Assembly: GCA_022606425.2 (NCBI GenBank)
Contig: JAHDVF020000246.1
Coordinates: 186,001-250,000, forward strand
Source: Lepidostoma basale
Lineage: Eukaryota > Arthropoda > Insecta > Trichoptera > Lepidostomatidae
Length of the DNA: 64,000 nt
Direction: 5' to 3'
A model generated the notes under the pieces. That model searched no databases. It was not told where the DNA came from and worked only from the letters and a program-made list of their open reading frames with translations. A program made the translations under genes and the position numbers. The stretch's first letter is position 1. Every line of letters begins with the position of its first letter. Shown piece by piece: positions 1 to 64,000 of the stretch.

Positions 1-742
1 GTTTTAAACAATGTGATCTATTTATGCATGAATATCGTCATATCCTTCGTTTTCGTCGTTTCTGAAACTATTGATGAACGAAGAAAACACCCATGGCTAT
101 TTAAATATTTTTTGAATTTTTTTATATTACTAAAACTTTTTTGAAAATTTTGTATAATCGCTTTAATTTTTTTCTCTTCATTCGCATGCAATGCAAAATC
201 GTCTCGCGTGCCAGGTTCACCATCCCTGACCTAGAGTTTACGTTCATTAAGAACATTTCAAGTGAAAACAGATTTTCGTCTAGACAATCAATTAATCGTT
301 TTGATTTGCAAAAAAAGCTAAGAGAAGCTATAAAATAACTAAATAATTGAGAAATTCCACTTTGACATAATAAGAGATCTTAATGAAAATCGTACACTAA
401 GTATTTTTGAACTACGATCTAAATTCAAAGCTTAAAACATTAATATTCTAGAAAAAAAAGTCCACAAATTGAACAAATCTACTGGCCGTTTAACTTATTA
501 GACGGCGATTTGAAAAAAAAACGCTTCTGCCCTGTTTTTTTCAACTTTCCATTTTTTTATTGTAAAAATTAAAATAAAATGAAAAGTTATGGGATTCTCA
601 AAATTTCAAGTAAATCGGTACATTAGAACTTGAGATATCATATTAACCGTATCGAAATAAATTCAGTTTTGAAAAATCGCGTTTAAAGTTAGGAGTCGAG
701 TTTCGCGCGATCTAAGTCATTTAATGGTGTGTTATACTTGAC
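1..742. other. AT-rich stretch without a gene
   Basis: No recognisable coding region. The 65-codon open frame at 141-338 resembles nothing I know. The part from about 450 to 720 reads like the interior of an old DNA transposon, but no termini are seen. Confidence 0.4.
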
Positions 743-979
743 GACCTTCGTGGCCGAGTGGTAAGTGCATTGACTGCCACCCTGTAGGTCCCGGGTTCGA
801 TTCCCGGCGAGGGCAGTGTGATTGTCACACTGTCTTTAGTCCGGTGTAGAATCCACGTGATAATAAAATGGCGATAGATTAGCTACCTATCACATGTCAT
901 GAGAATCAATATGATAGCTATAATACCCTTTACACACGATTTGGTTCATGCTGTCATGATGTAAAGAGCGATTCAACAA

Positions 980-1010
<31 letters not shown>
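743..1010 (+). mobile_element. S1 tRNA-derived SINE, full-length type
   Basis: A tRNA-like head starts at GACCTTCG. The A box TGGCCGAGTGG lies at 751-761 and the B box GGTTCGATTCC at 794-804, matching the internal RNA polymerase III promoter consensus. A body shared with ten other copies in the window follows, and the copy ends in (AAT)n at about 978-1010. The head is not a tRNA gene: the sequence continues without a terminator, and the same 200-270 bp unit is dispersed. It is the best full-length copy together with 47817-48064 and 50850-51082. Confidence 0.9.
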
Positions 1011-1012
<2 letters not shown>

Positions 1013-1014
<2 letters not shown>

Positions 1015-1172
1015 ACTAACTAACAAACTAACCATCACGCCGTCTCCCCGAAAGGGTAGGCAGAAAGACTGGACTGTCACATTTTTACTGATGCGGCACT
1101 CCATCCTTCTATTTTCGCCCCGCGGGAGACGCGGTGTGATAGGTTGCGAACCTCATCGTCACCAATAGTCAA
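1013..1172 (-). mobile_element. S2 short element sharing the LINE A1 3' tail
   Basis: On the minus strand the GC-rich S2 head is followed by about 60 bp that match the 3' end of LINE A1 and a tail of TTAG units. The copy abuts the AAT tail of the S1 element at 743-1010, which suggests insertion next to or into that tail. The head is slightly 5' truncated. Confidence 0.75.
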
Positions 1173-2150
1173 TAGGTGCACCATCTAAAAAGAACATTTT
1201 GTGTTAAATTATTTTTATTTTATTATTTTATTTTATATTATTGTATTTTATATTATTTGTTTTAGATTTATTTTGTGGGTGTTGGACTATCGAAGTGTGC
1301 GCGGGAGATAATAATACTTAAATTTTCTAAATCAGCTATCCCGTTCATACAATTTTCGACCTTCCATGAAGTCGATTTATAATGATTTATTAAGTACAAA
1401 AGAGTTTTTATAATGTGGGCTATTTCGTTTGCCTGGCGCCTATTGTACATTCGTCCGCCCGGACCGATTTAGTCAGTGCGTCACAAAAATTGCTGTAACT
1501 TCGAAAATATTCAGAATTTAAAAAAATACGCTTAGGGTTATATTCTTAAAATATGTAAAAAAAGAAATATAGATTTTTTCAATTTTCTACACTAGAATCC
1601 CTTAAGTTTAACAAAAAAATAACAAAATTTAACAAAATCACCCCCTTAAGTTTAACAAAAATCTAAAAAAAAAAGTTTTAAATTATTTTTAATTATCTCA
1701 CACCAAAAGGCTGCTTCAAACGTATGTACAATTATTTATTTGTTTGACTAACCATCCATATCGTAATTGTATCTTATAAATTATAATGCAATTATACATT
1801 TTTTCCTCTATCACGTCAGTTGTTTATTTTAGAAAAAAATGTTACTCTTGGCTCTAGCCAAGTCTACTCAACTTTTATATTTTTGGTAATGTTGTCACAA
1901 AAAAAACTTTGAAATTAGATGAACTATCAATTTGAGAATTACGATTAGCTAATTTTGTAGGTTTTATTTTATTTTATATGTTTTAACTTGCTGGATGAAT
2001 ATCACACGTGGCGATAATCAAACATTTAGCCATTTATATACCCGAGCTAGTGGCGCAGAATAATGTAATTATAATAGAATAATTCAAGTGTCTTAATTTT
2101 ACTAATTGATTTAAATCTTCCCAAAATAAATTAATCCCTTATTGATTTTA
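1173..2150. other. AT-rich stretch without a gene
   Basis: Short A/T runs and no frame with recognisable protein similarity. The 60-codon minus-strand frame at 1268-1450 is unrecognised. Confidence 0.4.
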
Positions 2151-2590
2151 ATCTCAAAAGAACCCTTAGGATGCAGGTATCCTTAAATGATAGAATCCTG
2201 GAACAGGTTGCAAAGTTTAGATATCTGCTCAGTCAAAATGATCTTGTCAGTGAAACAATAGGACAAGTCAACAAGGTTTCGGCGATATCAGGTTGTCTCT
2301 AGGATATAATATGGAAAAATAAGTATATGAGAACTGACAGTAAGGTCAGAATATATAAAACCTGCGTAAGGCCTATACTGACATAAAGCATTAAGACCAG
2401 AGCGGATACCACAAGAACGAAGGCTAAAGTGCGGGTGGCAGAGATGAGGACGCTGAGGATGATAGCAGGAAGGACTATTCGAGATAGGGTGAGGAACACG
2501 GCTATTCGCGAGATCTGCAAGGTGGAGGATGCGCACGTGCAGAGGATGGATCCCACCAGAATCCCACATGTTGTGGCACATCAGAAAGAA
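2151..2590 (+). mobile_element. RTE-like LINE family B, 3' coding fragment
   Basis: Collinear with the open copy at 18836-19529: it begins at the KEPLGCRLSLND region after the reverse transcriptase core, then passes through the conserved blocks CLKDTIWKNKYMRTDSKVRIYKTC and RTLRMIAG. It carries an in-frame stop near 2300, several small indels, and lacks about 45 bp that encode the VVRWGRQRRRYW block, so the sequence jumps from VED to the HVQRMD block near 2530. There is no GAA tail; both ends are truncated. Dead copy. Confidence 0.85.
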
Positions 2591-3143
2591 GATTTAAATC
2601 TTTAATAGTAATGTAAATGCAAAATAATTTATAATTGAAATATTTGAAAATTTCAACTAACATAACGATCTGTAGAATAATAACGATTCAAATATATTTA
2701 TTAGCTTTGTTGCCTGTTTAATGTACCATCAAATTTCAATTGACAGTAAGACCGATTTATTACTAAGATAACATACCGGAGATATCCACCTACGCATATA
2801 AGAAGTAAATATTACGTGTACGTCTAAAGGAATCGTTTTTATCGGACCCAAGAAACCACTTCCAAAGCAACGAACCGTTAAATCTTGTATCAGATAAAAC
2901 AATGAGAGATTTATTGAAAGCAAAAATATATATTATTATGTTATTCTCTGCTCAGTTTATATAAAAAAAAGATTTCAATAAACACAGAATATACCTTCTT
3001 TAAGGATTATATTTTATATGCAAAAAAAAATATTGTTAAACCATGCTTCTATCTATTTTTTAAATCTTGGAATCGGATTAACGAAACTGTTTTTATTCTA
3101 CTTTTATGTCAACAATATTTAAAAAAAAAATAAAAACATCAAA
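2591..3143. other. AT-rich stretch without a gene
   Basis: No coding region is recognised. The end (about 2990-3143) is flank of the family d hammerhead element that follows. Confidence 0.4.
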
Positions 3144-3174
3144 CACATGTTTCGGAGGTGACCTCCATCCTCAA
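3144..3174 (-). ncRNA. hammerhead-like motif, family d
   Basis: Minus strand reads UUGAGGA, a 5-bp helix II (GGAGG with CCUCC), GAAA and then CAUG. The first core base is U rather than C, and the cleavage triplet reads GUG, which is not permitted, so this copy is probably inactive. AT-rich flanks resemble other family d copies (21570, 57500). Confidence 0.55.
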
Positions 3175-3304
3175 GTGTAAATATATAAAAGTTATAAAGT
3201 CCAAAACATGATATGTTAGGTATTTAAAAGTATATATATATACATATTTAAAAAATAAAACTAGAATACGAATAGCGCAGTTAATTTAAATCCAATGTTA
3301 TTTA

Positions 3305-3480
3305 TTCTCTCTTTCTTTTTGCCATTTTTCATCATCTGGGATCGGCCCTCTTCGTACGAAAACGCCAATTTTTTTTATCCTGGATCATCTCCACTGCCAG
3401 GTTATCGTGTAAAAGCTCTTTTTACATGTTGACCCACCATGTTTCCATTGGGCGGCCTATTCCTCTGAGTTTTGTGGGAA
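3305..3480 (-). mobile_element. LINE (RTE-like, family G) C-terminal fragment
   Basis: Minus-strand translation, with one frameshift, gives the pattern RGIGRPMETWWVNM ... MIQDKKNWRFRTKRADP. This matches the usual end of many RTE-like proteins (GRP..RW..., then DR..WR...R.ADP). Only the last 55 or so residues remain. Confidence 0.55.
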
Positions 3481-3815
3481 AGCTGATGTTTTTTTTTAAA
3501 TTTTAATAAGACTGTAGATGTGACTCTGGAAAAACCGATCAGAAATTTACAAAGAAAGGGAAAATTTAGCATTTTATCATTTTTAAGCTAGCATGATATT
3601 ACCCGTTTAACCTTTAAAGATGATTATCTCAGAACACGATGATTTCGAATTTCGAGCTGATTAAAAAATGTCTTAAGTTTCTTTTATAATCACCTTTATT
3701 TTGTGTTGTCGATTCACATTTGAATTAATTGAAAAGCAATTTGTATTTTCACAAAAAAATATATATTTGCCGACATGTTTTGCTATTTTGTTATTATAAC
3801 ATACTCGTATACTCA

Positions 3816-4016
3816 ACAGCGGAAAGAATTGTGGCCCAGTATCTTGCAAAACCAACATCCGGGGACTCTGTCGATAGCTTTCACCGGGTCAATAAAGAGA
3901 AGGTGCAAGTTTTTGCGGTATTTTTCATTGTAATTATTGGTAAGCACAGTCACGTGGACAGTATATGTTGTAGATTTACCCGGAAAGAAACCAAACTGCC
4001 AATCGGTTATCTTCAC
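3816..4016 (-). mobile_element. reverse transcriptase fragment of a non-LTR element
   Basis: A 67-codon minus-strand frame contains QFGFFPGKSTT followed by LHLLFIDPVKAIDRVP. These correspond to reverse transcriptase motif 2 (QFGF.PGRST) and motif 3 (F.D..KA.D.V), which carries the first catalytic aspartate. The YADD motif and the rest of the protein are absent. Which LINE family it belongs to cannot be told from this piece. Confidence 0.75.
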
Positions 4017-4061
4017 AATATTCCATAATATTGTGAATGTAAAATGAGTTCAAAATATAAC

Positions 4062-4682
4062 CCGGGCAAGGCCTATATTGACATATGGCATAGAGTAGCT
4101 GGCTACTTACAATGGCTGGCAAAATTCTTCGAGATAGGATGAGGAACATGGCTATAATAATAATAATATGATATAATCACCTCAAGGGCGCATTAAGACG
4201 TGTTTTAAATCTAAATGTGAACGCTGCATCTGATTGATATTCACGATCGATTAGAAAGTATAATTGAACAAAATATGCAAGTTTTAAATTGGGTATGAAA
4301 TATGAAAAATATGGGTTTTCAGCTTAGATCTGAAATCTGTCGGATCATTTATGCATCTGAGGTGTGAAGGCAGTTTGTTCCAAGCTGATGGACCGGCTAC
4401 CGCAAACGCTCGATCCACGAAATTTGTACTAGGGCAACGGCTATCCTCGAATTCTGCAAGGTAGGGGATATTGTCAGATGGGGTAGACAATGCAGAAAAC
4501 ATTTGAATGCCCACGTGCAGATTATGGATTCATCCTGAATCTTATACGTTGTAAATGAGATTCTATTAAACCTTTGTTCAACCACCAAAAAGATGGAAGG
4601 ATAGCTGGGAATCAACTTACAAAAAAGGGCTAGCGTGAATTAAAGAACAGACCACGGGTCTAAAAGGAGGAAGAAGAAGATA
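4062..4682 (+). mobile_element. RTE-like LINE family B copy, interrupted
   Basis: Two family B pieces flank a foreign insertion at 4156-4434. The left piece (4062-4155) covers the PILTYGI and TLRDRVRNTAI blocks; the right piece (4435-4682) covers the C-terminal blocks and ends in a GAAGAAGAAGA tail. GGCTAT occurs at both junctions (4150-4155 and 4439-4444), as expected for a target duplication of the inserted element. Several stops and frameshifts. Confidence 0.75.
4156..4434 (-). mobile_element. L2/CR1-like LINE, 3' fragment
   Basis: The minus-strand frame from 4514 downwards includes DRAFAVAGPSAWNKLPSHL and FRSKLKTHIF, the well-known C-terminal signature of L2/CR1-group proteins (DRAF.V..P..WN.LP..LR ... 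FK..LKT.LF). After the stop come a short 3' UTR and a tail of ATT units at 4156-4170. The UTR and tail agree with the copy at 14150-14692. It sits inside a family B LINE. Confidence 0.8.
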
Positions 4683-5294
4683 CCATAAATTTATTATTGC
4701 CAATGAAAATGGCAATTATTTATGAAATTTCGACAAAAGTAATAAACTACTTCCAAACGCACCTACAATTTAACGGTCTCTCCACACGAAACTAAGTAAT
4801 TGAATTGACCCCAATGTTGACGCCAGGCAAACAGCGCCAGTCACCGACATGTCGAAATAATATTTTCCCTTTGTCGGGGTTCCCTACCATTATAATATCA
4901 TCTATTCCTCGTAAATTTATTCAATCAAAGTGCTCACAAATACAGGCGATGGAGGCTGTTCGGTTATCCTCCAGTCTGGACGAAATAGGTTTATTAACCA
5001 TAGAAATGTCCCCCAACATTTTTTTCAGCCGGTTCATAATTTCATTTCTCTGATTTATTTTGATTTCATTTGCATTCCATGTCTTTACTTATTTTTGGCA
5101 CATTGCATTTGGCATATTAAGTTAATATTTTGATACCTTTCGTTGCCAGAGCAATCGATATTAATTTTATGTTAATTATTATATAAATTGGAAATCAAAT
5201 CAGTAGTTTAATTCAAGGTTATTGAATAAAATATACATATAAATAATATTATTGTCATAAAATTATATTTTTTTATTTTTATTTTTATATTTAA
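4683..5294. other. stretch without a gene
   Basis: Nothing recognised. The open frames at 4805-5053 and 4930-5133 overlap in different frames and show no protein family features. Confidence 0.4.
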
Positions 5295-5462
5295 AAGGTT
5301 AGTCATGTCAGAAGCCGGAAGAATCGACGTGCGTGTATGACTCGCTGTATGAATGTGGAGAAATCTAGTGAGGTATATCAGGATAGAGTAGTGTGGTGGT
5401 CCATTCTCTCTGCCTACCCCTGGAAACGTCGTGATAGTTTGTTGTTGTTGTTGTTGTTATTA
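5295..5462 (+). mobile_element. RTE-like LINE family A2, last 150 bp
   Basis: Encodes the degraded terminal blocks GHVRSRKNRRACMTRCMN and VVWRSILSAYP and ends in a (TTG)n tail at 5440-5457. 5' truncated. Confidence 0.85.
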
Positions 5463-5499
5463 TCATAATTAAAAATAACGCAGAAATATATGGTATTTT

Positions 5500-5703
5500 T
5501 TTCCTTGTATACAACAGTTCGTTTGAACCGAAAACAAATTATTTTAGCTATTATATTGATTCTCATGACATGTTATAGTTAGCCAATATCGCCATTTTAT
5601 TGTCACGAGAATTCTACACCAGACCAAAAACAGTGTGTCAATCATACTGCCATCGCCGGGAATCGAACCCGGAACCTTCGGTATGAAAGTCATAGCTCTT
5701 ACC
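5500..5703 (-). mobile_element. S1 SINE, second 3'-end type
   Basis: B box region at about 5660-5670 on the minus strand. The 5' end of the head is cut in the A-box area. Its 3' end lacks the AAT tail and instead runs into a GTATACAA-containing segment shared with 54655-54880. Confidence 0.75.
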
Positions 5704-6641
5704 CGTTGTTTATTAAACAGTGATGTAATACGTAATATCAACATTTTTATATTGATGAAAACGTCTGTGTTCTGAATGTTTTTTTATACTGTATTTCATC
5801 AGAGTGACTTTTTATACCTTACTTAGTATTTATCAAAATCAATATCAATTGTCATTTCGTGTATAATAATTCCTTCTCCCCTTTCTTATTTTTTTTTTTG
5901 GTATTATTTCAGATTCCTCTGATGTTGATTTTCACTTAAAAGTAGGCGTCTATATACTCGGCTACTCGAAACAGCTCCTCAATACTTTTTAAGGACAGTC
6001 CAGCACCTTGTATGCCAAGTGATTCGGAGCCAAGAGAATCGCCTCCTGCCAACACCTCATCGACTCTCTATTTTGCCCTCAATGATCAGGTACCAAAAAA
6101 TTCATTACTTATTCCTTAGTAAGGCAAAATATCTCTCTCAAATATATATAAATAAGTTTCTTTAAAATGACGATGAAGTAAATTTTTAATCACGTTTTTA
6201 AGTGTGTTATTCAACGACCGGTTCGCGCAAGCCGGTTCGAAAGCGCAAGGGACATCACTAAGGGGCCAATTTCTAGAAATACCCTTGAAACCATACAATA
6301 TTGTGCCAGTAACAACATGTCAATTGCTTTTGAAATATTATGTTTAAGTCAAAGCCTTTGTTGTGCCCCGAACCACATTTTCGTTTGGTATGAAGAGAAA
6401 ATCCGAATTAAGTAATAAAACGGAACAATTCTTGCTGTCTTTAGTAAGATTTGGGGCAAACAATGCTTGTTCCACAAGGAGCGTAATTTACGTTCTAAAT
6501 TGGAATTCTTGGAAATTACAAGTTTTATGCTAAGATATGTGATGACGATTACAAATTACGATTACAAAATTACAAACATATTATTCATTGATTTGACTGA
6601 AATCTCTTGATGGAAGTTTACTTATTAGTTAATTACACTTA
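5704..6641. other. stretch without a gene
   Basis: No gene is recognised. A short piece at 6590-6620 matches the outer edge of the family b hammerhead element (TCTCTTGATGGAAGTT). Confidence 0.4.
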
Positions 6642-6998
6642 TTCGTCTTTTTCTTCTTCCTCAGCCTATTCCCGTCCACTCCTGGACAAAGCCCTCCTCC
6701 ATTCGCTTCCATGTCACTCTGTCTTGTGCAGTCTGCATCCAGGTTATTCCGACGTGTCTGTTCAGATCATCCTTTCACCGTAGTTGCAGTCGCCCTGCAC
6801 TTCTCTTTGCCGTCCACGGTCTCCAAGTCAGCAGTCTTCTTGTCCACTTTTCATCTGAGCTTCTAGCTACGTGACCTGTCCATTGCCATTTTAGAGTCGC
6901 CACCCGGTGGATGATGTCAGTGACCATTCTGTTTTCTCTCACCGTATCGTTCCTGACTCTGCCTCTTAGGCTTATTACTAACATGGCTCTTTCGTAAT
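6642..6998 (-). mobile_element. RTE-like LINE family C, C-terminal fragment
   Basis: The minus-strand frame 6984-6775 reads SLRGRVRNDTVRENR, TDIIHRVATLKWQWTGHVAR and then a WRPWTAKRSAGR block. This is the classic C-terminal region of RTE-like endonuclease-reverse transcriptase proteins (LKWQWAGH.AR, RP.TGKRS.GRP). A stop follows, but the reading continues to the WMQTAQDR and EWTGIG blocks and a GAA-rich tail near 6645. 5' truncated. Confidence 0.8.
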
Positions 6999-7019
6999 TC
7001 CACTTATTACTGTTATTTT

Positions 7020-7056
7020 GATAGTGATCGGTATCGCCAGGCCTGCTATCATTGCC
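7020..7056 (-). ncRNA. degenerate hammerhead-like motif, family b
   Basis: The minus strand has a CCTGGC arm followed by GATACCGATCACTATC, resembling the family b pattern CTGGC-GAAACCGGTCGCTGTC with point changes. The core is lost. Confidence 0.35.
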
Positions 7057-7394
7057 ATCGCTAGGCTATTTTTGTGTTCTTTCATGCGTTATATTCCATC
7101 TCTCTTACGCATATACGTATGACGCAATCAACAGTAGTCTCATGAAAAAATCAATACAAATAAATTGTATTTTTTTATATTAAAATCGATATATGCAATG
7201 ACTTGCTGCAATACGTACAATTAACAATACTCACACAATGATAAAAAATAGATAAATATAATAAAAAAAAGGTCAAAATTAATGTACAAAAAAAATTTAT
7301 TCTTTTCGTACAAGTTTTAAATTTGTATTACACTTGTATCTACTATAAGGTGTAAATTTCAACTACCCAATTCGGAAATTATTCCATAACATGG

Positions 7395-7525
7395 GTACTT
7401 GGATTTATTATCATCGCGGAGGGAATGGTTGAGGGCAGAAACTCTCAAGGTCGCCCAAGAGACGTTTATATAGACCAGGTGATCAGAGACATGCGCTGTG
7501 GTAGTGTGGTGAACGATTAGATAAT
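7395..7525 (+). mobile_element. LINE C-terminal sliver (RTE-like)
   Basis: Plus-strand translation gives EGMVEGRNSQGRPRDVYIDQ and then VIRDMRCGSV. This matches the GK.EG.R.RGRPR....QI..D terminal block of another RTE-like lineage. Both ends are truncated. Confidence 0.5.
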
Positions 7526-7852
7526 ATAAAGAAAGTTTATTGCAGACCGATTCCAAGGATTTTAACTAAGAAAATTTTTTTTATGTAATTTGTCATAAAG
7601 TTTATTTCCTTGAATTTCGCGTACTTATTTATTTCGTATATAATATATTTTCTAAAGTTCAATATTATTGGGTATCTTTACATCCGGGTTGTTACACAAT
7701 ACAGATACTTAGTAAAAATTTTAATATGTATATTTTTAAATAATTTTAGATGAATAATTTGCATGGCATATTAAGCCTACTCAACGCTACAGAAAATACT
7801 GAGTACGTATTTGTTGTCTTGTTAATTATTTTAAATAAATAAAATGAACTAT
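7526..7852. other. AT-rich stretch without a gene
   Basis: Nothing recognised. Confidence 0.4.
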
Positions 7853-8072
7853 CTAACTAACGAACCATCACGCCGTCTCCCCGAACGGGCAAGCAGAAAG
7901 AATAGACCGCCACACTTTTATTTCCTGACATATTTTTCTCGGTTCCTTAACGTTCATAGATCGTGTCATGCACGTTCGTCAATTTCTCTGACTCCTCACG
8001 TAGCCGACATTCAATATTTGGTTTATTTCTTCGTGCTACGTTTTCCTTGGTCTATCTCTTTTTCTAGTTCCA
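7853..8072 (-). mobile_element. RTE-like LINE family A1, 3' fragment
   Basis: Minus strand: blocks corresponding to RGRPRKTW, NVGHVRSQRNR and CMNVEEA are recognisable, followed by the conserved 3' UTR (CGGGGAGACGGCGTGATGG type) and a short TTAG tail at 7853-7860. 5' truncated. Confidence 0.85.
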
Positions 8073-8228
8073 TAATACAATGAATATTACAAAAACACTA
8101 CCCACTCAGGCAACTAGGTAGAAAGATACTGAAATAAAAAAACTGGGTAATTACCAAAAATTATTGATAAATACAAGAATATTAATATTTTAAAAGAAGA
8201 ATAAAAATTTCGCTTGATGAAAAGAAAA

Positions 8229-8455
8229 CTAAGAAACCATCACCCCGTCTCCCGAAGGGTTCGGCAGAAAGACTGGACTGCCACACTTTTCATTCCTGGC
8301 ATACTTCTTCCGCTATCATTTATCCGCCTTGCATTCTTTTCGTACTTTTCATAAGGTGTTCTATCATACATTGTTTTTTCGCACATTCTTCTCAGTGATC
8401 TCATTTCTGCATCATTTATCTAACTTTATCCTTCTTCTGCCAAGTCTAAGATTCA
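8229..8455 (-). mobile_element. RTE-like LINE family A1, internally deleted
   Basis: Minus strand joins the 3' terminal about 90 bp directly to an upstream block (KKDE.. N.AEMRSLRR.C and YDR). The GRPRKTW and CMNVEEA blocks are missing. Dead copy. Confidence 0.75.
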
Positions 8456-8574
8456 CTTGTATATACATATAAGGGTATACACTAGATCCCCATTGTGCAC
8501 TGCCATCTTTGTTTCAGTCGATAAACATTATTTGTATTTGCAGTGATGATAGAACCGAGGAAAACGTGAACACG

Positions 8575-8755
8575 ATTAAATACATTAAATATTAAATCCC
8601 GGGCACGTGAGGTGTCGGAGAAATCGACGTGCGTGCATGACACGATGTGTGAATGTAGAAGAATCATGAAAAAATATGTCAGAAAATAACAGTGTGGCAG
8701 TCCACTATTTTTGACCAACCTTTCGGGGAGACGCCGTGACGGTTAGTTAGTTAAG
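8575..8755 (+). mobile_element. RTE-like LINE family A1, 3' fragment
   Basis: Terminal GHVRCRRNRRACMTRCVN-type block, 3' UTR and TTAG tail at 8740-8752. 5' truncated and faces the A1 copies at 7853 and 8229. Confidence 0.85.
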
Positions 8756-9334
8756 TGATGTATTATAGTTTTTATTTTGTTTTCAGCATCAAATTCTTCT
8801 TTTTCCATTTCACTATCTCTTGGAAACATTTTTCAGACAATTTTAAGACAACGCGTATAAGATTGTCTTGTTCTTTTCCTCTAATTTCTTAATTAACTGT
8901 GAAATGTTTTGACATTCCGAGTAGGGGACTGACAGGGATGTTTATTATTTTCTTTGGAATTTCTATTTTCGTCCAACGTCCCAGTAGCTACCATATTTAT
9001 GATCGCTTGAAATACAAATTGTTCTCTAGTTTATATGTCAGTCGGGTGCTTAAGCGGTCTCATTAATTTTTATTTCCTTTGGTAAAAGGAAACAATGCAG
9101 TGTTTACTTCTGGGCGGTTAAAGTGTGCCGTTAGGTCTTCAGATTTACTGCGACTAATTTTACTAAGCAATTTCAAACTATTTGTTAGATAAGTCATTAA
9201 GAACAATATGCCCTATTAAGCAGTTTATACCCTTATGGATAACGGTATTATAATGTCTTAAAGTTATTTATATAAAGTTGATAGCTTATGACTACATTAA
9301 TTCAAATATATTTTTTTTAATTGTTATAACGTGA
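8756..9334. other. stretch without a gene
   Basis: Nothing recognised. Confidence 0.4.
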
Positions 9335-10334
9335 TATTTTGAACCTGGAGGATGTCATAAACATAATGCGAGAATACAATATCTCTTCATCAATGATCAA
9401 AACTATCCACAGTATGAATATCAATGATAAGACGCGGATCAGAACAGGCGGAGATTTAACAAAGGAAATATGGTACCCACTATAACTGGCATAAAACAGG
9501 GAGACAGACTCATATTTTTTATTTAACATTATTATATATAAAAAAAAAAAGAAGATGTGTCTTTACTGGACCTAGGTTACAGAATGGGAAATAATGTTAT
9601 CAATATAGTATACTATGCTGACGACGCTGCAATACTAGCAGAGAATGCTCTACAAATTCCACCTCACATCTAAAAAATATAACATGACAATTTCTACTAG
9701 TAAAACGAAGTGCTTAACGATATCAAAAGAGTCTCTCAGATGTAAAATGATCATCGATAACACACCTATTGAGCAAGTCATGCGATTTACTTACCTAGGC
9801 ATAGAGATCGGTAGCTGCAGTGACCTATATGACGAGGTGCTAGCACAAACCAACAGAGCAACAGCCGTGGCTGGCTGCTTGCGCGACACCATATGGAGAA
9901 ACAAATGCATGCTAACCGAAAGTAAAGTCAAGATATACAAGGCGTGCGTTCGCCCCATCATGACGTATGGAATAGACGTCAGAGCCGATACGATAGAACT
10001 AAGAACCTTTTGAAAGTAGGAGAAATGCGAACCCTACGCTACATCACAGGCAAAATACTCAGAGATCGGATCCGAAATGAAACGATAAGGTTTATATGTG
10101 GTGTCGAGGACATTGTGAGATGGGGAAGAAGCAGAAGGTGCCTTTGAAGAGACCACGTGGACCGCATGGAAAATACAAGAATTGCAAAAATTGTTAAATA
10201 TGAAAACTCAAACAGCAAGAGATTACCAGGAAGGCCGCCAAAGAGATTGAGAGATGGCTGGACATCATCATCTCAAGACAGCCCACCGTCACAAACAGGT
10301 CATACGACCTAAACTTAAGAGAAGAAGAAGATAT
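9335..10334 (+). mobile_element. RTE-like LINE family B, longest 5' extent
   Basis: This copy reaches further upstream than any other family B copy. Around 9486-9515 it encodes TGIKQGDRL, the reverse transcriptase motif that normally reads G..QGD.LSP. At 9607-9646 it encodes VYYADDAAILAEN, the catalytic YADD motif. The part after it (9645-10013) is open for 122 codons: thumb/connection region including RFTYLGIEIGS, CLRDTIWRNK and CVRPIMTYGID. A frameshift near 10010 moves the reading to MRTLRYITGK and VEDIVRWGRS. It ends in a GAAGAAGAAGA tail at 10320-10331. A deletion just after the YADD motif and stops near 9480-9530 make it non-functional. Confidence 0.85.
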
Positions 10335-11127
10335 TTTAAACAATCCTAAGATAAATAACTTTAACAATACCCTCAACGTGAGACCGCCAGAGTCCTTTTC
10401 AATTAAATGTCGCGTAACTTTATCCAGTACAATAGAAAAGAGAATTTTCCGATAATGAGTCACATCCAATTGAAAATATCGCGTAATAAATATTAAAATG
10501 CCATTGTTTGTCGCTCCAACGAAATGGAGATAATTTAAGCAAATTGAATTCTTTGATTCTATTCCCGATGAAGCAGATGCCTCGCATAGTTTTTCATATC
10601 AATCAATCGGGTTCCCGAGTGCCATTACCGCTGGGAAGAAAGGCCGACGCCTCGTGAGATATAAAACCGGAATAAAAAAGGAATAAAATGCCAAATGTGG
10701 ATACAGAACGGTTTATATTCGGAGCAGATTGAAAGATTTTTATTCCAAATATCGAATTTAGAAAACGTGCTGGTTTATGGTCGTCCGCCGGACATTCGCC
10801 GATACGACAGCAAAGGCGGAAATCGAAAAATGTTTATATTTATCTAGGGAAATATGTATTGATTTTCCTAAGGAAATAATTATTGTCTCCGTTTTACGTA
10901 AACAAGTTGATTGCTGCCTTCGGGGATGACAAAAACGACTTCATTTTACGTTATGCATTTAATTTATTATCAATGTTTGTCGAAATATTACGAAATTAAC
11001 CTTTAATAGTACTTAATATTGAAAAAAACAATAATTTTCAAGTCGTTTTATTTGTTTATGTAATCTTGAAGCTCCGGCGAGAGCAAAACTGTATATTTCT
11101 TCAAAAAAGAGGTGCAAAGACAAAGTT
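10335..11127. other. non-repetitive-looking stretch without a gene
   Basis: No element or gene is recognised. The segment 10560-10820 is richer in G/C than its surroundings and matches none of the window's repeats; it might be single-copy DNA. Confidence 0.35.
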
Positions 11128-11314
11128 AATAAGTAATACGAATGAAAACGTCAGTTTTCTAGAAGTTTTATTATATTTTAGGGGAATGACATGTTTCGCC
11201 CTTCTAAGGCATTTAATACTGACATTTGATAATGCCTTAGATGGGCGAAACATGTCATTTCCATAAAATATAATAAAACTTCTAGAAAACTGACGTTTTC
11301 ATTCGTATTAATTA
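11128..11314. mobile_element. family c foldback element
   Basis: An almost perfect palindrome: the left arm (ATACGAATGAAAACGTCAG ...) returns inverted in the right arm. Each arm has a hammerhead-like block; on the plus strand 11226-11256 reads TTGATAA, a loop, GGGC, GAAA, CATG, TC. Relative to CUGANGA the core has U at position 3 and A at position 8, so activity is unlikely. The 3' flank continues at 11543 beyond a nested family b element. Confidence 0.7.
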
Positions 11315-11324
11315 TTTAATATGG

Positions 11325-11542
11325 ATAATAATTAAATAAAACGATGTTTTTTAACTACTTCCACTTTTGTCTTTATTTAGACAGCGACCGGTTTCGCCAG
11401 GCTCGCTGGCATCGACAGCCTGGCGAAACCGGTCGCTGTCTAAATAAAGACAAAAGTGGAAGTAGTTAAAAAACATCGTTTTATTTATTTATTATTTAAA
11501 ATGAACTTCCATCAAGAGATTTCAGTAAAATCATTTGATTAA
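11325..11542. mobile_element. family b foldback element with 10-bp target duplication
   Basis: A near-perfect palindrome centred near 11405, with arms containing AGTGGAAGTAGTTAAAAAAC and the hammerhead-like GGCGAAACCGGTCGCTGTC. TTTAATATGG flanks it on both sides (11315-11324 and 11543-11552), and the interrupted sequence is the flank of the family c element, as the uninterrupted copy at 56850-57020 shows. The catalytic block before helix II reads GTCGATGCC, so the CUGANGA box is damaged. The close match of the arms suggests youth. Confidence 0.8.
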
Positions 11543-11700
11543 TTTAATATGGAGTTTTACATCATTGTTCAAGAAACAATAAAAAAGTAAATAAGCACTA
11601 TTAAATATGATTTAACTGTTAAAATTTAGACGCTGTTTATTATTTTATTTATTTGCAGTTGACAAAACTCTCCACATAAACGAAAAAAATATTGTTACAC

Positions 11701-11736
11701 CTGATGACGCCAACATCGGTTGGCGAAACAGCTGTC
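11701..11736 (+). ncRNA. hammerhead ribozyme motif, family a
   Basis: CTGATGA at 11701-11707, helix II GCCAAC/GTTGGC closed by ATCG, GAAA at 11725-11728, helix III CAGCTG and the cleavage triplet GTC ending at 11736. The core is complete. Helix I pairing next to the core is poor (C opposite C), so this copy may be inactive. The surrounding family a flank runs from about 11640 to 11850. Confidence 0.75.
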
Positions 11737-11859
11737 CATAAAAAAAATTATACCATAACAGCGTTAAATTGTTACAGTTAAATTTTTCGAAGTTATAAAG
11801 GCTTTCGAGCAAAACAATGAACTATTTAAATGTATTTTTATTATATTTTATAGAAATGG

Positions 11860-12345
11860 CATGTTTCCCCTTGTTAAAATATTTAATATTACCATAGCAA
11901 GGCGTAATATCCCAAGTCATGGACTAGAGTAACCGGTTACGGTGAGTTTTGCAGAGGTGACATGGTTCGCCCTGTTAAGGCATTTGATAATGCCATAGCA
12001 AGGCGTAATATGTCATGTCATTGACTAAAGTAACAAGTGACAGTGAGTTTTGTAGAGGTGACATGGTTTGTCTTGTTAAGGCATTTTATAATGCCATAAG
12101 CAAGGCGTAATATGTCATATCATGGACTAAAGTAACCGGTGACAGTGAGTTTTGTAGAGGTGATATGGTTCGCCCTGTTAAGGCATTTAATAATAGGCAA
12201 GGCGTAATATATCATATCATGGACTAAAGTAACCGGTGACAGTGAGCTTTGTAAAGAAGACATGGTTCGCTCTGTTAAGGCATTTGATAATGGTATAGGA
12301 AGATGTAATATTTCATGTCATAGACCAAAGAAACCGGTAACAGAG
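11860..12345. repeat. tandem array of about 100-bp palindromic units (family c-like)
   Basis: About four and a half units with a spacing of 97-102 bp, recognised by repeated GCAAGGCGTAATAT, GGACTAAAGTAACCGGTGAC and GGTTCGCCCTGTTAAGGCAT. Each unit contains an imperfect inverted repeat (GACATGGTTCGCC... / ...GGCGTAATATGTC) derived from the family c hammerhead-like block. No open frame. Confidence 0.85.
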
Positions 12346-12524
12346 AGTCGCCAGTTCTGGCTTCTAGTCAAAATTATAGAATTAAACTAAATTCTTATTA
12401 CATGCAGGCATATTTGAATTAATATTTTAAAAACAAAACAAATCAAAATACAAGTGTTGTGCAAAAACAATTTACGTATTTAAAAATTATAGTGTTTACG
12501 TATTTAAAAACTTTGAATATAGGC

Positions 12525-12640
12525 GGCTACATTCAAAGTCTGAAAAATCGACGATAGTGCATGTTGCGTTGTATGAATGCAGAGAAATCTAGAGAGGTAT
12601 ATCAGGACTATTTGGCGTTGGAAAACGGTTAGTTTGTTAA
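12525..12640 (+). mobile_element. RTE-like LINE family A, sliver
   Basis: Degraded GHIQSLKNR and CMNAEKSREVYQD coding blocks followed by part of the 3' UTR. Both ends are broken. Confidence 0.6.
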
Positions 12641-13454
12641 TATATGATGTGTATATTATGTAAAAAAATATTAGTAGTATTCATTGTTTCTTAAATATTT
12701 ATCAAAAAAACACTTTTAAATAACAAATGAAAATACTTTATTTAACTTTTGGAAATGACTTGTCTCTAGCTAAGGCATTATTCATTGTCGTTATCTAACA
12801 TTATTACTAAATCAGTATTAAATAATCTGCCATAATCAAATATTTGATAATACCTTGTCGACATATCACTCCTATAATGTAAAATAAAACCTAAACAAAT
12901 AACAACCCTTTTCATTAATATAAATAATAAAACTTAGTAGTAAAAATAATAACGGTCATATACATTATATTTTTCTACAAAAAGAAAGAAAAATTTTATG
13001 TCCTCTGTCCTGAAAATCTATTTCACTTGATTAAGCTATTTATCCACGTTTGTCTTATATTCTCTTTGCCTTGCACATCCTCTTCGTTAGTATTCTTTAT
13101 GATCTCTTAATCTGGTATACGCCCTACGTGACTAAATCCCCCTTTATCTTGTGCTTTCATTCAATTTGCCTTGACGTAAAGGGTTACTCTGAAAAGGTTA
13201 TGCTTACAGAAAAATCGGCAACGAAATATTATGGATTTAATGACTCACGCATCCGAATTTTATCAGTTCAGGAATTTATAATATAATTTTAAAAATGATA
13301 ATATGATGTACATTTTAAAGAAGTTTATAGCAGACATTATAAAATAAGACTCTATATATAATAATAAAAATGAGCATCAGCAAAATCACTCATTACAAAC
13401 GTCAGAGACCAACTGACCAAACTTTCTTCCCCTAATAGAAATACAAACATTGAT
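12641..13454. other. stretch without a gene
   Basis: A worn family c piece (GAAATGACTTGTCTC, AAGGCATTATTC) lies at about 12680-12860. The 78-codon frame at 13050-13286 is unrecognised. Confidence 0.4.
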
Positions 13455-13645
13455 GACCTTCGTGGCAAAGTGGCAAAAAATATGTCTGCCACTCCGAAGG
13501 TCTCAGGTTCGATTCCCGTCAATGGTAGTGTGAGTGTCACACTGTTTTTGGTCTGGTGTAGAATTCACGTGACAATGAAATTGGCATAGATTGGCTACCT
13601 ATCACATATCAAGAGAATCAGTGCTTAAAAAAGTTGTATACAAAT
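13455..13645 (+). mobile_element. S1 SINE, second 3'-end type
   Basis: Head GACCTTCGTGGCAAAGTGG (A box) and B box GGTTCGATTCC near 13507-13517. The body ends at the TTGTATACAA segment and has no AAT tail. Confidence 0.85.
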
Positions 13646-14149
13646 GTGAAAAGCAACGTGAAATTACCACATTATAAGCCCAAGTAGCATCCCAAGAACC
13701 AGCAAAAAGGTCACAGTTTGCTATAAGCCAAATCCTTCAATTGAAATTAACAAAGAAACGAAAAAGAGAACACTAAAAAGAAAAAAGAAATTTCTCACAC
13801 TCGCAAAGTAAAAACCCAAAATCTTTTATATACTATGGGAGACATTCGAATATTCTTTACTATTTTTACTTCAGTACGTGATAACGCGAAACGTTGGAAT
13901 ACGTTTGTTTTTATCGATTACTTATCTCCGATTTTCAATAAAATGGTTATTGTGTGCCCAACGCGTACTTATGTATTAAATTGATTATAATTTGATGCGG
14001 AAATGTATAACGGAAGAATATCGTAAATAATAATATAGTATTTATTAAAATATGAATAGAGAAATATAAAAATTTATTAAGTTATTTTTACCTACACAGC
14101 ATATCTAAGGAAAGGTATTGATGAATCTAGGACCCTCGTAATTTCTTTT
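13646..14149. other. stretch without a gene
   Basis: Nothing recognised. Confidence 0.4.
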
Positions 14150-14692
14150 GTAGTGTCACTTTAGATTATTGCAACGGAATGTAAGCTGGATGTAAGCGGA
14201 ATTAAGCAGAATACAAAGCGTATTCAATGCTGCTGCCCGATTGATTATGGGGCAACAAAAATACTGTCATATCACAACGCTATTGAAGGAACTTCACTGG
14301 CTTCAAATCCAAGAGCGAGTAAAATACAAATTGTGTTTGACAGTGTTTAGACTCGACACCAGAGAGCGCCAGCGTATATATATCGGACCTCTGCGTGACA
14401 CCCATGCCAACGGAAAGGCAACGTTTACTCCGATCAGTAGAAACAAATGCAAACAACATAAAAATTCCAGTCAGAGCCAATAAAGCAAGTTTCTATGATC
14501 AATAAAGCAAGTTGCGGGTCCGTTGGCGTGTAATAGCCTCCATGTTAGGATTAAGTATGAGGATAGTGACGTTAAATTTAAGAAACTTCTAAAGACTGCA
14601 CCGTTCGGTCAGTCATTTCCTAGTGTGCCCTTGGAGTAATTGATTTTACAAAACGGCGCACTTAAAATATCATCAAAATAATAATAATAATA
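14150..14692 (+). mobile_element. L2/CR1-like LINE, C-terminal fragment with AAT tail
   Basis: Plus-strand translation contains SLDYCNG, then AARLIMGQQKYCHITTLLKE, LHWLQIQERVKYKL and TVFRLDT. These match the end of L2/CR1-group proteins (LDYCN.L..G... Q..AARL......H..P.L..LHWLP...R..FK). The open part runs 14241-14483 in one frame. The C-terminal WN.LP block is missing or scrambled, and the copy ends with a 3' UTR and (AAT)n at about 14677-14692. It is the same family as 4156-4434. Confidence 0.75.
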
Positions 14693-14723
14693 AACAATAC
14701 CAAATTGCAACACAAAATTTATA

Positions 14724-15022
14724 TCTTCTTCTTCTTCTTCTGATTGTAGATCTTACGATCTGTCTATGCAGGATATCAACCTTATTTCTGTGATGAAGAC
14801 GACCAGCCTTCTCTCCATCTTTTTGGTGGTCATCCTGGTGGTCGACGGCCCTCTGGAGTCTCGTGCATCACGATATTGGGAATTTTTGCTGGATCCATTC
14901 TCTCGATGTAGTCCCTCCAGAATCGTCTTATCTGCGTACTCCATCTCACTATGTCTTCAATTTTGCAGGATTTGCAAATTTTTCCATTGGGTATCCTCTC
15001 TCTAAGGGTTCTCCCCACAATA
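14724..15022 (-). mobile_element. RTE-like LINE family B, 3' fragment
   Basis: Minus strand encodes LRERIPNGKICKSCKIEDIV and WSTQIRRFWRDYIERMDPAK in one frame and the GRRPPG/KRWR block in another, then ends in a GAA tail at 14724-14741. 5' truncated. Confidence 0.85.
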
Positions 15023-15470
15023 TTTTTTGTATGGCTGAATATTCAAATATTGCGAAGAACACATACAAAATCTAGCTACTATTCACATTATGAACACATG
15101 AATTTCAGTGGAAGTTTAAATAAACACGGAAAAATGACTTACCTACCTGTAATATTCAATTTTTAAATCACACAATACAGTTCCATTTGTTACTTTTGAT
15201 TCCATTTTTACCGTCGGGTATGCGTTCACACATTCTCCTTTTAGAGTTCTTGGAGATGTCTCGTTTAAAATCTTAACAGACCGTTACTTATGTCAGCATC
15301 CATTGCTCTTGCTACGCTATCTGAGAAGAATCTACATATTGACGGACTAAAATACCGCGACGAACTCGAGTTCTTTTATCTAACGTTATGCTTTATCCAA
15401 GTTAGATGCACCTTTAACGTTTAAATTTAGTTTTATTAACAGTGTCAGTTGCGGGAATACTCATAGATTA
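15023..15470. other. stretch without a gene
   Basis: Nothing recognised. Confidence 0.4.
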
Positions 15471-15547
15471 TTATTATTATTATTCCTGTCAAAATTTAAA
15501 ACACTGTTATAATATCACAATTTATTTTTATTCACTAAGAGTGTCGC

Positions 15548-15583
15548 GACAGCTGTTTCGCCAACCGATGTTGGCATCATCAA
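15548..15583 (-). ncRNA. hammerhead ribozyme motif, family a
   Basis: Minus strand: TTGATGA, helix II GCCAAC/GTTGGC, GAAA, CAGCTG, GTC. One core base differs (U for C at the first position). Confidence 0.6.
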
Positions 15584-15691
15584 GTGTTATAATAAACTTA
15601 AGTGACAAATGAAAAGACTTTTGAAAAAAAATAGTTTTTTGCCCTATAAATAGAAAGTCTTTTCATTTGTCACTTTAGTTTATTGTAACAC

Positions 15692-15727
15692 CTGATGATG
15701 CCGAAATCGGTTGGCGAAACAGCTATT
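15692..15727 (+). ncRNA. hammerhead ribozyme motif, family a
   Basis: CTGATGA, helix II with a GCCGAA/GTTGGC mismatch, GAAA, then CAGCTATT; the CAGCUG palindrome and GUC triplet are altered to ATT. Probably weakened. Confidence 0.6.
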
Positions 15728-15861
15728 GCGAGACTCTTAGTGAATATAAATAAATTTGGATATTATAACAGTGCTTTAAATTTTAACAGTAATAATGTTG
15801 AAGTATCATAGTGTTTCGGCCAAAACAATGGACTATTTTAATTTTTTTTTCTGTAACCGAT

Positions 15862-16082
15862 ATTCACTTCATTACAGCGCGAGCCGAATCAATGTAAAGG
15901 GTATAGCTATTATATTGATTATCTTGCCATGTGATAGGTAGCTAATCTACCGCAATTTTATTGTCACGTGAATTATGCAACAGACCAAAGACAGTGTGAC
16001 AATCACCTTACCATCGCCGGGAATCGAATCCGGGACCTTTGAGGTGGTAGTCAAAGCACTTACCACTCGGCCACGAAGATCT
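15862..16082 (-). mobile_element. S1 SINE
   Basis: Minus strand with A box TGGCCGAGTGG near 16063-16073 and a B box with one change (GGATTCGATTCC). The body extends to AATGTAAAGGGTATAGC, as in the full-length type, but the AAT tail is missing. Confidence 0.85.
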
Positions 16083-16212
16083 ACCCAATATGTACTATGA
16101 ATATATAATATATTATAACAAATATACGTATGAAATATATAAAGAAAATTCAATATACTTAAGCATGGAACTGACAAATTGATATAAAAATGTATTATTA
16201 ATTTAATCAAAC

Positions 16213-16310
16213 GATTTTATTGAAATCTCTTGATGGAAGTTCATTTTAAATTATAATTAAATAAAACGGTGTTTTTTAACTACTTCCACTTTTGTCTTTA
16301 TTTCGACATA
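16213..16310 (-). mobile_element. family b element, one arm
   Basis: Shares TCTCTTGATGGAAGTTCATT and AACTACTTCCACTTTTGTC with the copy at 11325-11542. It stops just before the hammerhead-like block. Confidence 0.6.
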
Positions 16311-16314
16311 TTAT

Positions 16315-16560
16315 TTATTATTTCTCAAACAATAATCTGAAATAAATCTCCATTTTTATTACTTAAACCTAATGAAAACCTCAATTTTCTCAAAAAAATA
16401 ATAAAGGTGTTTAAAATAAACATGTTTTACCTAGCAAGAGTATTATCAAATATTTGGTACTTAACTTAACCTTACAAAACACTTGCCAATCTTATAAAAT
16501 TATTAAAATTCAAATAAACGAATTTTTTTTATCTACATTCATTTAAATAACAAATGAAAT
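16315..16560. mobile_element. worn family c element
   Basis: Family c landmarks in order: CAAACAATAATC flank, AATGAAAACCTCAATTTTCT, and an eroded CATGTTTTACCTAGCAAGA block. No intact core. Confidence 0.45.
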
Positions 16561-16754
16561 TAAAAATTAATTTAAATATTAGTGTGTAGAGCTGTATGAA
16601 TAAAAAGTGTATTTTTTGATGATTTGGACACATGATGAATGAAGATATTTATGTGAGAATAGTGAATTAAATATACGTTGATGGGGAGGTCGCTGCTTTA
16701 GTCAGAGAAAAAAAAATATTTCACCAAATCTTAGACGCGCATGCGTGATAAACT

Positions 16755-17310
16755 TAGAGATGTTTGTAACATCTGATGATGTCAACATAGGTTAGAGTAA
16801 CAGCCGTCATGACAAACCCATACTTATTAGTATTGTTCGGTTTATTAACCGTGATACATTAGAGTGTTTTAAATTTAAATAGGCCCACAATGACATACGG
16901 AATCGAAGCAAGAGCAGACACTGTCAGAAACAAACATCTCTTAAGAGTAGCAGAAATGAGAACATTGCGACCTATTTTGGAGAGAACCCTTAGAGATAGG
17001 ATACCCAATGAAGAATTCGTAAATCCTGCAAAATTGAAGACATAGTGAGATGGAGTAGGCAAAGAAGACGATTCTGGAGGGACCACATTGAGAGAATGGA
17101 TCCAGCAAGAATTTCTAATATCTTGATGCACAAGACTCCAGAGGGCCGTCAACACCAGGACGACCACCAAAGAGATGGAGAGAAGGCTGGTCGTCTTCAT
17201 CACAGGAAGAAAGTTGATATCCTGCATAAACAGATCGCAAGATCTATAATCAGAAAAAGAAGAAGAATAATAATAATCAGTATAGTGTTTCGACCAAAAC
17301 AATGGATTAT
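16755..17310. mobile_element. family a element interrupted by LINE B
   Basis: CTGATGA at 16773-16779 is followed by a degraded helix II and GTAAC instead of GAAAC. The family a right edge (GTGTTTCGACCAAAACAATGG) resumes at about 17282, after a family B LINE. Confidence 0.6.
16882..17278 (+). mobile_element. RTE-like LINE family B, 3' fragment
   Basis: Covers RPTMTYGIEARADT, LLRVAEMRTLR, a frameshift, then IVRWSRQRRRFWRDHIERMD and the GRPPKRWRE block in shifted frames. It ends in AAAAAGAAGAAGAATAATAA. It lies inside a family a hammerhead element. Confidence 0.85.
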
Positions 17311-18187
17311 CCAAAAACAATTGTTTTATTTTATTATTATTTAAAATAATCTTCCATCAAAAAATCAAGGGATCATACGTTATTTACACTCACTTTCGCT
17401 GTTTTTTGTTTTTTTAACAGCATATATTTTTGCTAGATTTTTAACAGAGTATCAAAGCTAATCCAATCGCCCGTTTCTCTGAAAAAGTAAAAACCCTTAA
17501 TCGTTTTGTTTGTAATAATGTACCAAGATATATTTTTACACGTATATTCTTTTGACCTTTAGGTTACTTAAATTTTAAAATTTTATGTAGGTAAGTACTT
17601 TATGAATAATATGAGTTGGATCCAAGCCAGCTTTAAGGTTTATGATATGACCTTTCATTTTACCAATTGATATTCTGGTAATATGCCTTCGCAAATTTAA
17701 CGAAAAATAAGCATAAACCATAACAAAGTTCAAAGAAGGTTGTAGGTTAAAATATATAATTCAAATATATAATTCATAAAAGCAGTTTAATCACGGCAAT
17801 TATAAATTTCTGTACAAAACGTGTTTGTTAATTAATTACCAAAGGTGAATACTTTGTAGTGAGATATTGAAATAAAAGTAAAATCATTTACTTTTATGTT
17901 TATAAAAATTGCAAAAAATATGATAAAATTAATTAGATATTACTGAATTTCAATTTAATTTAAAACACAATACTTCACACAGTTACATTATAATTCCGAA
18001 ATATGTTGTGTAGTCTATAAATATAGTATAGTGGAATATTAACATGTGTTTATTTTGAAAAAAATCCAGTGTAATTACAATGGGATTCCAAAGTGTTAAC
18101 GCCTTAACTCTCAAAAATATCTATTTTCTGTTTAGAGTTTTTCAATGTAGTTCCAATATTATTTGTGGTGATTTTTTTTTAGCTTTT
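17311..18187. other. AT-rich stretch without a gene
   Basis: No gene. A GGATTCCAAAGTGTTAACGCC motif at about 18084-18105 recurs near 42950 (inverted) and 58480 and may be an edge of family d elements. Confidence 0.4.
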
Positions 18188-18340
18188 GATTCTTATGAGA
18201 TACGATTGTTAGTAAGTACATTGTCATTTTTTGGCGTGTGAATTCTACAAGACAAAGAAAGTGTGATTTCTTTCACACTGTAATTCCGGGGAATCGAACC
18301 TGGGACCTTAGTTGTGGCAGTCGCTTTTGGTACTCTGCAA
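18188..18340 (-). mobile_element. degraded S1 SINE
   Basis: Minus strand keeps the B-box region (GAATCGAACC on plus at about 18291-18300) and the AGTGTGA segment. The A box is unrecognisable. Confidence 0.6.
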
Positions 18341-18835
18341 TATAAACGCTCTAAAAATAAACTTTGCATCAAAATACAAACTAGTAATAAAATAAGACAA
18401 ATTCCCAGCCGAGACTTGACTTGCACTCCGTGTGTGGAATGCGCGTAGTAAAATCTATTTCAGAACAGTGTGTAAACCGCCTTTTTTCAATTCCAGCCAT
18501 TGTCTCTTGGAGTCGTCATGTCTTTTGTTTTTCTGCCTTTTCCGTTGGTATTTAGTGAGGGGACGAGACACGCCGTATGTTAATTTGGCGTCTTAGTGTT
18601 TTGTTTTATTTCTGTCTACAAAATGTTTTCACGAGATTTCAACGCATTCTATATGTACCTGTCTTGTTAGTCCATTTCTGATATTCTCCTGTGATTAGTT
18701 TACGTCGAAATTAACAGTTTCTAACAAAAACTCGCAACGAACACAATAAAAACAGAGTATTTTATTGAAATCTTTTGGTCTTATTCGTTATACATAATAT
18801 AGGTTTATATACTTCGCTATAGACTTTTAAATAGA
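18341..18835. other. stretch without a gene
   Basis: No element recognised. The segment 18420-18600 is moderately GC-rich and matches none of the repeats in the window. Confidence 0.35.
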
Positions 18836-19529
18836 TTTCAGACATCGGCCGCCAACTTCAATATGATGATCTCAGTTGAAAAAACAAAAACCATGACATT
18901 CTCAAAAGAACCCTTAGGATGCAGGTTATCCTTAAATGACAGAATGCTGGAACGGGTTGCAAAGTTTAGATATCTGGGAGTGGATCTGTTCATTCAAAAT
19001 GATCTTGTCAGTGAAACAATAGAACAAGTCAACAAGGCTTCGGCGGTATCAGGTTGTCTCAAGGATACAATATGGAAAAACAAGTATATGAGGACTGACA
19101 GTAAGGTCAGAATATATAAAACCTGCGTAATGCCTATACTGACATATAGCATTGAGACCAGAGCGGATCCCACAAGAACGAAGGCTAAAGTACGGGTGGC
19201 AGAGATGAGGACGCTGAGGATGATAGCAGGAAAGACTTTTCGCGATAGGGTGAGGAATACGGCCATCCGCGAGATCTGTAAGGTGGAGGATGTCGTGAGA
19301 TGGGGCAGACAACGCAGAAGATACTGGAATGCGTACGTGCAGAGGATGGATCCCATCAGAATCCCACACGCTGTGGCGCATCAGATTCCTGCCGGCTGCC
19401 GTCCCCCCGGAAGACCGCCGAAGAGATGGAGAGGTAGCTGGGAGTCAACCTCCCAAGAGAGGCCAGCCTGATTTCAGGAACAGACCAAAGGTCTATAAGG
19501 AGAAGAAGAAGAAGAAGAAGAAGAAGGTC
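18836..19529 (+). mobile_element. RTE-like LINE family B, intact C-terminal part
   Basis: A 202-codon open frame (18863-19471) encodes the region downstream of the reverse transcriptase catalytic motif: ISVEKTKTMTFSKEPLGC, AKFRYLGVDL, CLKDTIWKNKYM, KVRIYKTCVMPILTYSIE, RTLRMIAGKTFRDRVRN, VEDVVRWGRQRRRYW and GRPPKRWRGSWE. The 3' UTR ends in (GAA)n at 19499-19527. The reverse transcriptase core and the endonuclease are missing, as expected for a 5'-truncated LINE insertion. The open frame suggests a relatively recent copy; the fragment at 2151-2590 is closely related. Confidence 0.9.
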
Positions 19530-19814
19530 TTTATCGTCTTCTTCGCGTCAATGGCAATCTAGTATATTAGTAAGGATGGCCTCAATATTTTCTCATTTAA
19601 TTATTTCACTTGTCATTGTGCACCTTCCTTGCTCTAGTTTTATATTTTAATACGACAGATAATTATCAAAAACAATTGATTGTTGACTAGTAAGTCGAAA
19701 AATGCCATCCATAATCTTGTGGTATCCATCTTAAATAATCAATATTTTAATTAAAAAAATATTATTTTTAATAGAAATTTCTTGGTAGAAGTTCATTTAA
19801 AAAAAAATTTAATG
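19530..19814. other. stretch without a gene
   Basis: Nothing recognised apart from a family b-like edge (TTCTTGGTAGAAGTTCATT) at about 19779. Confidence 0.35.
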
Positions 19815-20260
19815 TAGAAAAATAAATCCGGCTGAAAAACGACTGAAATGGGGCAACAGGCACAGCAAGCTGATTTTTCAACACGACAACGCTCGACTTC
19901 GCAACGCAATCGCGGTCAAAAGCCACATTCAAAATGTGGGTTTGGAGATTATACCGCACCCGCCTTATTCACCAGACATGGCACCATCGGACTATTACTT
20001 GTTCAGATCCATGACGCATGCCTTAGAAGAGTAGCACTTCCATTTATATGCAGATGTCAAGAAATAGGTCGATGTCTGAATTACCTCAAAAGACGAGGCG
20101 TTTTTTCGACAATGAATTCATCTATTGCAAGAAATACGGAAAAAAGTGGCTAACGATGGACAATATTTTGATTGATGTTTTTATTTCATTTTACCTTTAA
20201 ATAAATGCAATTTTAATACAAAAAAACGGACCAAGCTTTCCGAAACACCTAACATGTAAA
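19815..20260 (+). pseudogene. mariner transposase C-terminal remnant
   Basis: A plus-strand frame reads KLIFQHDNARLRNAI and, after 34 residues from the first aspartate, PYSPDMAPSDYYLF. This is the D34D half of a mariner catalytic triad: the HDNA codons are at 19882-19893 and the SPDMAPSD codons follow about 100 bp later. A stop occurs at HALEE. A degraded continuation ends near DNILID, followed by an AACACCTAACATG terminus near 20250. The first aspartate and the DNA-binding domain are missing. Confidence 0.8.
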
Positions 20261-21057
20261 ATTTTACTTATAAAATTTACTAAACCATATAATTTATAAC
20301 AATTGAAACTTGAATAAAACCGTCTGAGATGATATAATCTGAGATGGTATGAGAAGAAAGGTGATAAAATTGGACCAGCGACTTAGATGAGGTGCAAGGC
20401 TTAATTTGACGTGGATGGGAAGTTCAAAAAAGTCCTCAAAGATACCAGCTCCCACCAGTAGCCACCCAATACAGGCAGTCCTGAAGACGCCATACAAGAA
20501 GAGCCAACCTCGAATAAATGGGACAAGGCTGGAAAGAAAAAGAGACATATTTATTATTTAAATAAAAAGGAATTTTTAATATTACGTATATTTTTAATCT
20601 AATTTGTCACAAGAAAACCGTTTGTCTGTATTAGTACTTTATTTTGAATGCAAATTAATTACCCGCTTTACAAATAAACAGTTGAAGTTCGCTTAGGACA
20701 AAAACAAGAAAGTTCTAAATTCTAAATAAGATTCCACTAGAACAAAGCTAAAAGGATTTGAACTAAGAACGACCCCTTTTCTAACGATTGGACCAAAGAT
20801 AAACCGAAATAGAGAAATGCAAAGCTCGCAACCCGCGGCCATAATGTATTTAGATAAGCAGAAGTCGTACTTTGTCTTTAGTGCAACATGGAATTGCATT
20901 TTGTCTATGATTAGGCGGCAAAACTAAATTTAGTTTGAGCTTCGAGGCCGGGAGATCATTTAGAAAAGATAAACTTTCAATATATTGCTTATTCGTATAT
21001 ACTCGTATTAGGTTTTTTCATTGAATTGGAAGTTATTAAAATAAATTAATGTTTCTA
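20261..21057. other. stretch without a gene
   Basis: No element or gene recognised; possibly single-copy DNA. Confidence 0.35.
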
Positions 21058-21198
21058 ACTAACTAACTAACTAACCATCACGCCGTCTCCCGAAAGGGTA
21101 GGCAGAAAGAATGGACTGCCACATTTTAACCGATGCGGCACTCTATCCTTCTCTTTTCGCCCCGCGGGAGACGCGGTGTGATGGGTTGCGAACCTCTA
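21058..21198 (-). mobile_element. S2 short element
   Basis: Minus strand: the head (truncated at its first 35 or so bases), the A1-type 3' tail and (TTAG)4 at 21058-21073. Confidence 0.8.
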
Positions 21199-21464
21199 AC
21201 CAAATTAATGTTTCTTCTATAGTAAATGGTATGAAACTACACTAAACTACACTGGTCCTAGGCAAACACGCTTAGTTCCTGATAAAAAAAAGTGAGCTCG
21301 ATCCTAAGCATAATCTAGGTTCTTAGATTTCATATTTATCTATCTCTATAACTTAAATATTACAGATTTCGTATCAGGTATTTTTTACATATTTTTCTGA
21401 AAATTCAAGTTTAAAAAAAGACAAATTTTTTTATATTTATAAATCGAGTGGTTATTTTAAATGA

Positions 21465-21660
21465 CCGAGAATTCAATATTAATTTTTAAATTTGAATTAT
21501 TGAATCGAATTTTAAATTCGTTTTTTTATATTAGTCTTCCTTTGTTTAGTTTTTGTTATATGTTTCCACCTGAATATGGAGGTATTCTCCGAAACATGTC
21601 GTGTTTTTTTAAAATATTTTTTGGATTAAACAAAGTTATTATAATTTTCCTAAGTACCTA
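21465..21660 (+). mobile_element. family d hammerhead element
   Basis: Flanks (TTTTTAAATTTGAATTATTG, TAGTCTTCCTTTGTTTAG) match the right arm of the palindrome at 57425-58490, and the hammerhead lies at 21570-21600. Confidence 0.7.
21570..21600 (+). ncRNA. hammerhead ribozyme motif, family d
   Basis: CTGAATA, helix II GGAG/CTCC, GAAA, helix III CATG and GTC. Helix I starts with CAC/GTG next to the core. The second-last core base is U instead of G, so activity is doubtful. Confidence 0.65.
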
Positions 21661-21835
21661 CTCGTATATTATTATATGTCATTTCACATTTAAATATTTT
21701 TAAATGTCCCTTTTACATCGTTTCAGATGATTAGATCATTAATAATCAATATAAACATTTTCGGACTTGTACACAACCAAGATACTTCTATTATTATTAT
21801 TATTAATAATATTATTTATATCGTATCATACACGC

Positions 21836-21876
21836 ACATCAATTTCTCCGACTCCTCACCTGGCCGATATTCAATA
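21836..21876 (-). mobile_element. RTE-like LINE family A1, 40-bp sliver
   Basis: Matches only the GHVRSRRN and preceding NILNV region on the minus strand. Confidence 0.5.
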
Positions 21877-22009
21877 TGAAATATACTTGATATTAAAAAT
21901 AATTAAAACGATAAATATTTATACAGAATTAAAATATACGATTACATTATTAGTTTATTATTTTTTTACAGATAATTTCAGTTATTTTCAAACGTTTTGG
22001 AATCTTAAT

Positions 22010-22278
22010 GATGGATGAAGAAAGAATGGTTAAAAAAAGTATACGTTAACGATATAAATGGAGTACGGAGTCGAGGTAAACCGAGGAAAACATGACATAA
22101 CCAAATTAATCAATTTTTTAAAGGTTGGTCATATCAGAAGCCGGAAGAATCGACGTGCGTGTATGACTCGCTGTATGAATGTGGAGGAAGCTAGAGAGGT
22201 ATGTCAGGATAGAGTAGTGTGGCGGTCCATTCTTTCTGCCTACCGCTGCGGGGAAACGGCGTGACGGTTTGTTGTTGG
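22010..22278 (+). mobile_element. RTE-like LINE family A2, 3' fragment
   Basis: Blocks in order: ERMVKKVYVNDINGVRSRGK, a frameshift, VGHIRSRKNRRACMTRCMN, VEEAREVCQDRVVWRSILSA and the GETA stop. The tail is a single TTGTTG. Confidence 0.85.
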
Positions 22279-22890
22279 AATCTTGGGTATCCCCGTCTAT
22301 CGTGATATTATTTTCGAACGACGCAACGTTTCAGAGATGGTTGCTGTATCCACTTTCAGGATAATTGTAATTAATTTATAGAGACGGCAATGATTTCCAA
22401 ATTGTAAAATAAAGATCGAAATCAGATATACGCAGAATCCAAAAATAATACTGAAATATTTGAACTTTTTTGAAAAGAAACCAAAAGGGTCGAACGTGTA
22501 ATACTGTACGTGGTGTACAACGTCATATTTGTTTAACTTCCTTTTTTCTTCATCTCTACCCTGCTAGAATAATATGTATTAGGGTCACTCAAATAGCTTT
22601 ATCTCAGAAATAACCGAGGTCGGTAGATCGAGCCTTGATATATGGGGGCGTTCAGAAAGGCATTCAGGCCCAATCTACAAGATGCTGGGAGATCTCCGGT
22701 CAGAGATTCATAGGGAAATAAAATAAGAGAAACTAACAAATAGCCACTCACGGAGGTGATAAGAGTGAGTAAGAAGGGTTTATTGACATGTTTCTATTCC
22801 ATTTTGTATCATTATCTCGAATAACATTTTGACTTTATAGGTTATCAGTAAGAATGGAAATACATTTGATTTGGAAAATTTTAGTGCTTT
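22279..22890. other. stretch without a gene
   Basis: Nothing recognised; 22610-22760 is less AT-rich than its surroundings and matches no repeat here. Confidence 0.35.
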
Positions 22891-22894
22891 ATGC

Positions 22895-23085
22895 CATTAA
22901 ATAGTCCATTAAATTGGCCGAAACACTATGATACTTTAACATTATTACTGTTAAAATTTGAAACACGGTTATATTATAACAATTTCTTTTTATTTACTGA
23001 GAATGTCGCGACAACTGTTTCGCCAACTATTGTTGGCATCATCAGGTGTTACAATAAACTAAAGTTTCAAATGAAAATGAAAATA
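22895..23085 (-). mobile_element. family a hammerhead element
   Basis: Carries the family edge ATAGTGTTTCGGCC on the minus strand, the AACACGGTTATATTATAAC region and a hammerhead at 23010-23045. Its right end meets a LINE A2 copy at about 23090. Confidence 0.75.
23010..23045 (-). ncRNA. hammerhead ribozyme motif, family a
   Basis: Minus strand: CTGATGA, perfect 6-bp helix II GCCAAC/GTTGGC with loop AATA, GAAA, CAGTTG, GTC. The core is complete; the helix III palindrome has one change. Confidence 0.75.
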
Positions 23086-23089
23086 TGAG

Positions 23090-23262
23090 GAAGGAATGTA
23101 GAGCGGAGGAAAGTATTATGAACAAATGAAAGGATCACTGCGTTGGTTTGGTCACATGGAACGCATGGAGGAAGCTTAAGAGGTGTCAGGAGAGAGTAGT
23201 GTAGCAGCCCATTCACTCTGCCCACTCTTTAGGAGAAACGGCGTGATGATTTGTTATTGCTC
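23090..23262 (+). mobile_element. RTE-like LINE family A2, internally deleted
   Basis: Starts at RKECRAEE and SLRWFGHMERM, then jumps to the terminal block; the GRPRKTW and CMNVEEA coding region is missing. Ends with GGCGTGATGATTTGTTATTG. Confidence 0.75.
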
Positions 23263-23434
23263 TCTTTTACTTATCTACTGTTATTAATTTGTTTAATATC
23301 AGTAAGTCATTTAAATGACCATTCGATGATTCGGGTTTCATATATAATTTGTTCAATATAAATTATTATGTTTTTCTCTTTTTTTTAAATATATGCTTTG
23401 TACAACACTCACTTTTTAAACAAATTAAAATTAA

Positions 23435-23478
23435 ATATCAAACGTGTTTCTGACTACGCAGTCCTTCCTCAGTGATAT
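23435..23478 (-). ncRNA. hammerhead ribozyme motif, family h (most complete in window)
   Basis: On the minus strand a helix I strand AUAUCA lies immediately 5' of CUGAGGA, and its partner UGAUAU immediately 3' of the cleavage site. Between them are helix II GACU/AGUC with loop GCGU, GAAA, the minimal helix III CACG and the UU dinucleotide before the scissile bond. All core positions agree with CUGANGA/GAAA/UH. Helix II is offset from the core by unpaired A and G on one side and A on the other. No second copy of this family is seen. Confidence 0.75.
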
Positions 23479-23504
23479 TATATAGATATTCAAAATATTA
23501 TATA

Positions 23505-23985
23505 ACTAACTAACTAACTAACTAACCATCACGCCGTCTCCCCGAAGGGGTAGGCAGAAAGAATGGACTGCCACACTTTTCTTTCCTGACATATTTCTCT
23601 CGCCTCCTCGACATTCATACATCGTGTCATGCACGCGCGTCGATTTCTCTGACTCCTCACATGGCCGACATTCAATATTTGATTTATTTGATCGTGCCTC
23701 GTTTTCCTCGGTCTTCCTCTATTTCTGGTTCCATTTACATCATCAACATATAATTTTTTTACCATTCTTCCTTCATTCATTCTTTCCATATGTCCAAACC
23801 ATCTTAATGATCCTTTCATTATTTTGTTCATGACACCATCATTCGCACCGCACTCACTTCTTATATTTTCATTCGACACTCTATCATACACAGAGTATCC
23901 ACACATTCGTCTAAGAGATCTCATTTCTACTGCATTTATTCTACTTTCATCCTTCTTTTGCCAGTTCCATGCTTCGCTTCCATAC
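23505..23985 (-). mobile_element. RTE-like LINE family A1, open C-terminal part
   Basis: A 131-codon frame (23924-23529) encodes MRSLRRMCGYSVYDRVSN, SLRWFGHMERMNEGRMVKKL, RGRPRKTRHDQIN, VGHVRSQRNRRACMTRCMN, EEAREICQERKVWQSILSAY and PFGETA-stop. A further 60 bp upstream encode the NWQKKDESRIN block. The 3' UTR is very short, since the stop lies only a few bases before the (TTAG)5 tail at 23505-23526. Among the best preserved A1 copies. Confidence 0.9.
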
Positions 23986-24029
23986 GTATTATATAACTGT
24001 TTACAAATATGTTCAGTTTTGACAGATTA

Positions 24030-24300
24030 TGTCAAATATATGTCAAAACTGCTTTTTCGCCACTATAATTTCCTGGGAATCGTTACTGGAGTGGTTTCCC
24101 ATTGGATTCTCCAGGGATTTTCTGAGGGGGTAGTTTCCTTTAGCTTGTGGAATTCGATTATGTGGTGCTAAAGATACGACATACGCAATCTTTCTCTCTG
24201 CTATGACCCCGATGGCAAGGTCAGAGATCATATTGCCCGGGACCCGCGAGATTACGAGGACCACTCTAGGACGCCAGTGAGCCGGAATTTCAGGAAAACA
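24030..24300. repeat. diverged repeat, copy 1
   Basis: Shares an ordered set of motifs with 34835-35110: TTTCCTGGGAA, AGAGTGG/GGAGTGGTTT, TGCTATGAC, and CATTGCCCGGG or TATTGCCCGGG. No boxes, termini or coding capacity are obvious. I cannot assign a class. Confidence 0.5.
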
Positions 24301-24445
24301 TTGAGGCGTTTCCTGGTATTTTATAAATATATTTCTTCCAGCAAGTATCCTCTACCTCCCAACTGTGTCCTGCCTTCCTCACACTATTAATTTTAAGATT
24401 ATTGCTCTATAATCCCTTACAGATAAGATAATTGTATTGGTTGTA

Positions 24446-24851
24446 TGAGGGTGTTATTTGCAAACCCGGCAAACTCCACCAACAATCAAAAGTGAGATAT
24501 GAATTAGGTCTTATTTTTAATACATTTGCACACAATTTTTATTGATTTTCAGTTTCAAATTCGGCTTCATTCTGAAAAATTTTGCTATTAAAATATAGGG
24601 TTTGTTGCAAACATGGCAACCTCCACTTGAGTGTTGCAAAGCTGGCAAACTCCAAAATGTAATTCATTATTTTACTTTAATTATCAACATAATGATGATT
24701 ATTTCATGGCTGATTACTTTTAAAATACTAACTGGTTGAGATGAAAAAAATAAATATCGTGAAAAAGCGCATTTTATTAGCGTATCAGTTTTTGCGATTT
24801 ACTCAAAACATCTAATGATGGAGTTTGCCGGGTTTGCAACTAATACCCTCG
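24446..24851. mobile_element. MITE with about 33-bp terminal inverted repeats, TA flanks
   Basis: Left end TGAGGGTGTTATTTGC... and inverted right end CGAGGGTATTAGTTGC... both run into CAAACCCGGCAAACTCCA and are flanked by TA. No open frame. Inside (24597-24660) the GCAAACTCCA motif recurs twice more. TA flanks suggest mobilisation by a Tc1/mariner-type transposase (inference). Confidence 0.8.
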
Positions 24852-25690
24852 TATTATATATACCATGTGTTCGTGTTTGTAAGTACGGGGCATAGAAGAA
24901 AAAAAAGAATAGCGTAAATGTGACTTGGTGTCTTTTTGATTTTCGTTAATAAAATGTCAATTAATTAATGTCAGTCCCGGATGGACGGGGAACGGGCCTA
25001 GGAAGTGAAAGAGTAAAGCTGACGAAAGGGCGTATCTGCGCCCTATAACAGCCTCGGGTAAGCGGTGGGTACTCCTTCTATGTCTATTTATATGAAACCA
25101 AGTTTTAGTATGAAGTCAAATAGTGTATTGACAAAGTACTTAACATAGATTGCAAAGGAAATATTTGAGCAATACACATCTTTCTATCCTATAAAATACA
25201 TACTATACACGTCCATCATTATACGCGGATACAAAAGAAAAATATCGAGAGCCTCTCAAATAACTGAAGTACTAAAAAAGGTGACGTAACGCCAATCCAC
25301 AACCCTCTTTTTAAGAACCATTTGCAAAAGATCTCGTTTCACTTATGCGGCATAGTCAACCCGACTAAAATTCGTCCTAATTATTTACTAAAGTAAAGTT
25401 ACAACTTAGATCTGTACTATACACTAGAATAGTTTTCGTGAACGCCCGTATAACGTCCCGTTTGTAGTAACGCGATTTTAAGTGTATTTTTTCACCAACT
25501 CGAATCAGTCGTACATTAGAGTAATCTCAACTAAAACTATTAGTTTTTTGCATATTTCGTTTCAAACTATCAATAGTTTTTTGTAGAGTCCCAATGTATT
25601 TAAGTCGAGTAAACTATACCACAAATACAAATCGCTCCCTTTTTGAAGGGTACCAAACGTTCTCCGAGATATTTTATAGAGTGCCTATAG
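24852..25690. other. stretch without a gene
   Basis: No gene. A GC-richer patch at 24970-25080 matches nothing else in the window. Confidence 0.4.
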
Positions 25691-25842
25691 TACAGGGTGT
25701 GCCGATAAATTCTTGTTGAGCAATAGGATGTGTTCCTCTGACTGAACCCTTGGAGAAATCAATATGGTTACACCCGGGAAATTATTATACGTACTTCAGA
25801 ATGTTTACAACAGCTTTCAAGTTATTTTTGATACGCCCTGTA
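25691..25842. mobile_element. short MITE-like element
   Basis: Ends are TACAGGGTGTGCCGATAAAT and, inverted, TACAGGGCGTATCAAAAA, at a spacing of 152 bp. TACAGGGTG termini are common in Tc1/mariner-related MITEs. No coding capacity. Confidence 0.6.
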
Positions 25843-26234
25843 TTTTTTATTATTATTTGAACTTACTACAAATGAAACGGTACCTATACAGTTGATATGT
25901 TATGTTATTTTATTGTATATTGGATTGAAAATAAATATATATTTTTTTTTATTCATTTGACCTTTTGGGTGGTGCAATGTTTTTTTTTATTTTAAAATAT
26001 TAAACTGCTTTCATCTAAAGAAATAGCGCGCGCACAGCCTACCAGATATCCACTATTTTTTATCCCTTACTTGTTTGAAGAAAAGAACCAGATGCCCTAT
26101 TTATCGCACATTTATTATTATATTTCGAGCATTTATGAATCATCTTTATCGATTTATTTTTATTTGCTCAATAACAAATAAAAATAAATCGTTGTATTTT
26201 ATTTATTTATTATGATTGGTCCATTATTACTCTT
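25843..26234. other. AT-rich stretch without a gene
   Basis: Nothing recognised except a short AAATAAAAATAAATCG inverted repeat near 26155-26195. Confidence 0.4.
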
Positions 26235-26490
26235 TTGGAGGTAAGTAGAAATAATGACCCCCCACATCATTCTTTTCTGATACACTTCTTCAATATTCAA
26301 TCATCGTGTCATCCGCACACGTCGAATTTTTTCCGACTTCTCACCTAGTTGACTTTTAATATTTGATTGATTTGATCATGCTGTGTTTTCCTCGGTCTGG
26401 CTGTATTTCCTATTCTATTCACATTGATAACGTATAATTTCTTTACCATTATTTCTACATTAATTATTCCCATGGCTTCAAACCACCTTA
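26235..26490 (-). mobile_element. worn RTE-like LINE family A
   Basis: Minus strand keeps recognisable RPRKTQHDQINQILK, SRRNR and MVKKLYVINVNRI blocks with many changes. Both ends are eroded. Confidence 0.65.
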
Positions 26491-26654
26491 AAGTAGAATA
26501 ATAGAGTATTACCATTTTAAGTTAAAATTTTTGGTTAAAATTAGTAATTAATTAATGGAAATGCACGTAAAGTATTTAAAAATCATTATTAGAATACGTA
26601 GAATTTATAAATTATCTATTTATATTTAATTTCTATTTATAACATATTATATAA

Positions 26655-26932
26655 AATGGTGTTATTGTACCGACCCTAAGGTATGGAAGTGAAGCATAGA
26701 ACTACCAAAAGAAGGAAGAAAGTTGAATAAATGTAGTAGAAATGGGATCTTTTAGGCGAATGTATTGAACATCTGTCTAAGATAGAGTGTAGAATGAATC
26801 TATAAGAAGTGAATGCAGTGCGAATTAAATTATTATGAACAAAATAATGAAATTTCATGGAAATGATATGTTTTACCTGTTAAGGAATTATTTAATGTCT
26901 GCCCAAGCAATACGAAACATGTCATCCACATT
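26655..26932 (+). mobile_element. composite of LINE A1 fragment and family c element
   Basis: LINE A coding debris (TLRYGSEA, NVVEMGSFRRMY, a stop, then ECSAN-LL) changes at about 26850 into a family c hammerhead-like block (ATGATATGTTTTACC ... ACGAAACATGTCATCC). The same junction and the same LINE mutations recur at 41130-41415, so the composite was duplicated as a unit. Confidence 0.75.
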
Positions 26933-26984
26933 AAATAGGTTAGGTAGGGGGGATGGGATTAATCCTCCCAGTCCCACATGAATA

Positions 26985-27570
26985 TGAAGAAGGGTTGGTG
27001 CTGAGAATAAAATAAATGGCGCACTCAAAGTCATTACTGCAAATAGAAATATATCCACAGAAGCAAAGATGGCAGTACACAATGGAGTTCTAGTGCCAAC
27101 CCTCATGTATGGAAGTAAAGCTTGGAGCTGGCAAAAGAAGGATGAAAGGGGGATAAACGCCGTAGACATGAGATCACTAAGAAGAATGTGCAGGAAAACG
27201 TTGTATGATAGAATACCGAACGATGAAATAAGAAAGAAATGTAAGGCAGATGACTGCATCATGGATAAAATTAAAAAAGGATCCCTGAGATGGTTTGGAC
27301 ATATAGAACGAATGGATGAGTAGAATGGTTAAAAAGTTGTACACAAGCAGCGTGAGTTGAAAAAGAAGCCGAGGACGACCGAGGAAAACATGGCATGACC
27401 AAATTAATCAATCACTAAAAGGCGGCCACATTCGAAGTCGGAATAATCGACTTGTCTGCATGGTACGATGTATGAATGTAGAGGAAGCCCGAGAGGTATG
27501 CCAGGACAGAGCATTGTGGCGATCCATCCTCTCTGCCTACCCCTCCTGAGAAATGGCGTGATGGTTAGTA
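26985..27570 (+). mobile_element. RTE-like LINE family A, 3' half
   Basis: The frame 27069-27323 encodes MAVHNGVLVPTLMYGSKAWS, RINAVDMRSLRRMCRKTLYD and SLRWFGHIERMDE. After a stop and shift follow the RGRPRKTWHDQIN, CMNVEEAREVCQD and WRSILSAYP blocks. It ends at GTGATGGTTAGTAA, a minimal TTAG tail. A GRRVGAENKINGALKV-type block precedes the open part. Confidence 0.85.
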
Positions 27571-28160
27571 AACCTCCATTAAAGTCAATCACACAGTACA
27601 CGATTTTAGATTTTAAAGATTAATTATTATATGTAAAGATTAATTTTAATTTTGTAAAAAAAATTTAGCAGTAGTCAATATTGTTGCATTTATAATAATT
27701 CTACAGTCTGAAAATAATTCTGTTAATTTTAACATGTATGTAAATAATAATTTAAGTTAAGTTTTGCGATTGTATTAATTTTTAAGTAATAAATTATTGT
27801 ATGTAACCTAACCTAACATTTTTGATAAAAAAATTACTGCAAAGTATCTTCAAATAATTTGTGTTATATACGTGTATGTAATATAGTTTCTCATTTCTCA
27901 ATTGTTGTCTTAAACTATTGAAAAATTATGCATTGTTAAAATAAAATAATATCAATTGTGAAACATGTGCCATAATATTGTTAAATACGTTTGATTAATT
28001 CCGCTAAGTATTAGGAAGTTATGCAGGTAATTATATGTGTAAGGGTAAAAATATATTTTTAATTGGTTAGTCGTAAACAAACACATTTATATCTCATGCC
28101 TAGATAAGTTGACATGCCAACATTCAATTGTCAGATATGTTTTTAACATGAAAAATCTTA
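27571..28160. other. AT-rich stretch without a gene
   Basis: Nothing recognised. Confidence 0.4.
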
Positions 28161-28175
28161 ATTGTAGCCAGCATT

Positions 28176-28342
28176 GCGGGAGATGCCTATTGGTGGCGAT
28201 GAGGTTCGCAACCCATCACACCGCGTCTCCCGCGGAGCGAAAAGAGAAGGATGGAGTGCCGCATCAGTAAAAGTGTGACAGTCCATTCTTTCTGCCTATC
28301 CTTTCGGGGAGACGGCGTGATGGTTAGTTAGTTAGTTAGTTA
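28176..28342 (+). mobile_element. S2 short element, most complete copy
   Basis: The head begins with GCGGGAGA at 28176-28183, which pairs perfectly with TCTCCCGC at 28226-28233. Inside this 8-bp stem are two hairpins, GCC/GGC and GAUG.GGUU/AACC.AUC, so the first 58 nt can fold into a compact multi-hairpin RNA. Then come GGATGGAGTGCCGCATC and, from about 28268, the last 60 bp of LINE A1 (TCCATTCTTTCTGCC ... GACGGCGTGATGG) and (TTAG)4. No canonical pol III A or B box is evident; GGTTCGCAACCC is only B-box-like. The element is followed directly by family c sequence. Confidence 0.85.
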
Positions 28343-28444
28343 GTCATCCACATAAAATGTAATAAAACTTTTATAAAACAAACGTTTTAATTTGTTTAAA
28401 TTATTAATGCGGAAGTTTAATACTACTGTTCAAGAAACAATAAA
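28343..28444. mobile_element. family c element, one half
   Basis: TCATCCACATAAAATGTAAT through TTCAAGAAACAATAAAC matches the right flank of family c copies (compare 41388-41417). The S2 element appears to have inserted at or next to its hammerhead block. Confidence 0.6.
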
Positions 28445-28985
28445 CACTTTTTTTAATCTGTAGTTGAAGTGAAATTAATACCAAAGAAAGGGTCTTAAAC
28501 ATCTTTGAATGTGCGTACAGGTATTCTAAACAAAAGGAAAAATTACCGTCGTATTTTGTACTGGGAATGTTGCCTCATCATAATATTTCTTATTTAAAGA
28601 CCCCTGAATAGTGAATACGCCTCCTTTTGTATGGCGTTTTCGTGTACGTTTCTTATGTTTATGTTGCTACTCCGAGTCCGAGGTGCTCAACTGGTTAATG
28701 GCGGTCGCCTGGTGTTCATTAAGCGGATTTAATGTATTAGACGAGTGTTTAGTCTGTACCTACAGACGGAACAACTTGCTTGACAGGATTTAAATCTATA
28801 TATTCTACATTATACAAAAATACATTTTCCGAGCACTTAGATTTAAGATCAAGAGTGACATTCCTCATGGTCAATTGCTACAGCTTTTTATATCGTAATA
28901 TCAGTAAGCCTTGCAGTATTATTACGTGATTATATATAAATATTATTATTTCAAGTGAAATTATTTAAAACTTATCCAAATGATA
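28445..28985. other. stretch without a gene
   Basis: The 60-codon frame at 28611-28793 is not recognised. No repeat identified. Confidence 0.4.
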
Positions 28986-28987
28986 AT

Positions 28988-29125
28988 CAAATGATTTTAC
29001 TGAAGTCTCTTCATGGAAGATCATTTTAGATAAAAATTAAATAAAACGATGTTTATTAACTACTTCCGCTTTTGTCTTTATTTCGACAGCGACCGATTTC
29101 GCCAGGCTCGCTGGTATCGATAGAC
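28988..29125 (-). mobile_element. family b element, one arm
   Basis: Minus orientation; contains AACTACTTCCGCTTTTGTC, CGACAGCGACCGATTTCGCC and TCGCTGGTATCGATAGAC, the start of the second arm, before the similarity ends. Confidence 0.7.
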
Positions 29126-29159
29126 TGGTCTGAGATGAGTTTTCTTAATGTTTAATCTT

Positions 29160-29345
29160 TATTATATCTACGATCTGCTGTACCTCGTCACAAGAGGGAA
29201 GATCGAGGGTAGGCGCAGTATGGGAAGACCCCAGATGTCCTGTCTCAAAAGATTAAAGGATTGAACTGGAGTTCGGGGGTTGAGGGAGCTGTTTCGTCTA
29301 GCATAGGACAGAGAGCCCTACGCCAGACATGGCATTCGAAGAAGA
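29160..29345 (+). mobile_element. LINE C-terminal sliver (RTE-like, family D)
   Basis: Translates as TRGKIEGRRSMGRPQMSCLK, then a terminal block similar to LFRLA-DRE. It fits the GKIEG.R..GRPR.SWL ... L..LA.DR pattern of another RTE-like lineage. Ends near GAAGAAGAAC. Confidence 0.6.
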
Positions 29346-29569
29346 ACATATCTTAATTATTAAAAAAATCTGATTTATTAAATACAGTACAAAAATGTAA
29401 GCCATACTTAAATGGAAACCTTACAACTGATTTTTATGAAGAATTCACCTGATCGAAAACCCTTGTTTTCTAGAAGTTTTATTATATTTTACGTTTACAT
29501 TTATGCTTCCATATGAAATATAGTGAGAAGCAGCTGACACTGTGTTCCTTACCTAATTTATTTTAATAA

Positions 29570-29812
29570 TGAATACGAATGAAAACGTGAATTTTCTGAA
29601 AGATTTATCATATTATATAGGAATGGCATGATTCGCCATGCGAAAATACTATTTATCATCAAATGTGTCATTATATTCGATAATGCCTTACAAAGCGATA
29701 CATGGCATACCCATAAAATATATTAAATCCTCTTGAATCAGACCTTTTCAGTTATATCAATTATTAAATTTGGAGTTTTACACAATTGTTAAAGAAGCCA
29801 CAAATAATTTTC
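29570..29812. mobile_element. worn family c foldback element
   Basis: Inverted arms with AATACGAATGAAAACGTGAA on the left and CCTTTTCA... GGAGTTTTACACAATTG on the right. The hammerhead-like blocks are eroded (GGCATGATTCGCC / AAGCGATACATGGC). Another short family c piece lies at about 29460-29495. Confidence 0.55.
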
Positions 29813-29872
29813 TTTTGGTTGAAAGCTTTTCAATTTAAATTTGAAATTATAAATTATTTAGTTTAATTATAT

Positions 29873-29988
29873 TCTTCTTCTTATTATTATTATAGATCTT
29901 GCGATATGTTGATGCAGGATATCATCGTTGTTCGTGGGATAAAGACGACCAGCCTTTTCTGCATCTCTTTGGTGGCCGTAATGATTCT
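29873..29988 (-). mobile_element. RTE-like LINE family B, 3' end
   Basis: Minus strand has the GRPPKRCRKGWSSLSH-like end, the AGATCTATAATAATAATAAG region and a GAA tail at 29873-29882. Confidence 0.65.
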
Positions 29989-30244
29989 CTAAAAATAAGC
30001 CAGGTAAAACATTTTTTGTATCATTAGTATCTCATATTTTTTGCAGGTCAAAAACAAAATGATCATTATCGTATTGAATAAAACATAATTAAAGGCAAAA
30101 AAGACATAAAACTATTTCAACATTTGAAATATGTAAAACAGTTTTTATAAGATCACATTTCAATTAATGCCAATCAGTACAATATCACATTAATAATGTT
30201 ATTTGTAATTATATAATATATAATATAATAAATGTTTAAATAAA
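29989..30244. other. AT-rich stretch
   Basis: Nothing recognised. Confidence 0.35.
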
Positions 30245-30918
30245 GAGAACTTGGAACAGGTGAGGGAATTTGTGTATTTAGGTAGCATGTTCACAGCGGA
30301 TGGCCGAACGGACAGTGATATTGAAAGAAGGGTTGGTGCGGGTAACAAAGTGAATGGAGCTTTAAAAGTAGTTATTGGAAACAAGAATTTATCAATGAAA
30401 GCGAAAATGGCCGTTCACAATGGAGTTCTGGTTCCAACCCTTATGTATGGAAGCGAAGCATGGAACTGGCAGAAGAAAGATGAGAGCAGAATAAATGCGG
30501 TAGAGATGACGCCCCTAAGACTTATGTGTGGTAGAACGATGTACGACAGAATCTCAAATGCTGAAATGCGGAAGGAATGTAGAGCGAAAGAAGGTATTAT
30601 GAACAAAATTATGAAAGGTTCGCTGCGTTGGTTCGGACATATGGAGCGCATGGGTGAAGAAAGAATGATTAAAAAAGTATACGTTAACAATGTAAATGGA
30701 GTAAGGAGTCGAGGTAGACCGAGGAAAACATGGCATGATCAAATTAATCAAATATTAAAAGTTGGCCATGTCAGAAGCCGGAAGAATCGACTTGCGTGTA
30801 TGACTCGATGTATGAATGTGGAGGAAGCTAGATGCCAGGATAGAGTAGTGTGGCGGTCCAGTCTCTCTGCCTACCCCTGCGGGAAACGGCGTGATGGTTT
30901 GTTGTTGTTGTTGTTATA
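30245..30918 (+). mobile_element. RTE-like LINE family A2, intact C-terminal frame
   Basis: A 222-codon open frame (30251-30919) encodes, in order, REFVYLGSMFTADGRTDSDI, ERRVGAGNKVNGALKVV, MAVHNGVLVPTLMYGSEAWN, RINAVEM, RTMYDRISNAEMRKECRA, SLRWFGHMERM, MIKKVYVNNVNGVRSRGRP, RKTWHDQINQILKVGHVRS and CMTRCMNVEEA. The usual REV triplet before CQDR is deleted in frame. A frameshift in the last codons replaces GETA-stop by a leucine run read from the (TTG)n tail at 30898-30916. The reverse transcriptase core is absent. Confidence 0.9.
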
Positions 30919-31097
30919 ATATAATGCATTATCGTTCTACGCACGAAAATAAGTTAAAAATTAGTCATTGTAAAAGATAGTCCAGAAATATAAGAAAGAA
31001 ATAATATTTCTTAATTACTAATTCAAAATGATAATTTTTTTTACCTTGCTTGTCACGATACACGAAAATATAGTAACCTTAAAAGATTTAATTTGTT

Positions 31098-31722
31098 CAT
31101 TTAGGAAGTATGTTTACAAAAGATGCGAGAGTGGAGAAGGATATTGAAAGAAGGGTTGGGGCAGGCAACAGAGTAAATAGTGCACTTAAAGTTCTCATCG
31201 CAAACAAAAGCCTATCCAAAAAAGCTAAGATGGCAGTGCATAATGGTGTTCTTATGCCGACTCTTATGTATGGAAGTGAAGCATGGAACTGGCAAAAGAA
31301 GGATGAAAGAAGAATAAATGCAGTAGAAATGAGATCTCTAAGACGAATGTGTAAAAATCTGTATATGATAGAGTGTCAAATGCAAGTATAAGAAGTGAAT
31401 GCGGTGCGAATGAAAGCGTAATGAACAAAATAATGAAAGAGTCATTAAGATGGTTTCGACACATGGAATGAATGAGTGAAGACAGAATGGTGGAGAAGGT
31501 ATATGTAAACGGCGTGAACGGAGCTAGAAATAGAGGAAGGCCGAGGAAAACGTGGCACGATCAAATCAATCTAATATTAAATGTCGGTCACGTGAGGAGT
31601 CGGAGAAATCGATGTGCGTGCATGACAAGATGTATGAATAGGAGCGAGAGAAGTATATCAGGACAGAACAGTGTGGCGTTCCATTATTTCTGCCTACCCC
31701 TCCGGGGAGACGGCGTTCAGGT
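31098..31722 (+). mobile_element. RTE-like LINE family A1, 3' half
   Basis: The frame 31110-31391 covers MFTKDARVEKDIERRVGAGN through AVEMRSLRRMC. A one-base deletion near 31355 breaks it, and the frame 31472-31741 resumes at MVEKVYVNGVNGARNRGRPR and continues through RACMTRCMN. Ends at GGGGAGACGGCG without a tail. Confidence 0.85.
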
Positions 31723-32429
31723 AAAATATTTAAAAAAATAGAGCATAATAGGCATTTATTAAGCTGGATATTTTCTAATAAATTCTACTATTAAAAGGTT
31801 GAAGTTCCCTGCCGCTAGTACTAGAATATCGTTAGCAGCACGTGAACCATCCGTATGTGAAAGTTCTTATTGTCTAAACTGATCAATCGATGTCTTTTGT
31901 TACTATTTTCTTTTGTTGTAAGAATGAAACAATGTGAAATAAATCATTTTGACGACGGATCTCCTTCCATCATAGCAGCCAAATAAATAAAAGTAACCTA
32001 TTTCTTATCTATCATGCCCTATTCATATATTTTAATGAAATTTCATACTTTGAAATATTTCTTTAGAAATTCTACGGGAATTTGCTTTGATTATTATTAA
32101 AGAGAGAGCCATGGATGGTAAATTTGAACCAATGTCAGAATTTCCGCTTTTAATGTATTAAATCTTGGAGATACACGTGTTTCATGATTTGTTCTAATAT
32201 TAACGTTTCTGAGATATAGTTTCAGTATTTAACTTCAAATGAATTGATGGGTGAATGGTGTATTATGAATTTATTCCAAACTGTGCCGTGCTGCCGACCA
32301 TGAAAATAAAAATACTTTTATTACTAACATATAAAGTGGTAATCAGATAACATATTCCACAATACTTTTCATTTCTGTTACGCTTTTCTGCTAATAACAG
32401 ACTTATTTCGATAATTTTTCACGGAAATA
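31723..32429. other. AT-rich stretch without a gene
   Basis: Nothing recognised. Confidence 0.4.
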
Positions 32430-32610
32430 TGTATATTTTTTAATGCATATTATAATTAGTTAAAATTCACTTATGTGTATGTGATTGACCGGTTTCGGAA
32501 ACTCGCTGCCATTTTAGGAAGCTTTCTCGGTTCACAAAAAAACGAGGTGCCGAAACCGGTTGGGATTTTAACTAAATATTCATAAAAAAATTAAAACGTT
32601 TTTTTTTTCA
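32430..32610. mobile_element. family g foldback element
   Basis: Inverted arms AGTTAAAATTCACTT and GGGATTTTAACTAAAT surround two opposing CGAAACCGGT blocks (plus at about 32548-32562, minus at about 32487-32500). Helix II-like GGCAGCGAG precedes GAAAC on the minus strand, but no CUGANGA box remains. Related to 45640-45771. Confidence 0.5.
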
Positions 32611-32984
32611 TTATTTACAAAGAAATTCGACCATAGAATTTCAAAATAAAATATACGTAGTATATTTCGATAATTTTTCAATATAACTTGTGAGTATAAT
32701 TACTAAAACATTGATATTTTCTGTATAATTACATAAATTCATTACTTTTATTATTCCATTGCCTAGTTGTTTTAACAGATAAAATATTCAACTACTTTCC
32801 TTTGTTAGCAGCCACAAACTCGTTTATTACTTACGTATCGTTAAAATAATATAAACTAATGGAGTTATTCGACTTTTTCTTTTCGACATAACTAAATAAG
32901 TTATCGCCCTTAAACCGCCATAAAAAACAAAACACACAAATTATTTTCAGCATTTTAACGCCTTACCGTAATTTAGTGTCATTT
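32611..32984. other. AT-rich stretch without a gene
   Basis: Nothing recognised. Confidence 0.4.
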
Positions 32985-33170
32985 ACGACCGGCTTCCGTT
33001 GAAATGACGCGGCGGCATACCAACCAGAGTCGCGACGCCACACGATAGGCGTCAAACTCTACACGACGTCGCCACGCCCAGACACAAAGCACCGGTACTC
33101 GGCTGTGTTTATCTTGATCAATTCAGGGGTGATTGTGTTCGTCGCGTTGATAGAGCACGCCTAACGGTAT
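32985..33170. promoter_or_regulatory. CpG-rich island in AT-rich DNA (possible regulatory DNA)
   Basis: A sharply bounded GC-rich block with many CG dinucleotides (GACGCGGCGGC, GTCGCGACGCC, CGACGTCGCCACGCC). It matches none of the repeats in the window and has no convincing frame. It could be part of a host promoter or exon, or the GC-rich core of an unrecognised element. Confidence 0.3.
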
Positions 33171-33352
33171 ACCATTATTGCTATCAATTTCTTGTCTCCT
33201 TAATTGAATTAATTTATTTTACATATATGTAGTAGTTGTTTAGTATATCATCCGAGCATGTGGTTCATAGTTAATTGATTATTATTTGCTGGGTAAAAAA
33301 AATCTTCTTATATTTCTCTTTTGTGTTGATGAATCCTGCTCTAAATACATTT

Positions 33353-33994
33353 CCATCTCAAAAACGAAGTGTATGGCATTCTCTAGAAATCAACTAAGAT
33401 GCGAAATCTCCAAACGCCAAGAAAAAATGAACAGGTAGACCAATTTAGATATCTCGGAAGCAAAGTAACCAGCTCTAATGACCTCCCCAGAGAAGTAAGG
33501 TCACAGGTAGATAAGACTGCAGCGGTTGCAGGCTGCCTGAAAGATGTCATATGGAGAAACAAGGACATGAGGACTGACAGCAAGGTACGCATTTATAAGA
33601 CCTGTGCGCGACCAATCCTCACATATGGCATTGAATCGAGGGCAGACACTGCCAAGACAAAGAACATGCTCAGGACAACCGAGATGAAAATACTCCGCGC
33701 TATAGCTGGCAAAACCCTACGTGATCGAGTTAGAAATACAGCAATCCGAAAAATCTGCGAGGTCGAAGATGTGGTCAGATGGGGACGTCAAAGAAGGCAA
33801 TACTGGCATCAACATGTAGAAAGAATGAGCTCAAATAGGATACCATACATAGCTCTCCATGGAACGCCAAACGGATAACGCCGACCAGAAAGATCCTCGA
33901 AACGCTGGAGAGAAAGCTGGAGTTCAGCGCCTCAAGAAGACCCGCCTGAAATAACAGACTCCTGAGTCTACCAAAAGTGAAGAAGAAGAAGAAG
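33353..33994 (+). mobile_element. RTE-like LINE family B, C-terminal part
   Basis: The frame 33399-33878 encodes QVDQFRYLGSKVTSSNDL, AAVAGCLKDVIWRNKDMRTD, KVRIYKTCARPILTYGIE, LRAIAGKTLRDRVRN and VEDVVRWGRQRRQYW. A frameshift just upstream leads to ISKTKCMAFSRNQLRC. A stop after GTPNG is followed by the KRWRESWSS block and a (GAA)5 tail at 33980-33994. Confidence 0.85.
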
Positions 33995-34000
33995 TATCTG

Positions 34001-34295
34001 TTTGAACATGATAACAAATTTCGTCCTGTGATGAAGACGTCCAGCTTTCCCTCCGTCTCTTAAGTAGGCGTCCTGGTGATCGACGGCCCTCTAAAGTCTT
34101 GTGCATTATGATATTGAGAATCCTCGCTGGATTCGTCTTCTCTATGTGGTCCCTTCAGAATCGTCTCTGCCAACTTAACCTTCTTATATAATCAATTTTG
34201 CAGGTTATGCGAATCTCTTCGTGTTCTTTTCTCTTGGGTGTCCAATCTCTAAGGATTATACCCACGTTTTTATTTCTGCTGCTTCGTGACATTAT
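34001..34295 (-). mobile_element. RTE-like LINE family B, opposite orientation
   Basis: Minus strand carries GRRSPGRLLKRRRESWTSS, then upstream HRED.. and IP-NIIMHKT-like blocks. Its 3' end meets the tail of the copy at 33353-33994, so the two are tail to tail. Confidence 0.8.
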
Positions 34296-34344
34296 AATGG
34301 TCAAACATATATTTATACGACTTAAATATAATTACAATAAACTC

Positions 34345-34510
34345 ATGGTTGATTGTAACACATGATGATGCCAACATCGGTTGGCGAAACAGCTGTCGCG
34401 ACGCTCTCAGTGAATAAAATGAAATTGCGATATTATAACACTGTTTTAAATATTAACAGTAATAATGTTGAAGTTGCATGGTGTTTTGGCCAAAACAATG
34501 GACTATTTAA
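34345..34510 (+). mobile_element. family a hammerhead element, single arm
   Basis: Full right arm of family a: hammerhead (34362-34397), CTCTCAGTGAATAAAATG, the ATATTATAACACTG region and the edge TTTTGGCCAAAACAATGG. Confidence 0.8.
34362..34397 (+). ncRNA. hammerhead ribozyme motif, family a
   Basis: ATGATGA (C to A at the first core base), helix II GCCAAC/GTTGGC with ATCG loop, GAAA, CAGCTG, GTC. The changed C3 should abolish cleavage. Confidence 0.65.
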
Positions 34511-34605
34511 TTATATAGTTTTATGAAATCATTTGGATTTTTTAAATGCAAATGGAAAATGTTATGGCTTCTTTTAGTTGAAAAAAAATCAGAAAGATTG
34601 ATATT

Positions 34606-34805
34606 GTTTCTTGAAAATGATGTTTAATTATTATGAATAAAAAATCTGTTTTCTAGAAGTTTAATTATATTTTATGGGAATAAAATTGTTCGCTTTGCTA
34701 AGATATAATAAAATGACGACATTTGATTAAGCTTTAGCTAGACTATAGAAATATAGAAAATATTCATTCTAGTAAACATGCATTTTTATACGTATTAATT
34801 ACTTA
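34606..34805. mobile_element. worn family c element
   Basis: TTGTTTCTTGAAAATGATG, TCTGTTTTCTAGAAGTTTAA and TTTATGGGAAT landmarks; the core is eroded to TTGTTCGCTTTGCTAAG. Confidence 0.55.
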
Positions 34806-34834
34806 TTCTTAAAGTGCCCTATCAGGTCCCCCCC

Positions 34835-35110
34835 GACGTTGACGATCACTATGGTAAACTCTGATTTCTCTCCGTAGTGATTTCCTGGGAAAATATATAA
34901 CCAGAGTGGTTTTCCGTTGCCTTCTCTGGTGGATTTTCTGTTGGAGGTACCTTCCCTTAGCTGCGGTGATCTGGTTTTGAGGCGCCAGAAACTCACCTTC
35001 CATCCTATCGTTACCTGCTATGACTCCTCTGCCAGAGTAAAGCCACATTGCCCGGGGTTCGTGACGGGGACACTAACGAGTAGGACTAGCTAGTAGTTTT
35101 GCTGGTGTTA
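34835..35110. repeat. diverged repeat, copy 2
   Basis: Ordered similarity to 24030-24300: TGATTTCCTGGGAA, CCAGAGTGGTTTTCC, TGCTATGACTCC and CATTGCCCGGGG. The minus-strand frames here show no known domain. Confidence 0.5.
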
Positions 35111-35694
35111 TGCAAGAGAGCACAGATGTAAATCACTGCGGCTCCTACTAGCCATTGAACCCTTAATGTAAAATATAGTTAATAATATATAAAATAATTA
35201 CTTAACTAATGTAAAAAATGGATCAATACTGATCGGTCGTAAAGCTCAAATAAAATCCAGTTGTATTGCGTTTCCACAACCTTAATCCTTAAAAAAAAAC
35301 ATTTGTTAATTTAATGTCGGAATTAAATTAAATTGCTTAACAAATGATCAATATAAGTTATCATATTAATATTATACATTTCTAACATGTCATTCACATA
35401 CAAGTACAGCTTAGTAAAAAAACAATTCAAACGAATGCGGTATTCTTTGTAATATAATTACACCGTTAAATTTAATTCTTCGGGTTATTTTTTTATCAAA
35501 TAAGCAAAAAATGTTCGGTATGTAAAACAATTGAATGCCAAAACAAAAGGGTAACAAAACAAAAAACGTATTATCATATCATGCTGGATCAAACACTCTA
35601 AAGTTGTGTCACAAAGAAAAAAATGTGGATTTTTTTGTTGATAACGTGGATGGTACGTACTTTATTTTAATTACATCTACTTTTTTTTCTCAGC
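35111..35694. other. AT-rich stretch without a gene
   Basis: The 60-codon frame at 35535-35717 is not recognised. Confidence 0.4.
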
Positions 35695-35905
35695 TGTTCA
35701 TTCCGGCATGGGCTTAGGCCTCCTCCACTGGCTTATGTCCTTGTCCACCATTCTCCATTCTCCAGGTCTTTCCTATTTATTTCAGTCCTCTTCCACGCAC
35801 TCCGATTACATTTTTGTCATCAGATCTGCTACTTGGTGTCTCTTTGCGTGGTACCCATCAGGACAATATCGTCGGTGTTCTAACCTCTGGCATTATTTCT
35901 ACATA
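35695..35905 (-). mobile_element. possible LINE 3' remnant
   Basis: Minus strand keeps a pattern like ENGEWWTRT followed by a GGGLSPCRNEQL-like end, reminiscent of RTE-type C-termini (W...VD....W...P). Weak; it could also be an unrelated repeat. Confidence 0.3.
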
Positions 35906-35923
35906 AGGAGTATTTTAATTATA

Positions 35924-37238
35924 TTAGGTGTATAACTTTGCTTCAGCCGTTTTGCAATAGATGGCAGTAGCGGTAAGTGGTAGTTGGAATAAATAGATCA
36001 TAGATGTCATACAATAAGCTTAAGTATTTGTAAACATAACGCCATCGAAATATTAGTCGATTTGTGTCTGCATCATAAAGTTATTCCCGATTAAACATGT
36101 CAGCTTACGAGCCAAATTCTCATCATTTGCGGGAGGTTTTAATTTTATGCTTTAATATGAAGAAATCTGCGGCTGAGGCTCATCGAATGCTCTCAAATTC
36201 CTATGATGAGGCCGCTATTAGTGAAAGAACGTGCCGAGAGTGGTTTCAACCCTTCAAGAACGGTGATTTTAACGTCGAAGACCAGCATGGCGGTGGAAGA
36301 GAGAAGGTTTTCGAAGATGCAGAATTGGAGGCATTACTTGATCAAGACTCGTGTCAAACGCAACAAGAATTGGCAGGATCATTGGGAGTGACGCAACCAG
36401 CCATTTCAAAACGCCTGAAAGTCATGGGAATGATTCAGAAACAATGAAATTGGGTGCCGTACGAGTTGAAGCCGAGAGATGTTGAACGGCATTTGTGTGT
36501 CTGTGAACAGCTGCTTGCAAGGCAAAGACGGAAGGGATTTCTGCATCGCATTGTGACTGGGGACGAGAAATGGGTTCATTACGATAATCCCAAGCGCAGA
36601 AAATCATGTCGTCGAATCTAATCAAATCTTCCACGTCGACGGCCAAACCGAATATTCACGGTTCCACGGTTATGCTCAGTATTTGGTGGGACCAGCATTT
36701 GGTGTATTTGGTCAGTATTTGGTGGGACCAGCTCGGCGTAGTGTATTATGAGTTATTAAAACCGACTGAAACAATCACAGGCGATCGTTATCGAACGCAA
36801 TTAATGCGTTTGAGCCGAGCATTGAAAGACAAACGGCCGCAATACAACGAGAGACATGATAAAGTGATTTTACAGCATGACAATGCTCGACCCCATGTTG
36901 CGAAAGTGGTCAAGACAAACTTGGAAACTTTGAAATGGGAAGTCCTACCCCACCCGCCGTATTCTCCAGACGTTGCTCCCTCGGACTATCACTTGTTTCG
37001 AACAATGGCACACGGCCTAGCTGACCAGCACTTCCGGTTTTATGAAGAAGTAAAAAATTGGATCGCTTCAAAAGATGACAAGTTTTTTCAACGCGGGATT
37101 CGTATGCTGCCCGAAAGATGGGAGAAAGTAGTGGCCAGCGATGGACAATACTTTGAATCATAAATGTATAACCAGTTTTTTACGATAAAGCCTCGAATTT
37201 CGGAAAAAAAAACGGCGGAAGCAAAATTATACACCTAA
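35924..37238 (+). mobile_element. mariner transposon with TA target duplication
   Basis: Terminal inverted repeats begin TTAGGTGTATAACTTTGC on the left and, inverted, TTAGGTGTATAATTTTGC on the right. TA flanks are at 35922-35923 and 37239-37240. The length of 1315 bp is normal for a mariner. The transposase reading frame inside is broken. Confidence 0.9.
36097..37163 (+). pseudogene. mariner transposase, cecropia/mellifera-like
   Basis: Cut-and-paste transposase of the Tc1/mariner superfamily. The start at 36097 gives MSAYEPNSHHLREVLILCF and an N-terminal helix-turn-helix with CREWFQPFKNGDFNVED, then LGVTQPAISKRLKVMG. An in-frame TGA at 36445-36447 interrupts just before WVPYELKPRDVER. The first catalytic aspartate is in HRIVTGDEKWVHYDN (about 36546-36590). 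A frameshift near 36605 moves the reading to another frame, where SIWWDQ occurs twice because of a local duplication (about 36675-36735). The second and third catalytic aspartates lie in LQHDNARPH and SPDVAPSDYHLF, 34 residues apart (D34D). It ends with DGQYFES. The subfamily is judged from memory. Confidence 0.9.
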
Positions 37239-37252
37239 TATATTGATTTTAA

Positions 37253-37485
37253 TCGTGTTTATAAACGGCGTAAACGGAACTAGAAATAAGGAAAGACCGA
37301 GGAAAACATGACACGTTTAAATCAATCAAATATTTAATGTTGGCCAGGCGAGAAGTTTGAGAAATTGAAGTGCCTACACGACACGATGTATGAATGTTGA
37401 GGAAACGAGGGGAGTATGTCAGGAAAAACAGTGTGGTTGTCCATTGTTTCTGTCTACAACTTCTTGGAGACGGCGTGATTATTAA
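37253..37485 (+). mobile_element. RTE-like LINE family A1, 3' fragment
   Basis: FINGVNGTRNKERPRKT, a frameshift, VGQARSLRN-like, CMNVEETRGVCQ blocks and CGGCGTGATTATTAA end. Starts next to the right end of the mariner at 35924-37238. Confidence 0.75.
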
Positions 37486-38329
37486 TAGAATTATAAGTAG
37501 ATATGCTAAGTTGAACATATATTTAAATTGTAGCTAATACATTGATAATTAACTCTATATTTATTATTTTATATTGTGGAAAACTTAAGATTACTGGAAA
37601 ATCTACATATTATTTTTATACGGGAGAGATATTGTTCGTCTTTTAAGGTCCAACTTTTCACCGTTGAAGTCTTCCTTGACGTTATCAGTATAAAACTAAT
37701 TAAATTATATAATATTGAAACCAAAACATGACCAATTCGTGTGATACAATATAACTTGTCTATTCGTCCTGATAATTATCTTCCACAAAGAGGCCATATA
37801 TTGTTTTATCTCCCATGATGCAGAACCAACCTATCAATTGTCAAGCCGGTAGGTAAAGCAATGTCTTTACTAATTCGTGTCACTTTGGAGGTCGACGTAT
37901 TTTGTAATGGTGTGGCTCACCTGAGGGAAGCAGCCCTTATTAAAATTGTAATGCCATTTTATTAATTTGTCTTAAATCTCGATATTTTTATTACTTATAA
38001 TTATGTCCCTCAAACTTTTCCAATGTGTATTATAAAATCCAAAGCTCAAATTCATTGATGTATTTAAATACATTAATGAAATAAATAAACTTGCAGAAAG
38101 TTTTGACACATAAGTAAAAAAATCCATTTCTATCCCTGCATGTTGTGATATAAATGAAATGTATATTAATTTCATCAATATATTAAATATCTCCCGGTAA
38201 CGCCTTACCCAATAAAATACCTTTCAGTTTAATATTTCCACTGCCCTTAGACAATTCATTTCTTCGTACAGCCCAGGTTTTTTCATGCCTTTCTTCTCTT
38301 ATATCTCAATTCTCTCTTTTGCATCCAAG
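37486..38329. other. stretch without a gene
   Basis: No gene or repeat recognised. Confidence 0.4.
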
Positions 38330-38470
38330 GGTGGTTCAGGCTTGAGGAGCGGAGGGAGGGGGATGGGGTCTGCTGGTGGGACCGTAAATAATCCCGGCTT
38401 AACTTTCCCGCCCCGGGGTCACGTGATCGCTCCCAGATCGGCGGCCATATTTCATTTTCGACGAAGGTGC
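38330..38470. promoter_or_regulatory. GC-rich promoter-like block
   Basis: Within about 60 bp this block has TTTCCCGCC (E2F-type), CACGTG (E-box) and GGCGGCCATATTT (reverse of a YY1/Pho-like GCCATNTT site). It lies in a GC-rich patch surrounded by AT-rich DNA and belongs to none of the repeats here. The plus-strand frame 38285-38665 crosses it but shows no domain. A transcription start for an unseen host gene or non-coding RNA is possible. Confidence 0.3.
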
Positions 38471-38686
38471 TTCCATGACAAAACCCCTCGTCAAAATCAG
38501 TTTATAAACATTACGTCCTTTTATATTATCGATATAAAATATTTTCTATCCCGTCTGAAATGGTTGATATCATATAAATTTTTATGGTTGAATTCATATA
38601 CATTTTTACAGAAACTCACCTACAATTTAATGAAAGATCCTTCATATATTGATAATAATTTTTAGACATCAATAACTCTCAATTTT

Positions 38687-38734
38687 GACCTTCGGTGTGG
38701 CAGTCATAGCTCGTGCCACTCTGCCACGAAGGTC
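38687..38734 (-). mobile_element. S1 SINE head only
   Basis: Only the first 48 bp of the tRNA-like head remain, up to the base before the B box. They begin and end with GACCTTCG/CGAAGGTC and can form a hairpin by themselves. Confidence 0.6.
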
Positions 38735-38748
38735 GAAATTACATCTTT

Positions 38749-39016
38749 AACATATCGCACGTTGAAAACAAAAGTGACACTATACAAAAATCTTATTTTT
38801 TTCAGTACGGTCATTTAAAGTTTTTGTGAGGTCAATAACTTGACTGTGAGTAAAAATATATCTAATATTGTTGTTTTATATATTAGTTTGGATATTATTC
38901 TATCAGAATCTAGTTGATTTTAATTAGGCTAATAAGCAGACAAAACTTTAAATGACCGTAATGAAAAATTTAGATTTTTGTATAGTGTCACTTTTGTTTT
39001 CAACGTGCGATATGTT
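38749..39016. mobile_element. MITE with about 75-bp terminal inverted repeats
   Basis: Left arm 38749-38823 (AACATATCGCACGTTG ... GGTCATTTAAAGTTTT) returns inverted at 38941-39016 with only a few differences. The 117-bp centre has no frame. A clear target duplication is not seen. No hammerhead box. Not related to other repeats in the window. Confidence 0.8.
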
Positions 39017-39017
39017 T

Positions 39018-39100
39018 CCATTATTCCTTTATTCATTCTTTCCATGTCTCCAAACCATTTTATTGACCTTTCCAGTATTTTGTACATAACATTTTCATTT
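39018..39100 (-). mobile_element. RTE-like LINE family A1, sliver
   Basis: Minus strand translates to the KIxxGSxxWFGDMERMNKG block only. It starts right at the end of the MITE at 38749-39016. Confidence 0.55.
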
Positions 39101-39239
39101 ATAAATAATGGATATTTTTTTTAAATTCAGAAATTATAAACACGTGGTTATAACAAAAAAAAAAATACGGTTACAAATTCATCACTATCGAAATAGCGAT
39201 AAAAACATTTACAAAAACTATTTAAATTAGAAAAGACAC

Positions 39240-39770
39240 TTAATTTGTGGTGTAGCAATATAAAACATTATATGAATATACGTTTATTAGTTTTCCATAT
39301 ATCATCACTTTCTTTTGTTACAACCAACCTGTTTCGCTCCCGCCAGAGCTTCATCAGGTTTACAAAAGACACTAAATCTATATAAATAAAACTCAAAGTG
39401 TGTTATTGTGAAGACCATTTACACGGAAAATAGCCAGCAGATCAAGCACAAAGTTTCAGAATTGATTAAGTGGAATACGACGGTGGTCATAAGCATATTT
39501 TTGTTACGAATCGAGCTAAATTAACTTTATGAATTAATAAATTAATTGATAATTTTCGTAGTAAAGGCGAATATAGACCTTAATAATCGAGCTCTGAGTC
39601 CAATTTTTAGAGTTCATATTCGCTTGGCATGGTCAGATAGCAAATTAGCCGCTTCGTTTGAACGGAAAAATAAAAAAAATAAATAATAAATTGCGTTTTT
39701 TGTCACCCTGCGGGAGCGAAACCGGTTTGTAGTAATAAAATAAAGTGGTGGATAAAATATTAAAATTGTA
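39240..39770. mobile_element. family e hammerhead element
   Basis: Two opposing blocks: an intact hammerhead on minus (39326-39357) and a degraded one on plus (about 39698-39733, CACCCTGCGGGAGC then GAAACCGGTTTGT). They are separated by about 340 bp without coding capacity. Confidence 0.65.
39326..39357 (-). ncRNA. hammerhead ribozyme motif, family e
   Basis: Minus strand: CTGATGA, helix II GCTC/GAGC with a 6-nt loop, GAAA, minimal helix III CAGG, then UU. Helix I is supported beyond the core: CUUUUGU upstream is complementary to ACAAAAG downstream, with an imperfect inner part (AAAC against GGUU). The core is complete. Confidence 0.75.
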
Positions 39771-39777
39771 TTAATAT

Positions 39778-40498
39778 TATTAACTAACTAACCATCACGC
39801 CGTCTTCCCGAAGGCGTAGGCAGAAAGAATGCACTGCCACACTTTTCTTTCCTGACATATTTCTCTTGCTTCCTCAACATTCATACATCGTGTCATTTAC
39901 GCGCGTCGATTTCTCTGACTTCTTACGTGACAGACATTCAATATTTGATTTATTTTATCGTGCCACGTTTTCCTCGGTCTTCTTCTATTTCTAGTTCCAT
40001 TAACATCGTTAACATATATTTTTTTACAACATTTTGAATGTATACAAATACTTGTAGATGAATACTGGATTTTACCCATTGCGGGTTATCATTTTTAAGG
40101 ATTAATTGTATCGCAATAGAGACGAAGATGCAAATTGGAAACAGAATATGGTGGTCGAGGGGTTTACAGGACCGGTCATTGGTTGGGTTAAGCGCACGCT
40201 TTATGTAATACAACATCTCCTTTCCTCCCTTCTTATGACCACCACGTCTGACAAAATTTTGGAAGATGTATATATGCTACGATATTGGGAAACACTTCAC
40301 ATTTTTTAGTTCAATCTACACTAGCGCCATCTATTAAGATTGGATGTAAGCATTATAAAATTAGCATATATTTTTTTACCAATCTTTCTTCATTTAATTT
40401 TTCCATGTGTCCGAACCATCTTAATGAACCTTTCATTATTTTGTTCATAACACCATCATTCGCACCGCATTCACTTCTTTTATTTTCATTCGACACCA
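39778..40498 (-). mobile_element. RTE-like LINE family A1 interrupted by an insertion
   Basis: 3' part (39778-40027) with TTAACTAACTAACC tail, RACMxRCMN, QRNRRA and RPRKTWHDKIN; 5' part (40365-40498) with MxExLRWFGHMEKLNEERLVKK and RSECGANDGVMN. The two parts read as one LINE if 40028-40364 is removed; the 15 bp CATATATTTTTTTAC is present at both edges. Confidence 0.8.
40028..40364. mobile_element. unclassified 337-bp insertion with 15-bp target duplication
   Basis: Inserted in a LINE A1 copy and bounded by identical CATATATTTTTTTAC (40013-40027 and 40365-40379). No terminal inverted repeat, poly(A) or microsatellite tail is evident, and no frame has known similarity. A long target duplication points to target-primed retroposition. 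Confidence 0.7.
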
Positions 40499-41009
40499 CA
40501 CGACGACACGATTGTTATATTTTAGAATTAAGAATTTAATGCATCTGGAATGTAAATCACAAAAATGAATAAAAACTTGGGATTCACAGCACCCCAGCAA
40601 ACTGAAGAAAAATGGTCTTGTGAATAAAAAATAATGAAGGATCTGCGAAAAAGCGGTTTAAGCTGATTAAAAAAATTACCGAGGCAACAGTCGTAGAAAA
40701 ATGCAATAAAAGCTGACGGCGTGCCGCGGGCGGGCAGGGGTCTGTGGGCGGCTCCTTAGTGTATTTCCCAAGACATTAATATAAAGAAACGTCGAGAGGA
40801 ATATCCTACGTAACAATAGCTACCATTTGCAATATGCTAAAATGAAGAAATAGAGATACTCAGAACGTACCATAACAATTTAAAGCTCTAATGAATAACG
40901 TAGTATTGTTACTTTAAACATGTTTTTTTGTGGATTTTTGTACGCATTTAAACTTAGTACATAATCATATCATATATATGAAATAAAACATAATCAGATT
41001 CTTCCTTTT
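40499..41009. other. stretch without a gene
   Basis: A small GC-rich patch (GCCGCGGGCGGGCAGGGG) lies at 40720-40760; otherwise nothing is recognised. Confidence 0.4.
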
Positions 41010-41822
41010 AGAGTGAAGAGGGATATTGAAAGAAGGGTTGGGGCTGGCAACAAAGTGAACGGTGCGCTTAAAGTTGTCATCGCAAACAAAAACCTATCCA
41101 AAAAAGCTAGAATGGCAGTGCACAATGGTGTTTTTCTACCGACCCTTATGTATGGAAGCGAAGCATGGAACTGGCAAAATAAGGATGAAAATATAATAAA
41201 TGCAGTAGAAATGAGATATCTTAGGCGAATGTATCGAACATCTGTCTAAGATAGAGTGTAGAATGAATCTGTAAGAAGTGAATGCAGTGCAAATTAAATT
41301 ATTATGAACAAAATAATGAAATTTTATGGAAATGATATGTTTTACCTTGTTAAGGTCTGCCTAAGCAATACGAAACATGTCATCCACATAAAATGTAATA
41401 AAACTTTTATAAAACAGACGAATGTGTAGATACTTTGTGTATGATAGAGTGTCGAATGAAAATATAACAAGTGAATGCGGTGCGAATAATGGTGTTATGA
41501 ACAAAATAACGAAAGGATCATTAAGATGGTTTGGACATATGGAAAGAATGAATGAAGAAAGAATGGTAAAAAAAAATATTCAAACGATGTAAATCGAACC
41601 AGAAATAGAGGAAGGCCGAGGAAAACGTGGCACGATCAAATAAATCAAATATTGAATGTCGGTCATGTGAAGAGTCAAAGAAATCGACGCGCGTGCATGA
41701 CACGATATGTGAATGTCGAGGAATCGAGAGCAATATGTCAGGAAAGAAAAGTGTGGCAGTTCATTCTTTTTGTCTACCCCTTCGGGGAGACGGCGTGATG
41801 GTTAGTTAGTAAGTTAGTTAGT
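41010..41822 (+). mobile_element. RTE-like LINE family A1 pieces around a family c block
   Basis: 41010-41324 encodes KRDIERRVGAGNKVNGALKV, MYGSEAWNWQN and VEMRYLRRMY; 41418-41822 encodes the later blocks (SLRWFGHMERMNEERMVKK, RGRPRKTWHDQIN, the CMTRYVN region) and ends in GTTAGTTAGTAAGTTAG. Between them lies a family c hammerhead-like piece (41325-41417). Part of the early region repeats after it (SVYDRVSNEN-like at 41440), so this is a composite of two LINE fragments, not a simple insertion. Confidence 0.8.
41325..41417. mobile_element. family c element in LINE composite
   Basis: GAAATGATATGTTTTACC ... AGCAATACGAAACATGTC followed by CATCCACATAAAATGTAAT. It joins LINE sequence exactly as at 26850. 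Confidence 0.7.
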
Positions 41823-41942
41823 TTAAAAATAATAACTGTTTGAACAATGTTAAAAGGTATAATTCCTTTGGTGTGAAGTCGGACGAAAATTAATACACTG
41901 GTTTGGGAACCACAAATCACAAAATATTGTCTGTAGATTGGC

Positions 41943-42110
41943 GAACTTCGTGCTAAAGTGGCAACATCTATGACTGCCACACCGTAGGTCCCGGGTTCGA
42001 TTAATTGGGATGACTATGTGATTCTCACATTGTCTTTGATCTACTGTAGAAAACACGTGAAAATAAAAGCGATCGATAACTAGCTATTACATGTCGTGAA
42101 AATAAAAAAT
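41943..42110 (+). mobile_element. S1 SINE
   Basis: Degraded A box (TGCTAAAGTGG) and a B box GGTTCGATTAA with changes. The body ends around CACATGTCGTG; no tail. Confidence 0.8.
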
Positions 42111-42114
42111 AATT

Positions 42115-42215
42115 TTTTTTTAATGAATGAAAGCGTCTGTTTTCTAGAAGTTTTGTTATTATCTATGGGAATGACATATTTTCTTTGGCTATGATTATAC
42201 CAAATGTTATTGTTT
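42115..42215. mobile_element. family c element, one arm
   Basis: AATGAATGAAAGCGTC, CTGTTTTCTAGAAGTTTTG and GGGAATGACATATTTTC; truncated before the second arm. Confidence 0.55.
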
Positions 42216-42274
42216 TTATACCCAAGTTAAAGGAGCTCCTTTAATTCGTATATACCATATAACAACAACTTAAG

Positions 42275-42485
42275 AGACATGATACTTATTGGGAAGATTT
42301 GCCATGTTGAGAAGATGGACCCAGAGAAGAGTAAAAAAACAGTGATGCACGAGATACCATAAGGCCGTCAACCAACTAAATGACCACTAAACAGATAGAG
42401 AAAATAGAGAACATATTATACTTCACAATACCAAAATTGATATCATGTCTGAACAGATCGCAAGATCTATAGAAACGAGATATTA
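42275..42485 (+). mobile_element. RTE-like LINE family B, 3' end
   Basis: Worn ICHVEKMDPEKSKKTVMHEI-P block, then 3' UTR with GAACAGATCGCAAGATCTATA as in 16882-17278. The GAA tail is reduced to GAAACGAGA. Confidence 0.65.
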
Positions 42486-43014
42486 AAAAAAATACACCAT
42501 TGTTCAATATAACAGTTGAAATGCATAATCTTTTTTTTATATATTCCGCTTCGGGCGATGAGGCAGTTACAAATTAATATCATACTGTTTTATTATACAT
42601 GCAGATTAATATAAGTTTGGCCTGAATTGTAGCCAGATGTGCTACGCGAAGAACCCAGCTGTTTGGATATACCTACTACGCTGCTACAATATAGTAGTCG
42701 CTATGTAAATTTTCTAGTTCCTTATACACTTTTTTAGCCTATCTTCTTGGAATAATATTAAGGTATATAGAAAATGAATTAAACTTTATAATTTCATTTT
42801 ATTACTATAAAAAATATCACATAAAACTTGTCTAAAAAGATTACTTTAACTTTGTAAGTTTACAAATACCCAAAGAATTATTGTTCCTATTTTGAGATAA
42901 ATTATTTTTTATAATAAACGCAAACGCTTTGTTGAAAGTTAAGGCGTTAATGCTGTATAATTCCATTGTAATAACTTTGAAATTGAATTAACAATGCTAT
43001 TTTTTTTCCATTCG
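42486..43014. other. AT-rich stretch without a gene
   Basis: 42740-43000 carries a family d-like edge (GTTAAGGCGTTAATGC ... AATTCCATTGTAAT). Confidence 0.4.
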
Positions 43015-43102
43015 AAACATTATGAAACTTCAACATTTAAACTGTTAAAATTTAAAACGCTGTTATAATATCACGTTTCTTTTTATTCACTGTGAGTGTC
43101 GA

Positions 43103-43138
43103 GACAGCTGTTTCGCCAACCGATGTAGGCATCATCAG
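43103..43138 (-). ncRNA. hammerhead ribozyme motif, family a
   Basis: Minus: CTGATGA, helix II GCCTAC/GTTGGC (one mismatch), GAAA, CAGCTG, GTC. Complete core. Confidence 0.75.
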
Positions 43139-43187
43139 GTGTTACAATAAACTAATTAGTGTTACAATAAAAGGTTTATTGTAACAC

Positions 43188-43223
43188 CTGATGATGCTAA
43201 CATCGGTTGGCGAAACAGCTGTC
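43188..43223 (+). ncRNA. hammerhead ribozyme motif, family a
   Basis: Plus: CTGATGA, helix II GCTAAC/GTTGGC (a C replaced by T forms a G-U pair), GAAA, CAGCTG, GTC. Complete core. Confidence 0.75.
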
Positions 43224-43300
43224 GCGATACTCACAGTGAATAATAAGAAAATGCGATATTATAACAGTGTTTTAAATTTTAACAGTAAAAATGTTACACT

Positions 43301-43332
43301 CTTCATGTTTTGGAGGTGACCTCTATCCTCAG
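43301..43332 (-). ncRNA. hammerhead-like motif, family d
   Basis: Minus: CTGAGGA, helix II GAGGT/ACCTC, then AAAAC instead of GAAAC, CATG, and AA in place of the cleavage triplet. CUGANGA is intact, but the G12 position is lost, so inactive. Confidence 0.5.
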
Positions 43333-43439
43333 GCTTAAAAACATAAATAAACTCCAACCAAAGCAATTCTTATAATTTAAAGATGGTCCATTGTTTTGGC
43401 GGAAAATTTCCTAAATTCCAACATTGTAAACTGTTTAAT

Positions 43440-43615
43440 TGAAACACTGTTGTAATATCACAATTGATTTAATTTCTATGAAATTGTCCACGTTGATTGT
43501 AACACACGATGATGCAAACATTGATTAGCGAACAGCTGTCAATTAGATAGAAATTATATCAATTGTGATAATATTACAGTGTTTCATTTAAACAGTTAAT
43601 TTAAAGATGCACATA
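43440..43615. mobile_element. worn family a foldback element
   Basis: Arms AACTGTTTAATTGAAACACTG and CAGTGTTTCATTTAAACAGTT are inverted. The central block (43505-43540) keeps GATGATGCAAACATTG ... CGAACAGCTGTC with a broken core. Confidence 0.6.
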
Positions 43616-43655
43616 ATAAATATTATGACTAATCTTTAAAAGTACAAATTACATT

Positions 43656-44088
43656 AGACTGGCAAAAGCAGAATGAAAGTTGAATAAATGCAGTATAAAT
43701 GAGATCTTTAAGACGTATGTGTGGTAAATCTGTATATTATAGTGTCAAATGCAAATATAAGAAGTGAATGCGGTGCGGATGAAAGTGTTATGAACAAAAT
43801 GATGAGAGAGTCGGTAAGAATGAGTGAAGATATAATGGTGAAAAAGTTATATGTAAATGACGTGAACAGAGCTAGAAATAGAGGCTGAGGAAAACGTGGT
43901 ACTATCAAATCAATTAAATATTGAATGTCGGTCACTCCTTACGGAGTCGGAGAAATAGACGTGCGTGCATGACAAGATGTATGAATGTAGAGGATGTGAG
44001 AGAAGTATGTCAGGACAGAACAGTGTGGCGTTCCATTCTTTCTGCCTACCCCTCCGGGAAGTCGGCATTATGGTTAGTAAGTTAGTTT
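43656..44088 (+). mobile_element. RTE-like LINE family A1, 3' half
   Basis: Blocks NAVxMRSLRRMCGKSVY, RSECGADESVMNKMMRES, a deletion of the WFGHMERM block, MVKKLYVNDVNRARNR, a deletion in GRPRKTW, and RRACMTRCMNVEDVREVCQ. Ends in GGTTAGTAAGTTAG. Confidence 0.8.
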
Positions 44089-44144
44089 TAAATGATGATG
44101 TTTTAAAATGGCCGGTTTCGAATGGGCAGTTCTCGAAATAGATA

Positions 44145-44268
44145 AAGGCTGTGGAAAACTTGGCACGGTCTTGTCGGTCACGCAATGAGTCTAAGAAATC
44201 GACGTGCGTGCATGACAAATCCTTAAAAGCACCAATTACATTAGTACTTTTAAGGATTTGTCATAATA
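44145..44268. repeat. LINE A sliver ending in a perfect hairpin
   Basis: 44145-44218 is a LINE A piece (WKTWHG..., SLRNRRACMTN). At 44211-44268 an 18-bp perfect inverted repeat ATGACAAATCCTTAAAAG / CTTTTAAGGATTTGTCAT encloses ACCAATTACATTAGTA-like sequence. The first bases of the stem are LINE sequence, so the second arm copies LINE bases backwards. A related single arm precedes the LINE at 43625-43655. Confidence 0.65.
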
Positions 44269-45639
44269 TTTTACTTTATGTATCTTTATATAATAAGCCT
44301 TCAATTAGAGTGGTAGATTTTAAGGATACCTTCCAGTAGGGGAGCGAAAAACAAGAAGAATAAGACAATTCAGTCAAGTAATAAATTCATTCTTACAAGT
44401 CTGATTTTTTTTGTAATGAAACTTGGTGTACTAATTATCATTTTAATAACTTTGTAATAAAGCAAGATTATGAGGAAGAAAAAAGGTTTTAACACATAAA
44501 GTCACCCACATAATGGAGCTTTTAAAGAAGACCGCTTTTAAAGCTTTAAGCACACACAACGGACACGGGTGATATAAGGCTGTCCGTGATTAGGTCAAGG
44601 TCTCATAAAAACGAAGCTTCCGACTATTCTTGTACAGTGCAAACCGCTAAGCGCGCGCTAGCTCTCCGGACAAAAGAAGACAAAAGGATTTCTGATGCTT
44701 TGCATATAAACATTTCTTTCCTCATAGAATTTTCATTGGATTGAAAAAGTAGCATTAATACTAACAGGCTGGAGTTGACCTCACTCAGTACCTTTGCCAC
44801 GTATGTTGTTAGGGGTTTTAGTAGTTCGGCCAACCCAGAATAATCGTATTAGTCAAATATTTGGTGAAAGGGTCGGCGTTAAGGTTTGACATAGCAAAAA
44901 ATAAGGGAATTTGCGAGTCAGGGGATTAGGGAGGAACGTGAACAGATTATAAGGTGTTGGTGCTTTTAGTTTGCCCGTGAGATAGCGCAAGTCTAGTAGC
45001 GCATATTTCTCGAATATTTTCGGTTCAAATTTCATCACACCATGGCCGTGAAATATCTGGGTGAAGCAAATAAAATTAAAGGAATTTGGAAAATATTTTA
45101 TAATATGTTATTGAAAAATGATTTGATATTTTTAACATTATTTAAAAAAAATTGAAAATTTTGATATCGTAATTTAATTATATGACATAAATTCCAATGT
45201 GGACAAAATAGAGAAGAAAGAACCAGGTCGAGTTCAGGTTTTTCAGGTTTTAAAATTGGTTTTTAACCATAATCTTGTTAAGGTATTCGAATTTTACTTT
45301 TGTTTAATGTTGTATACAAAACATTATTTATAATTAAATTTTGAATATGCATTAGCACTGCACTTAGTATTACAACACTATATTTAATTTATCACAAACA
45401 AGTTTCGGTTATTACAAAACCTTATTTAATGTACAAAATTTTAACGTTGAAAATAAGAATCCATAATTCAAAGTGAAGGCAAATATAGAATTAATAATTA
45501 AAATTATGTATTTTTTATATTTTTAATCATGCATACATAAAATATAACGCAACTGATTGAAATCTGATATTTTCATTTGTAAATAATGAAAATAAAATAA
45601 AAATAAATATGTATATTATTAAATAAATATTAAGTTAAA
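44269..45639. other. stretch without a gene
   Basis: No repeat or gene recognised. The minus-strand frames at 44624-44833 and 44853-45038 are short and unrecognised. The segment 44560-45060 is less AT-rich and could be single-copy. Confidence 0.4.
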
Positions 45640-45771
45640 TTCAACTTGGGTTTATCGCTTCGACCGGTTTCAACAACTCGATCCCATATTCTAGTCAAAA
45701 GGTGGCAGCGAGCTGCCGAAATCGGTCGAAGCATAAACCTTAGTGGATTTTAATTAAATATATATTTGTTC
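45640..45771. mobile_element. family g foldback element
   Basis: Opposed CGACCGGTTTC and GAAATCGGTCG blocks; the plus arm has GGCAGCGAGCTGCC as a perfect 5-bp helix II before GAAA. No CUGANGA box. It abuts the 5' end of LINE A2 at 45772. Confidence 0.5.
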
Positions 45772-47160
45772 GTTCACTCGTTGCGGATAGTGCGGACGAA
45801 TCACAAGTCTTGGTGTCGAAAATGTATGAGGTATGCAAGTCAAATGATTTAATGATAAATGTCGGAAAGTTAAAGGTGATGATTTTTGAAAGGGAAGAGC
45901 AAATGACAGTTTGTAACATACTCGTAAGTATAAACGAAGAGAACTTAGAACGGGTGAGTGAATTTGTGTATTTAGGTAGCATGTTCACAGCATATGGCCG
46001 AACGGATAGTGACGTCGAAAGAAGGGTTGGTGCGGGTAACAAAGTGAATGGAGCTTTAAAAATAGTTATTAGAAACAATAATTTATCAATGAAAGCGAAA
46101 ACCGCCATTCACAATGGAGTCCTGGTCCCAACCCTAATGTATGGAAGCGAAGCATGGAACTGGCAGAATAAGGATGAGAGCAGAATAAATGCGGTAGGAA
46201 TAAGGTCCCTAAGACGTATGTGTGGTAGTACGATATACGACAGAATCTCAAATGCTGATATAAGAAAGGAATGTAGAGCGGAAGAGGGTATTATGAACAA
46301 AATTATGAAAGGATCTCTTCGTTGGTTCGGACATATGGAGCGCATGGATGGAGAAAAAAGAAAGGTTAAGAAAGTATACGTTAATGATGTAAATGGAGTA
46401 CGGAGTCGAGGCAGAATGAGAAAAACATGGCATGACCAAATTGTCTTTGTGTCTTAATGTCTCGATTTTTTAATTGTTCAAGTCGGTGTAAGCTATGTTG
46501 GAAAGAGTGTCTTTGTGTGCGATTTTATCTTAGTGTTTGTAAGTGTGCCTGGCTTGTGATTCCATGGGCTAGCTACCTAGCATCCCGACATTCGTCTGAC
46601 AGCTGAGGGAACCATGGAAAACCTCAGCTGGGATGCGGTGTACCTGTGGGAAAAAATACATTTATATTGGGAAGCGATCTTTATTTAGAAGACATAACTC
46701 AGCAAGGATGCGGTGTGCCTTTGGAAAAATATTCATTGATCAGAATGTGGAAGGCAATAATATTTGTTTGCTGCCCGCAACCGATCGACCACAGTGGTTG
46801 CGAAGTCAACGAAGATCTCCAATGTCTCTCTGTTGCGCAGGATGGCTGGGAGGTCGGTGAGGTCGATGTTCCTCCGTTGACACTCCTTCTTTAGTCTCCA
46901 TCTCTCTCACGGGGCAGTGGATGATGACATAGTCTACCATCTGCTCTGCTGTTATATCGCAGGGGCAGAACGGCGCATCCTTGGATCTTGAAGGTTGGTC
47001 ATGTTAGAAATCGGAAGAATCGACGTGCGTGTATGACTCGTTGTATGAATGTGGAGGAATCTAGAGAGATATTCCAGGATAGAGTAGTGTGGCGGTCTAT
47101 TCTCTCTACCTACTGCTGCGGGGAAACAGCGTGATGGTTCGTTTGTTTGTTTGTTTGTTT
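45772..47160 (+). mobile_element. RTE-like LINE family A2, longest copy, interrupted
   Basis: Starts just after the YADD position (LVADSADESQVLVSKMYEVC), then LMINVGKLKVMIFEREEQM, EFVYLGSMFTA, MYGSEAWNWQNKDESRIN, SLRWFGHMERMDGE, and a degraded RGRMRKTWHDQI at 46430. This frame (45810-46457) is open for 215 codons. At 46443 it breaks into foreign DNA, and the LINE resumes at 46984 with GHVRNRKNRRACMTRCMN, ending in the GETA-like region and a (TTTG)n tail at 47140-47163. Confidence 0.85.
46443..46983 (-). mobile_element. insertion holding another LINE's C-terminus
   Basis: Minus-strand translation near 46985-46740, with one frameshift, gives CPCDITAEQMVDYVIIHCPV and then DLTDLPAILRNRETLEIFVD and FATTVVD. 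A C.C..E...H....CP motif followed by a leucine-rich end is typical of Jockey/I/R1-group LINE proteins. The rest contains a CATCCC...CAGCTGAGG hairpin (46579-46636) and two near-identical GGATGCGGTGTRCCT stretches 76 bp apart. Eleven or so bases of the host LINE are missing at the junction. Confidence 0.55.
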
Positions 47161-47816
47161 GTTGGTAATATATTATTTCATTATAATTATTGATGAACAT
47201 GATATACATCTACCATTAAATTTCAAATAAAAAACATTCAGTTTTCATTTCTATTACTCGTAATTACTCAATGAAGATTTTAACATCATTGTTTAAGAAA
47301 CAATAAATATGGTGATTGTTGATTGATTTCTTTTCATAGCAAAAAGCATTTCAGTAAAACGGCGACCTGAATAAGAACAATGGGGCCTACAACAAAACAT
47401 TGGAAAAATGTACATAAAAATATGTAATCATCAGATACATGTTGTATCAATTGAAAGCGGTTGAATGTGTTTTGGCATCATTACTCAATGGTGAATGGAC
47501 TTCAGTAATTGCGCTCAGCATTCATGGTGTCAATCAGTGCCGAAGGGTTGTACAATTTATTGATTCCACCACAATAACTGTTGTCTCCGCGGAGTAAATC
47601 TGTCACAGGCAGATGCCAGCGCGGGGGTGGCTTCAATATTCAGCATTATCACCGTGTGCTAGCATTTATTATAACGAAGGTAATTTAACATCAAAAGCGA
47701 ATAATACACCAACCACCATTTTAATTTTTTTTTAAAATTAGAATTTCATAAAATCATTTTTTAGCGTTGATTTTGGAACGCTGTTGTATGTCACAATTGA
47801 TTTATAATATTTCGAC
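47161..47816. other. stretch without a gene
   Basis: A family c arm lies at 47225-47312 (CAGTTTTCATTTCTATTAC ... ATCATTGTTTAAGAAAC). The rest is unrecognised. Confidence 0.45.
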
Positions 47817-48064
47817 GACCTTCGTGGCCGAGTGTTAAGTGCATTGATTGCCACCCCGAAGGTTCCGGGTTCGATTCCCGGCGAGAGAAGTGTGATTGTC
47901 ACACTGTCTTTGGTCTGGTGTAGAATTCACGTGACAATAAAATGGTAATAGATTAGCTATCACATGTCACGAGAATCACTATAATAGCTACAATACCCTT
48001 TACATCGATTTGGCTCAAGCTGTCATGATGTAAAGAGCGATTCAACAAAATAATAATAATAATA
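47817..48064 (+). mobile_element. S1 SINE, full-length type
   Basis: A box TGGCCGAGTG, B box GGTTCGATTCC near 47868-47878, body, and TGTAAAGAGCGATTCAACAA followed by (AAT)n. Closely similar to 743-1010. Confidence 0.9.
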
Positions 48065-48082
48065 TTTCTATGAAATTGTGGT

Positions 48083-48109
48083 GACACCTGTTTCACCAAT
48101 CATCATCAG
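48083..48109 (-). ncRNA. hammerhead-like motif, family a with collapsed helix II
   Basis: Minus: CTGATGA, then only ATTGGT in place of helix II, GAAA, CAGGTG, TC. The core boxes remain, but helix II is deleted to a few bases. Confidence 0.5.
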
Positions 48110-48167
48110 ATGTAACAATAAGCTGGTTTGCTGTAACAATAAATGATGAAACAAGAAATGAGCAAGA

Positions 48168-48390
48168 AACTGGCAAAAGAAGGATGAAAGTAGAATAAAT
48201 GTAGTAGAAATGAGATCTCTAAGACGTATATGTGGTAAATCTGTATATGATAGAGTGTCAAATGTAAATATGAGAAGTGAATGCGGTGCGTGAGAATGAA
48301 AGTGTAATGAACAAAATAATGAAAGGGTAGTTAAGGTGGCTTGGCAACATAGAAAGAATAAGTGAAGAGAGAATTGTGAAGAAGGTATAT
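48168..48390 (+). mobile_element. RTE-like LINE family A1, middle fragment
   Basis: NWQKKDESRINVVEMRSLRR, SVYDRVSNVNMRSECGA, a frameshift, and IERISEERIVKKVY blocks; ends before GRPRKTW. Confidence 0.8.
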
Positions 48391-48491
48391 TCATTACACA
48401 GTGAACCAAGTTTATATGGGGTAAAAAATCTGTTCTTTCATGAATATTTAAAGGGTTGCGGCTTGTTAATATTTAATTACTAACTGATCAT

Positions 48492-48702
48492 AACCCGGAG
48501 GGGTAGCCCGAGAAGATATACCGCTTCACTGTTCTGTCTTGACACCTCTCGAGCTTCATCTATATTCATACATTGTAACATGCACACTTTTCGACTTTTT
48601 CAACTCCGGTGTGGCCGTTTTAAAGTAATTTGGTCATGCCATGTTACCCTCGGTCGTCCTCCGCTTTATTTTTCCGCTCACACTGCCTGTTTACAACTTA
48701 AC
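48492..48702 (-). mobile_element. worn RTE-like LINE family A
   Basis: Minus strand keeps GRPRVTWHDQI-like, CMNIDEAREVSRQ-like blocks and a diverged 3' end CCTCCGGGTT; no tail. Confidence 0.6.
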
Positions 48703-49036
48703 ATTTAATAAGAAATATTTATTTCGATATTTAATTATAATATAACGTAAATAAAAATAATACGTATTTATATAGACTTAAATAGAGAAAACAAATAAGC
48801 ATAAAAAGTTTGTAAAAGAAAATAATAAAATAATTTTATTTTAAAACTCTTAAGGTTAATAAAAGTTCGAAATAAAAAACAAACGGATCAAATGAAAGCC
48901 TTCGTTGTTAATTAAAGAAAAAGATCAAATCTAAACTTGGATTCATCTTAAATCCCTGGATCATGATATCTTCAACCGGACACCAGCTTAAAAAGTTTAA
49001 GCGGGATTAATTACTTCATAAGATCTAATTACTTAA
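48703..49036. other. AT-rich stretch without a gene
   Basis: Nothing recognised; ends in the TTAA flank of the next element (49033-49036). Confidence 0.4.
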
Positions 49037-49600
49037 GGGGTTACACCACCCTCACGCACGAAAAAATAGGCATAAAAATAACATTTTTTTGACTAGGCCA
49101 TTAATAATATGAATTATTTTTTATTTTAGGTACACATATAATTCCAATATTGAAAAAAAAACCAATTAAAATGGCGGAAATATGAGTCGCTCAGTGGGAC
49201 CCTCTTTTTAAAATCCTTGCTGACGGTGTACATGATTTCTCCATCGAGCATTGTCTGAAAGAAAATGTATTGCTTATTCAGAAGGGTAATAGCTAAGACG
49301 TGCCAAAAATTAGGGAATATTTTTTTTATGGATAAATGACAGCTGTTGAGTTTAAAAAATGTATTACTTTTGAATAAGGAACCTAATCAAAAAATCCTAT
49401 GTCACGCTTTAGGTAATATTATATAAAACAATTTATACAAATTTCAGCCAAATTAGTTCAGTAAATTTGAGATATTAAAAGATTTAAAAATTGCATCAGA
49501 TAAAATATTATTGTTAAATACACATACTATCAGCAATATATGATGCAATTTCTACAATTTTTACGCCACCATAATGCATTTTTGGAGCCATCTACCAAAT

Positions 49601-50243
49601 AACAGCCTTTAAACTTTTGGTTTTTATTTGGTTTAACGTTGTTATTTTGAGTGTATCTTTCTAAAACAGCCTTTAAACTTTTGGTTGTTATTTGGTTTAA
49701 CGTTGTTATTTTGAGTGTATCTTTCTAAAACAGCCTTTAAACTTTTGGTTGTTATTTGGTTTAACGTTGTTATTTTGAGTGTATCTTTCTAAAACAGCCT
49801 TTAAACTTTTGGTTGTTATTTGGTTTAACGTTGTTATTTTGAGTGTATCTTTCTAAAACAGCCTTTAAACTTTTGGTTGTTATTTGGTTTAACGTTGTTA
49901 TTTTGAGTGTATCTTTCTAAAACAGCCTTTAAACTTTTGGTTGTTATTTGGTTTAACGTTGTTATTTTGAGTGTATCTTTCTAAAACGGCCTTTAAACTT
50001 TTGGTTGTTATTTGGTATAACGTTGTTATTTTGAATGTATCTTTCTAAAACCGCCTTTAAACTTTTGGTTGTTATTTGGTATAACGTTGTTATTTTGAGT
50101 GTATCTTTCTAAAACGGCCTTTAAACTTTTGGTTGTTATTTGGTATAACGTTGTTATTTTGAGTGTATCTTTCTAAAACGGCCTTTAAACTTTTGGTTGT
50201 TATTTGGTTTAACGTTGTTATTTTGAGTGTATCTTTCTAAACA
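49601..50243. repeat. 64-bp minisatellite, ten units
   Basis: Ten consecutive units of exactly 64 bp (the CAGCC/CGGCC start recurs at 49603, 49667, 49731 and so on to 50179). Units 1-6 have GGTTTAACG and mostly AACAGCC; later units switch to GGTATAACG and CGGCC, so variants are ordered along the array. Since 64 is not a multiple of three, the array cannot stay open in one frame. Confidence 0.95.
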
Positions 50244-50363
50244 GCGTTCGGTCAATCTATCATATATTGGTTTAATTGCATCTTGGACAATTTCAGGAAT
50301 TAGATTTTCACGTAACGGTCCGAACGCTACCTGAGTTTCCGGTCGGCTTCCTGACGCGCTCAT
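50154..50363 (-). pseudogene. transposase-like coding remnant
   Basis: The minus-strand frame from 50363 starts MSASGSRPETQVAFGPLREN and continues IPEIVQDAIKPIYDRLTERC, then LERYTQNNN. The pattern AIKPIYDRL ... CL..TQNNN recalls a transposase family common in insects (AIKPIY..L ... RCL.G.TQN.NES). The frame then enters the minisatellite, whose units start in the TQNNN codons. No catalytic domain remains. Confidence 0.5.
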
Positions 50364-50737
50364 TTTTAATTGCTAAAACTTCGGTAATTATTTGAATTTT
50401 GCAATGTTTCAACGCTTTACATATTTTTAAAAGTATAGGAAAAATATTTAGCTAAAAAAAAATATTTTTTTTTTGAAAGTTTCATGGTAGTGTAACCCCT
50501 TAATCAAGTAAACACTCCGATAAAAATAAATATTTCTACAAAGGTTATTTCGATTTTTTTTATGCACAGAAACGTTATTTCACATTACTTGTTTTTTCTA
50601 TATAATATATTAACTATTTCCCCTTTTCTGTTTGTAACATATGTGCAAACCATCATATTTATCCTTTCTAAATTTTATATTGAATGCATTCATCTGCATT
50701 GCATATCTTCTTTATTTATTCGTTCGGTATTTAAACA

Positions 50738-50845
50738 GTAAGAAACACCACTATAAGAGCCAGAACAGGAGTGTTGGACATCATCGGAAAAGTAGCAGCG
50801 CTAAAATGGCGCTGGACAAGCCATTTCGCTCACAGATCTGGTGTT
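50738..50845 (+). mobile_element. RTE-like LINE family C, sliver
   Basis: In the right frame the translation reads RTGVLDIIGKVAALKWRWTS, then HFAHRSG. It is the same block as TDIIHRVATLKWQWTGHVAR in the copy at 6642-6998. Confidence 0.6.
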
Positions 50846-50849
50846 TTTT

Positions 50850-51082
50850 TTATTACTATTGTTTTGTTGAATCACTATTTACATCATTAGAGCGCAAACC
50901 GAATCTCGAAATATTGATTCTCGCGACAAGTGATAGGTAGGTAATCTATCATCATTTTTTTTTGTCATCTGTATTCTTCACCAGACCAAAGACAGTGTGA
51001 CAATCACACTGCCATCGCTGAGAATCGAACCCGCAACCTTTGGTGTGGCAGTTAAAGCACTTAACACTGGGCTACGAAGGTC
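50850..51082 (-). mobile_element. S1 SINE, full-length type
   Basis: Minus strand with altered A box (TAGCCCAGTG) and B box (GGTTCGATTCTC). The body reaches the GTTTTGTTGAATCAC segment (complement of the 3' end) and a degenerate AAT tail at about 50850-50861. Confidence 0.85.
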
Positions 51083-51121
51083 TAATCTTCTGATATATTA
51101 ATGAAACGTTTTCTTTTCTAG

Positions 51122-51240
51122 CGTCCAAGAACTGCGACCCGAAATCCAGGACGTCCCCAACTTTGGTGGAGGGACGACATTAAAGAGACCGTCGCGTCGG
51201 TACGTCATGTGGACAGATACAGGCTGATGATGGTGATGAT
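51122..51240 (+). mobile_element. LINE C-terminal sliver (family E)
   Basis: NPGRPQLWWRDDIKETVASV, then a DRYRLMM-like end, followed by GATGATGGTGATGAT. It fits a GRP..RW.DDI... terminal block of an RTE-like LINE with a (GAT)n tail. Confidence 0.5.
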
Positions 51241-52044
51241 TCTTTCATATATATTTTTTACGTGTATTTCCACATCTTCTTTATATAGCAATCTCATTCC
51301 TATAGCATTTATGCTATGCCAATGAGGGTTCATAAAAAAAATCTGAGGAATAACTACATGAGGGAGTTATCCGTGGCTTTATTACACGCCGTTTCTTTTG
51401 GGAATGCATCTCACACCCATTTCTTTAGTTTAATAAGGGCATATTTCGAGAACTCGGTCGTGCTGGAGGATTTTAGTCATTGTGTCGCTGTTAAATATCT
51501 GCGACAGCAACAACAGATTGTTTAACCTACCGGACACCAGTGGGAACACCAATTAGTCCACGTAACGCGGTCTCATTGGAGATCGACGTCTTTCATATTA
51601 TTGAAAATACATTAAGAAAATAAATACCTACTCTTGACTTAAGAGAGTATCTTGTCTTCCTTATGTCGAATCATCTCTCATGCGTTCTTGGCATTATATT
51701 GTATATATTATATTTTACCTGTACTTAAAATATGCCTTAAACATTAATATTCTTTGTATTGTCTGTTGAGATAATAAACTGATTTGGTATTTATTATTTG
51801 GACTATAACGTATAATATTTAAATTCAGTAATAATAAAACCATTTGTTCAAACGTCATATACGAATAGGTAATCTATAATAAAATTTAAAATCCATAGTA
51901 TTGAATATGAATCTTCTTGAATACCTGCAAAACCAATATTTAAATTCAGTAAATGTTCCATAAATATTTGAAGATTATTTTTGTAAAGAATCATCTTTAC
52001 TACCCCTGATCAGTATGTATATATAGGACTCGGTTTGCAATAGT
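51241..52044. other. stretch without a gene
   Basis: The plus-strand 69-codon frame 51316-51525 is not recognised; no repeats identified. Confidence 0.4.
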
Positions 52045-52142
52045 GTCACCAGTATGTCGATGCCAGCGAGCCTGGTGAAACCGGTCGCTGTCGGAATTAA
52101 GACAAAAGTGGAAGTAGTTAAAAAACATCGTTTTATTTAATT
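52045..52142 (+). mobile_element. family b element, single arm
   Basis: ATGTCGATGCCAGCGAGCC, TGGTGAAACCGGTCGCTGTC, then AAGACAAAAGTGGAAGTAG and AAAAAACATCGTTTTATTT. GTCGATGCC replaces the CUGANGA box. Confidence 0.7.
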
Positions 52143-52406
52143 ACGATTTGATTTGATATGATTTATAGTATTCTTATCCGATAATACTTAAAATAATTAC
52201 CAAACAAAAGTTATACAGACGAAACCACAGCAATAAATCATAGGAGATAACCACACAACAAAATGACGCCATAATTTAGATCTCCCGGGATAATTAGATT
52301 TGTTTCGTACATTCCCGCGGATTGTCTGGAGTTAAACAAGAACAGGAGGATAAAGATTCAAGATTATCCCTGTAAGCTTTTCTATTTTAGTTTATATATA
52401 TGTATA

Positions 52407-54381
52407 TTAGGGTGTCCCTTATATGGGCAAAAAATTTTTTTTTTTGGATTATTGAAACGCATACCCCCTAATTATGTTTAATAGTCTACTAGTTACCCAA
52501 ATACAGAATTTCAACTTCCTACGTTAATTCTAACCCGTGCCGACTTGCCCTCAAAGTTTTAGAAAATAGGTGATTTAAGTGTCTCTTAAATGTAGTTGTA
52601 GATGATCACATAAAACCACTAAGTTACATAAATATTAATGAAAACACATATTTATATAATGTTCTTCTTGTAATCATCAAAAAAGATCCAAATTTATATT
52701 TATTTACTTGGATATTTCCTCTTCAAAATCTCTTTTTTTACAGTCTGGGTAAATTTTTCTATGTTCTTGCACACAACATAATATGAACTGCTTATGTTCT
52801 TCATCTGCGGTAGTCAAACCATGAACGTCTGTCATAAGATTAACAGCTCTTTCAGCTGTGTCATTTACTGCTTTTAAGCTAGTAACCTTCTTTTTAACTT
52901 CCACAAACGCCGCGCTGTCTTTCTATGAAGATACAATTTCTTTAAGGAAATTACTATCATATTTTAGTTGTGAAAATAAATCTTTTCTCTATACAGAAAC
53001 AAAATCACTCAAAGATTTCCATAAAACAAGATAAAAAATACTTGTAGTACCTATAAATAAAACAAATTAGTTCTAAATTAAATACCAGATTAAACACTAC
53101 TTACGTACCATATAGAGAGCCAGACATCTGTTCCTTCGATGGAACATATCTCTTTCCCGATTCACCAAAACTTTATTTTTGTAAGTTTTCTACAATGTTT
53201 CCTTTGGTCTGCTCATCAACGTTGTCTTCAAAAATTAAAAGGACGGCTATTTCCTCTGACAAGTACCACAAATGTTGACTGAACTTGTTTAAAGCCGCTT
53301 TGGAAATCGTCAACTTCTTCGTAATCTTTTAAGGTCTTTAAAAAACAAAAATCTTCATTTGGAGCTTTTATCGCCAAACTACATTCAAGCCAGGGCTTTA
53401 CATAAACTGACACAATAAATAAACAAACATCTGGTAAAGCTTGTTTGTCCTTAGCGCACATTTTAAACTGGGACTGCAGCAAACGTATTTTTAAGGAGTA
53501 AATAGCTCTTGCCATCCATCGTGCTTGATGCATTGGGCCAGCAGGTCTGTTTATTTTATTTTCATTGCCTCCACCCAGAAAAACAATAGCATGCTCAATA
53601 TGAGTTCCCTATAATCATCTCGTACAATCGATTTTGCGATTCAAACGCACTTTTGAGCATCAGTTCTTATATATGATGGCGGCCAGCAAAGAATAACAAA
53701 CCTCCTTCTAGTTTTTGCACACAAGCTCCGTTCAAGTATCCTGTATATGATGCTGTCGTATAGCACATTCAAGAGCATCGGCGTGTGCGGTATCGAATAA
53801 ATTATCTAATTCAAGTTGAAAGTTCTCTTCGCGGCGCCTATGTAAGCACTGAATCTTCTTGCTATTTTTTGCAGTTCTCGTCAGATCTGATAAAGATCCA
53901 CTAACTTCTTAACATAATTACGAACAGCTCTGGTATGTATTCTAGCCTTTTTTCAAAACATACTGGACTCCAGAATGACAAGATTTGCGCTTTCATTAAC
54001 AGTCAAATTAACTTCACGTATTTTGAAAAATAGAACTGCGAGAACTTGAAGATTAGATAGTTGTTTGCACCTGTTATTTGATGATTTACTTCACCAACCA
54101 AGAAAATACTTTTTAATTGCTTTTTAGTTCTACTGACATCTTCGAAATATAAAACAATCCATGGTTCCTACCCGATAAGCCGAAACTAAATGCTAATAAC
54201 AACGACAACGCGCCGCTCCTGTGACGCAATTTGTATGGGACATCTTTGCGCGCAAGTCGGCACGGGTTACACTGTTCCGAATAAGGAAAAAATTTGGTTT
54301 CGGATGTTTTAGGCCCAAATGAATAAAACAATAGCCTATGCATTGTAAAATTAAAACTTTGAAAAATAAAGGACACCCTAA
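52407..54381 (-). mobile_element. decayed DNA transposon with TTAGGGTGTCC ends
   Basis: Left TTAGGGTGTCCCTTAT and right, inverted, TTAGGGTGTCCTTTAT enclose 1975 bp. Flanking TATA makes the exact duplication (TA, TATA or ATAT) ambiguous. All recognisable coding debris lies on the minus strand. No DDE motif could be identified, so the superfamily is open. Confidence 0.65.
52704..53640 (-). pseudogene. transposon protein remnant, HQARWMA family
   Basis: The minus-strand frame 53533-53228 reads MHQARWMARAIYSLKIRLLQ, then CLFIVSVYVKPWLECSLAIK and APNEDFCFLKTLKDYEEVDD. The same frame extends upstream past the first methionine: THIEHAIVFLGGG and INRPAGP precede HQARWMA, so that methionine is internal. 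A second frame, 52904-52704 (SLKAVNDTAERAVNLMTDV ... QEHRKIYPDC), is the C-terminal part. I recall this arrangement (GAMHHARWMAKAIYSLKI ... NDTAERGV) from uncharacterised transposon-related proteins of many insects; its biochemical role is unknown to me. Stops and shifts separate the pieces. Confidence 0.65.
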
Positions 54382-54554
54382 TATACATAGATGAAATCTT
54401 TTTTCATTCAAATGAGGGTTCATGCATTAAAATACAATTATTGCTGATTGATGGTTGAGATATTAGTTTTGTTAAATTCCACTATTAATTTATAATAGTA
54501 AACACGATTGTTTAGTGGTTTTACTTGGATTTACTTTATATAAATAATATAAAT

Positions 54555-54645
54555 AGTGACAAATTTGTTTCGCCTTGCGAGGGCTTCCTCAAACTCGGTT
54601 TGATAATGCTCTCGCAAGGCGAAACAAGTTTGTCACTATTTTTTT
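54555..54645. mobile_element. family f foldback element
   Basis: Arms AGTGACAAATTTGTTTCGCC and GGCGAAACAAGTTTGTCACT are inverted. The minus arm has UUGAGGA, a helix II GCC/GGC, GAAA and CAAATTTGTC; the plus arm has TTGATAA. Both lack C at the first core position. Confidence 0.6.
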
Positions 54646-54654
54646 TATTTTTTA

Positions 54655-54880
54655 TGTATTCAACAGGTCGTTTGAACCCAATTACTGTATACAATTTATT
54701 TGGGCTATTATATTGATTCTCGTGACATGTGATAGGTAGCCAATCTATCGCCATTTTATTGTCACGTGAATTCTACACCAGACTAAAGACAGTGTGACAA
54801 TCACACTGCCATTGCCGGGGATCGAACCCGGGACCTTCGGAATGAAAGTCAGAGCTCTGACCACTCTGCCACGAAGGTCG
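54655..54880 (-). mobile_element. S1 SINE, second 3'-end type
   Basis: Minus strand: A box TGGCAGAGTGG, B box GGTTCGATCCC (altered), body, then AATCAATATAATAGCCCAAA and a GTATACAGTAATTGGG end, as at 5500-5703. Confidence 0.85.
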
Positions 54881-54889
54881 TCGTTATAT

Positions 54890-55303
54890 CTTCTTCTTCT
54901 TATTATTTTAATAAATCTGACGATCTGTGACACAGAAATCATATCTCGTCGGATGATGAGATCCAGCTGTCCCTCCATCTCTTAGGCGGTCTTCCTGGTG
55001 GGCGGTGTCCGGAGGGGATTTCATAAGCGGCTGTATATGCAAGTCTGACACCATCCATTCGGGCTACATGGTCCCTCCAGTATCTTCTTCTGGATCTACT
55101 CCACTGAACAATTTTCTTATGTCTAGGTACGTTGCGGACACGATCTCGGAGGGTTTTTCCAGTAATTGATCTTAGGACCTTCATCTCCGATGTTCTTAAT
55201 AGTCCATTGGTTCGCACAGTGTCAGCCCGCGTCTCTACAGCGTACGTCATGATAGGTCGCACGCATGTTTTATAAATTCTGATCTTGCTGTCGACACGCA
55301 CTA
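54890..55303 (-). mobile_element. RTE-like LINE family B (subfamily of 62685-63526)
   Basis: The frame 55301-54939 encodes MRVDSKIRIYKTCVRPIMTY, LLRTSEMKVLRSITGKTLRD, VQWSRSRRRYWRDHVARMDG and GRPPKRWRDSWISSS. A short deletion removes part of the RKTCEIENI block. GAA tail at 54890-54901. 5' truncated. Confidence 0.9.
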
Positions 55304-55502
55304 TTTATATAATTTTTATAAATTAAATCCAAGTTAAACCACTAAGCAAACGTGTTTAATATTATAAAACAATTATTGCTAATTATTTCATATTGCAAAA
55401 ACAATGGATATCTTTAATATAAATAATCCATTGTTTTGGCAGAAACATTATGAAAATTTTCTAGTTAATTATTTTAATTTTGACCACATTGTACGAATAA
55501 AT

Positions 55503-55592
55503 AAAATCTCGCGAGGTGTGTCAGGATAGAACAGCGTGGCGGTCAATCCGTTACGCTTGCCTCTACGGAAAAAACGCGATGTTAAGTTAGTC
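55503..55592 (+). mobile_element. RTE-like LINE family A, terminal sliver
   Basis: REVCQDRTAWRSIRYACLYG-like and CGCGATGTTAAGTTAGTC; only the end of the element. Confidence 0.6.
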
Positions 55593-56084
55593 ATGAAGTA
55601 AAAAAAAACAGTCACGATACAAAGCTTTTAATTTCATTGTTATATTGTTAAATAGAAATGAAAACTAGGCAAATAAATTTATACAAACGTTTGGAAGCTA
55701 CAAGATGCAGCACAAAATCCTAAAAGTGCTTTCAATGGAAAGTAGAGATAAAAATGTTCCTGGAAAAATTCGACTAAAAAGGCATCACGTACGTGGGAGC
55801 AGAGTGCAGAAAATACTTCTTCCCACAACAAAGAGCGGAGCGCATTTCTGATCAGCATCGTAGCAAGAGCTGAACAAAGAGGGAAATGGAGAGATCGAGA
55901 AAAATCTATTTCCCGGCAACAGTAGAGAGGTTTACCTCAATCCCTAGCGGAAAAACGAATAATAAAACACTAAGCAGTCTTACATAAAGTACTTTTTATA
56001 TTTACAGTTAAACATCTCGTCGAGATGTTCAAACAAATATTTATTTTTCTACATTGAAAATTCTATTTACAACGTAACAAAACA
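55593..56084. other. stretch without a gene
   Basis: Nothing recognised. Confidence 0.4.
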
Positions 56085-56410
56085 TCAACAACAGCAACAC
56101 ACCATCACGCCGTTTCCCCGCAGGCGTAGGCAAAGAGAACCGCCACACTACTTTATCCTGACACACCTCTCTAGGTTCCTCCACATTCATACAACGAATA
56201 ATACACGCACGTTGATCCTTCCGACCTTTTACATGACCAATCTTTAATATTTGATTATTTTGGTCATGCCATGTTCTCCTCGGTCTACCTCGACTCCGTA
56301 CTCCATTTACATCGTTAATGTATACTTTCTGAACCATTCTTTCTCCATCCATGCGCTCCATGTGTCCGAACCAACGGAGCGATCCTTTGACAATTTTATT
56401 CATAATACCA
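56085..56410 (-). mobile_element. RTE-like LINE family A2, 3' fragment
   Basis: The frame 56403-56041 encodes MNKIVKGSLRWFGHMERMDG, VQKVYINDVNGVRSRGRPRR, TWHDQNNQILKIGHVKGRKD, RACIIRCMNVEEPREVCQDK and the end AGKRRDGV read out of frame into a TTG-type tail at 56085-56100. Confidence 0.9.
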
Positions 56411-56459
56411 ATTTATTCATATACAACGTCTTTATTCATAATGCAGAGAAATATTATAA

Positions 56460-56720
56460 CTTTCTTATAAAGCACTTAACTTGTGGCGTGGCATTAATAA
56501 AAAGAATGTTTTCACACTTTTATTAGTTTTTACAGCACTTTATTTGTTTTTGTTATAAGCAAATGGTTTCGCTCGCGTCGGAGCTTCGTCAGGGTTTCAA
56601 AAGGCATTGGAAGCTCCGGCAGGAGCGAAACCGGTTTGTTTTAACATAAAAAATAAAGTTGGGTAAAAACAAAATAAAGTGTGTCAATATTATTTTTAAT
56701 AATGCCACACCACAAATTAA
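56460..56720. mobile_element. family e foldback element
   Basis: Opposed blocks: minus 56562-56592 (hammerhead) and plus about 56608-56637 (AGCTCCGGCAGGAGCGAAACCGGTTTG without a CUGANGA box). Flanks share TTATTTTTTATGTT and AATTAAGTGCTTCG or complements. Confidence 0.7.
56562..56592 (-). ncRNA. hammerhead ribozyme motif, family e
   Basis: Minus: CTGACGA, helix II GCTC/GAGC, GAAA, CCAT then TT. CUGANGA and GAAA are intact; the minimal helix III CNNG is changed to CCAU. Confidence 0.65.
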
Positions 56721-56849
56721 GTGCTTCGCACGAAAATATAGATGTAATTTCATAAAATTATTTTGTTATATTTATAAATATGTTACATATATCTCGAACC
56801 ATAAAGTGAGTGCTTCATATAAATAAATATTCTTTTATTGTTTCTTGAA

Positions 56850-57020
56850 CAATGATGAAAACTCCATATTAAGTAATTAACACTAATGAAAAGTCTGTTT
56901 TCTAGAAGTTTTATTATATTTTATGGGAATTATCATTTGTCTTAGTAATGTGAAATATGTTATTCCCATAAAATATAATAAATCTTCATGAAAACAGGCG
57001 TTTTCATTCTTATTAACGAA
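56850..57020. mobile_element. family c foldback element, uninterrupted flank
   Basis: The left flank TTGTTTCTTGAACAATG ... CTCCATATTAAG shows the continuous sequence that family b interrupts at 11325. The arms TCTAGAAGTTTTATTATATT and inverse follow; the hammerhead-like centre is worn. Confidence 0.6.
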
Positions 57021-57194
57021 AATAATTTTATTGATTTTGAATTTGAATATAATTTTGTATACATTGTCATTACTTCTTACATAAACATTTATATATTGTA
57101 ATATATGTGGTAGCGTGTAATAGGCCCTTAGATGTGTCTGAAAAAGGTTTTTGGTCCGAACTGTGTAAGTTTGAGTATCTATACCACAGGTTTT

Positions 57195-57424
57195 GGAAAA
57201 ATAAATTGAAAAGTCGCCAAACAGGGAACAGATGGGCACTTAAAATTTTGATGTGGAGACCATGGAAAGAAAAGAGGAGCATTGATTGACCCCCAAGGTT
57301 TGACGACCATATTCCAGTCAGGGGTAGAAGATGAATTGGAGTTCCACATGATGCAGGAAAATGGAGAAAGTTTAAAGAGACCTTTATCCAGCAGTGGAGA
57401 GAAGGAAGAAGAAGAAGAAGAAGT
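57195..57424 (+). mobile_element. RTE-like LINE family C, 3' end
   Basis: The MWRPWKEKRSID block, a stop, PPRFDDHI, a shift, WMQ/DAGKWRKFKETFIQQW-like blocks and a (GAA)n tail at 57402-57424. Counterpart of 6642-6998. Confidence 0.65.
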
Positions 57425-57499
57425 GTACTTTAAAATATACTAAGAATATTGAAAAACTTTGCTTAATCCACTATTTAATAAAAAAATATTAAAAAAAAC

Positions 57500-57527
57500 G
57501 ACATGTTTCGGAGGATGCCATCTTCAG
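57500..57527 (-). ncRNA. hammerhead ribozyme motif, family d
   Basis: Minus: CTGAAGA, then TGGCATCCTCC where the paired arm GGAGG is partly deleted, GAAA, CATG, GTC. Boxes intact, helix II damaged. The partner at 58389 keeps helix II GGAGG/CCTCC but lacks GAAAC. Confidence 0.6.
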
Positions 57528-57819
57528 GTGTAAAAATATAATAAAAACTAAACAAAGAAAGACTGATAAAAAACGCATTTAAAATTCGATACAATAATTC
57601 AAATTTACAAATTAACCTGTGCTATTTGTTATACAAAAAAATATTTTTTAACAGTTAGAACTAAAAACTAAGAACAAAAACTTAACTGTTAGTTCTAACT
57701 GTTAAAAAATAATTATTAATACCTACTTATAACAAATAGCACAGGTTAATTTTTAAATTTGAATTATTGTATCAAATTTTAAATGCGTTTTTATTAGTCT
57801 TTCTTTGTTTAGTTTTTAT

Positions 57820-58365
57820 ACAACAAAAACAACAACAAACCATCACGCCGTTTCCCCGAAGGGGTAGGCAGAGAAAATGGACCGCCACACTACTCTATCC
57901 TGGCAAACCTCTCTAGCTTCCTCCACATTCATACAACGATTCATACACGCACGTCGATTCCTCCGACTTCTAACATGACCAACCTTTAAAATTTGATTAA
58001 TTTTGTCATGCCATGTTTTCCTCGGTCTGCCTCGACTCCGTATCCCATTTACATCATTAACGTATACTTTCTTAACCATTCTTTCTCCTTCCATGCGTTC
58101 CATATGTCCGAACCAACGCAGCGATCCTTTCATAATTTTGTTCATAATACCTTCTTCCGCTCTACATTCCTTTCTTATATCAGCATTTGAGATTCTGTCG
58201 TATATCGTTCTATCACACATACGTCTTAGGGACCTCACCTCTACCGCATTTATTCTACTCTCATCCTTCTTCTGCCAGCTCCATGCTTCGCTTCCATACA
58301 TTAGGGTTGGGACCAGAACTCAATTGTGAACGGCCGTTTTCGCTTTCATTGATAAATTCTTGTTC
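57820..58365 (-). mobile_element. RTE-like LINE family A2 with 10-bp target duplication
   Basis: The frame 58301-57843 (152 codons) encodes MYGSEAWSWQKKDESRINAV, EVRSLRRMCDRTIYDRISN, SLRWFGHMERMEGERMVKKV, RGRPRKTWHDKIN, RNRRACMNRCMNVEEAREVC, DRVVWRSIFSAYPFGETA and stop. A further 60 bp upstream encode NLSMKAKTAVHN. (TTG)n-type tail at 57820-57840. TAGTTTTTAT occurs on both sides (57810-57819 and 58366-58375), which defines both ends of a clean 5'-truncated insertion. Confidence 0.92.
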
Positions 58366-58490
58366 TAGTTTTTATTATATTTTTAAACCTGAAGATGGAG
58401 GTAACCTCCGATTTTTTTATTAAATATATTTTTTTAATTGAATAATTTCAAAGTTTTTCAATTTCCTAAGTATATTACAATGGAATTCCA

Positions 58491-59158
58491 CAGTGTTAAT
58501 GCCTTAGCGTTCAATAAGTTAACTTTAAAATAAAATGATTATTTATTACATCGAATATTGAGTTTGATGAACAGAAAGCAAATTCTGTTTCTCGAAAGAT
58601 GTTTACTTAAGGCTTATGTAAGCCTCTTTTTGATGTTATTATGAATTAATTTTCTCTTGAACGATACAGATAAAGATTAAAAACAAGATATTAAAAGGTT
58701 ATTCACGGAGAGTTTTCGCTCTTAAATTGTTCATATTAAATTTTAGCACGACTTAGTGGACCCACCCCAGCTTTGGGGTGTGATAATAAATGCTTTTAAT
58801 TTGGTTGTTATCCCCGTAATGTCACCTCTTTCGGATTTGGTATCCGAGGGGATTATTTTATCTGCAGGTTTCGCCTAACTATCTCAGCAATATTATATTT
58901 TAAGGGTTAAATACTGGAAATTTCATGTTTGTGTATAATCGTAAAATCGGATTATTATTTGTTTGAAAACTTAACATTACCGAGTTGTTAAAAACGTTAT
59001 CACTCTCTTACACTTTATCATATCACCAAAAACATACAATGGATATATTATACAATACATGTACTCGTATGTTGTATTTTACTAGTTTTATTTTTGCATT
59101 ATTTTAGCAATTTTATTGCTGTAACTAAAAGACACTCAAATCTTTAAAATTAACTAAA
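58491..59158. other. stretch without a gene
   Basis: No gene or repeat recognised. Confidence 0.4.
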
Positions 59159-59160
59159 TA

Positions 59161-60480
59161 TACGAGGTCTGTTCAAAAAGTATCGCGAATTTTATATTTT
59201 TTCAAAAAGTATTTATTTATTCATGAATATCTATTTTGTCCCCTTCAAAGTAATTCCCCTCGGATATAATACATTTATGCCAACGTTTTTTCCAATCCTC
59301 GAAGCACTTAAAAAAATCATTTTTTGTGATCTTGTTCAGCTCCTCCTTCGATGCCGTCTTTATCTCCTCAATCGTGGCGTAGCGTCGTCCTTTCATGGGC
59401 CTCTTCAGTTTTGGAAACAGGAAAAAGTCACAGGGGGCCAGGTCTGGGGAATACGGTGGCTGCGGCACCATTACTGTGTTGTTTTTGGCCAAATATTCGC
59501 GCACAAGCAACGATGTGTGAGCAGGGGCGTTATCATGGTGCAAAAGCCAGTTTTTGTTCTTCCACAAATCCGGGCGTTTCTGGCGGATTGCTTCGCGCAA
59601 ATTGCGCATAACTTGCAGGTAATATTCCTTATTGACCGTACTACCCTGTGGCAAGAACTCATGATGCACCACGCCCCTGCAATCGAAGAAAACTGTGAGC
59701 AAAACCTTCACGTTCGACCGAACTTGGCGCGCTTTTTTTGGTCTTGGCTCATGCGGCAGCTTCCATTGGGATGATTGAGCTTTGGTTTCCACGTCATAAC
59801 CATAAACCCATGATTCGTCACCAGTTATGACCCTCTGGAGCACATTTGGGTCGTCACGGACCGAGTCCAACATCTCCTGAGCAATGTTAACGCGATGCTG
59901 TTTTTGGTCGAAATTGAGCAATTTTGGCACGAATTTCGCGGCGACCCGACTCATGCCCAAATCATTGGTTAAAATCGAATGGCACGAGCCAATCGATATG
60001 TTTAGGTCCTCAGCAACTTCTCTAACGGTGATTCGACGATTGGCTAATACTATTTTCTTCACTTTATCAATGTTTTCGTCTGTTGTTGACGTGCTCGGGC
60101 GTCCGGCACGCTCTTCGTCGTTCATATCTTCTCGGCCCTCTGAGAACATTTTGTACCACCGATAAACGTTGCTTTGGTCCAAGGTAGCTTCACCATATGC
60201 CACAGTCAACATTCAAAATGCGTCCGCGCACTTTATTTTGTTTTTCACACAAAATTTGATACAGATTCTTTGATCCATTTTTTGGAATAGGCAAAAATCG
60301 AAGACGAACCAAAACACATCCAAGCAAAACAGCTGTCAAAAATTAACTAAACATTCAAAATGGCCGACCTTGTCAGCATAAGTAAGGGACATGAGTACCA
60401 ACATAACGCTACAAAAAAATCAAAAATCAAATATACGTAGCCAGCGGAAATTCAAAATTCGCGATACTTTTGACCTCGTA
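59161..60480 (-). mobile_element. mariner transposon, nearly intact
   Basis: The left end TACGAGGTCTGTTC... and right end (inverted) TACGAGGTCAAAAG... share TATCGCGAATTTT; the right repeat lacks 8 bp (TGTTCAAA). TA flanks on both sides. One transposase frame fills the element, on the minus strand. Confidence 0.92.
59217..60278 (-). pseudogene. mariner transposase with a single premature stop
   Basis: Binds the terminal repeats and cuts and pastes the element at TA. From the ATG at 60276-60278 the frame reads MDQRICIKFCVKNKIK, then meets TGA at 60213-60215, and continues without further break for 331 codons to 59217: about 352 residues in all, the normal mariner length. N-terminal helix-turn-helix regions include YRWYKMFSEGREDMNDEERA and ITVREVAEDLNIS. 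Catalytic residues: D in VITGDESWVYGYD, D in LLHHDNAPAHTS, and D in SPDLAPCDFFLFPKLK; the last two are 34 residues apart (D34D). C-terminus GNYFEGDKID. Translation could restart at ATG 60210-60212, giving a protein that lacks the first 22 residues. Confidence 0.93.
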
Positions 60481-60660
60481 TACGGTATATAGAACTCGTT
60501 ATCAAAGTTAAGTATTTGCAACTTAGTTTTAACAACATATTTATATTAAGTTGATGATTTTAATAGTAAAATGTGACTTTATGTAGCGAATATTGATTTT
60601 ATTTGAGCTTCATAATTTTAAATATATTGTTTTTTGAATAAAGTTATAACATTCGATTCA

Positions 60661-61030
60661 ACAACAACACAACAACAAACCATCACGCCGTTTCTCCGCA
60701 GGCGTAGGCAGAGAGAATGGACCGCCACACTACTCTATCCTGGCAAACCTCTCTAGATTCCTCCACATTCATACAACAAGTCATACACGCACGACGATTC
60801 CTCCGACTTCTAACATGACCAACCTTTAAAGTTTGATTAATTTGGTCATGCCATGTTTTCCTCGGTCTGCCTCGACTTCGTACCCAATTTACATCATTAA
60901 CGTATACTTTCTTAACCATTCTTTCTCCACCCATGCGTTCCATATGTCCGAACCAACGCAGGGATCTTTTCATAATTTTGTTCACTTCTTCCTTCTTCCG
61001 CTCTACATTCCTTACTCATATCAGCATTCC
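60661..61030 (-). mobile_element. RTE-like LINE family A2, 3' fragment
   Basis: The frame 60985-60683 encodes MNKIMKRSLRWFGHMERMGG, VKKVYVNDVNWVRSRGRPRK, TWHDQINQTLKVGHVRSRRN, RACMTCCMNVEESREVCQDR and ACGETA-stop. TTG-type tail at 60661-60680. Confidence 0.9.
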
Positions 61031-61099
61031 ATTCAATATATTTTATATTGAATAAATCATATTAAAGATTACAAAAATTATACATATACATATTGATCA

Positions 61100-61250
61100 A
61101 AACCACCGTTTCCATGAAGTATTATTGTATTTATTTAAGGTGATATATTTGGCCTTGCAGGTTTTTTGATAATACCCTAGCAAAGCGAAACATTTAACTA
61201 CTACAAAATATGAGTACATTATATTATATATTCTAGAAAACGCATATTTC
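61100..61250. mobile_element. worn family c element
   Basis: TTGATAATACCCTAGCAAAG, CGAAACATTTAAC and a TTCTAGAAAACGC edge; the arms are poorly preserved. Confidence 0.5.
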
Positions 61251-61257
61251 CATCAAC

Positions 61258-61462
61258 ATTCCTTCGTAGCAGAGTGGCAAAGCTATGACTGCCGCATCGA
61301 AGGTCCCGGGTTCGATTCCCGGCGATGGCAGTGTTATTCTCACACTGTTTTTAGTCTGGTGTAGAATTCACCAGACAATAAAATGGCGATAGATTAGCTA
61401 CCTAGCAAATGTCATGAGAATCAATATTATAGGTTAAAAAGGTTGTATACAAAATCTATAAT
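61258..61462 (+). mobile_element. S1 SINE, second 3'-end type
   Basis: CCTTCGTAGCAGAGTGG (A box TAGCAGAGTGG), GGTTCGATTCC B box near 61309-61319, body, then AATCAATATTATAGG and GTTGTATACAAAATC. Confidence 0.88.
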
Positions 61463-61481
61463 AAAATATATGTAATAACTT

Positions 61482-61915
61482 GCTAACTAACCATCACGCC
61501 GTCTCCCCGAAGGGGAAGGCAGAAATAATAAACTGCCACACTTTTCTTTCCAGACATATTTCTTTCGCTTCCTCAACATTCATACACAGTGTCATGCACG
61601 CGCGTCGATTTCTCAGACTTTTCACATGGCCGACATTCAATATTTGATTTATTTCATCGTGTCACGTTTACATCGGTCTTCCTCTATTTCTAGTTCCATT
61701 TAAACCTTTAACATTTTTTTTACCATTCTTGCTTCATTCATTCTTTCCATATTTCCAAACCATCTTAATGAGCCTTTAATTATTTTGTTCATAACACCAT
61801 CATTCGCACCGCATTCACTTCTAATTTTTTCATTCTACCCTCTATCATACGCAGAGTGTCGGCACATTTATCTAAGAGATCTCATTTATGCTGCATTTAT
61901 TCTAATTTTATCCTA
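61482..61915 (-). mobile_element. RTE-like LINE family A1, 3' half, worn
   Basis: Minus strand: MRSLR-MCRHSA, RSECGANDGVMNKIIKGSLR, WFGNMERMNEARMVKK, a VNGTRNRGRP-like block, INQILNVGHVKSLRNRRACM and the A1 3' end with GTTAGTTAGCAAG. Several shifts. Confidence 0.8.
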
Positions 61916-62103
61916 ACTAACTAACTAACTAACCATCACGTCTCCTCGAAGGGGTAGGCAGAAAGAATGGACACTTTTCTTTCCTGAAATATTTCTTTTG
62001 CGTTAGCAATAACATTCATACATTTACTTTTATCCTTCTTTTGCCATTTCCACGATTCGCTGGTTTCTATACATAAAGGTCGGTACAATAACACCATTGT
62101 GCA
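61916..62103 (-). mobile_element. RTE-like LINE family A1, internally deleted
   Basis: 3' end with (TTAG)4 at 61916-61931 fused to the upstream VHNGVIVPTFMYRNQRIVEM-like block; the middle is missing. It lies directly upstream of the A1 copy at 61482, both in the same orientation. Confidence 0.75.
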
Positions 62104-62484
62104 GTTGTTGGAGAAGAAATATTTAAATTGATAGAGATTGATATGTTTTATCTCATTTTATAATCATCAAATAGAAACAAGAATATATGATTCGGATATT
62201 TCGTATGACTCGACTTTGCTTGTCCCCGACAATCTTCTGCGACAACGGCTACATAGATTATTTCACCTGCCACCGTGTTCAACCAACCCACCTAAGGTAA
62301 CGCCCGTGGGCAGGGATGTACCCTTTCTAAACCGCATCTCTTTGGATGAGGACATTTTCCACTGTAGTGAGGCTTTATTAAGAAAGCATCTCAAATGTAT
62401 TAAATTGCTAACATACTTGTTTTTTATTCTATCATTCTTCAAAGATTAAAAGTGCTCTTCAAGTTTTTTTTGTTTTTATTTTAA
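62104..62484 (+). other. unrecognised 103-codon open frame
   Basis: The frame 62138-62449 contains LVPDNLLRQRLHRLFHLPPC and RISLDEDIFHCSEALLRKHL. The order NR....EDIF..S...LRK.L faintly recalls the C-terminus of Jockey/CR1-group LINEs. It could be a LINE remnant or chance; not assigned. Confidence 0.3.
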
Positions 62485-62648
62485 CTAACTAACTAACAAA
62501 CCATCAAGCCGTCTCCCCGAAAGGGTAGGCAGAAAGAATGGACTGTCACACTTTAACCGATGCGGCACTCCATCCTTCTCTTTTCGCCCCGCGGGAGACG
62601 CGGTGTGATGGGTTGCGAACCTCATCGCCACCAATAGGCATCTCCCGT
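62485..62648 (-). mobile_element. S2 short element
   Basis: Minus strand: head with CGGGAGA and TCTCCCG closing stem preserved (62641-62647 and about 62590-62597), both inner hairpins, the A1-type tail and (TTAG)n at 62485-62497. Nearly as complete as 28176-28342. Confidence 0.85.
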
Positions 62649-62684
62649 TTTTATTTTATAATTATAAATGATAATTTTTTTCTT

Positions 62685-63526
62685 TTTCTTCTTCTTCTTT
62701 TAATAGATCTGACGATCTGTGACACAGAAATCATGTCTCGTCGGATGATGAGATCCAGCTGTCCCTCCATCTCTTAGGCGGTCTTCCAGGTGGGCGGTGT
62801 CCGGAGGGAATTTCATAAGCGGCTGTATATGCAAGTCTGTCACCATTCATTCGGGCTACATGGTCCCTCCAGTATCTTCTTCTGGATCTACTCCACTGAA
62901 CGATATTCTCTATTTCGCAAGTTTTTCTTATGTCTACGTTGCGGACAGGATCTCGGAGGGTTTTTCCAGTGATTGATCTTAGGACCTTCATTTCCGATGT
63001 TCTTAGTAGTCCCTTGGTTCGCACAGTGTCAGCCTGCGTCTTTACAGCGTACGTCATGATAGGTCGCACGAATGTTTTATAGATTCTGATCTTGCTATCG
63101 ACATGCATTTGCTTGTTCTTCCAGACCAGATACTTCAGGCATCCTGACACGGCAGAGGCTTTACTGACTTGTTCACGTACTTCGGTATAAAGGTCATTTT
63201 GGCTGCAGATCTCTACTCCCAAATATCTGAAACTCATTACTTGCTCTACAGGTATATCATCAACAGTCAGCTTACATCTTGTAGGTTGCCTAGATATAGT
63301 GAGACTTTTTGCTTTGTTGGCTGATATAGCCATATTTAGCCTTTGTGATATTGTGTGGAATTTGTACAACATTCTTTGTAGGTCATCTTCAGACTCTGCT
63401 ATTAATGCGGCATCGTCTGCATAGCAAATGACGTTCACAGTTTTACGGCCCATTTTATAACCTAGTCTCAAGCCAGCTACCTCTTCTATGATTTCGTCCA
63501 TAATAAGATATGGTCCTTCGTCCATA
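62685..63526 (-). mobile_element. RTE-like LINE family B with intact YADD, best copy
   Basis: A 264-codon frame (63525-62731) begins within the reverse transcriptase: EEVAGLRLGYKMGRK, then VICYADDAALIAESEDDLQ carrying the catalytic aspartate pair. Then come LNMAISANKAKSLTISRQPT, VMSFRYLGVEICSQNDLY, ASAVSGCLKYLVWKNKQMHV, PIMTYAVKTQADTVRTKGLL, LRSITGKTLRDPVRNVDIRK, RSRRRYWRDHVARMNGDRLA and GRPPKRWRDSWISSS. A short 3' UTR with CACAGATCGTCAGATCTATT and a GAA tail at 62685-62698 complete the 3' end. The fingers part of the reverse transcriptase and the endonuclease are absent. No stops: a relatively young 5'-truncated insertion, similar to 54890-55303. Confidence 0.92.
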
Positions 63527-63603
63527 TAAGATGATAATTTTAAACTGTTAAATTAAATAACTTTGTTTTATCATCAATATCACAATTGTATTTTATTTTA
63601 CGC

Positions 63604-63639
63604 GACAGCTGTTTCATCAACCTATGTTGATATCATCAG
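63604..63639 (-). ncRNA. hammerhead ribozyme motif, family a
   Basis: Minus: CTGATGA, helix II with ATCAACATAGGTTGAT (perfect 5-bp TCAAC/GTTGA), GAAA, CAGCTG, GTC. Helix I pairs AAC-A-C with GCG-T-style bases as in its partner. Confidence 0.8.
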
Positions 63640-63667
63640 GTGTTACAATAATATATTATTGTAACAC

Positions 63668-63703
63668 CTGATGATGTCAGCATAGGTTGATGAAACAGCT
63701 GTC
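63668..63703 (+). ncRNA. hammerhead ribozyme motif, family a
   Basis: Plus: CTGATGA at 63668-63674, helix II GTCAGC/GTTGAT (weaker than in the partner arm), GAAA, CAGCTG, GTC ending at 63703. Helix I: AACAC before the core pairs with GCGUU after the cleavage site except for one A-C opposition, and further out UUGUA pairs with UACAA (63717-63721). Confidence 0.8.
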
Positions 63704-63824
63704 GCGTTAAATAAAATACAATTGTGTTACAAAAACCAAATTCATTCAATTTAACAGTTTAAAATGTTAAGGTGGACTATTTAAGTGATATTTGCATAAA
63801 TGATTAGAAAAAAAATATTTTTTT

Positions 63825-64000
63825 AAACCCACGCTGGAGGATGGAGCTTACAGAATTAAAAGAAACCTTGAACTTGAAGTACTGATTAAACAAAAAACAG
63901 TAGTGAGATTCTGTAAGTCTCAACGTCTACGGTGGGCTGGCCATGTAGAAAAAATGCCAGAGGGTAGAACACCACAAATTAATTTAAGTGGTAAAATAAT
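63825..64000 (+). mobile_element. RTE-like LINE (another lineage), running off the window
   Basis: Plus-strand translation: TLEDGAYRIKRNLELEVLIK, then KTVVRFCKSQRLRWAGHVEK and MPEGRTPQINLSGKI. RLRWAGHVERMP is a hallmark of RTE-type C-terminal regions. The 3' end lies beyond the window. Confidence 0.7.

Follow-up and report, generated by a model that had tools for sequence, protein, structure and literature searches.

A stretch of Lepidostoma basale DNA 64,000 nt long (GCA_022606425.2, contig JAHDVF020000246.1, positions 186,001-250,000 of the forward strand; called the window here), which comes from an insect assembly of 769 Mb, raises the question of what its many hammerhead-like sites are and how they came to be there. 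An earlier note had counted at least 15 such sites, and its observation has held up. When an exact site is defined as CTGANGA, a helix II of at least 4 bp and GAAA, a near-exact site as one with at most one core mismatch, and 0-2 bases are allowed between CTGANGA and helix II, the window contains 8 exact and 15 near-exact sites; dinucleotide shuffles give a mean of 0.03 exact sites (maximum 1; 60 shuffles) and of 0.55 near-exact sites (maximum 2; 20 shuffles). (Two of the 15 near-exact sites, at 32066(-) and 43332(-), look by eye like chance matches or bad decay.) The population of hammerhead-like motifs is beyond chance, which confirms the earlier observation.

The type I core, CUGANGA...GAAA closed by helix II, is present, but one additional base precedes helix II. 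All 8 exact sites and 14 of the 15 near-exact ones have this single unpaired base between CTGANGA and the helix, and a strict descriptor that places helix II directly after CTGANGA finds no site in the window. A covariance model trained on 17 window sites (R1; threshold E<1e-3) recovers 21 units (Table 1), consisting of the 17 training rows and 4 new units at 57494-57541(-), 48079-48123(-), 43492-43544(+) and 58375-58419(+). The Rfam hammerhead models, searched at E<=10, yield no significant match in the window, and when three short window stretches are scanned alone the sole hammerhead match reaches 12.3 bits against a cut-off of 34. Background covariance scores, which the earlier note had named as counting against its reading, are thus what Rfam's models return, but not what is seen with the model that allows the extra base, where 21 units score at E<1e-3. 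Genome-wide, one match to Rfam Hammerhead_1 lies above the cut-off among 73 scored of 94,533 first-look candidates; the alignment of this lone match runs through another inverted element, with a loop of 72 nt. Rfam microRNA-hairpin models match the window palindromes and are taken as foldback artefacts. Viral, prokaryote-genome and plasmid collections gave no matches, as expected of an insect repeat.

Table 1. Hammerhead motifs and insertions in the window (R1, covariance model trained on window sites; TSD, target-site duplication)
Feature	Coordinates	Strand	Evidence and details
Hammerhead, family b, core TTGAGGA	3138..3188	-	R1 E=1.9e-8
Hammerhead, family c, core TTGATAA	11212..11262	+	R1 E=2.7e-8; inverted repeat I4; within palindrome 11121-11323
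Left TSD ATTTAATATGGA	11314..11325		last base common to element end; checked in sequence
Complete ORF-less head-to-head PLE insertion, family d	11325..11541		inverted repeat I7, sequence, 3' ends as in PLE-linked d copies, TSD; arms 11325-11403 (left, short) and 11417-11495 (right, tailed), outward, 99% complementary
Hammerhead, family d, core CTGTCGA, CCGG at helix III	11380..11432	-	descriptor; R1 E=5.6e-8
Right TSD ATTTAATATGGA	11542..11553		TSD comparison, sequence
Hammerhead, family a, CAGCTG at helix III	11687..11740	+	R1 E=1.3e-12
Head-to-head family a element	15479..15842		inverted repeats, sequence, R1, 3'-end comparison; hammerheads 15544-15597(-) in short arm and 15678-15731(+) in tailed arm; CTATAAATAG upstream of the (+) hammerhead
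Hammerhead, family a, decayed, GTAA for GAAA	16759..16812	+	R1 E=1.9e-9
Hammerhead, family b, CATG at helix III	21556..21606	+	R1 E=2.8e-7
Hammerhead, family a, solo	23006..23059	-	R1 E=9.5e-14
Hammerhead-like, possible family f	23435..23486	-	helix I p=0.047; R1 E=0.97, not significant; 7-bp helix I against core, G-A mismatch in helix II
Hammerhead, family a, inverted partner is a start only	34348..34401	+	R1 E=2.5e-14; sequence
Hammerhead, family e, CAGG at helix III	39320..39371	-	R1 E=1.1e-8; inverted repeat I22
Truncated outward partner of 39320..39371	39695-39733	+	R1 E=2.7
Head-to-head family a element	43012..43295		inverted repeats, sequence, R1, 3'-end comparison; hammerheads 43099-43152(-), truncated tail, and 43174-43227(+), short arm
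Hammerhead, family a, decayed	43492..43544	+	R1 E=4.8e-5
Hammerhead relic, family a, helix II mostly deleted	48079..48123	-	R1 E=1.9e-6
Hammerhead, family d, solo	52040..52092	+	R1 E=4.8e-7
Hammerhead, family e	56555..56606	-	R1 E=5.3e-7
Hammerhead, family b, left member of outward-facing pair	57494..57541	-	R1 E=1.1e-7; inverted repeat I20
Hammerhead, family b, right partner of 57494..57541, GATT for GAAA	58375..58419	+	R1 E=7.4e-4
Head-to-head family a element	63537..63780		inverted repeats, sequence, R1, 3'-end comparison; hammerheads 63600-63653(-), short arm, and 63654-63707(+), tail internally deleted (by eye)

The claim that several families with differing helix II share one plan is upheld. 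Across families pairing is kept in 93.1% of helix II cells, and 11 cells are changed on both sides; 0 of 500 shuffles attain either value. By the number of helix II pairs altered on both sides (4), 13 of 500 shuffles do as well. The covariation is inflated, since most aligned rows were picked partly for pairing. The core and helix II are constrained as in a hammerhead. Support for helix I is weak, with 4 of 18 units at p<0.06 when compared with shuffled flanks, and of 3 units folded, 1 has the hammerhead fold close to its minimum-energy fold. The tiny palindromic helix III of the earlier description is found as CAGCTG in family a, CATG in b, CCGG in d and CAGG in e. With a 1- or 2-bp helix III and a palindromic loop, these ribozymes could act mainly as dimers of tandem transcripts. 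The small PLE hammerhead variants of Lunse, Weinberg and Breaker (2017), which share the diminished stem III with palindromic loop and the association with PLEs, reportedly cleave as dimers; in contrast to these variants, the copies here often lie head to head and not in tandem. Many of the window sites form outward-facing pairs inside near-perfect palindromes, as seen in an inverted-repeat search, and in such palindromic copies both motifs would lie buried within one long hairpin. Family d has the core CTGTCGA, with U in place of A6, and because of this substitution its ribozyme is probably weak; as judged from its core, family d is probably a poor catalyst.

The density of sites, which had been thought to stand out, is ordinary for the genome: 120 kb from five contigs chosen without regard to the motif (one the window's own, one the contig of locus L001) hold 8 exact sites, compared with 8 in the 64-kb window. 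One motif sub-pattern has 13,134 exact genomic copies (reversed control, 1), all with the single base before helix II, and the same sub-pattern without the extra base has 19. The family d motif, with U for A6, has 7,597 exact genomic copies. Matches to families d and a were ranked by similarity, and the best 40 of 800 (d) and the best 40 of 3441 (a) were scored; the top-ranked family d copies are 98-100% identical.

Penelope-like elements (PLEs) form a third retroelement class, and the mechanism by which they insert is not settled. The kinship with PLEs that had been suggested is borne out for two families by reverse transcriptase (RT)/GIY-YIG frames in the same genome. Of 542 candidates from a search of the genome for GIY-YIG frames, 150 were scored, and all 150 matched at E<=1; 12 loci were fetched, protein pieces were inspected for 10 of them (all but L021 and L022), and 9 look PLE-like (L018-L026). 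(By eye, L015 and L017 resemble UvrC, and L016 resembles SLX1.) A same-strand motif lies downstream of 7 of the 9 PLE-like loci at E<1e-3, and downstream of the remaining 2 at E 0.018 and 0.025; in the genome the motif is positioned a few hundred bases downstream of RT/GIY-YIG frames. For family d, L027 has a 747-aa frame with RVT_1 and GIY-YIG (Pfam), whose relatives are insect and metagenomic RT proteins, several of them with a GIY-YIG label too, and L029 has a single frame with RT and GIY-YIG (Pfam); for family b, the link is to the GIY-YIG part only, at L018. In families b and d, then, the motif is the terminal (pLTR) one of these PLEs. For families a, c, e and f no linked PLE frame was found among the loci examined (a link of family a through L019 was dropped, the a pair there being a separate insertion), and the families other than b and d are likewise likely to be a PLE motif. 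In the window itself no PLE RT is visible, as had been stated: neither GIY-YIG nor an RT motif was matched by regular expressions, and Pfam searches of 10 window ORFs gave no GIY-YIG, a mariner-type transposase in 2, an RT domain in 1, and sub-threshold matches or none in the rest.

The ends of the insertions give insight into how they arose. There are two main 3' ends about 45-50 nt apart and a variable 5' truncation. Family d copies end near +93-104 or +141-147 from C3; family a copies end near +96-108 or +150 in 12 of 15 cases, and the other 3 end at neither site (+53, +57, +127). All 8 d elements not selected for a tail (L020, L021, L022, L023, L027, L028, L029 and the window element at 11.4 kb) have one short and one tailed arm. 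(L026 also fits this pattern, with an incomplete partner arm.) Among partners of d arms selected for a tail, 18 of 19 follow the one-tail pattern (p ~4e-5 if independent and equal), L033 being the exception, and 11 of the 30 tail-selected arms have no partner in reach; in family a, 9 of 9 pairs in which the partner matches over 113 nt or more have one short and one tailed arm. TSDs of 10-16 nt flank 7 of 7 d elements examined, compared with at most 9 nt for mismatched flank pairs in 90 trials, and a TSD of at least 10 nt is present in 15 of 19 d elements with a tail-selected arm. The best-preserved window copy, at 11,325-11,541, has a TSD of 12 nt, and none was found in the 3 window family a palindromes. 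For family a at L004 and L011 a TSD was seen by eye. (A target-site motif starting with CA was dropped, given that the family d query already contained the first bases of one TSD.) Neighbouring exact d motifs at most 1.2 kb apart, among the places listed, are divergent in 13 of 16 pairs, tandem in 3 and convergent in none. Thus TSD, 5' truncation, an optional tail and inverted pLTRs, all hallmarks of PLEs, are present in the genome copies of families d and a. The window copies are 5'-truncated, ORF-less, often head-to-head insertions, and are likely the short leftovers of PLE insertions.

Taken together, these results make it quite probable that the sites are the PLE hammerhead motif in short ORF-less insertions, produced as a PLE RT copied RNA off both cut target strands. 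The presence of one short and one tailed arm in head-to-head elements points to priming on both target strands. In this process, the PLE RNP would nick AT-rich DNA on both strands, and reverse transcription would begin at two sites within the RNA, each serving one strand and both lying downstream of the ribozyme. From its start a cDNA would extend past the ribozyme into the pLTR, a long one reaching the ORF upstream, and the two cDNAs would be joined head to head wherever each stops. The window copies would be the short end of a size series that reaches the elements with the 747-aa frame. A bolder proposal, tentative and somewhat more doubted than trusted, is that PLE insertion is two-ended, with both internal RT starts used per event (one per strand) and the one-tailed palindrome as primary product, and that ribozyme cleavage is dispensable; the last part is proposed in view of a uniform family that, with a U-for-A6 core and a fixed extra base, has spread to over 7,500 exact motif copies.

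The same PLE identity could be combined with another origin of the palindromes, self-priming (snap-back), in which the cDNA folds back to copy itself with an antisense template, a route put forward for Adineta vaga (PMC3846280). The nearly identical arms and palindromic head-to-head junctions speak for such copying. In addition, the two arms are separated by 2 substitutions in L027, by 0 in L028 and by 1 in L029, and at none of these positions do other loci share both alleles; consequently the sequence is compatible with copying of one arm from the other as well as with two different RNA templates. Snap-back would be expected, however, to leave matching outer ends, whereas the one-tail pattern is seen in 8/8, 18/19 and 9/9 pairs, mostly at the same two positions, and this origin is considered unlikely.

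Priming on both target strands agrees with published PLE anatomy as given in PMC3846280 and PMC11167929. In the bdelloid Penelope elements described in PMC3846280, the pLTRs are inverted, head to head, with an optional tail on one copy, and solo pLTRs, TSDs (8-10 bp there) and a TATA box in the pLTR are likewise found; by comparison, the copy number here lets the one-tail pattern be counted, and ORF-less palindromes of ~220-360 bp are described. For Poseidon PAc of Anolis carolinensis, PMC11167929 reports a ribozyme at the ORF start, AT-rich targets, nicking and extension of both strands, and an internal RT start 111-118 nt into the ORF at two start sites that, as here, match genomic 3' ends; the in vitro start site shows no strand difference in that account, whereas each arm here has one end type.

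A more distant possibility, and an improbable one, is that the sites are non-LTR retrozymes, which would make them small, independent circular RNAs that contain type I hammerheads and are mobilised in trans by PLE proteins, much as the earlier note had supposed in calling them non-autonomous RNAs. The small size, the AT-richness and the weak helix III, palindromic in some animal retrozymes, match the description in PMC7229834, and the window has no visible PLE RT. However, the retrozymes of that description are tandem repeats of 150-450 bp with circular RNAs, while here, as read from DNA, single units and divergent pairs dominate and the tandem layout is the minority (3 of the 16 neighbouring d pairs); moreover, family b and d units adjoin PLE frames as the pLTR motif, family d has PLE-type tail ends, and the window copies are truncated insertions. 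Foldback or MITE-type DNA transposons, whose inverted ends would resemble hammerheads by chance, are hardly credible despite the long terminal inverted repeats and small size, given the asymmetric ends, the variable 5' truncation, the unpaired solo units, the hammerhead-like constraint on core and helix II, and the size series up to RT/GIY-YIG elements, with L027-L029 speaking against them for family d.

The motif is of a known kind. The pLTRs of PLEs contain a minimal type I hammerhead (Cervera and de la Pena 2014, as reviewed in PMC7761336), and the reviewed elements share with those of L. basale thousands of dispersed non-coding copies and a single ORF with RT and GIY-YIG. They differ, as reviewed there, from the copies counted here, nearly all of which have an extra base between A9 and helix II, and from family d with its U for A6. 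What is new is mechanistic detail, and neither the one-tail rule nor the extra base nor the U6 core is claimed to be unpublished. The role of PLE hammerheads is called a mystery in PMC7761336, and the 2013 bdelloid study, in its discussion of self-priming and the alternatives, left the choice open (PMC3846280). There is a practical gap, in that Rfam hammerhead models missed 21 of 21 window units. With two motif patterns present in 13,134 and 7,597 exact copies, both the insertion mechanism and the role of the hammerhead become counting problems: two-strand priming and snap-back can be told apart by the asymmetry of the arm ends, and the U6 family, together with the 19 copies without the extra base, provides natural variants for asking whether cleavage matters.

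A hammerhead-like motif is truly present in the window, because descriptor counts there far exceed shuffled counts. The descriptor requires CTGANGA, up to two free bases, helix II with at least 4 bp, and GAAA; 8 sites fit it exactly, versus a shuffle mean of 0.03, and 15 fit it with at most one core mismatch, versus 0.55, which upholds the claim of the earlier note that at least 15 hammerhead-like sites are present. When a helix III block is added, with two mismatches tolerated, 14 sites are found in the window versus 0.25 by chance. A descriptor demanding no free base before helix II has no site in the window; all 8 exact sites carry one extra base after core position A9. Helix I is poorly supported across the units (4 of 18 below p 0.06).

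The sites fall into families, lettered a to e in the present analysis and differently in the earlier note; further families occur outside the window, for example in locus L008. Within helix II, 93.1% of the cells are paired and there are 11 double changes, levels seen in 0 of 500 shuffles, while the 4 pairs with a double change are equalled by 13 of 500 shuffles; these values agree with the previous statement that helix II pairing is kept across families, but they are partly built in, since descriptor matches are among the aligned rows. Helix III consists of one or two pairs plus a palindromic loop, the same small kind seen in axolotl hammerheads and in those of Penelope-like elements (PLEs), as described in PMC7229834 and PMC6466107, respectively.

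Hammerhead families and other features, with coordinates in the window
Feature	Coordinates	Description
Family a		extra base T; helix II GCCAAC/GTTGGC; CAGCTG at helix III
Family b		extra base T; helix II GGAGG/CCTCC; CATG at helix III
Family c		extra base T; helix II GCC/GGC; CATG at helix III; decayed core
Family d		extra base T; helix II GCCAG/CTGGC; CCGG at helix III; core CTGTCGA
Family e		extra base A; helix II GCTC/GAGC; CAGG and similar at helix III
L008 family (outside window)		extra base A; helix II GCTTG/CAAGC; CTAG at helix III; core CTGATGA
Window's own family-d element	11325-11541	ORF-less palindrome
Its target-site duplication	11314-11325, 11542-11553	ATTTAATATGGA
Tandem array	11846-12348	101-bp unit, 5 copies; unit by eye a decayed family-c hammerhead palindrome
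Family-b motifs facing out	57494-58419	around ~0.8 kb including a piece of a LINE-type frame; either PLE capture or later insertion
Satellite	49601-50245	64-bp unit, 10 copies, 98% matches
tRNA-like stretches (five)	744-815, 16009-16080, 47818-47889, 54807-54878, 61260-61330	poorly scoring as tRNAs; probable tRNA-derived SINE copies
Mariner-type transposase frame	59217-60212 (-)	open, 331 aa
Mariner-type fragments	36079-37163 (+)	

The density that had seemed to set the window apart is real, but it is ordinary for this genome. A motif-blind sample of 120 kb (L003-L014; twelve stretches from five contigs, six on the window's own contig and three on that of locus L001) contains 8 exact sites and 16 model matches at E<1e-3; the window has 8 exact sites and 21 units by the same model, for which it supplied the training sites. 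Scaled up in proportion, one model and one small sample would put roughly 100,000 units in the assembly (768.8 Mb, 1572 contigs). All 8 exact sites of the sample have one extra base when 0-3 are permitted. Across the genome, exact copies of the sub-pattern in which helix II opens with G-C, C-G number 13,134 with the extra base versus 19 without, and many of the latter look by eye as if members of the same families had lost one base. Within this sub-pattern the extra base is thus fixed in this genome. Among 73 scored genome candidates, the only Rfam hammerhead above cut-off is L001, whose match contains a 72-nt loop II and lies inside another inverted element.

The suggested kinship with Penelope is supported for families b (L018) and d (L020-L023, L026) by their position downstream of GIY-YIG loci on the same strand. 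A GIY-YIG search of the assembly gave 542 candidates, of which 150 were scored, all matching at E<=1. Among 12 fetched loci, three are by eye not PLEs (two UvrC-like, one SLX1-like), and the other nine have a same-strand motif downstream, seven at E<1e-3 and two weakly. At L027, RVT_1 and GIY-YIG share a single 747-aa frame; of the 7995 proteins scored against it, 1874 are homologues at E<=0.001. An RT-type frame in the window has its matches among retroelement proteins of insects, beetles and flies included. The database protein P0183, "nicotine oxidoreductase", is by sequence a PLE relative whose name looks wrong. Loci L015 (G000:C102) and L017 (G000:C729) have long open frames, UvrC-like GIY-YIG by eye, within this insect assembly; their contigs are perhaps symbiont or contaminant.

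Head-to-head elements with inverted arms are found at L027, L028, and L029, the arms of the last being 1136 nt at 100% identity. Target-site duplications of 10-16 nt surround 7/7 family-d elements examined, the window's own among them, and duplications of at least 10 nt flank 15/19 partnered family-d arms; mismatched flank pairs gave at most 9 nt in 90 trials. The duplication at L027, which sits in a TA repeat, has little meaning, and none was found at the three family-a palindromes of the window. The 3' ends of family d lie about 93-104 nt or 141-147 nt past core position C3; those of family a lie near 96-108 or 150 in 12/15 copies, with the other three at 53, 57, and 127. These two positions resemble published features of PLEs: the optional tail, and the pair of internal sites at which RT begins in PAc, the Poseidon PLE of Anolis carolinensis (PMC11167929). 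In head-to-head elements the tail is present on one arm and absent from the other. This holds for 8/8 family-d elements not picked for a tail (including L023 and the window's own element), and L026, whose partner arm is incomplete, also fits. Of 30 tail-picked family-d arms, 11 have no partner within the 1.5 kb searched and 18/19 partners show the pattern, the exception being L033. It is also seen in 9/9 family-a pairs (partner match at least 113 nt), in which the partner reaches the short site in six cases and stops before it in three.

These ends suggest that each strand of the target would prime its own cDNA, begun at one of two RNA start sites, and that the insertion would arise from both; separate priming would leave arm ends that are unequal, as observed. 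For PAc, nicking and extension are reported on both strands, with a start site that does not differ between them (PMC11167929). The steps between priming and the finished element are ones that we infer. A palindrome could instead come from a single cDNA folding back on itself, but this should give equal outer ends, and the outer ends of head-to-head elements are unequal, one arm being tailed and the other not. The sequences of the two arms hardly differ; this is compatible with a single template RNA as well as with near-identical ones and does not help in choosing a mechanism.

Insertion by PAc in vitro does not require ribozyme cleavage (PMC11167929). Family d has U for A6 in 58/63 motif instances of the fetched loci, some of which overlap, and its U6 motif has 7,597 exact genome copies. 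Because an A6C change in another hammerhead gave low activity, below 0.1 per minute (PMC3088659), family d is by analogy probably a weak catalyst. Over 163-166 nt, its best 40 copies share 98-100% identity; for the best 40 of family a, the query itself excluded, the figure is 89-94%. The predicted fold of the window's own palindrome is one hairpin (-133.6 kcal/mol) that would hide both motifs. Taken together, the motif population of the window is real, dense, ordinary for this genome, and of a known kind; its value lies in counts that bear on PLE insertion and on whether the ribozyme matters.
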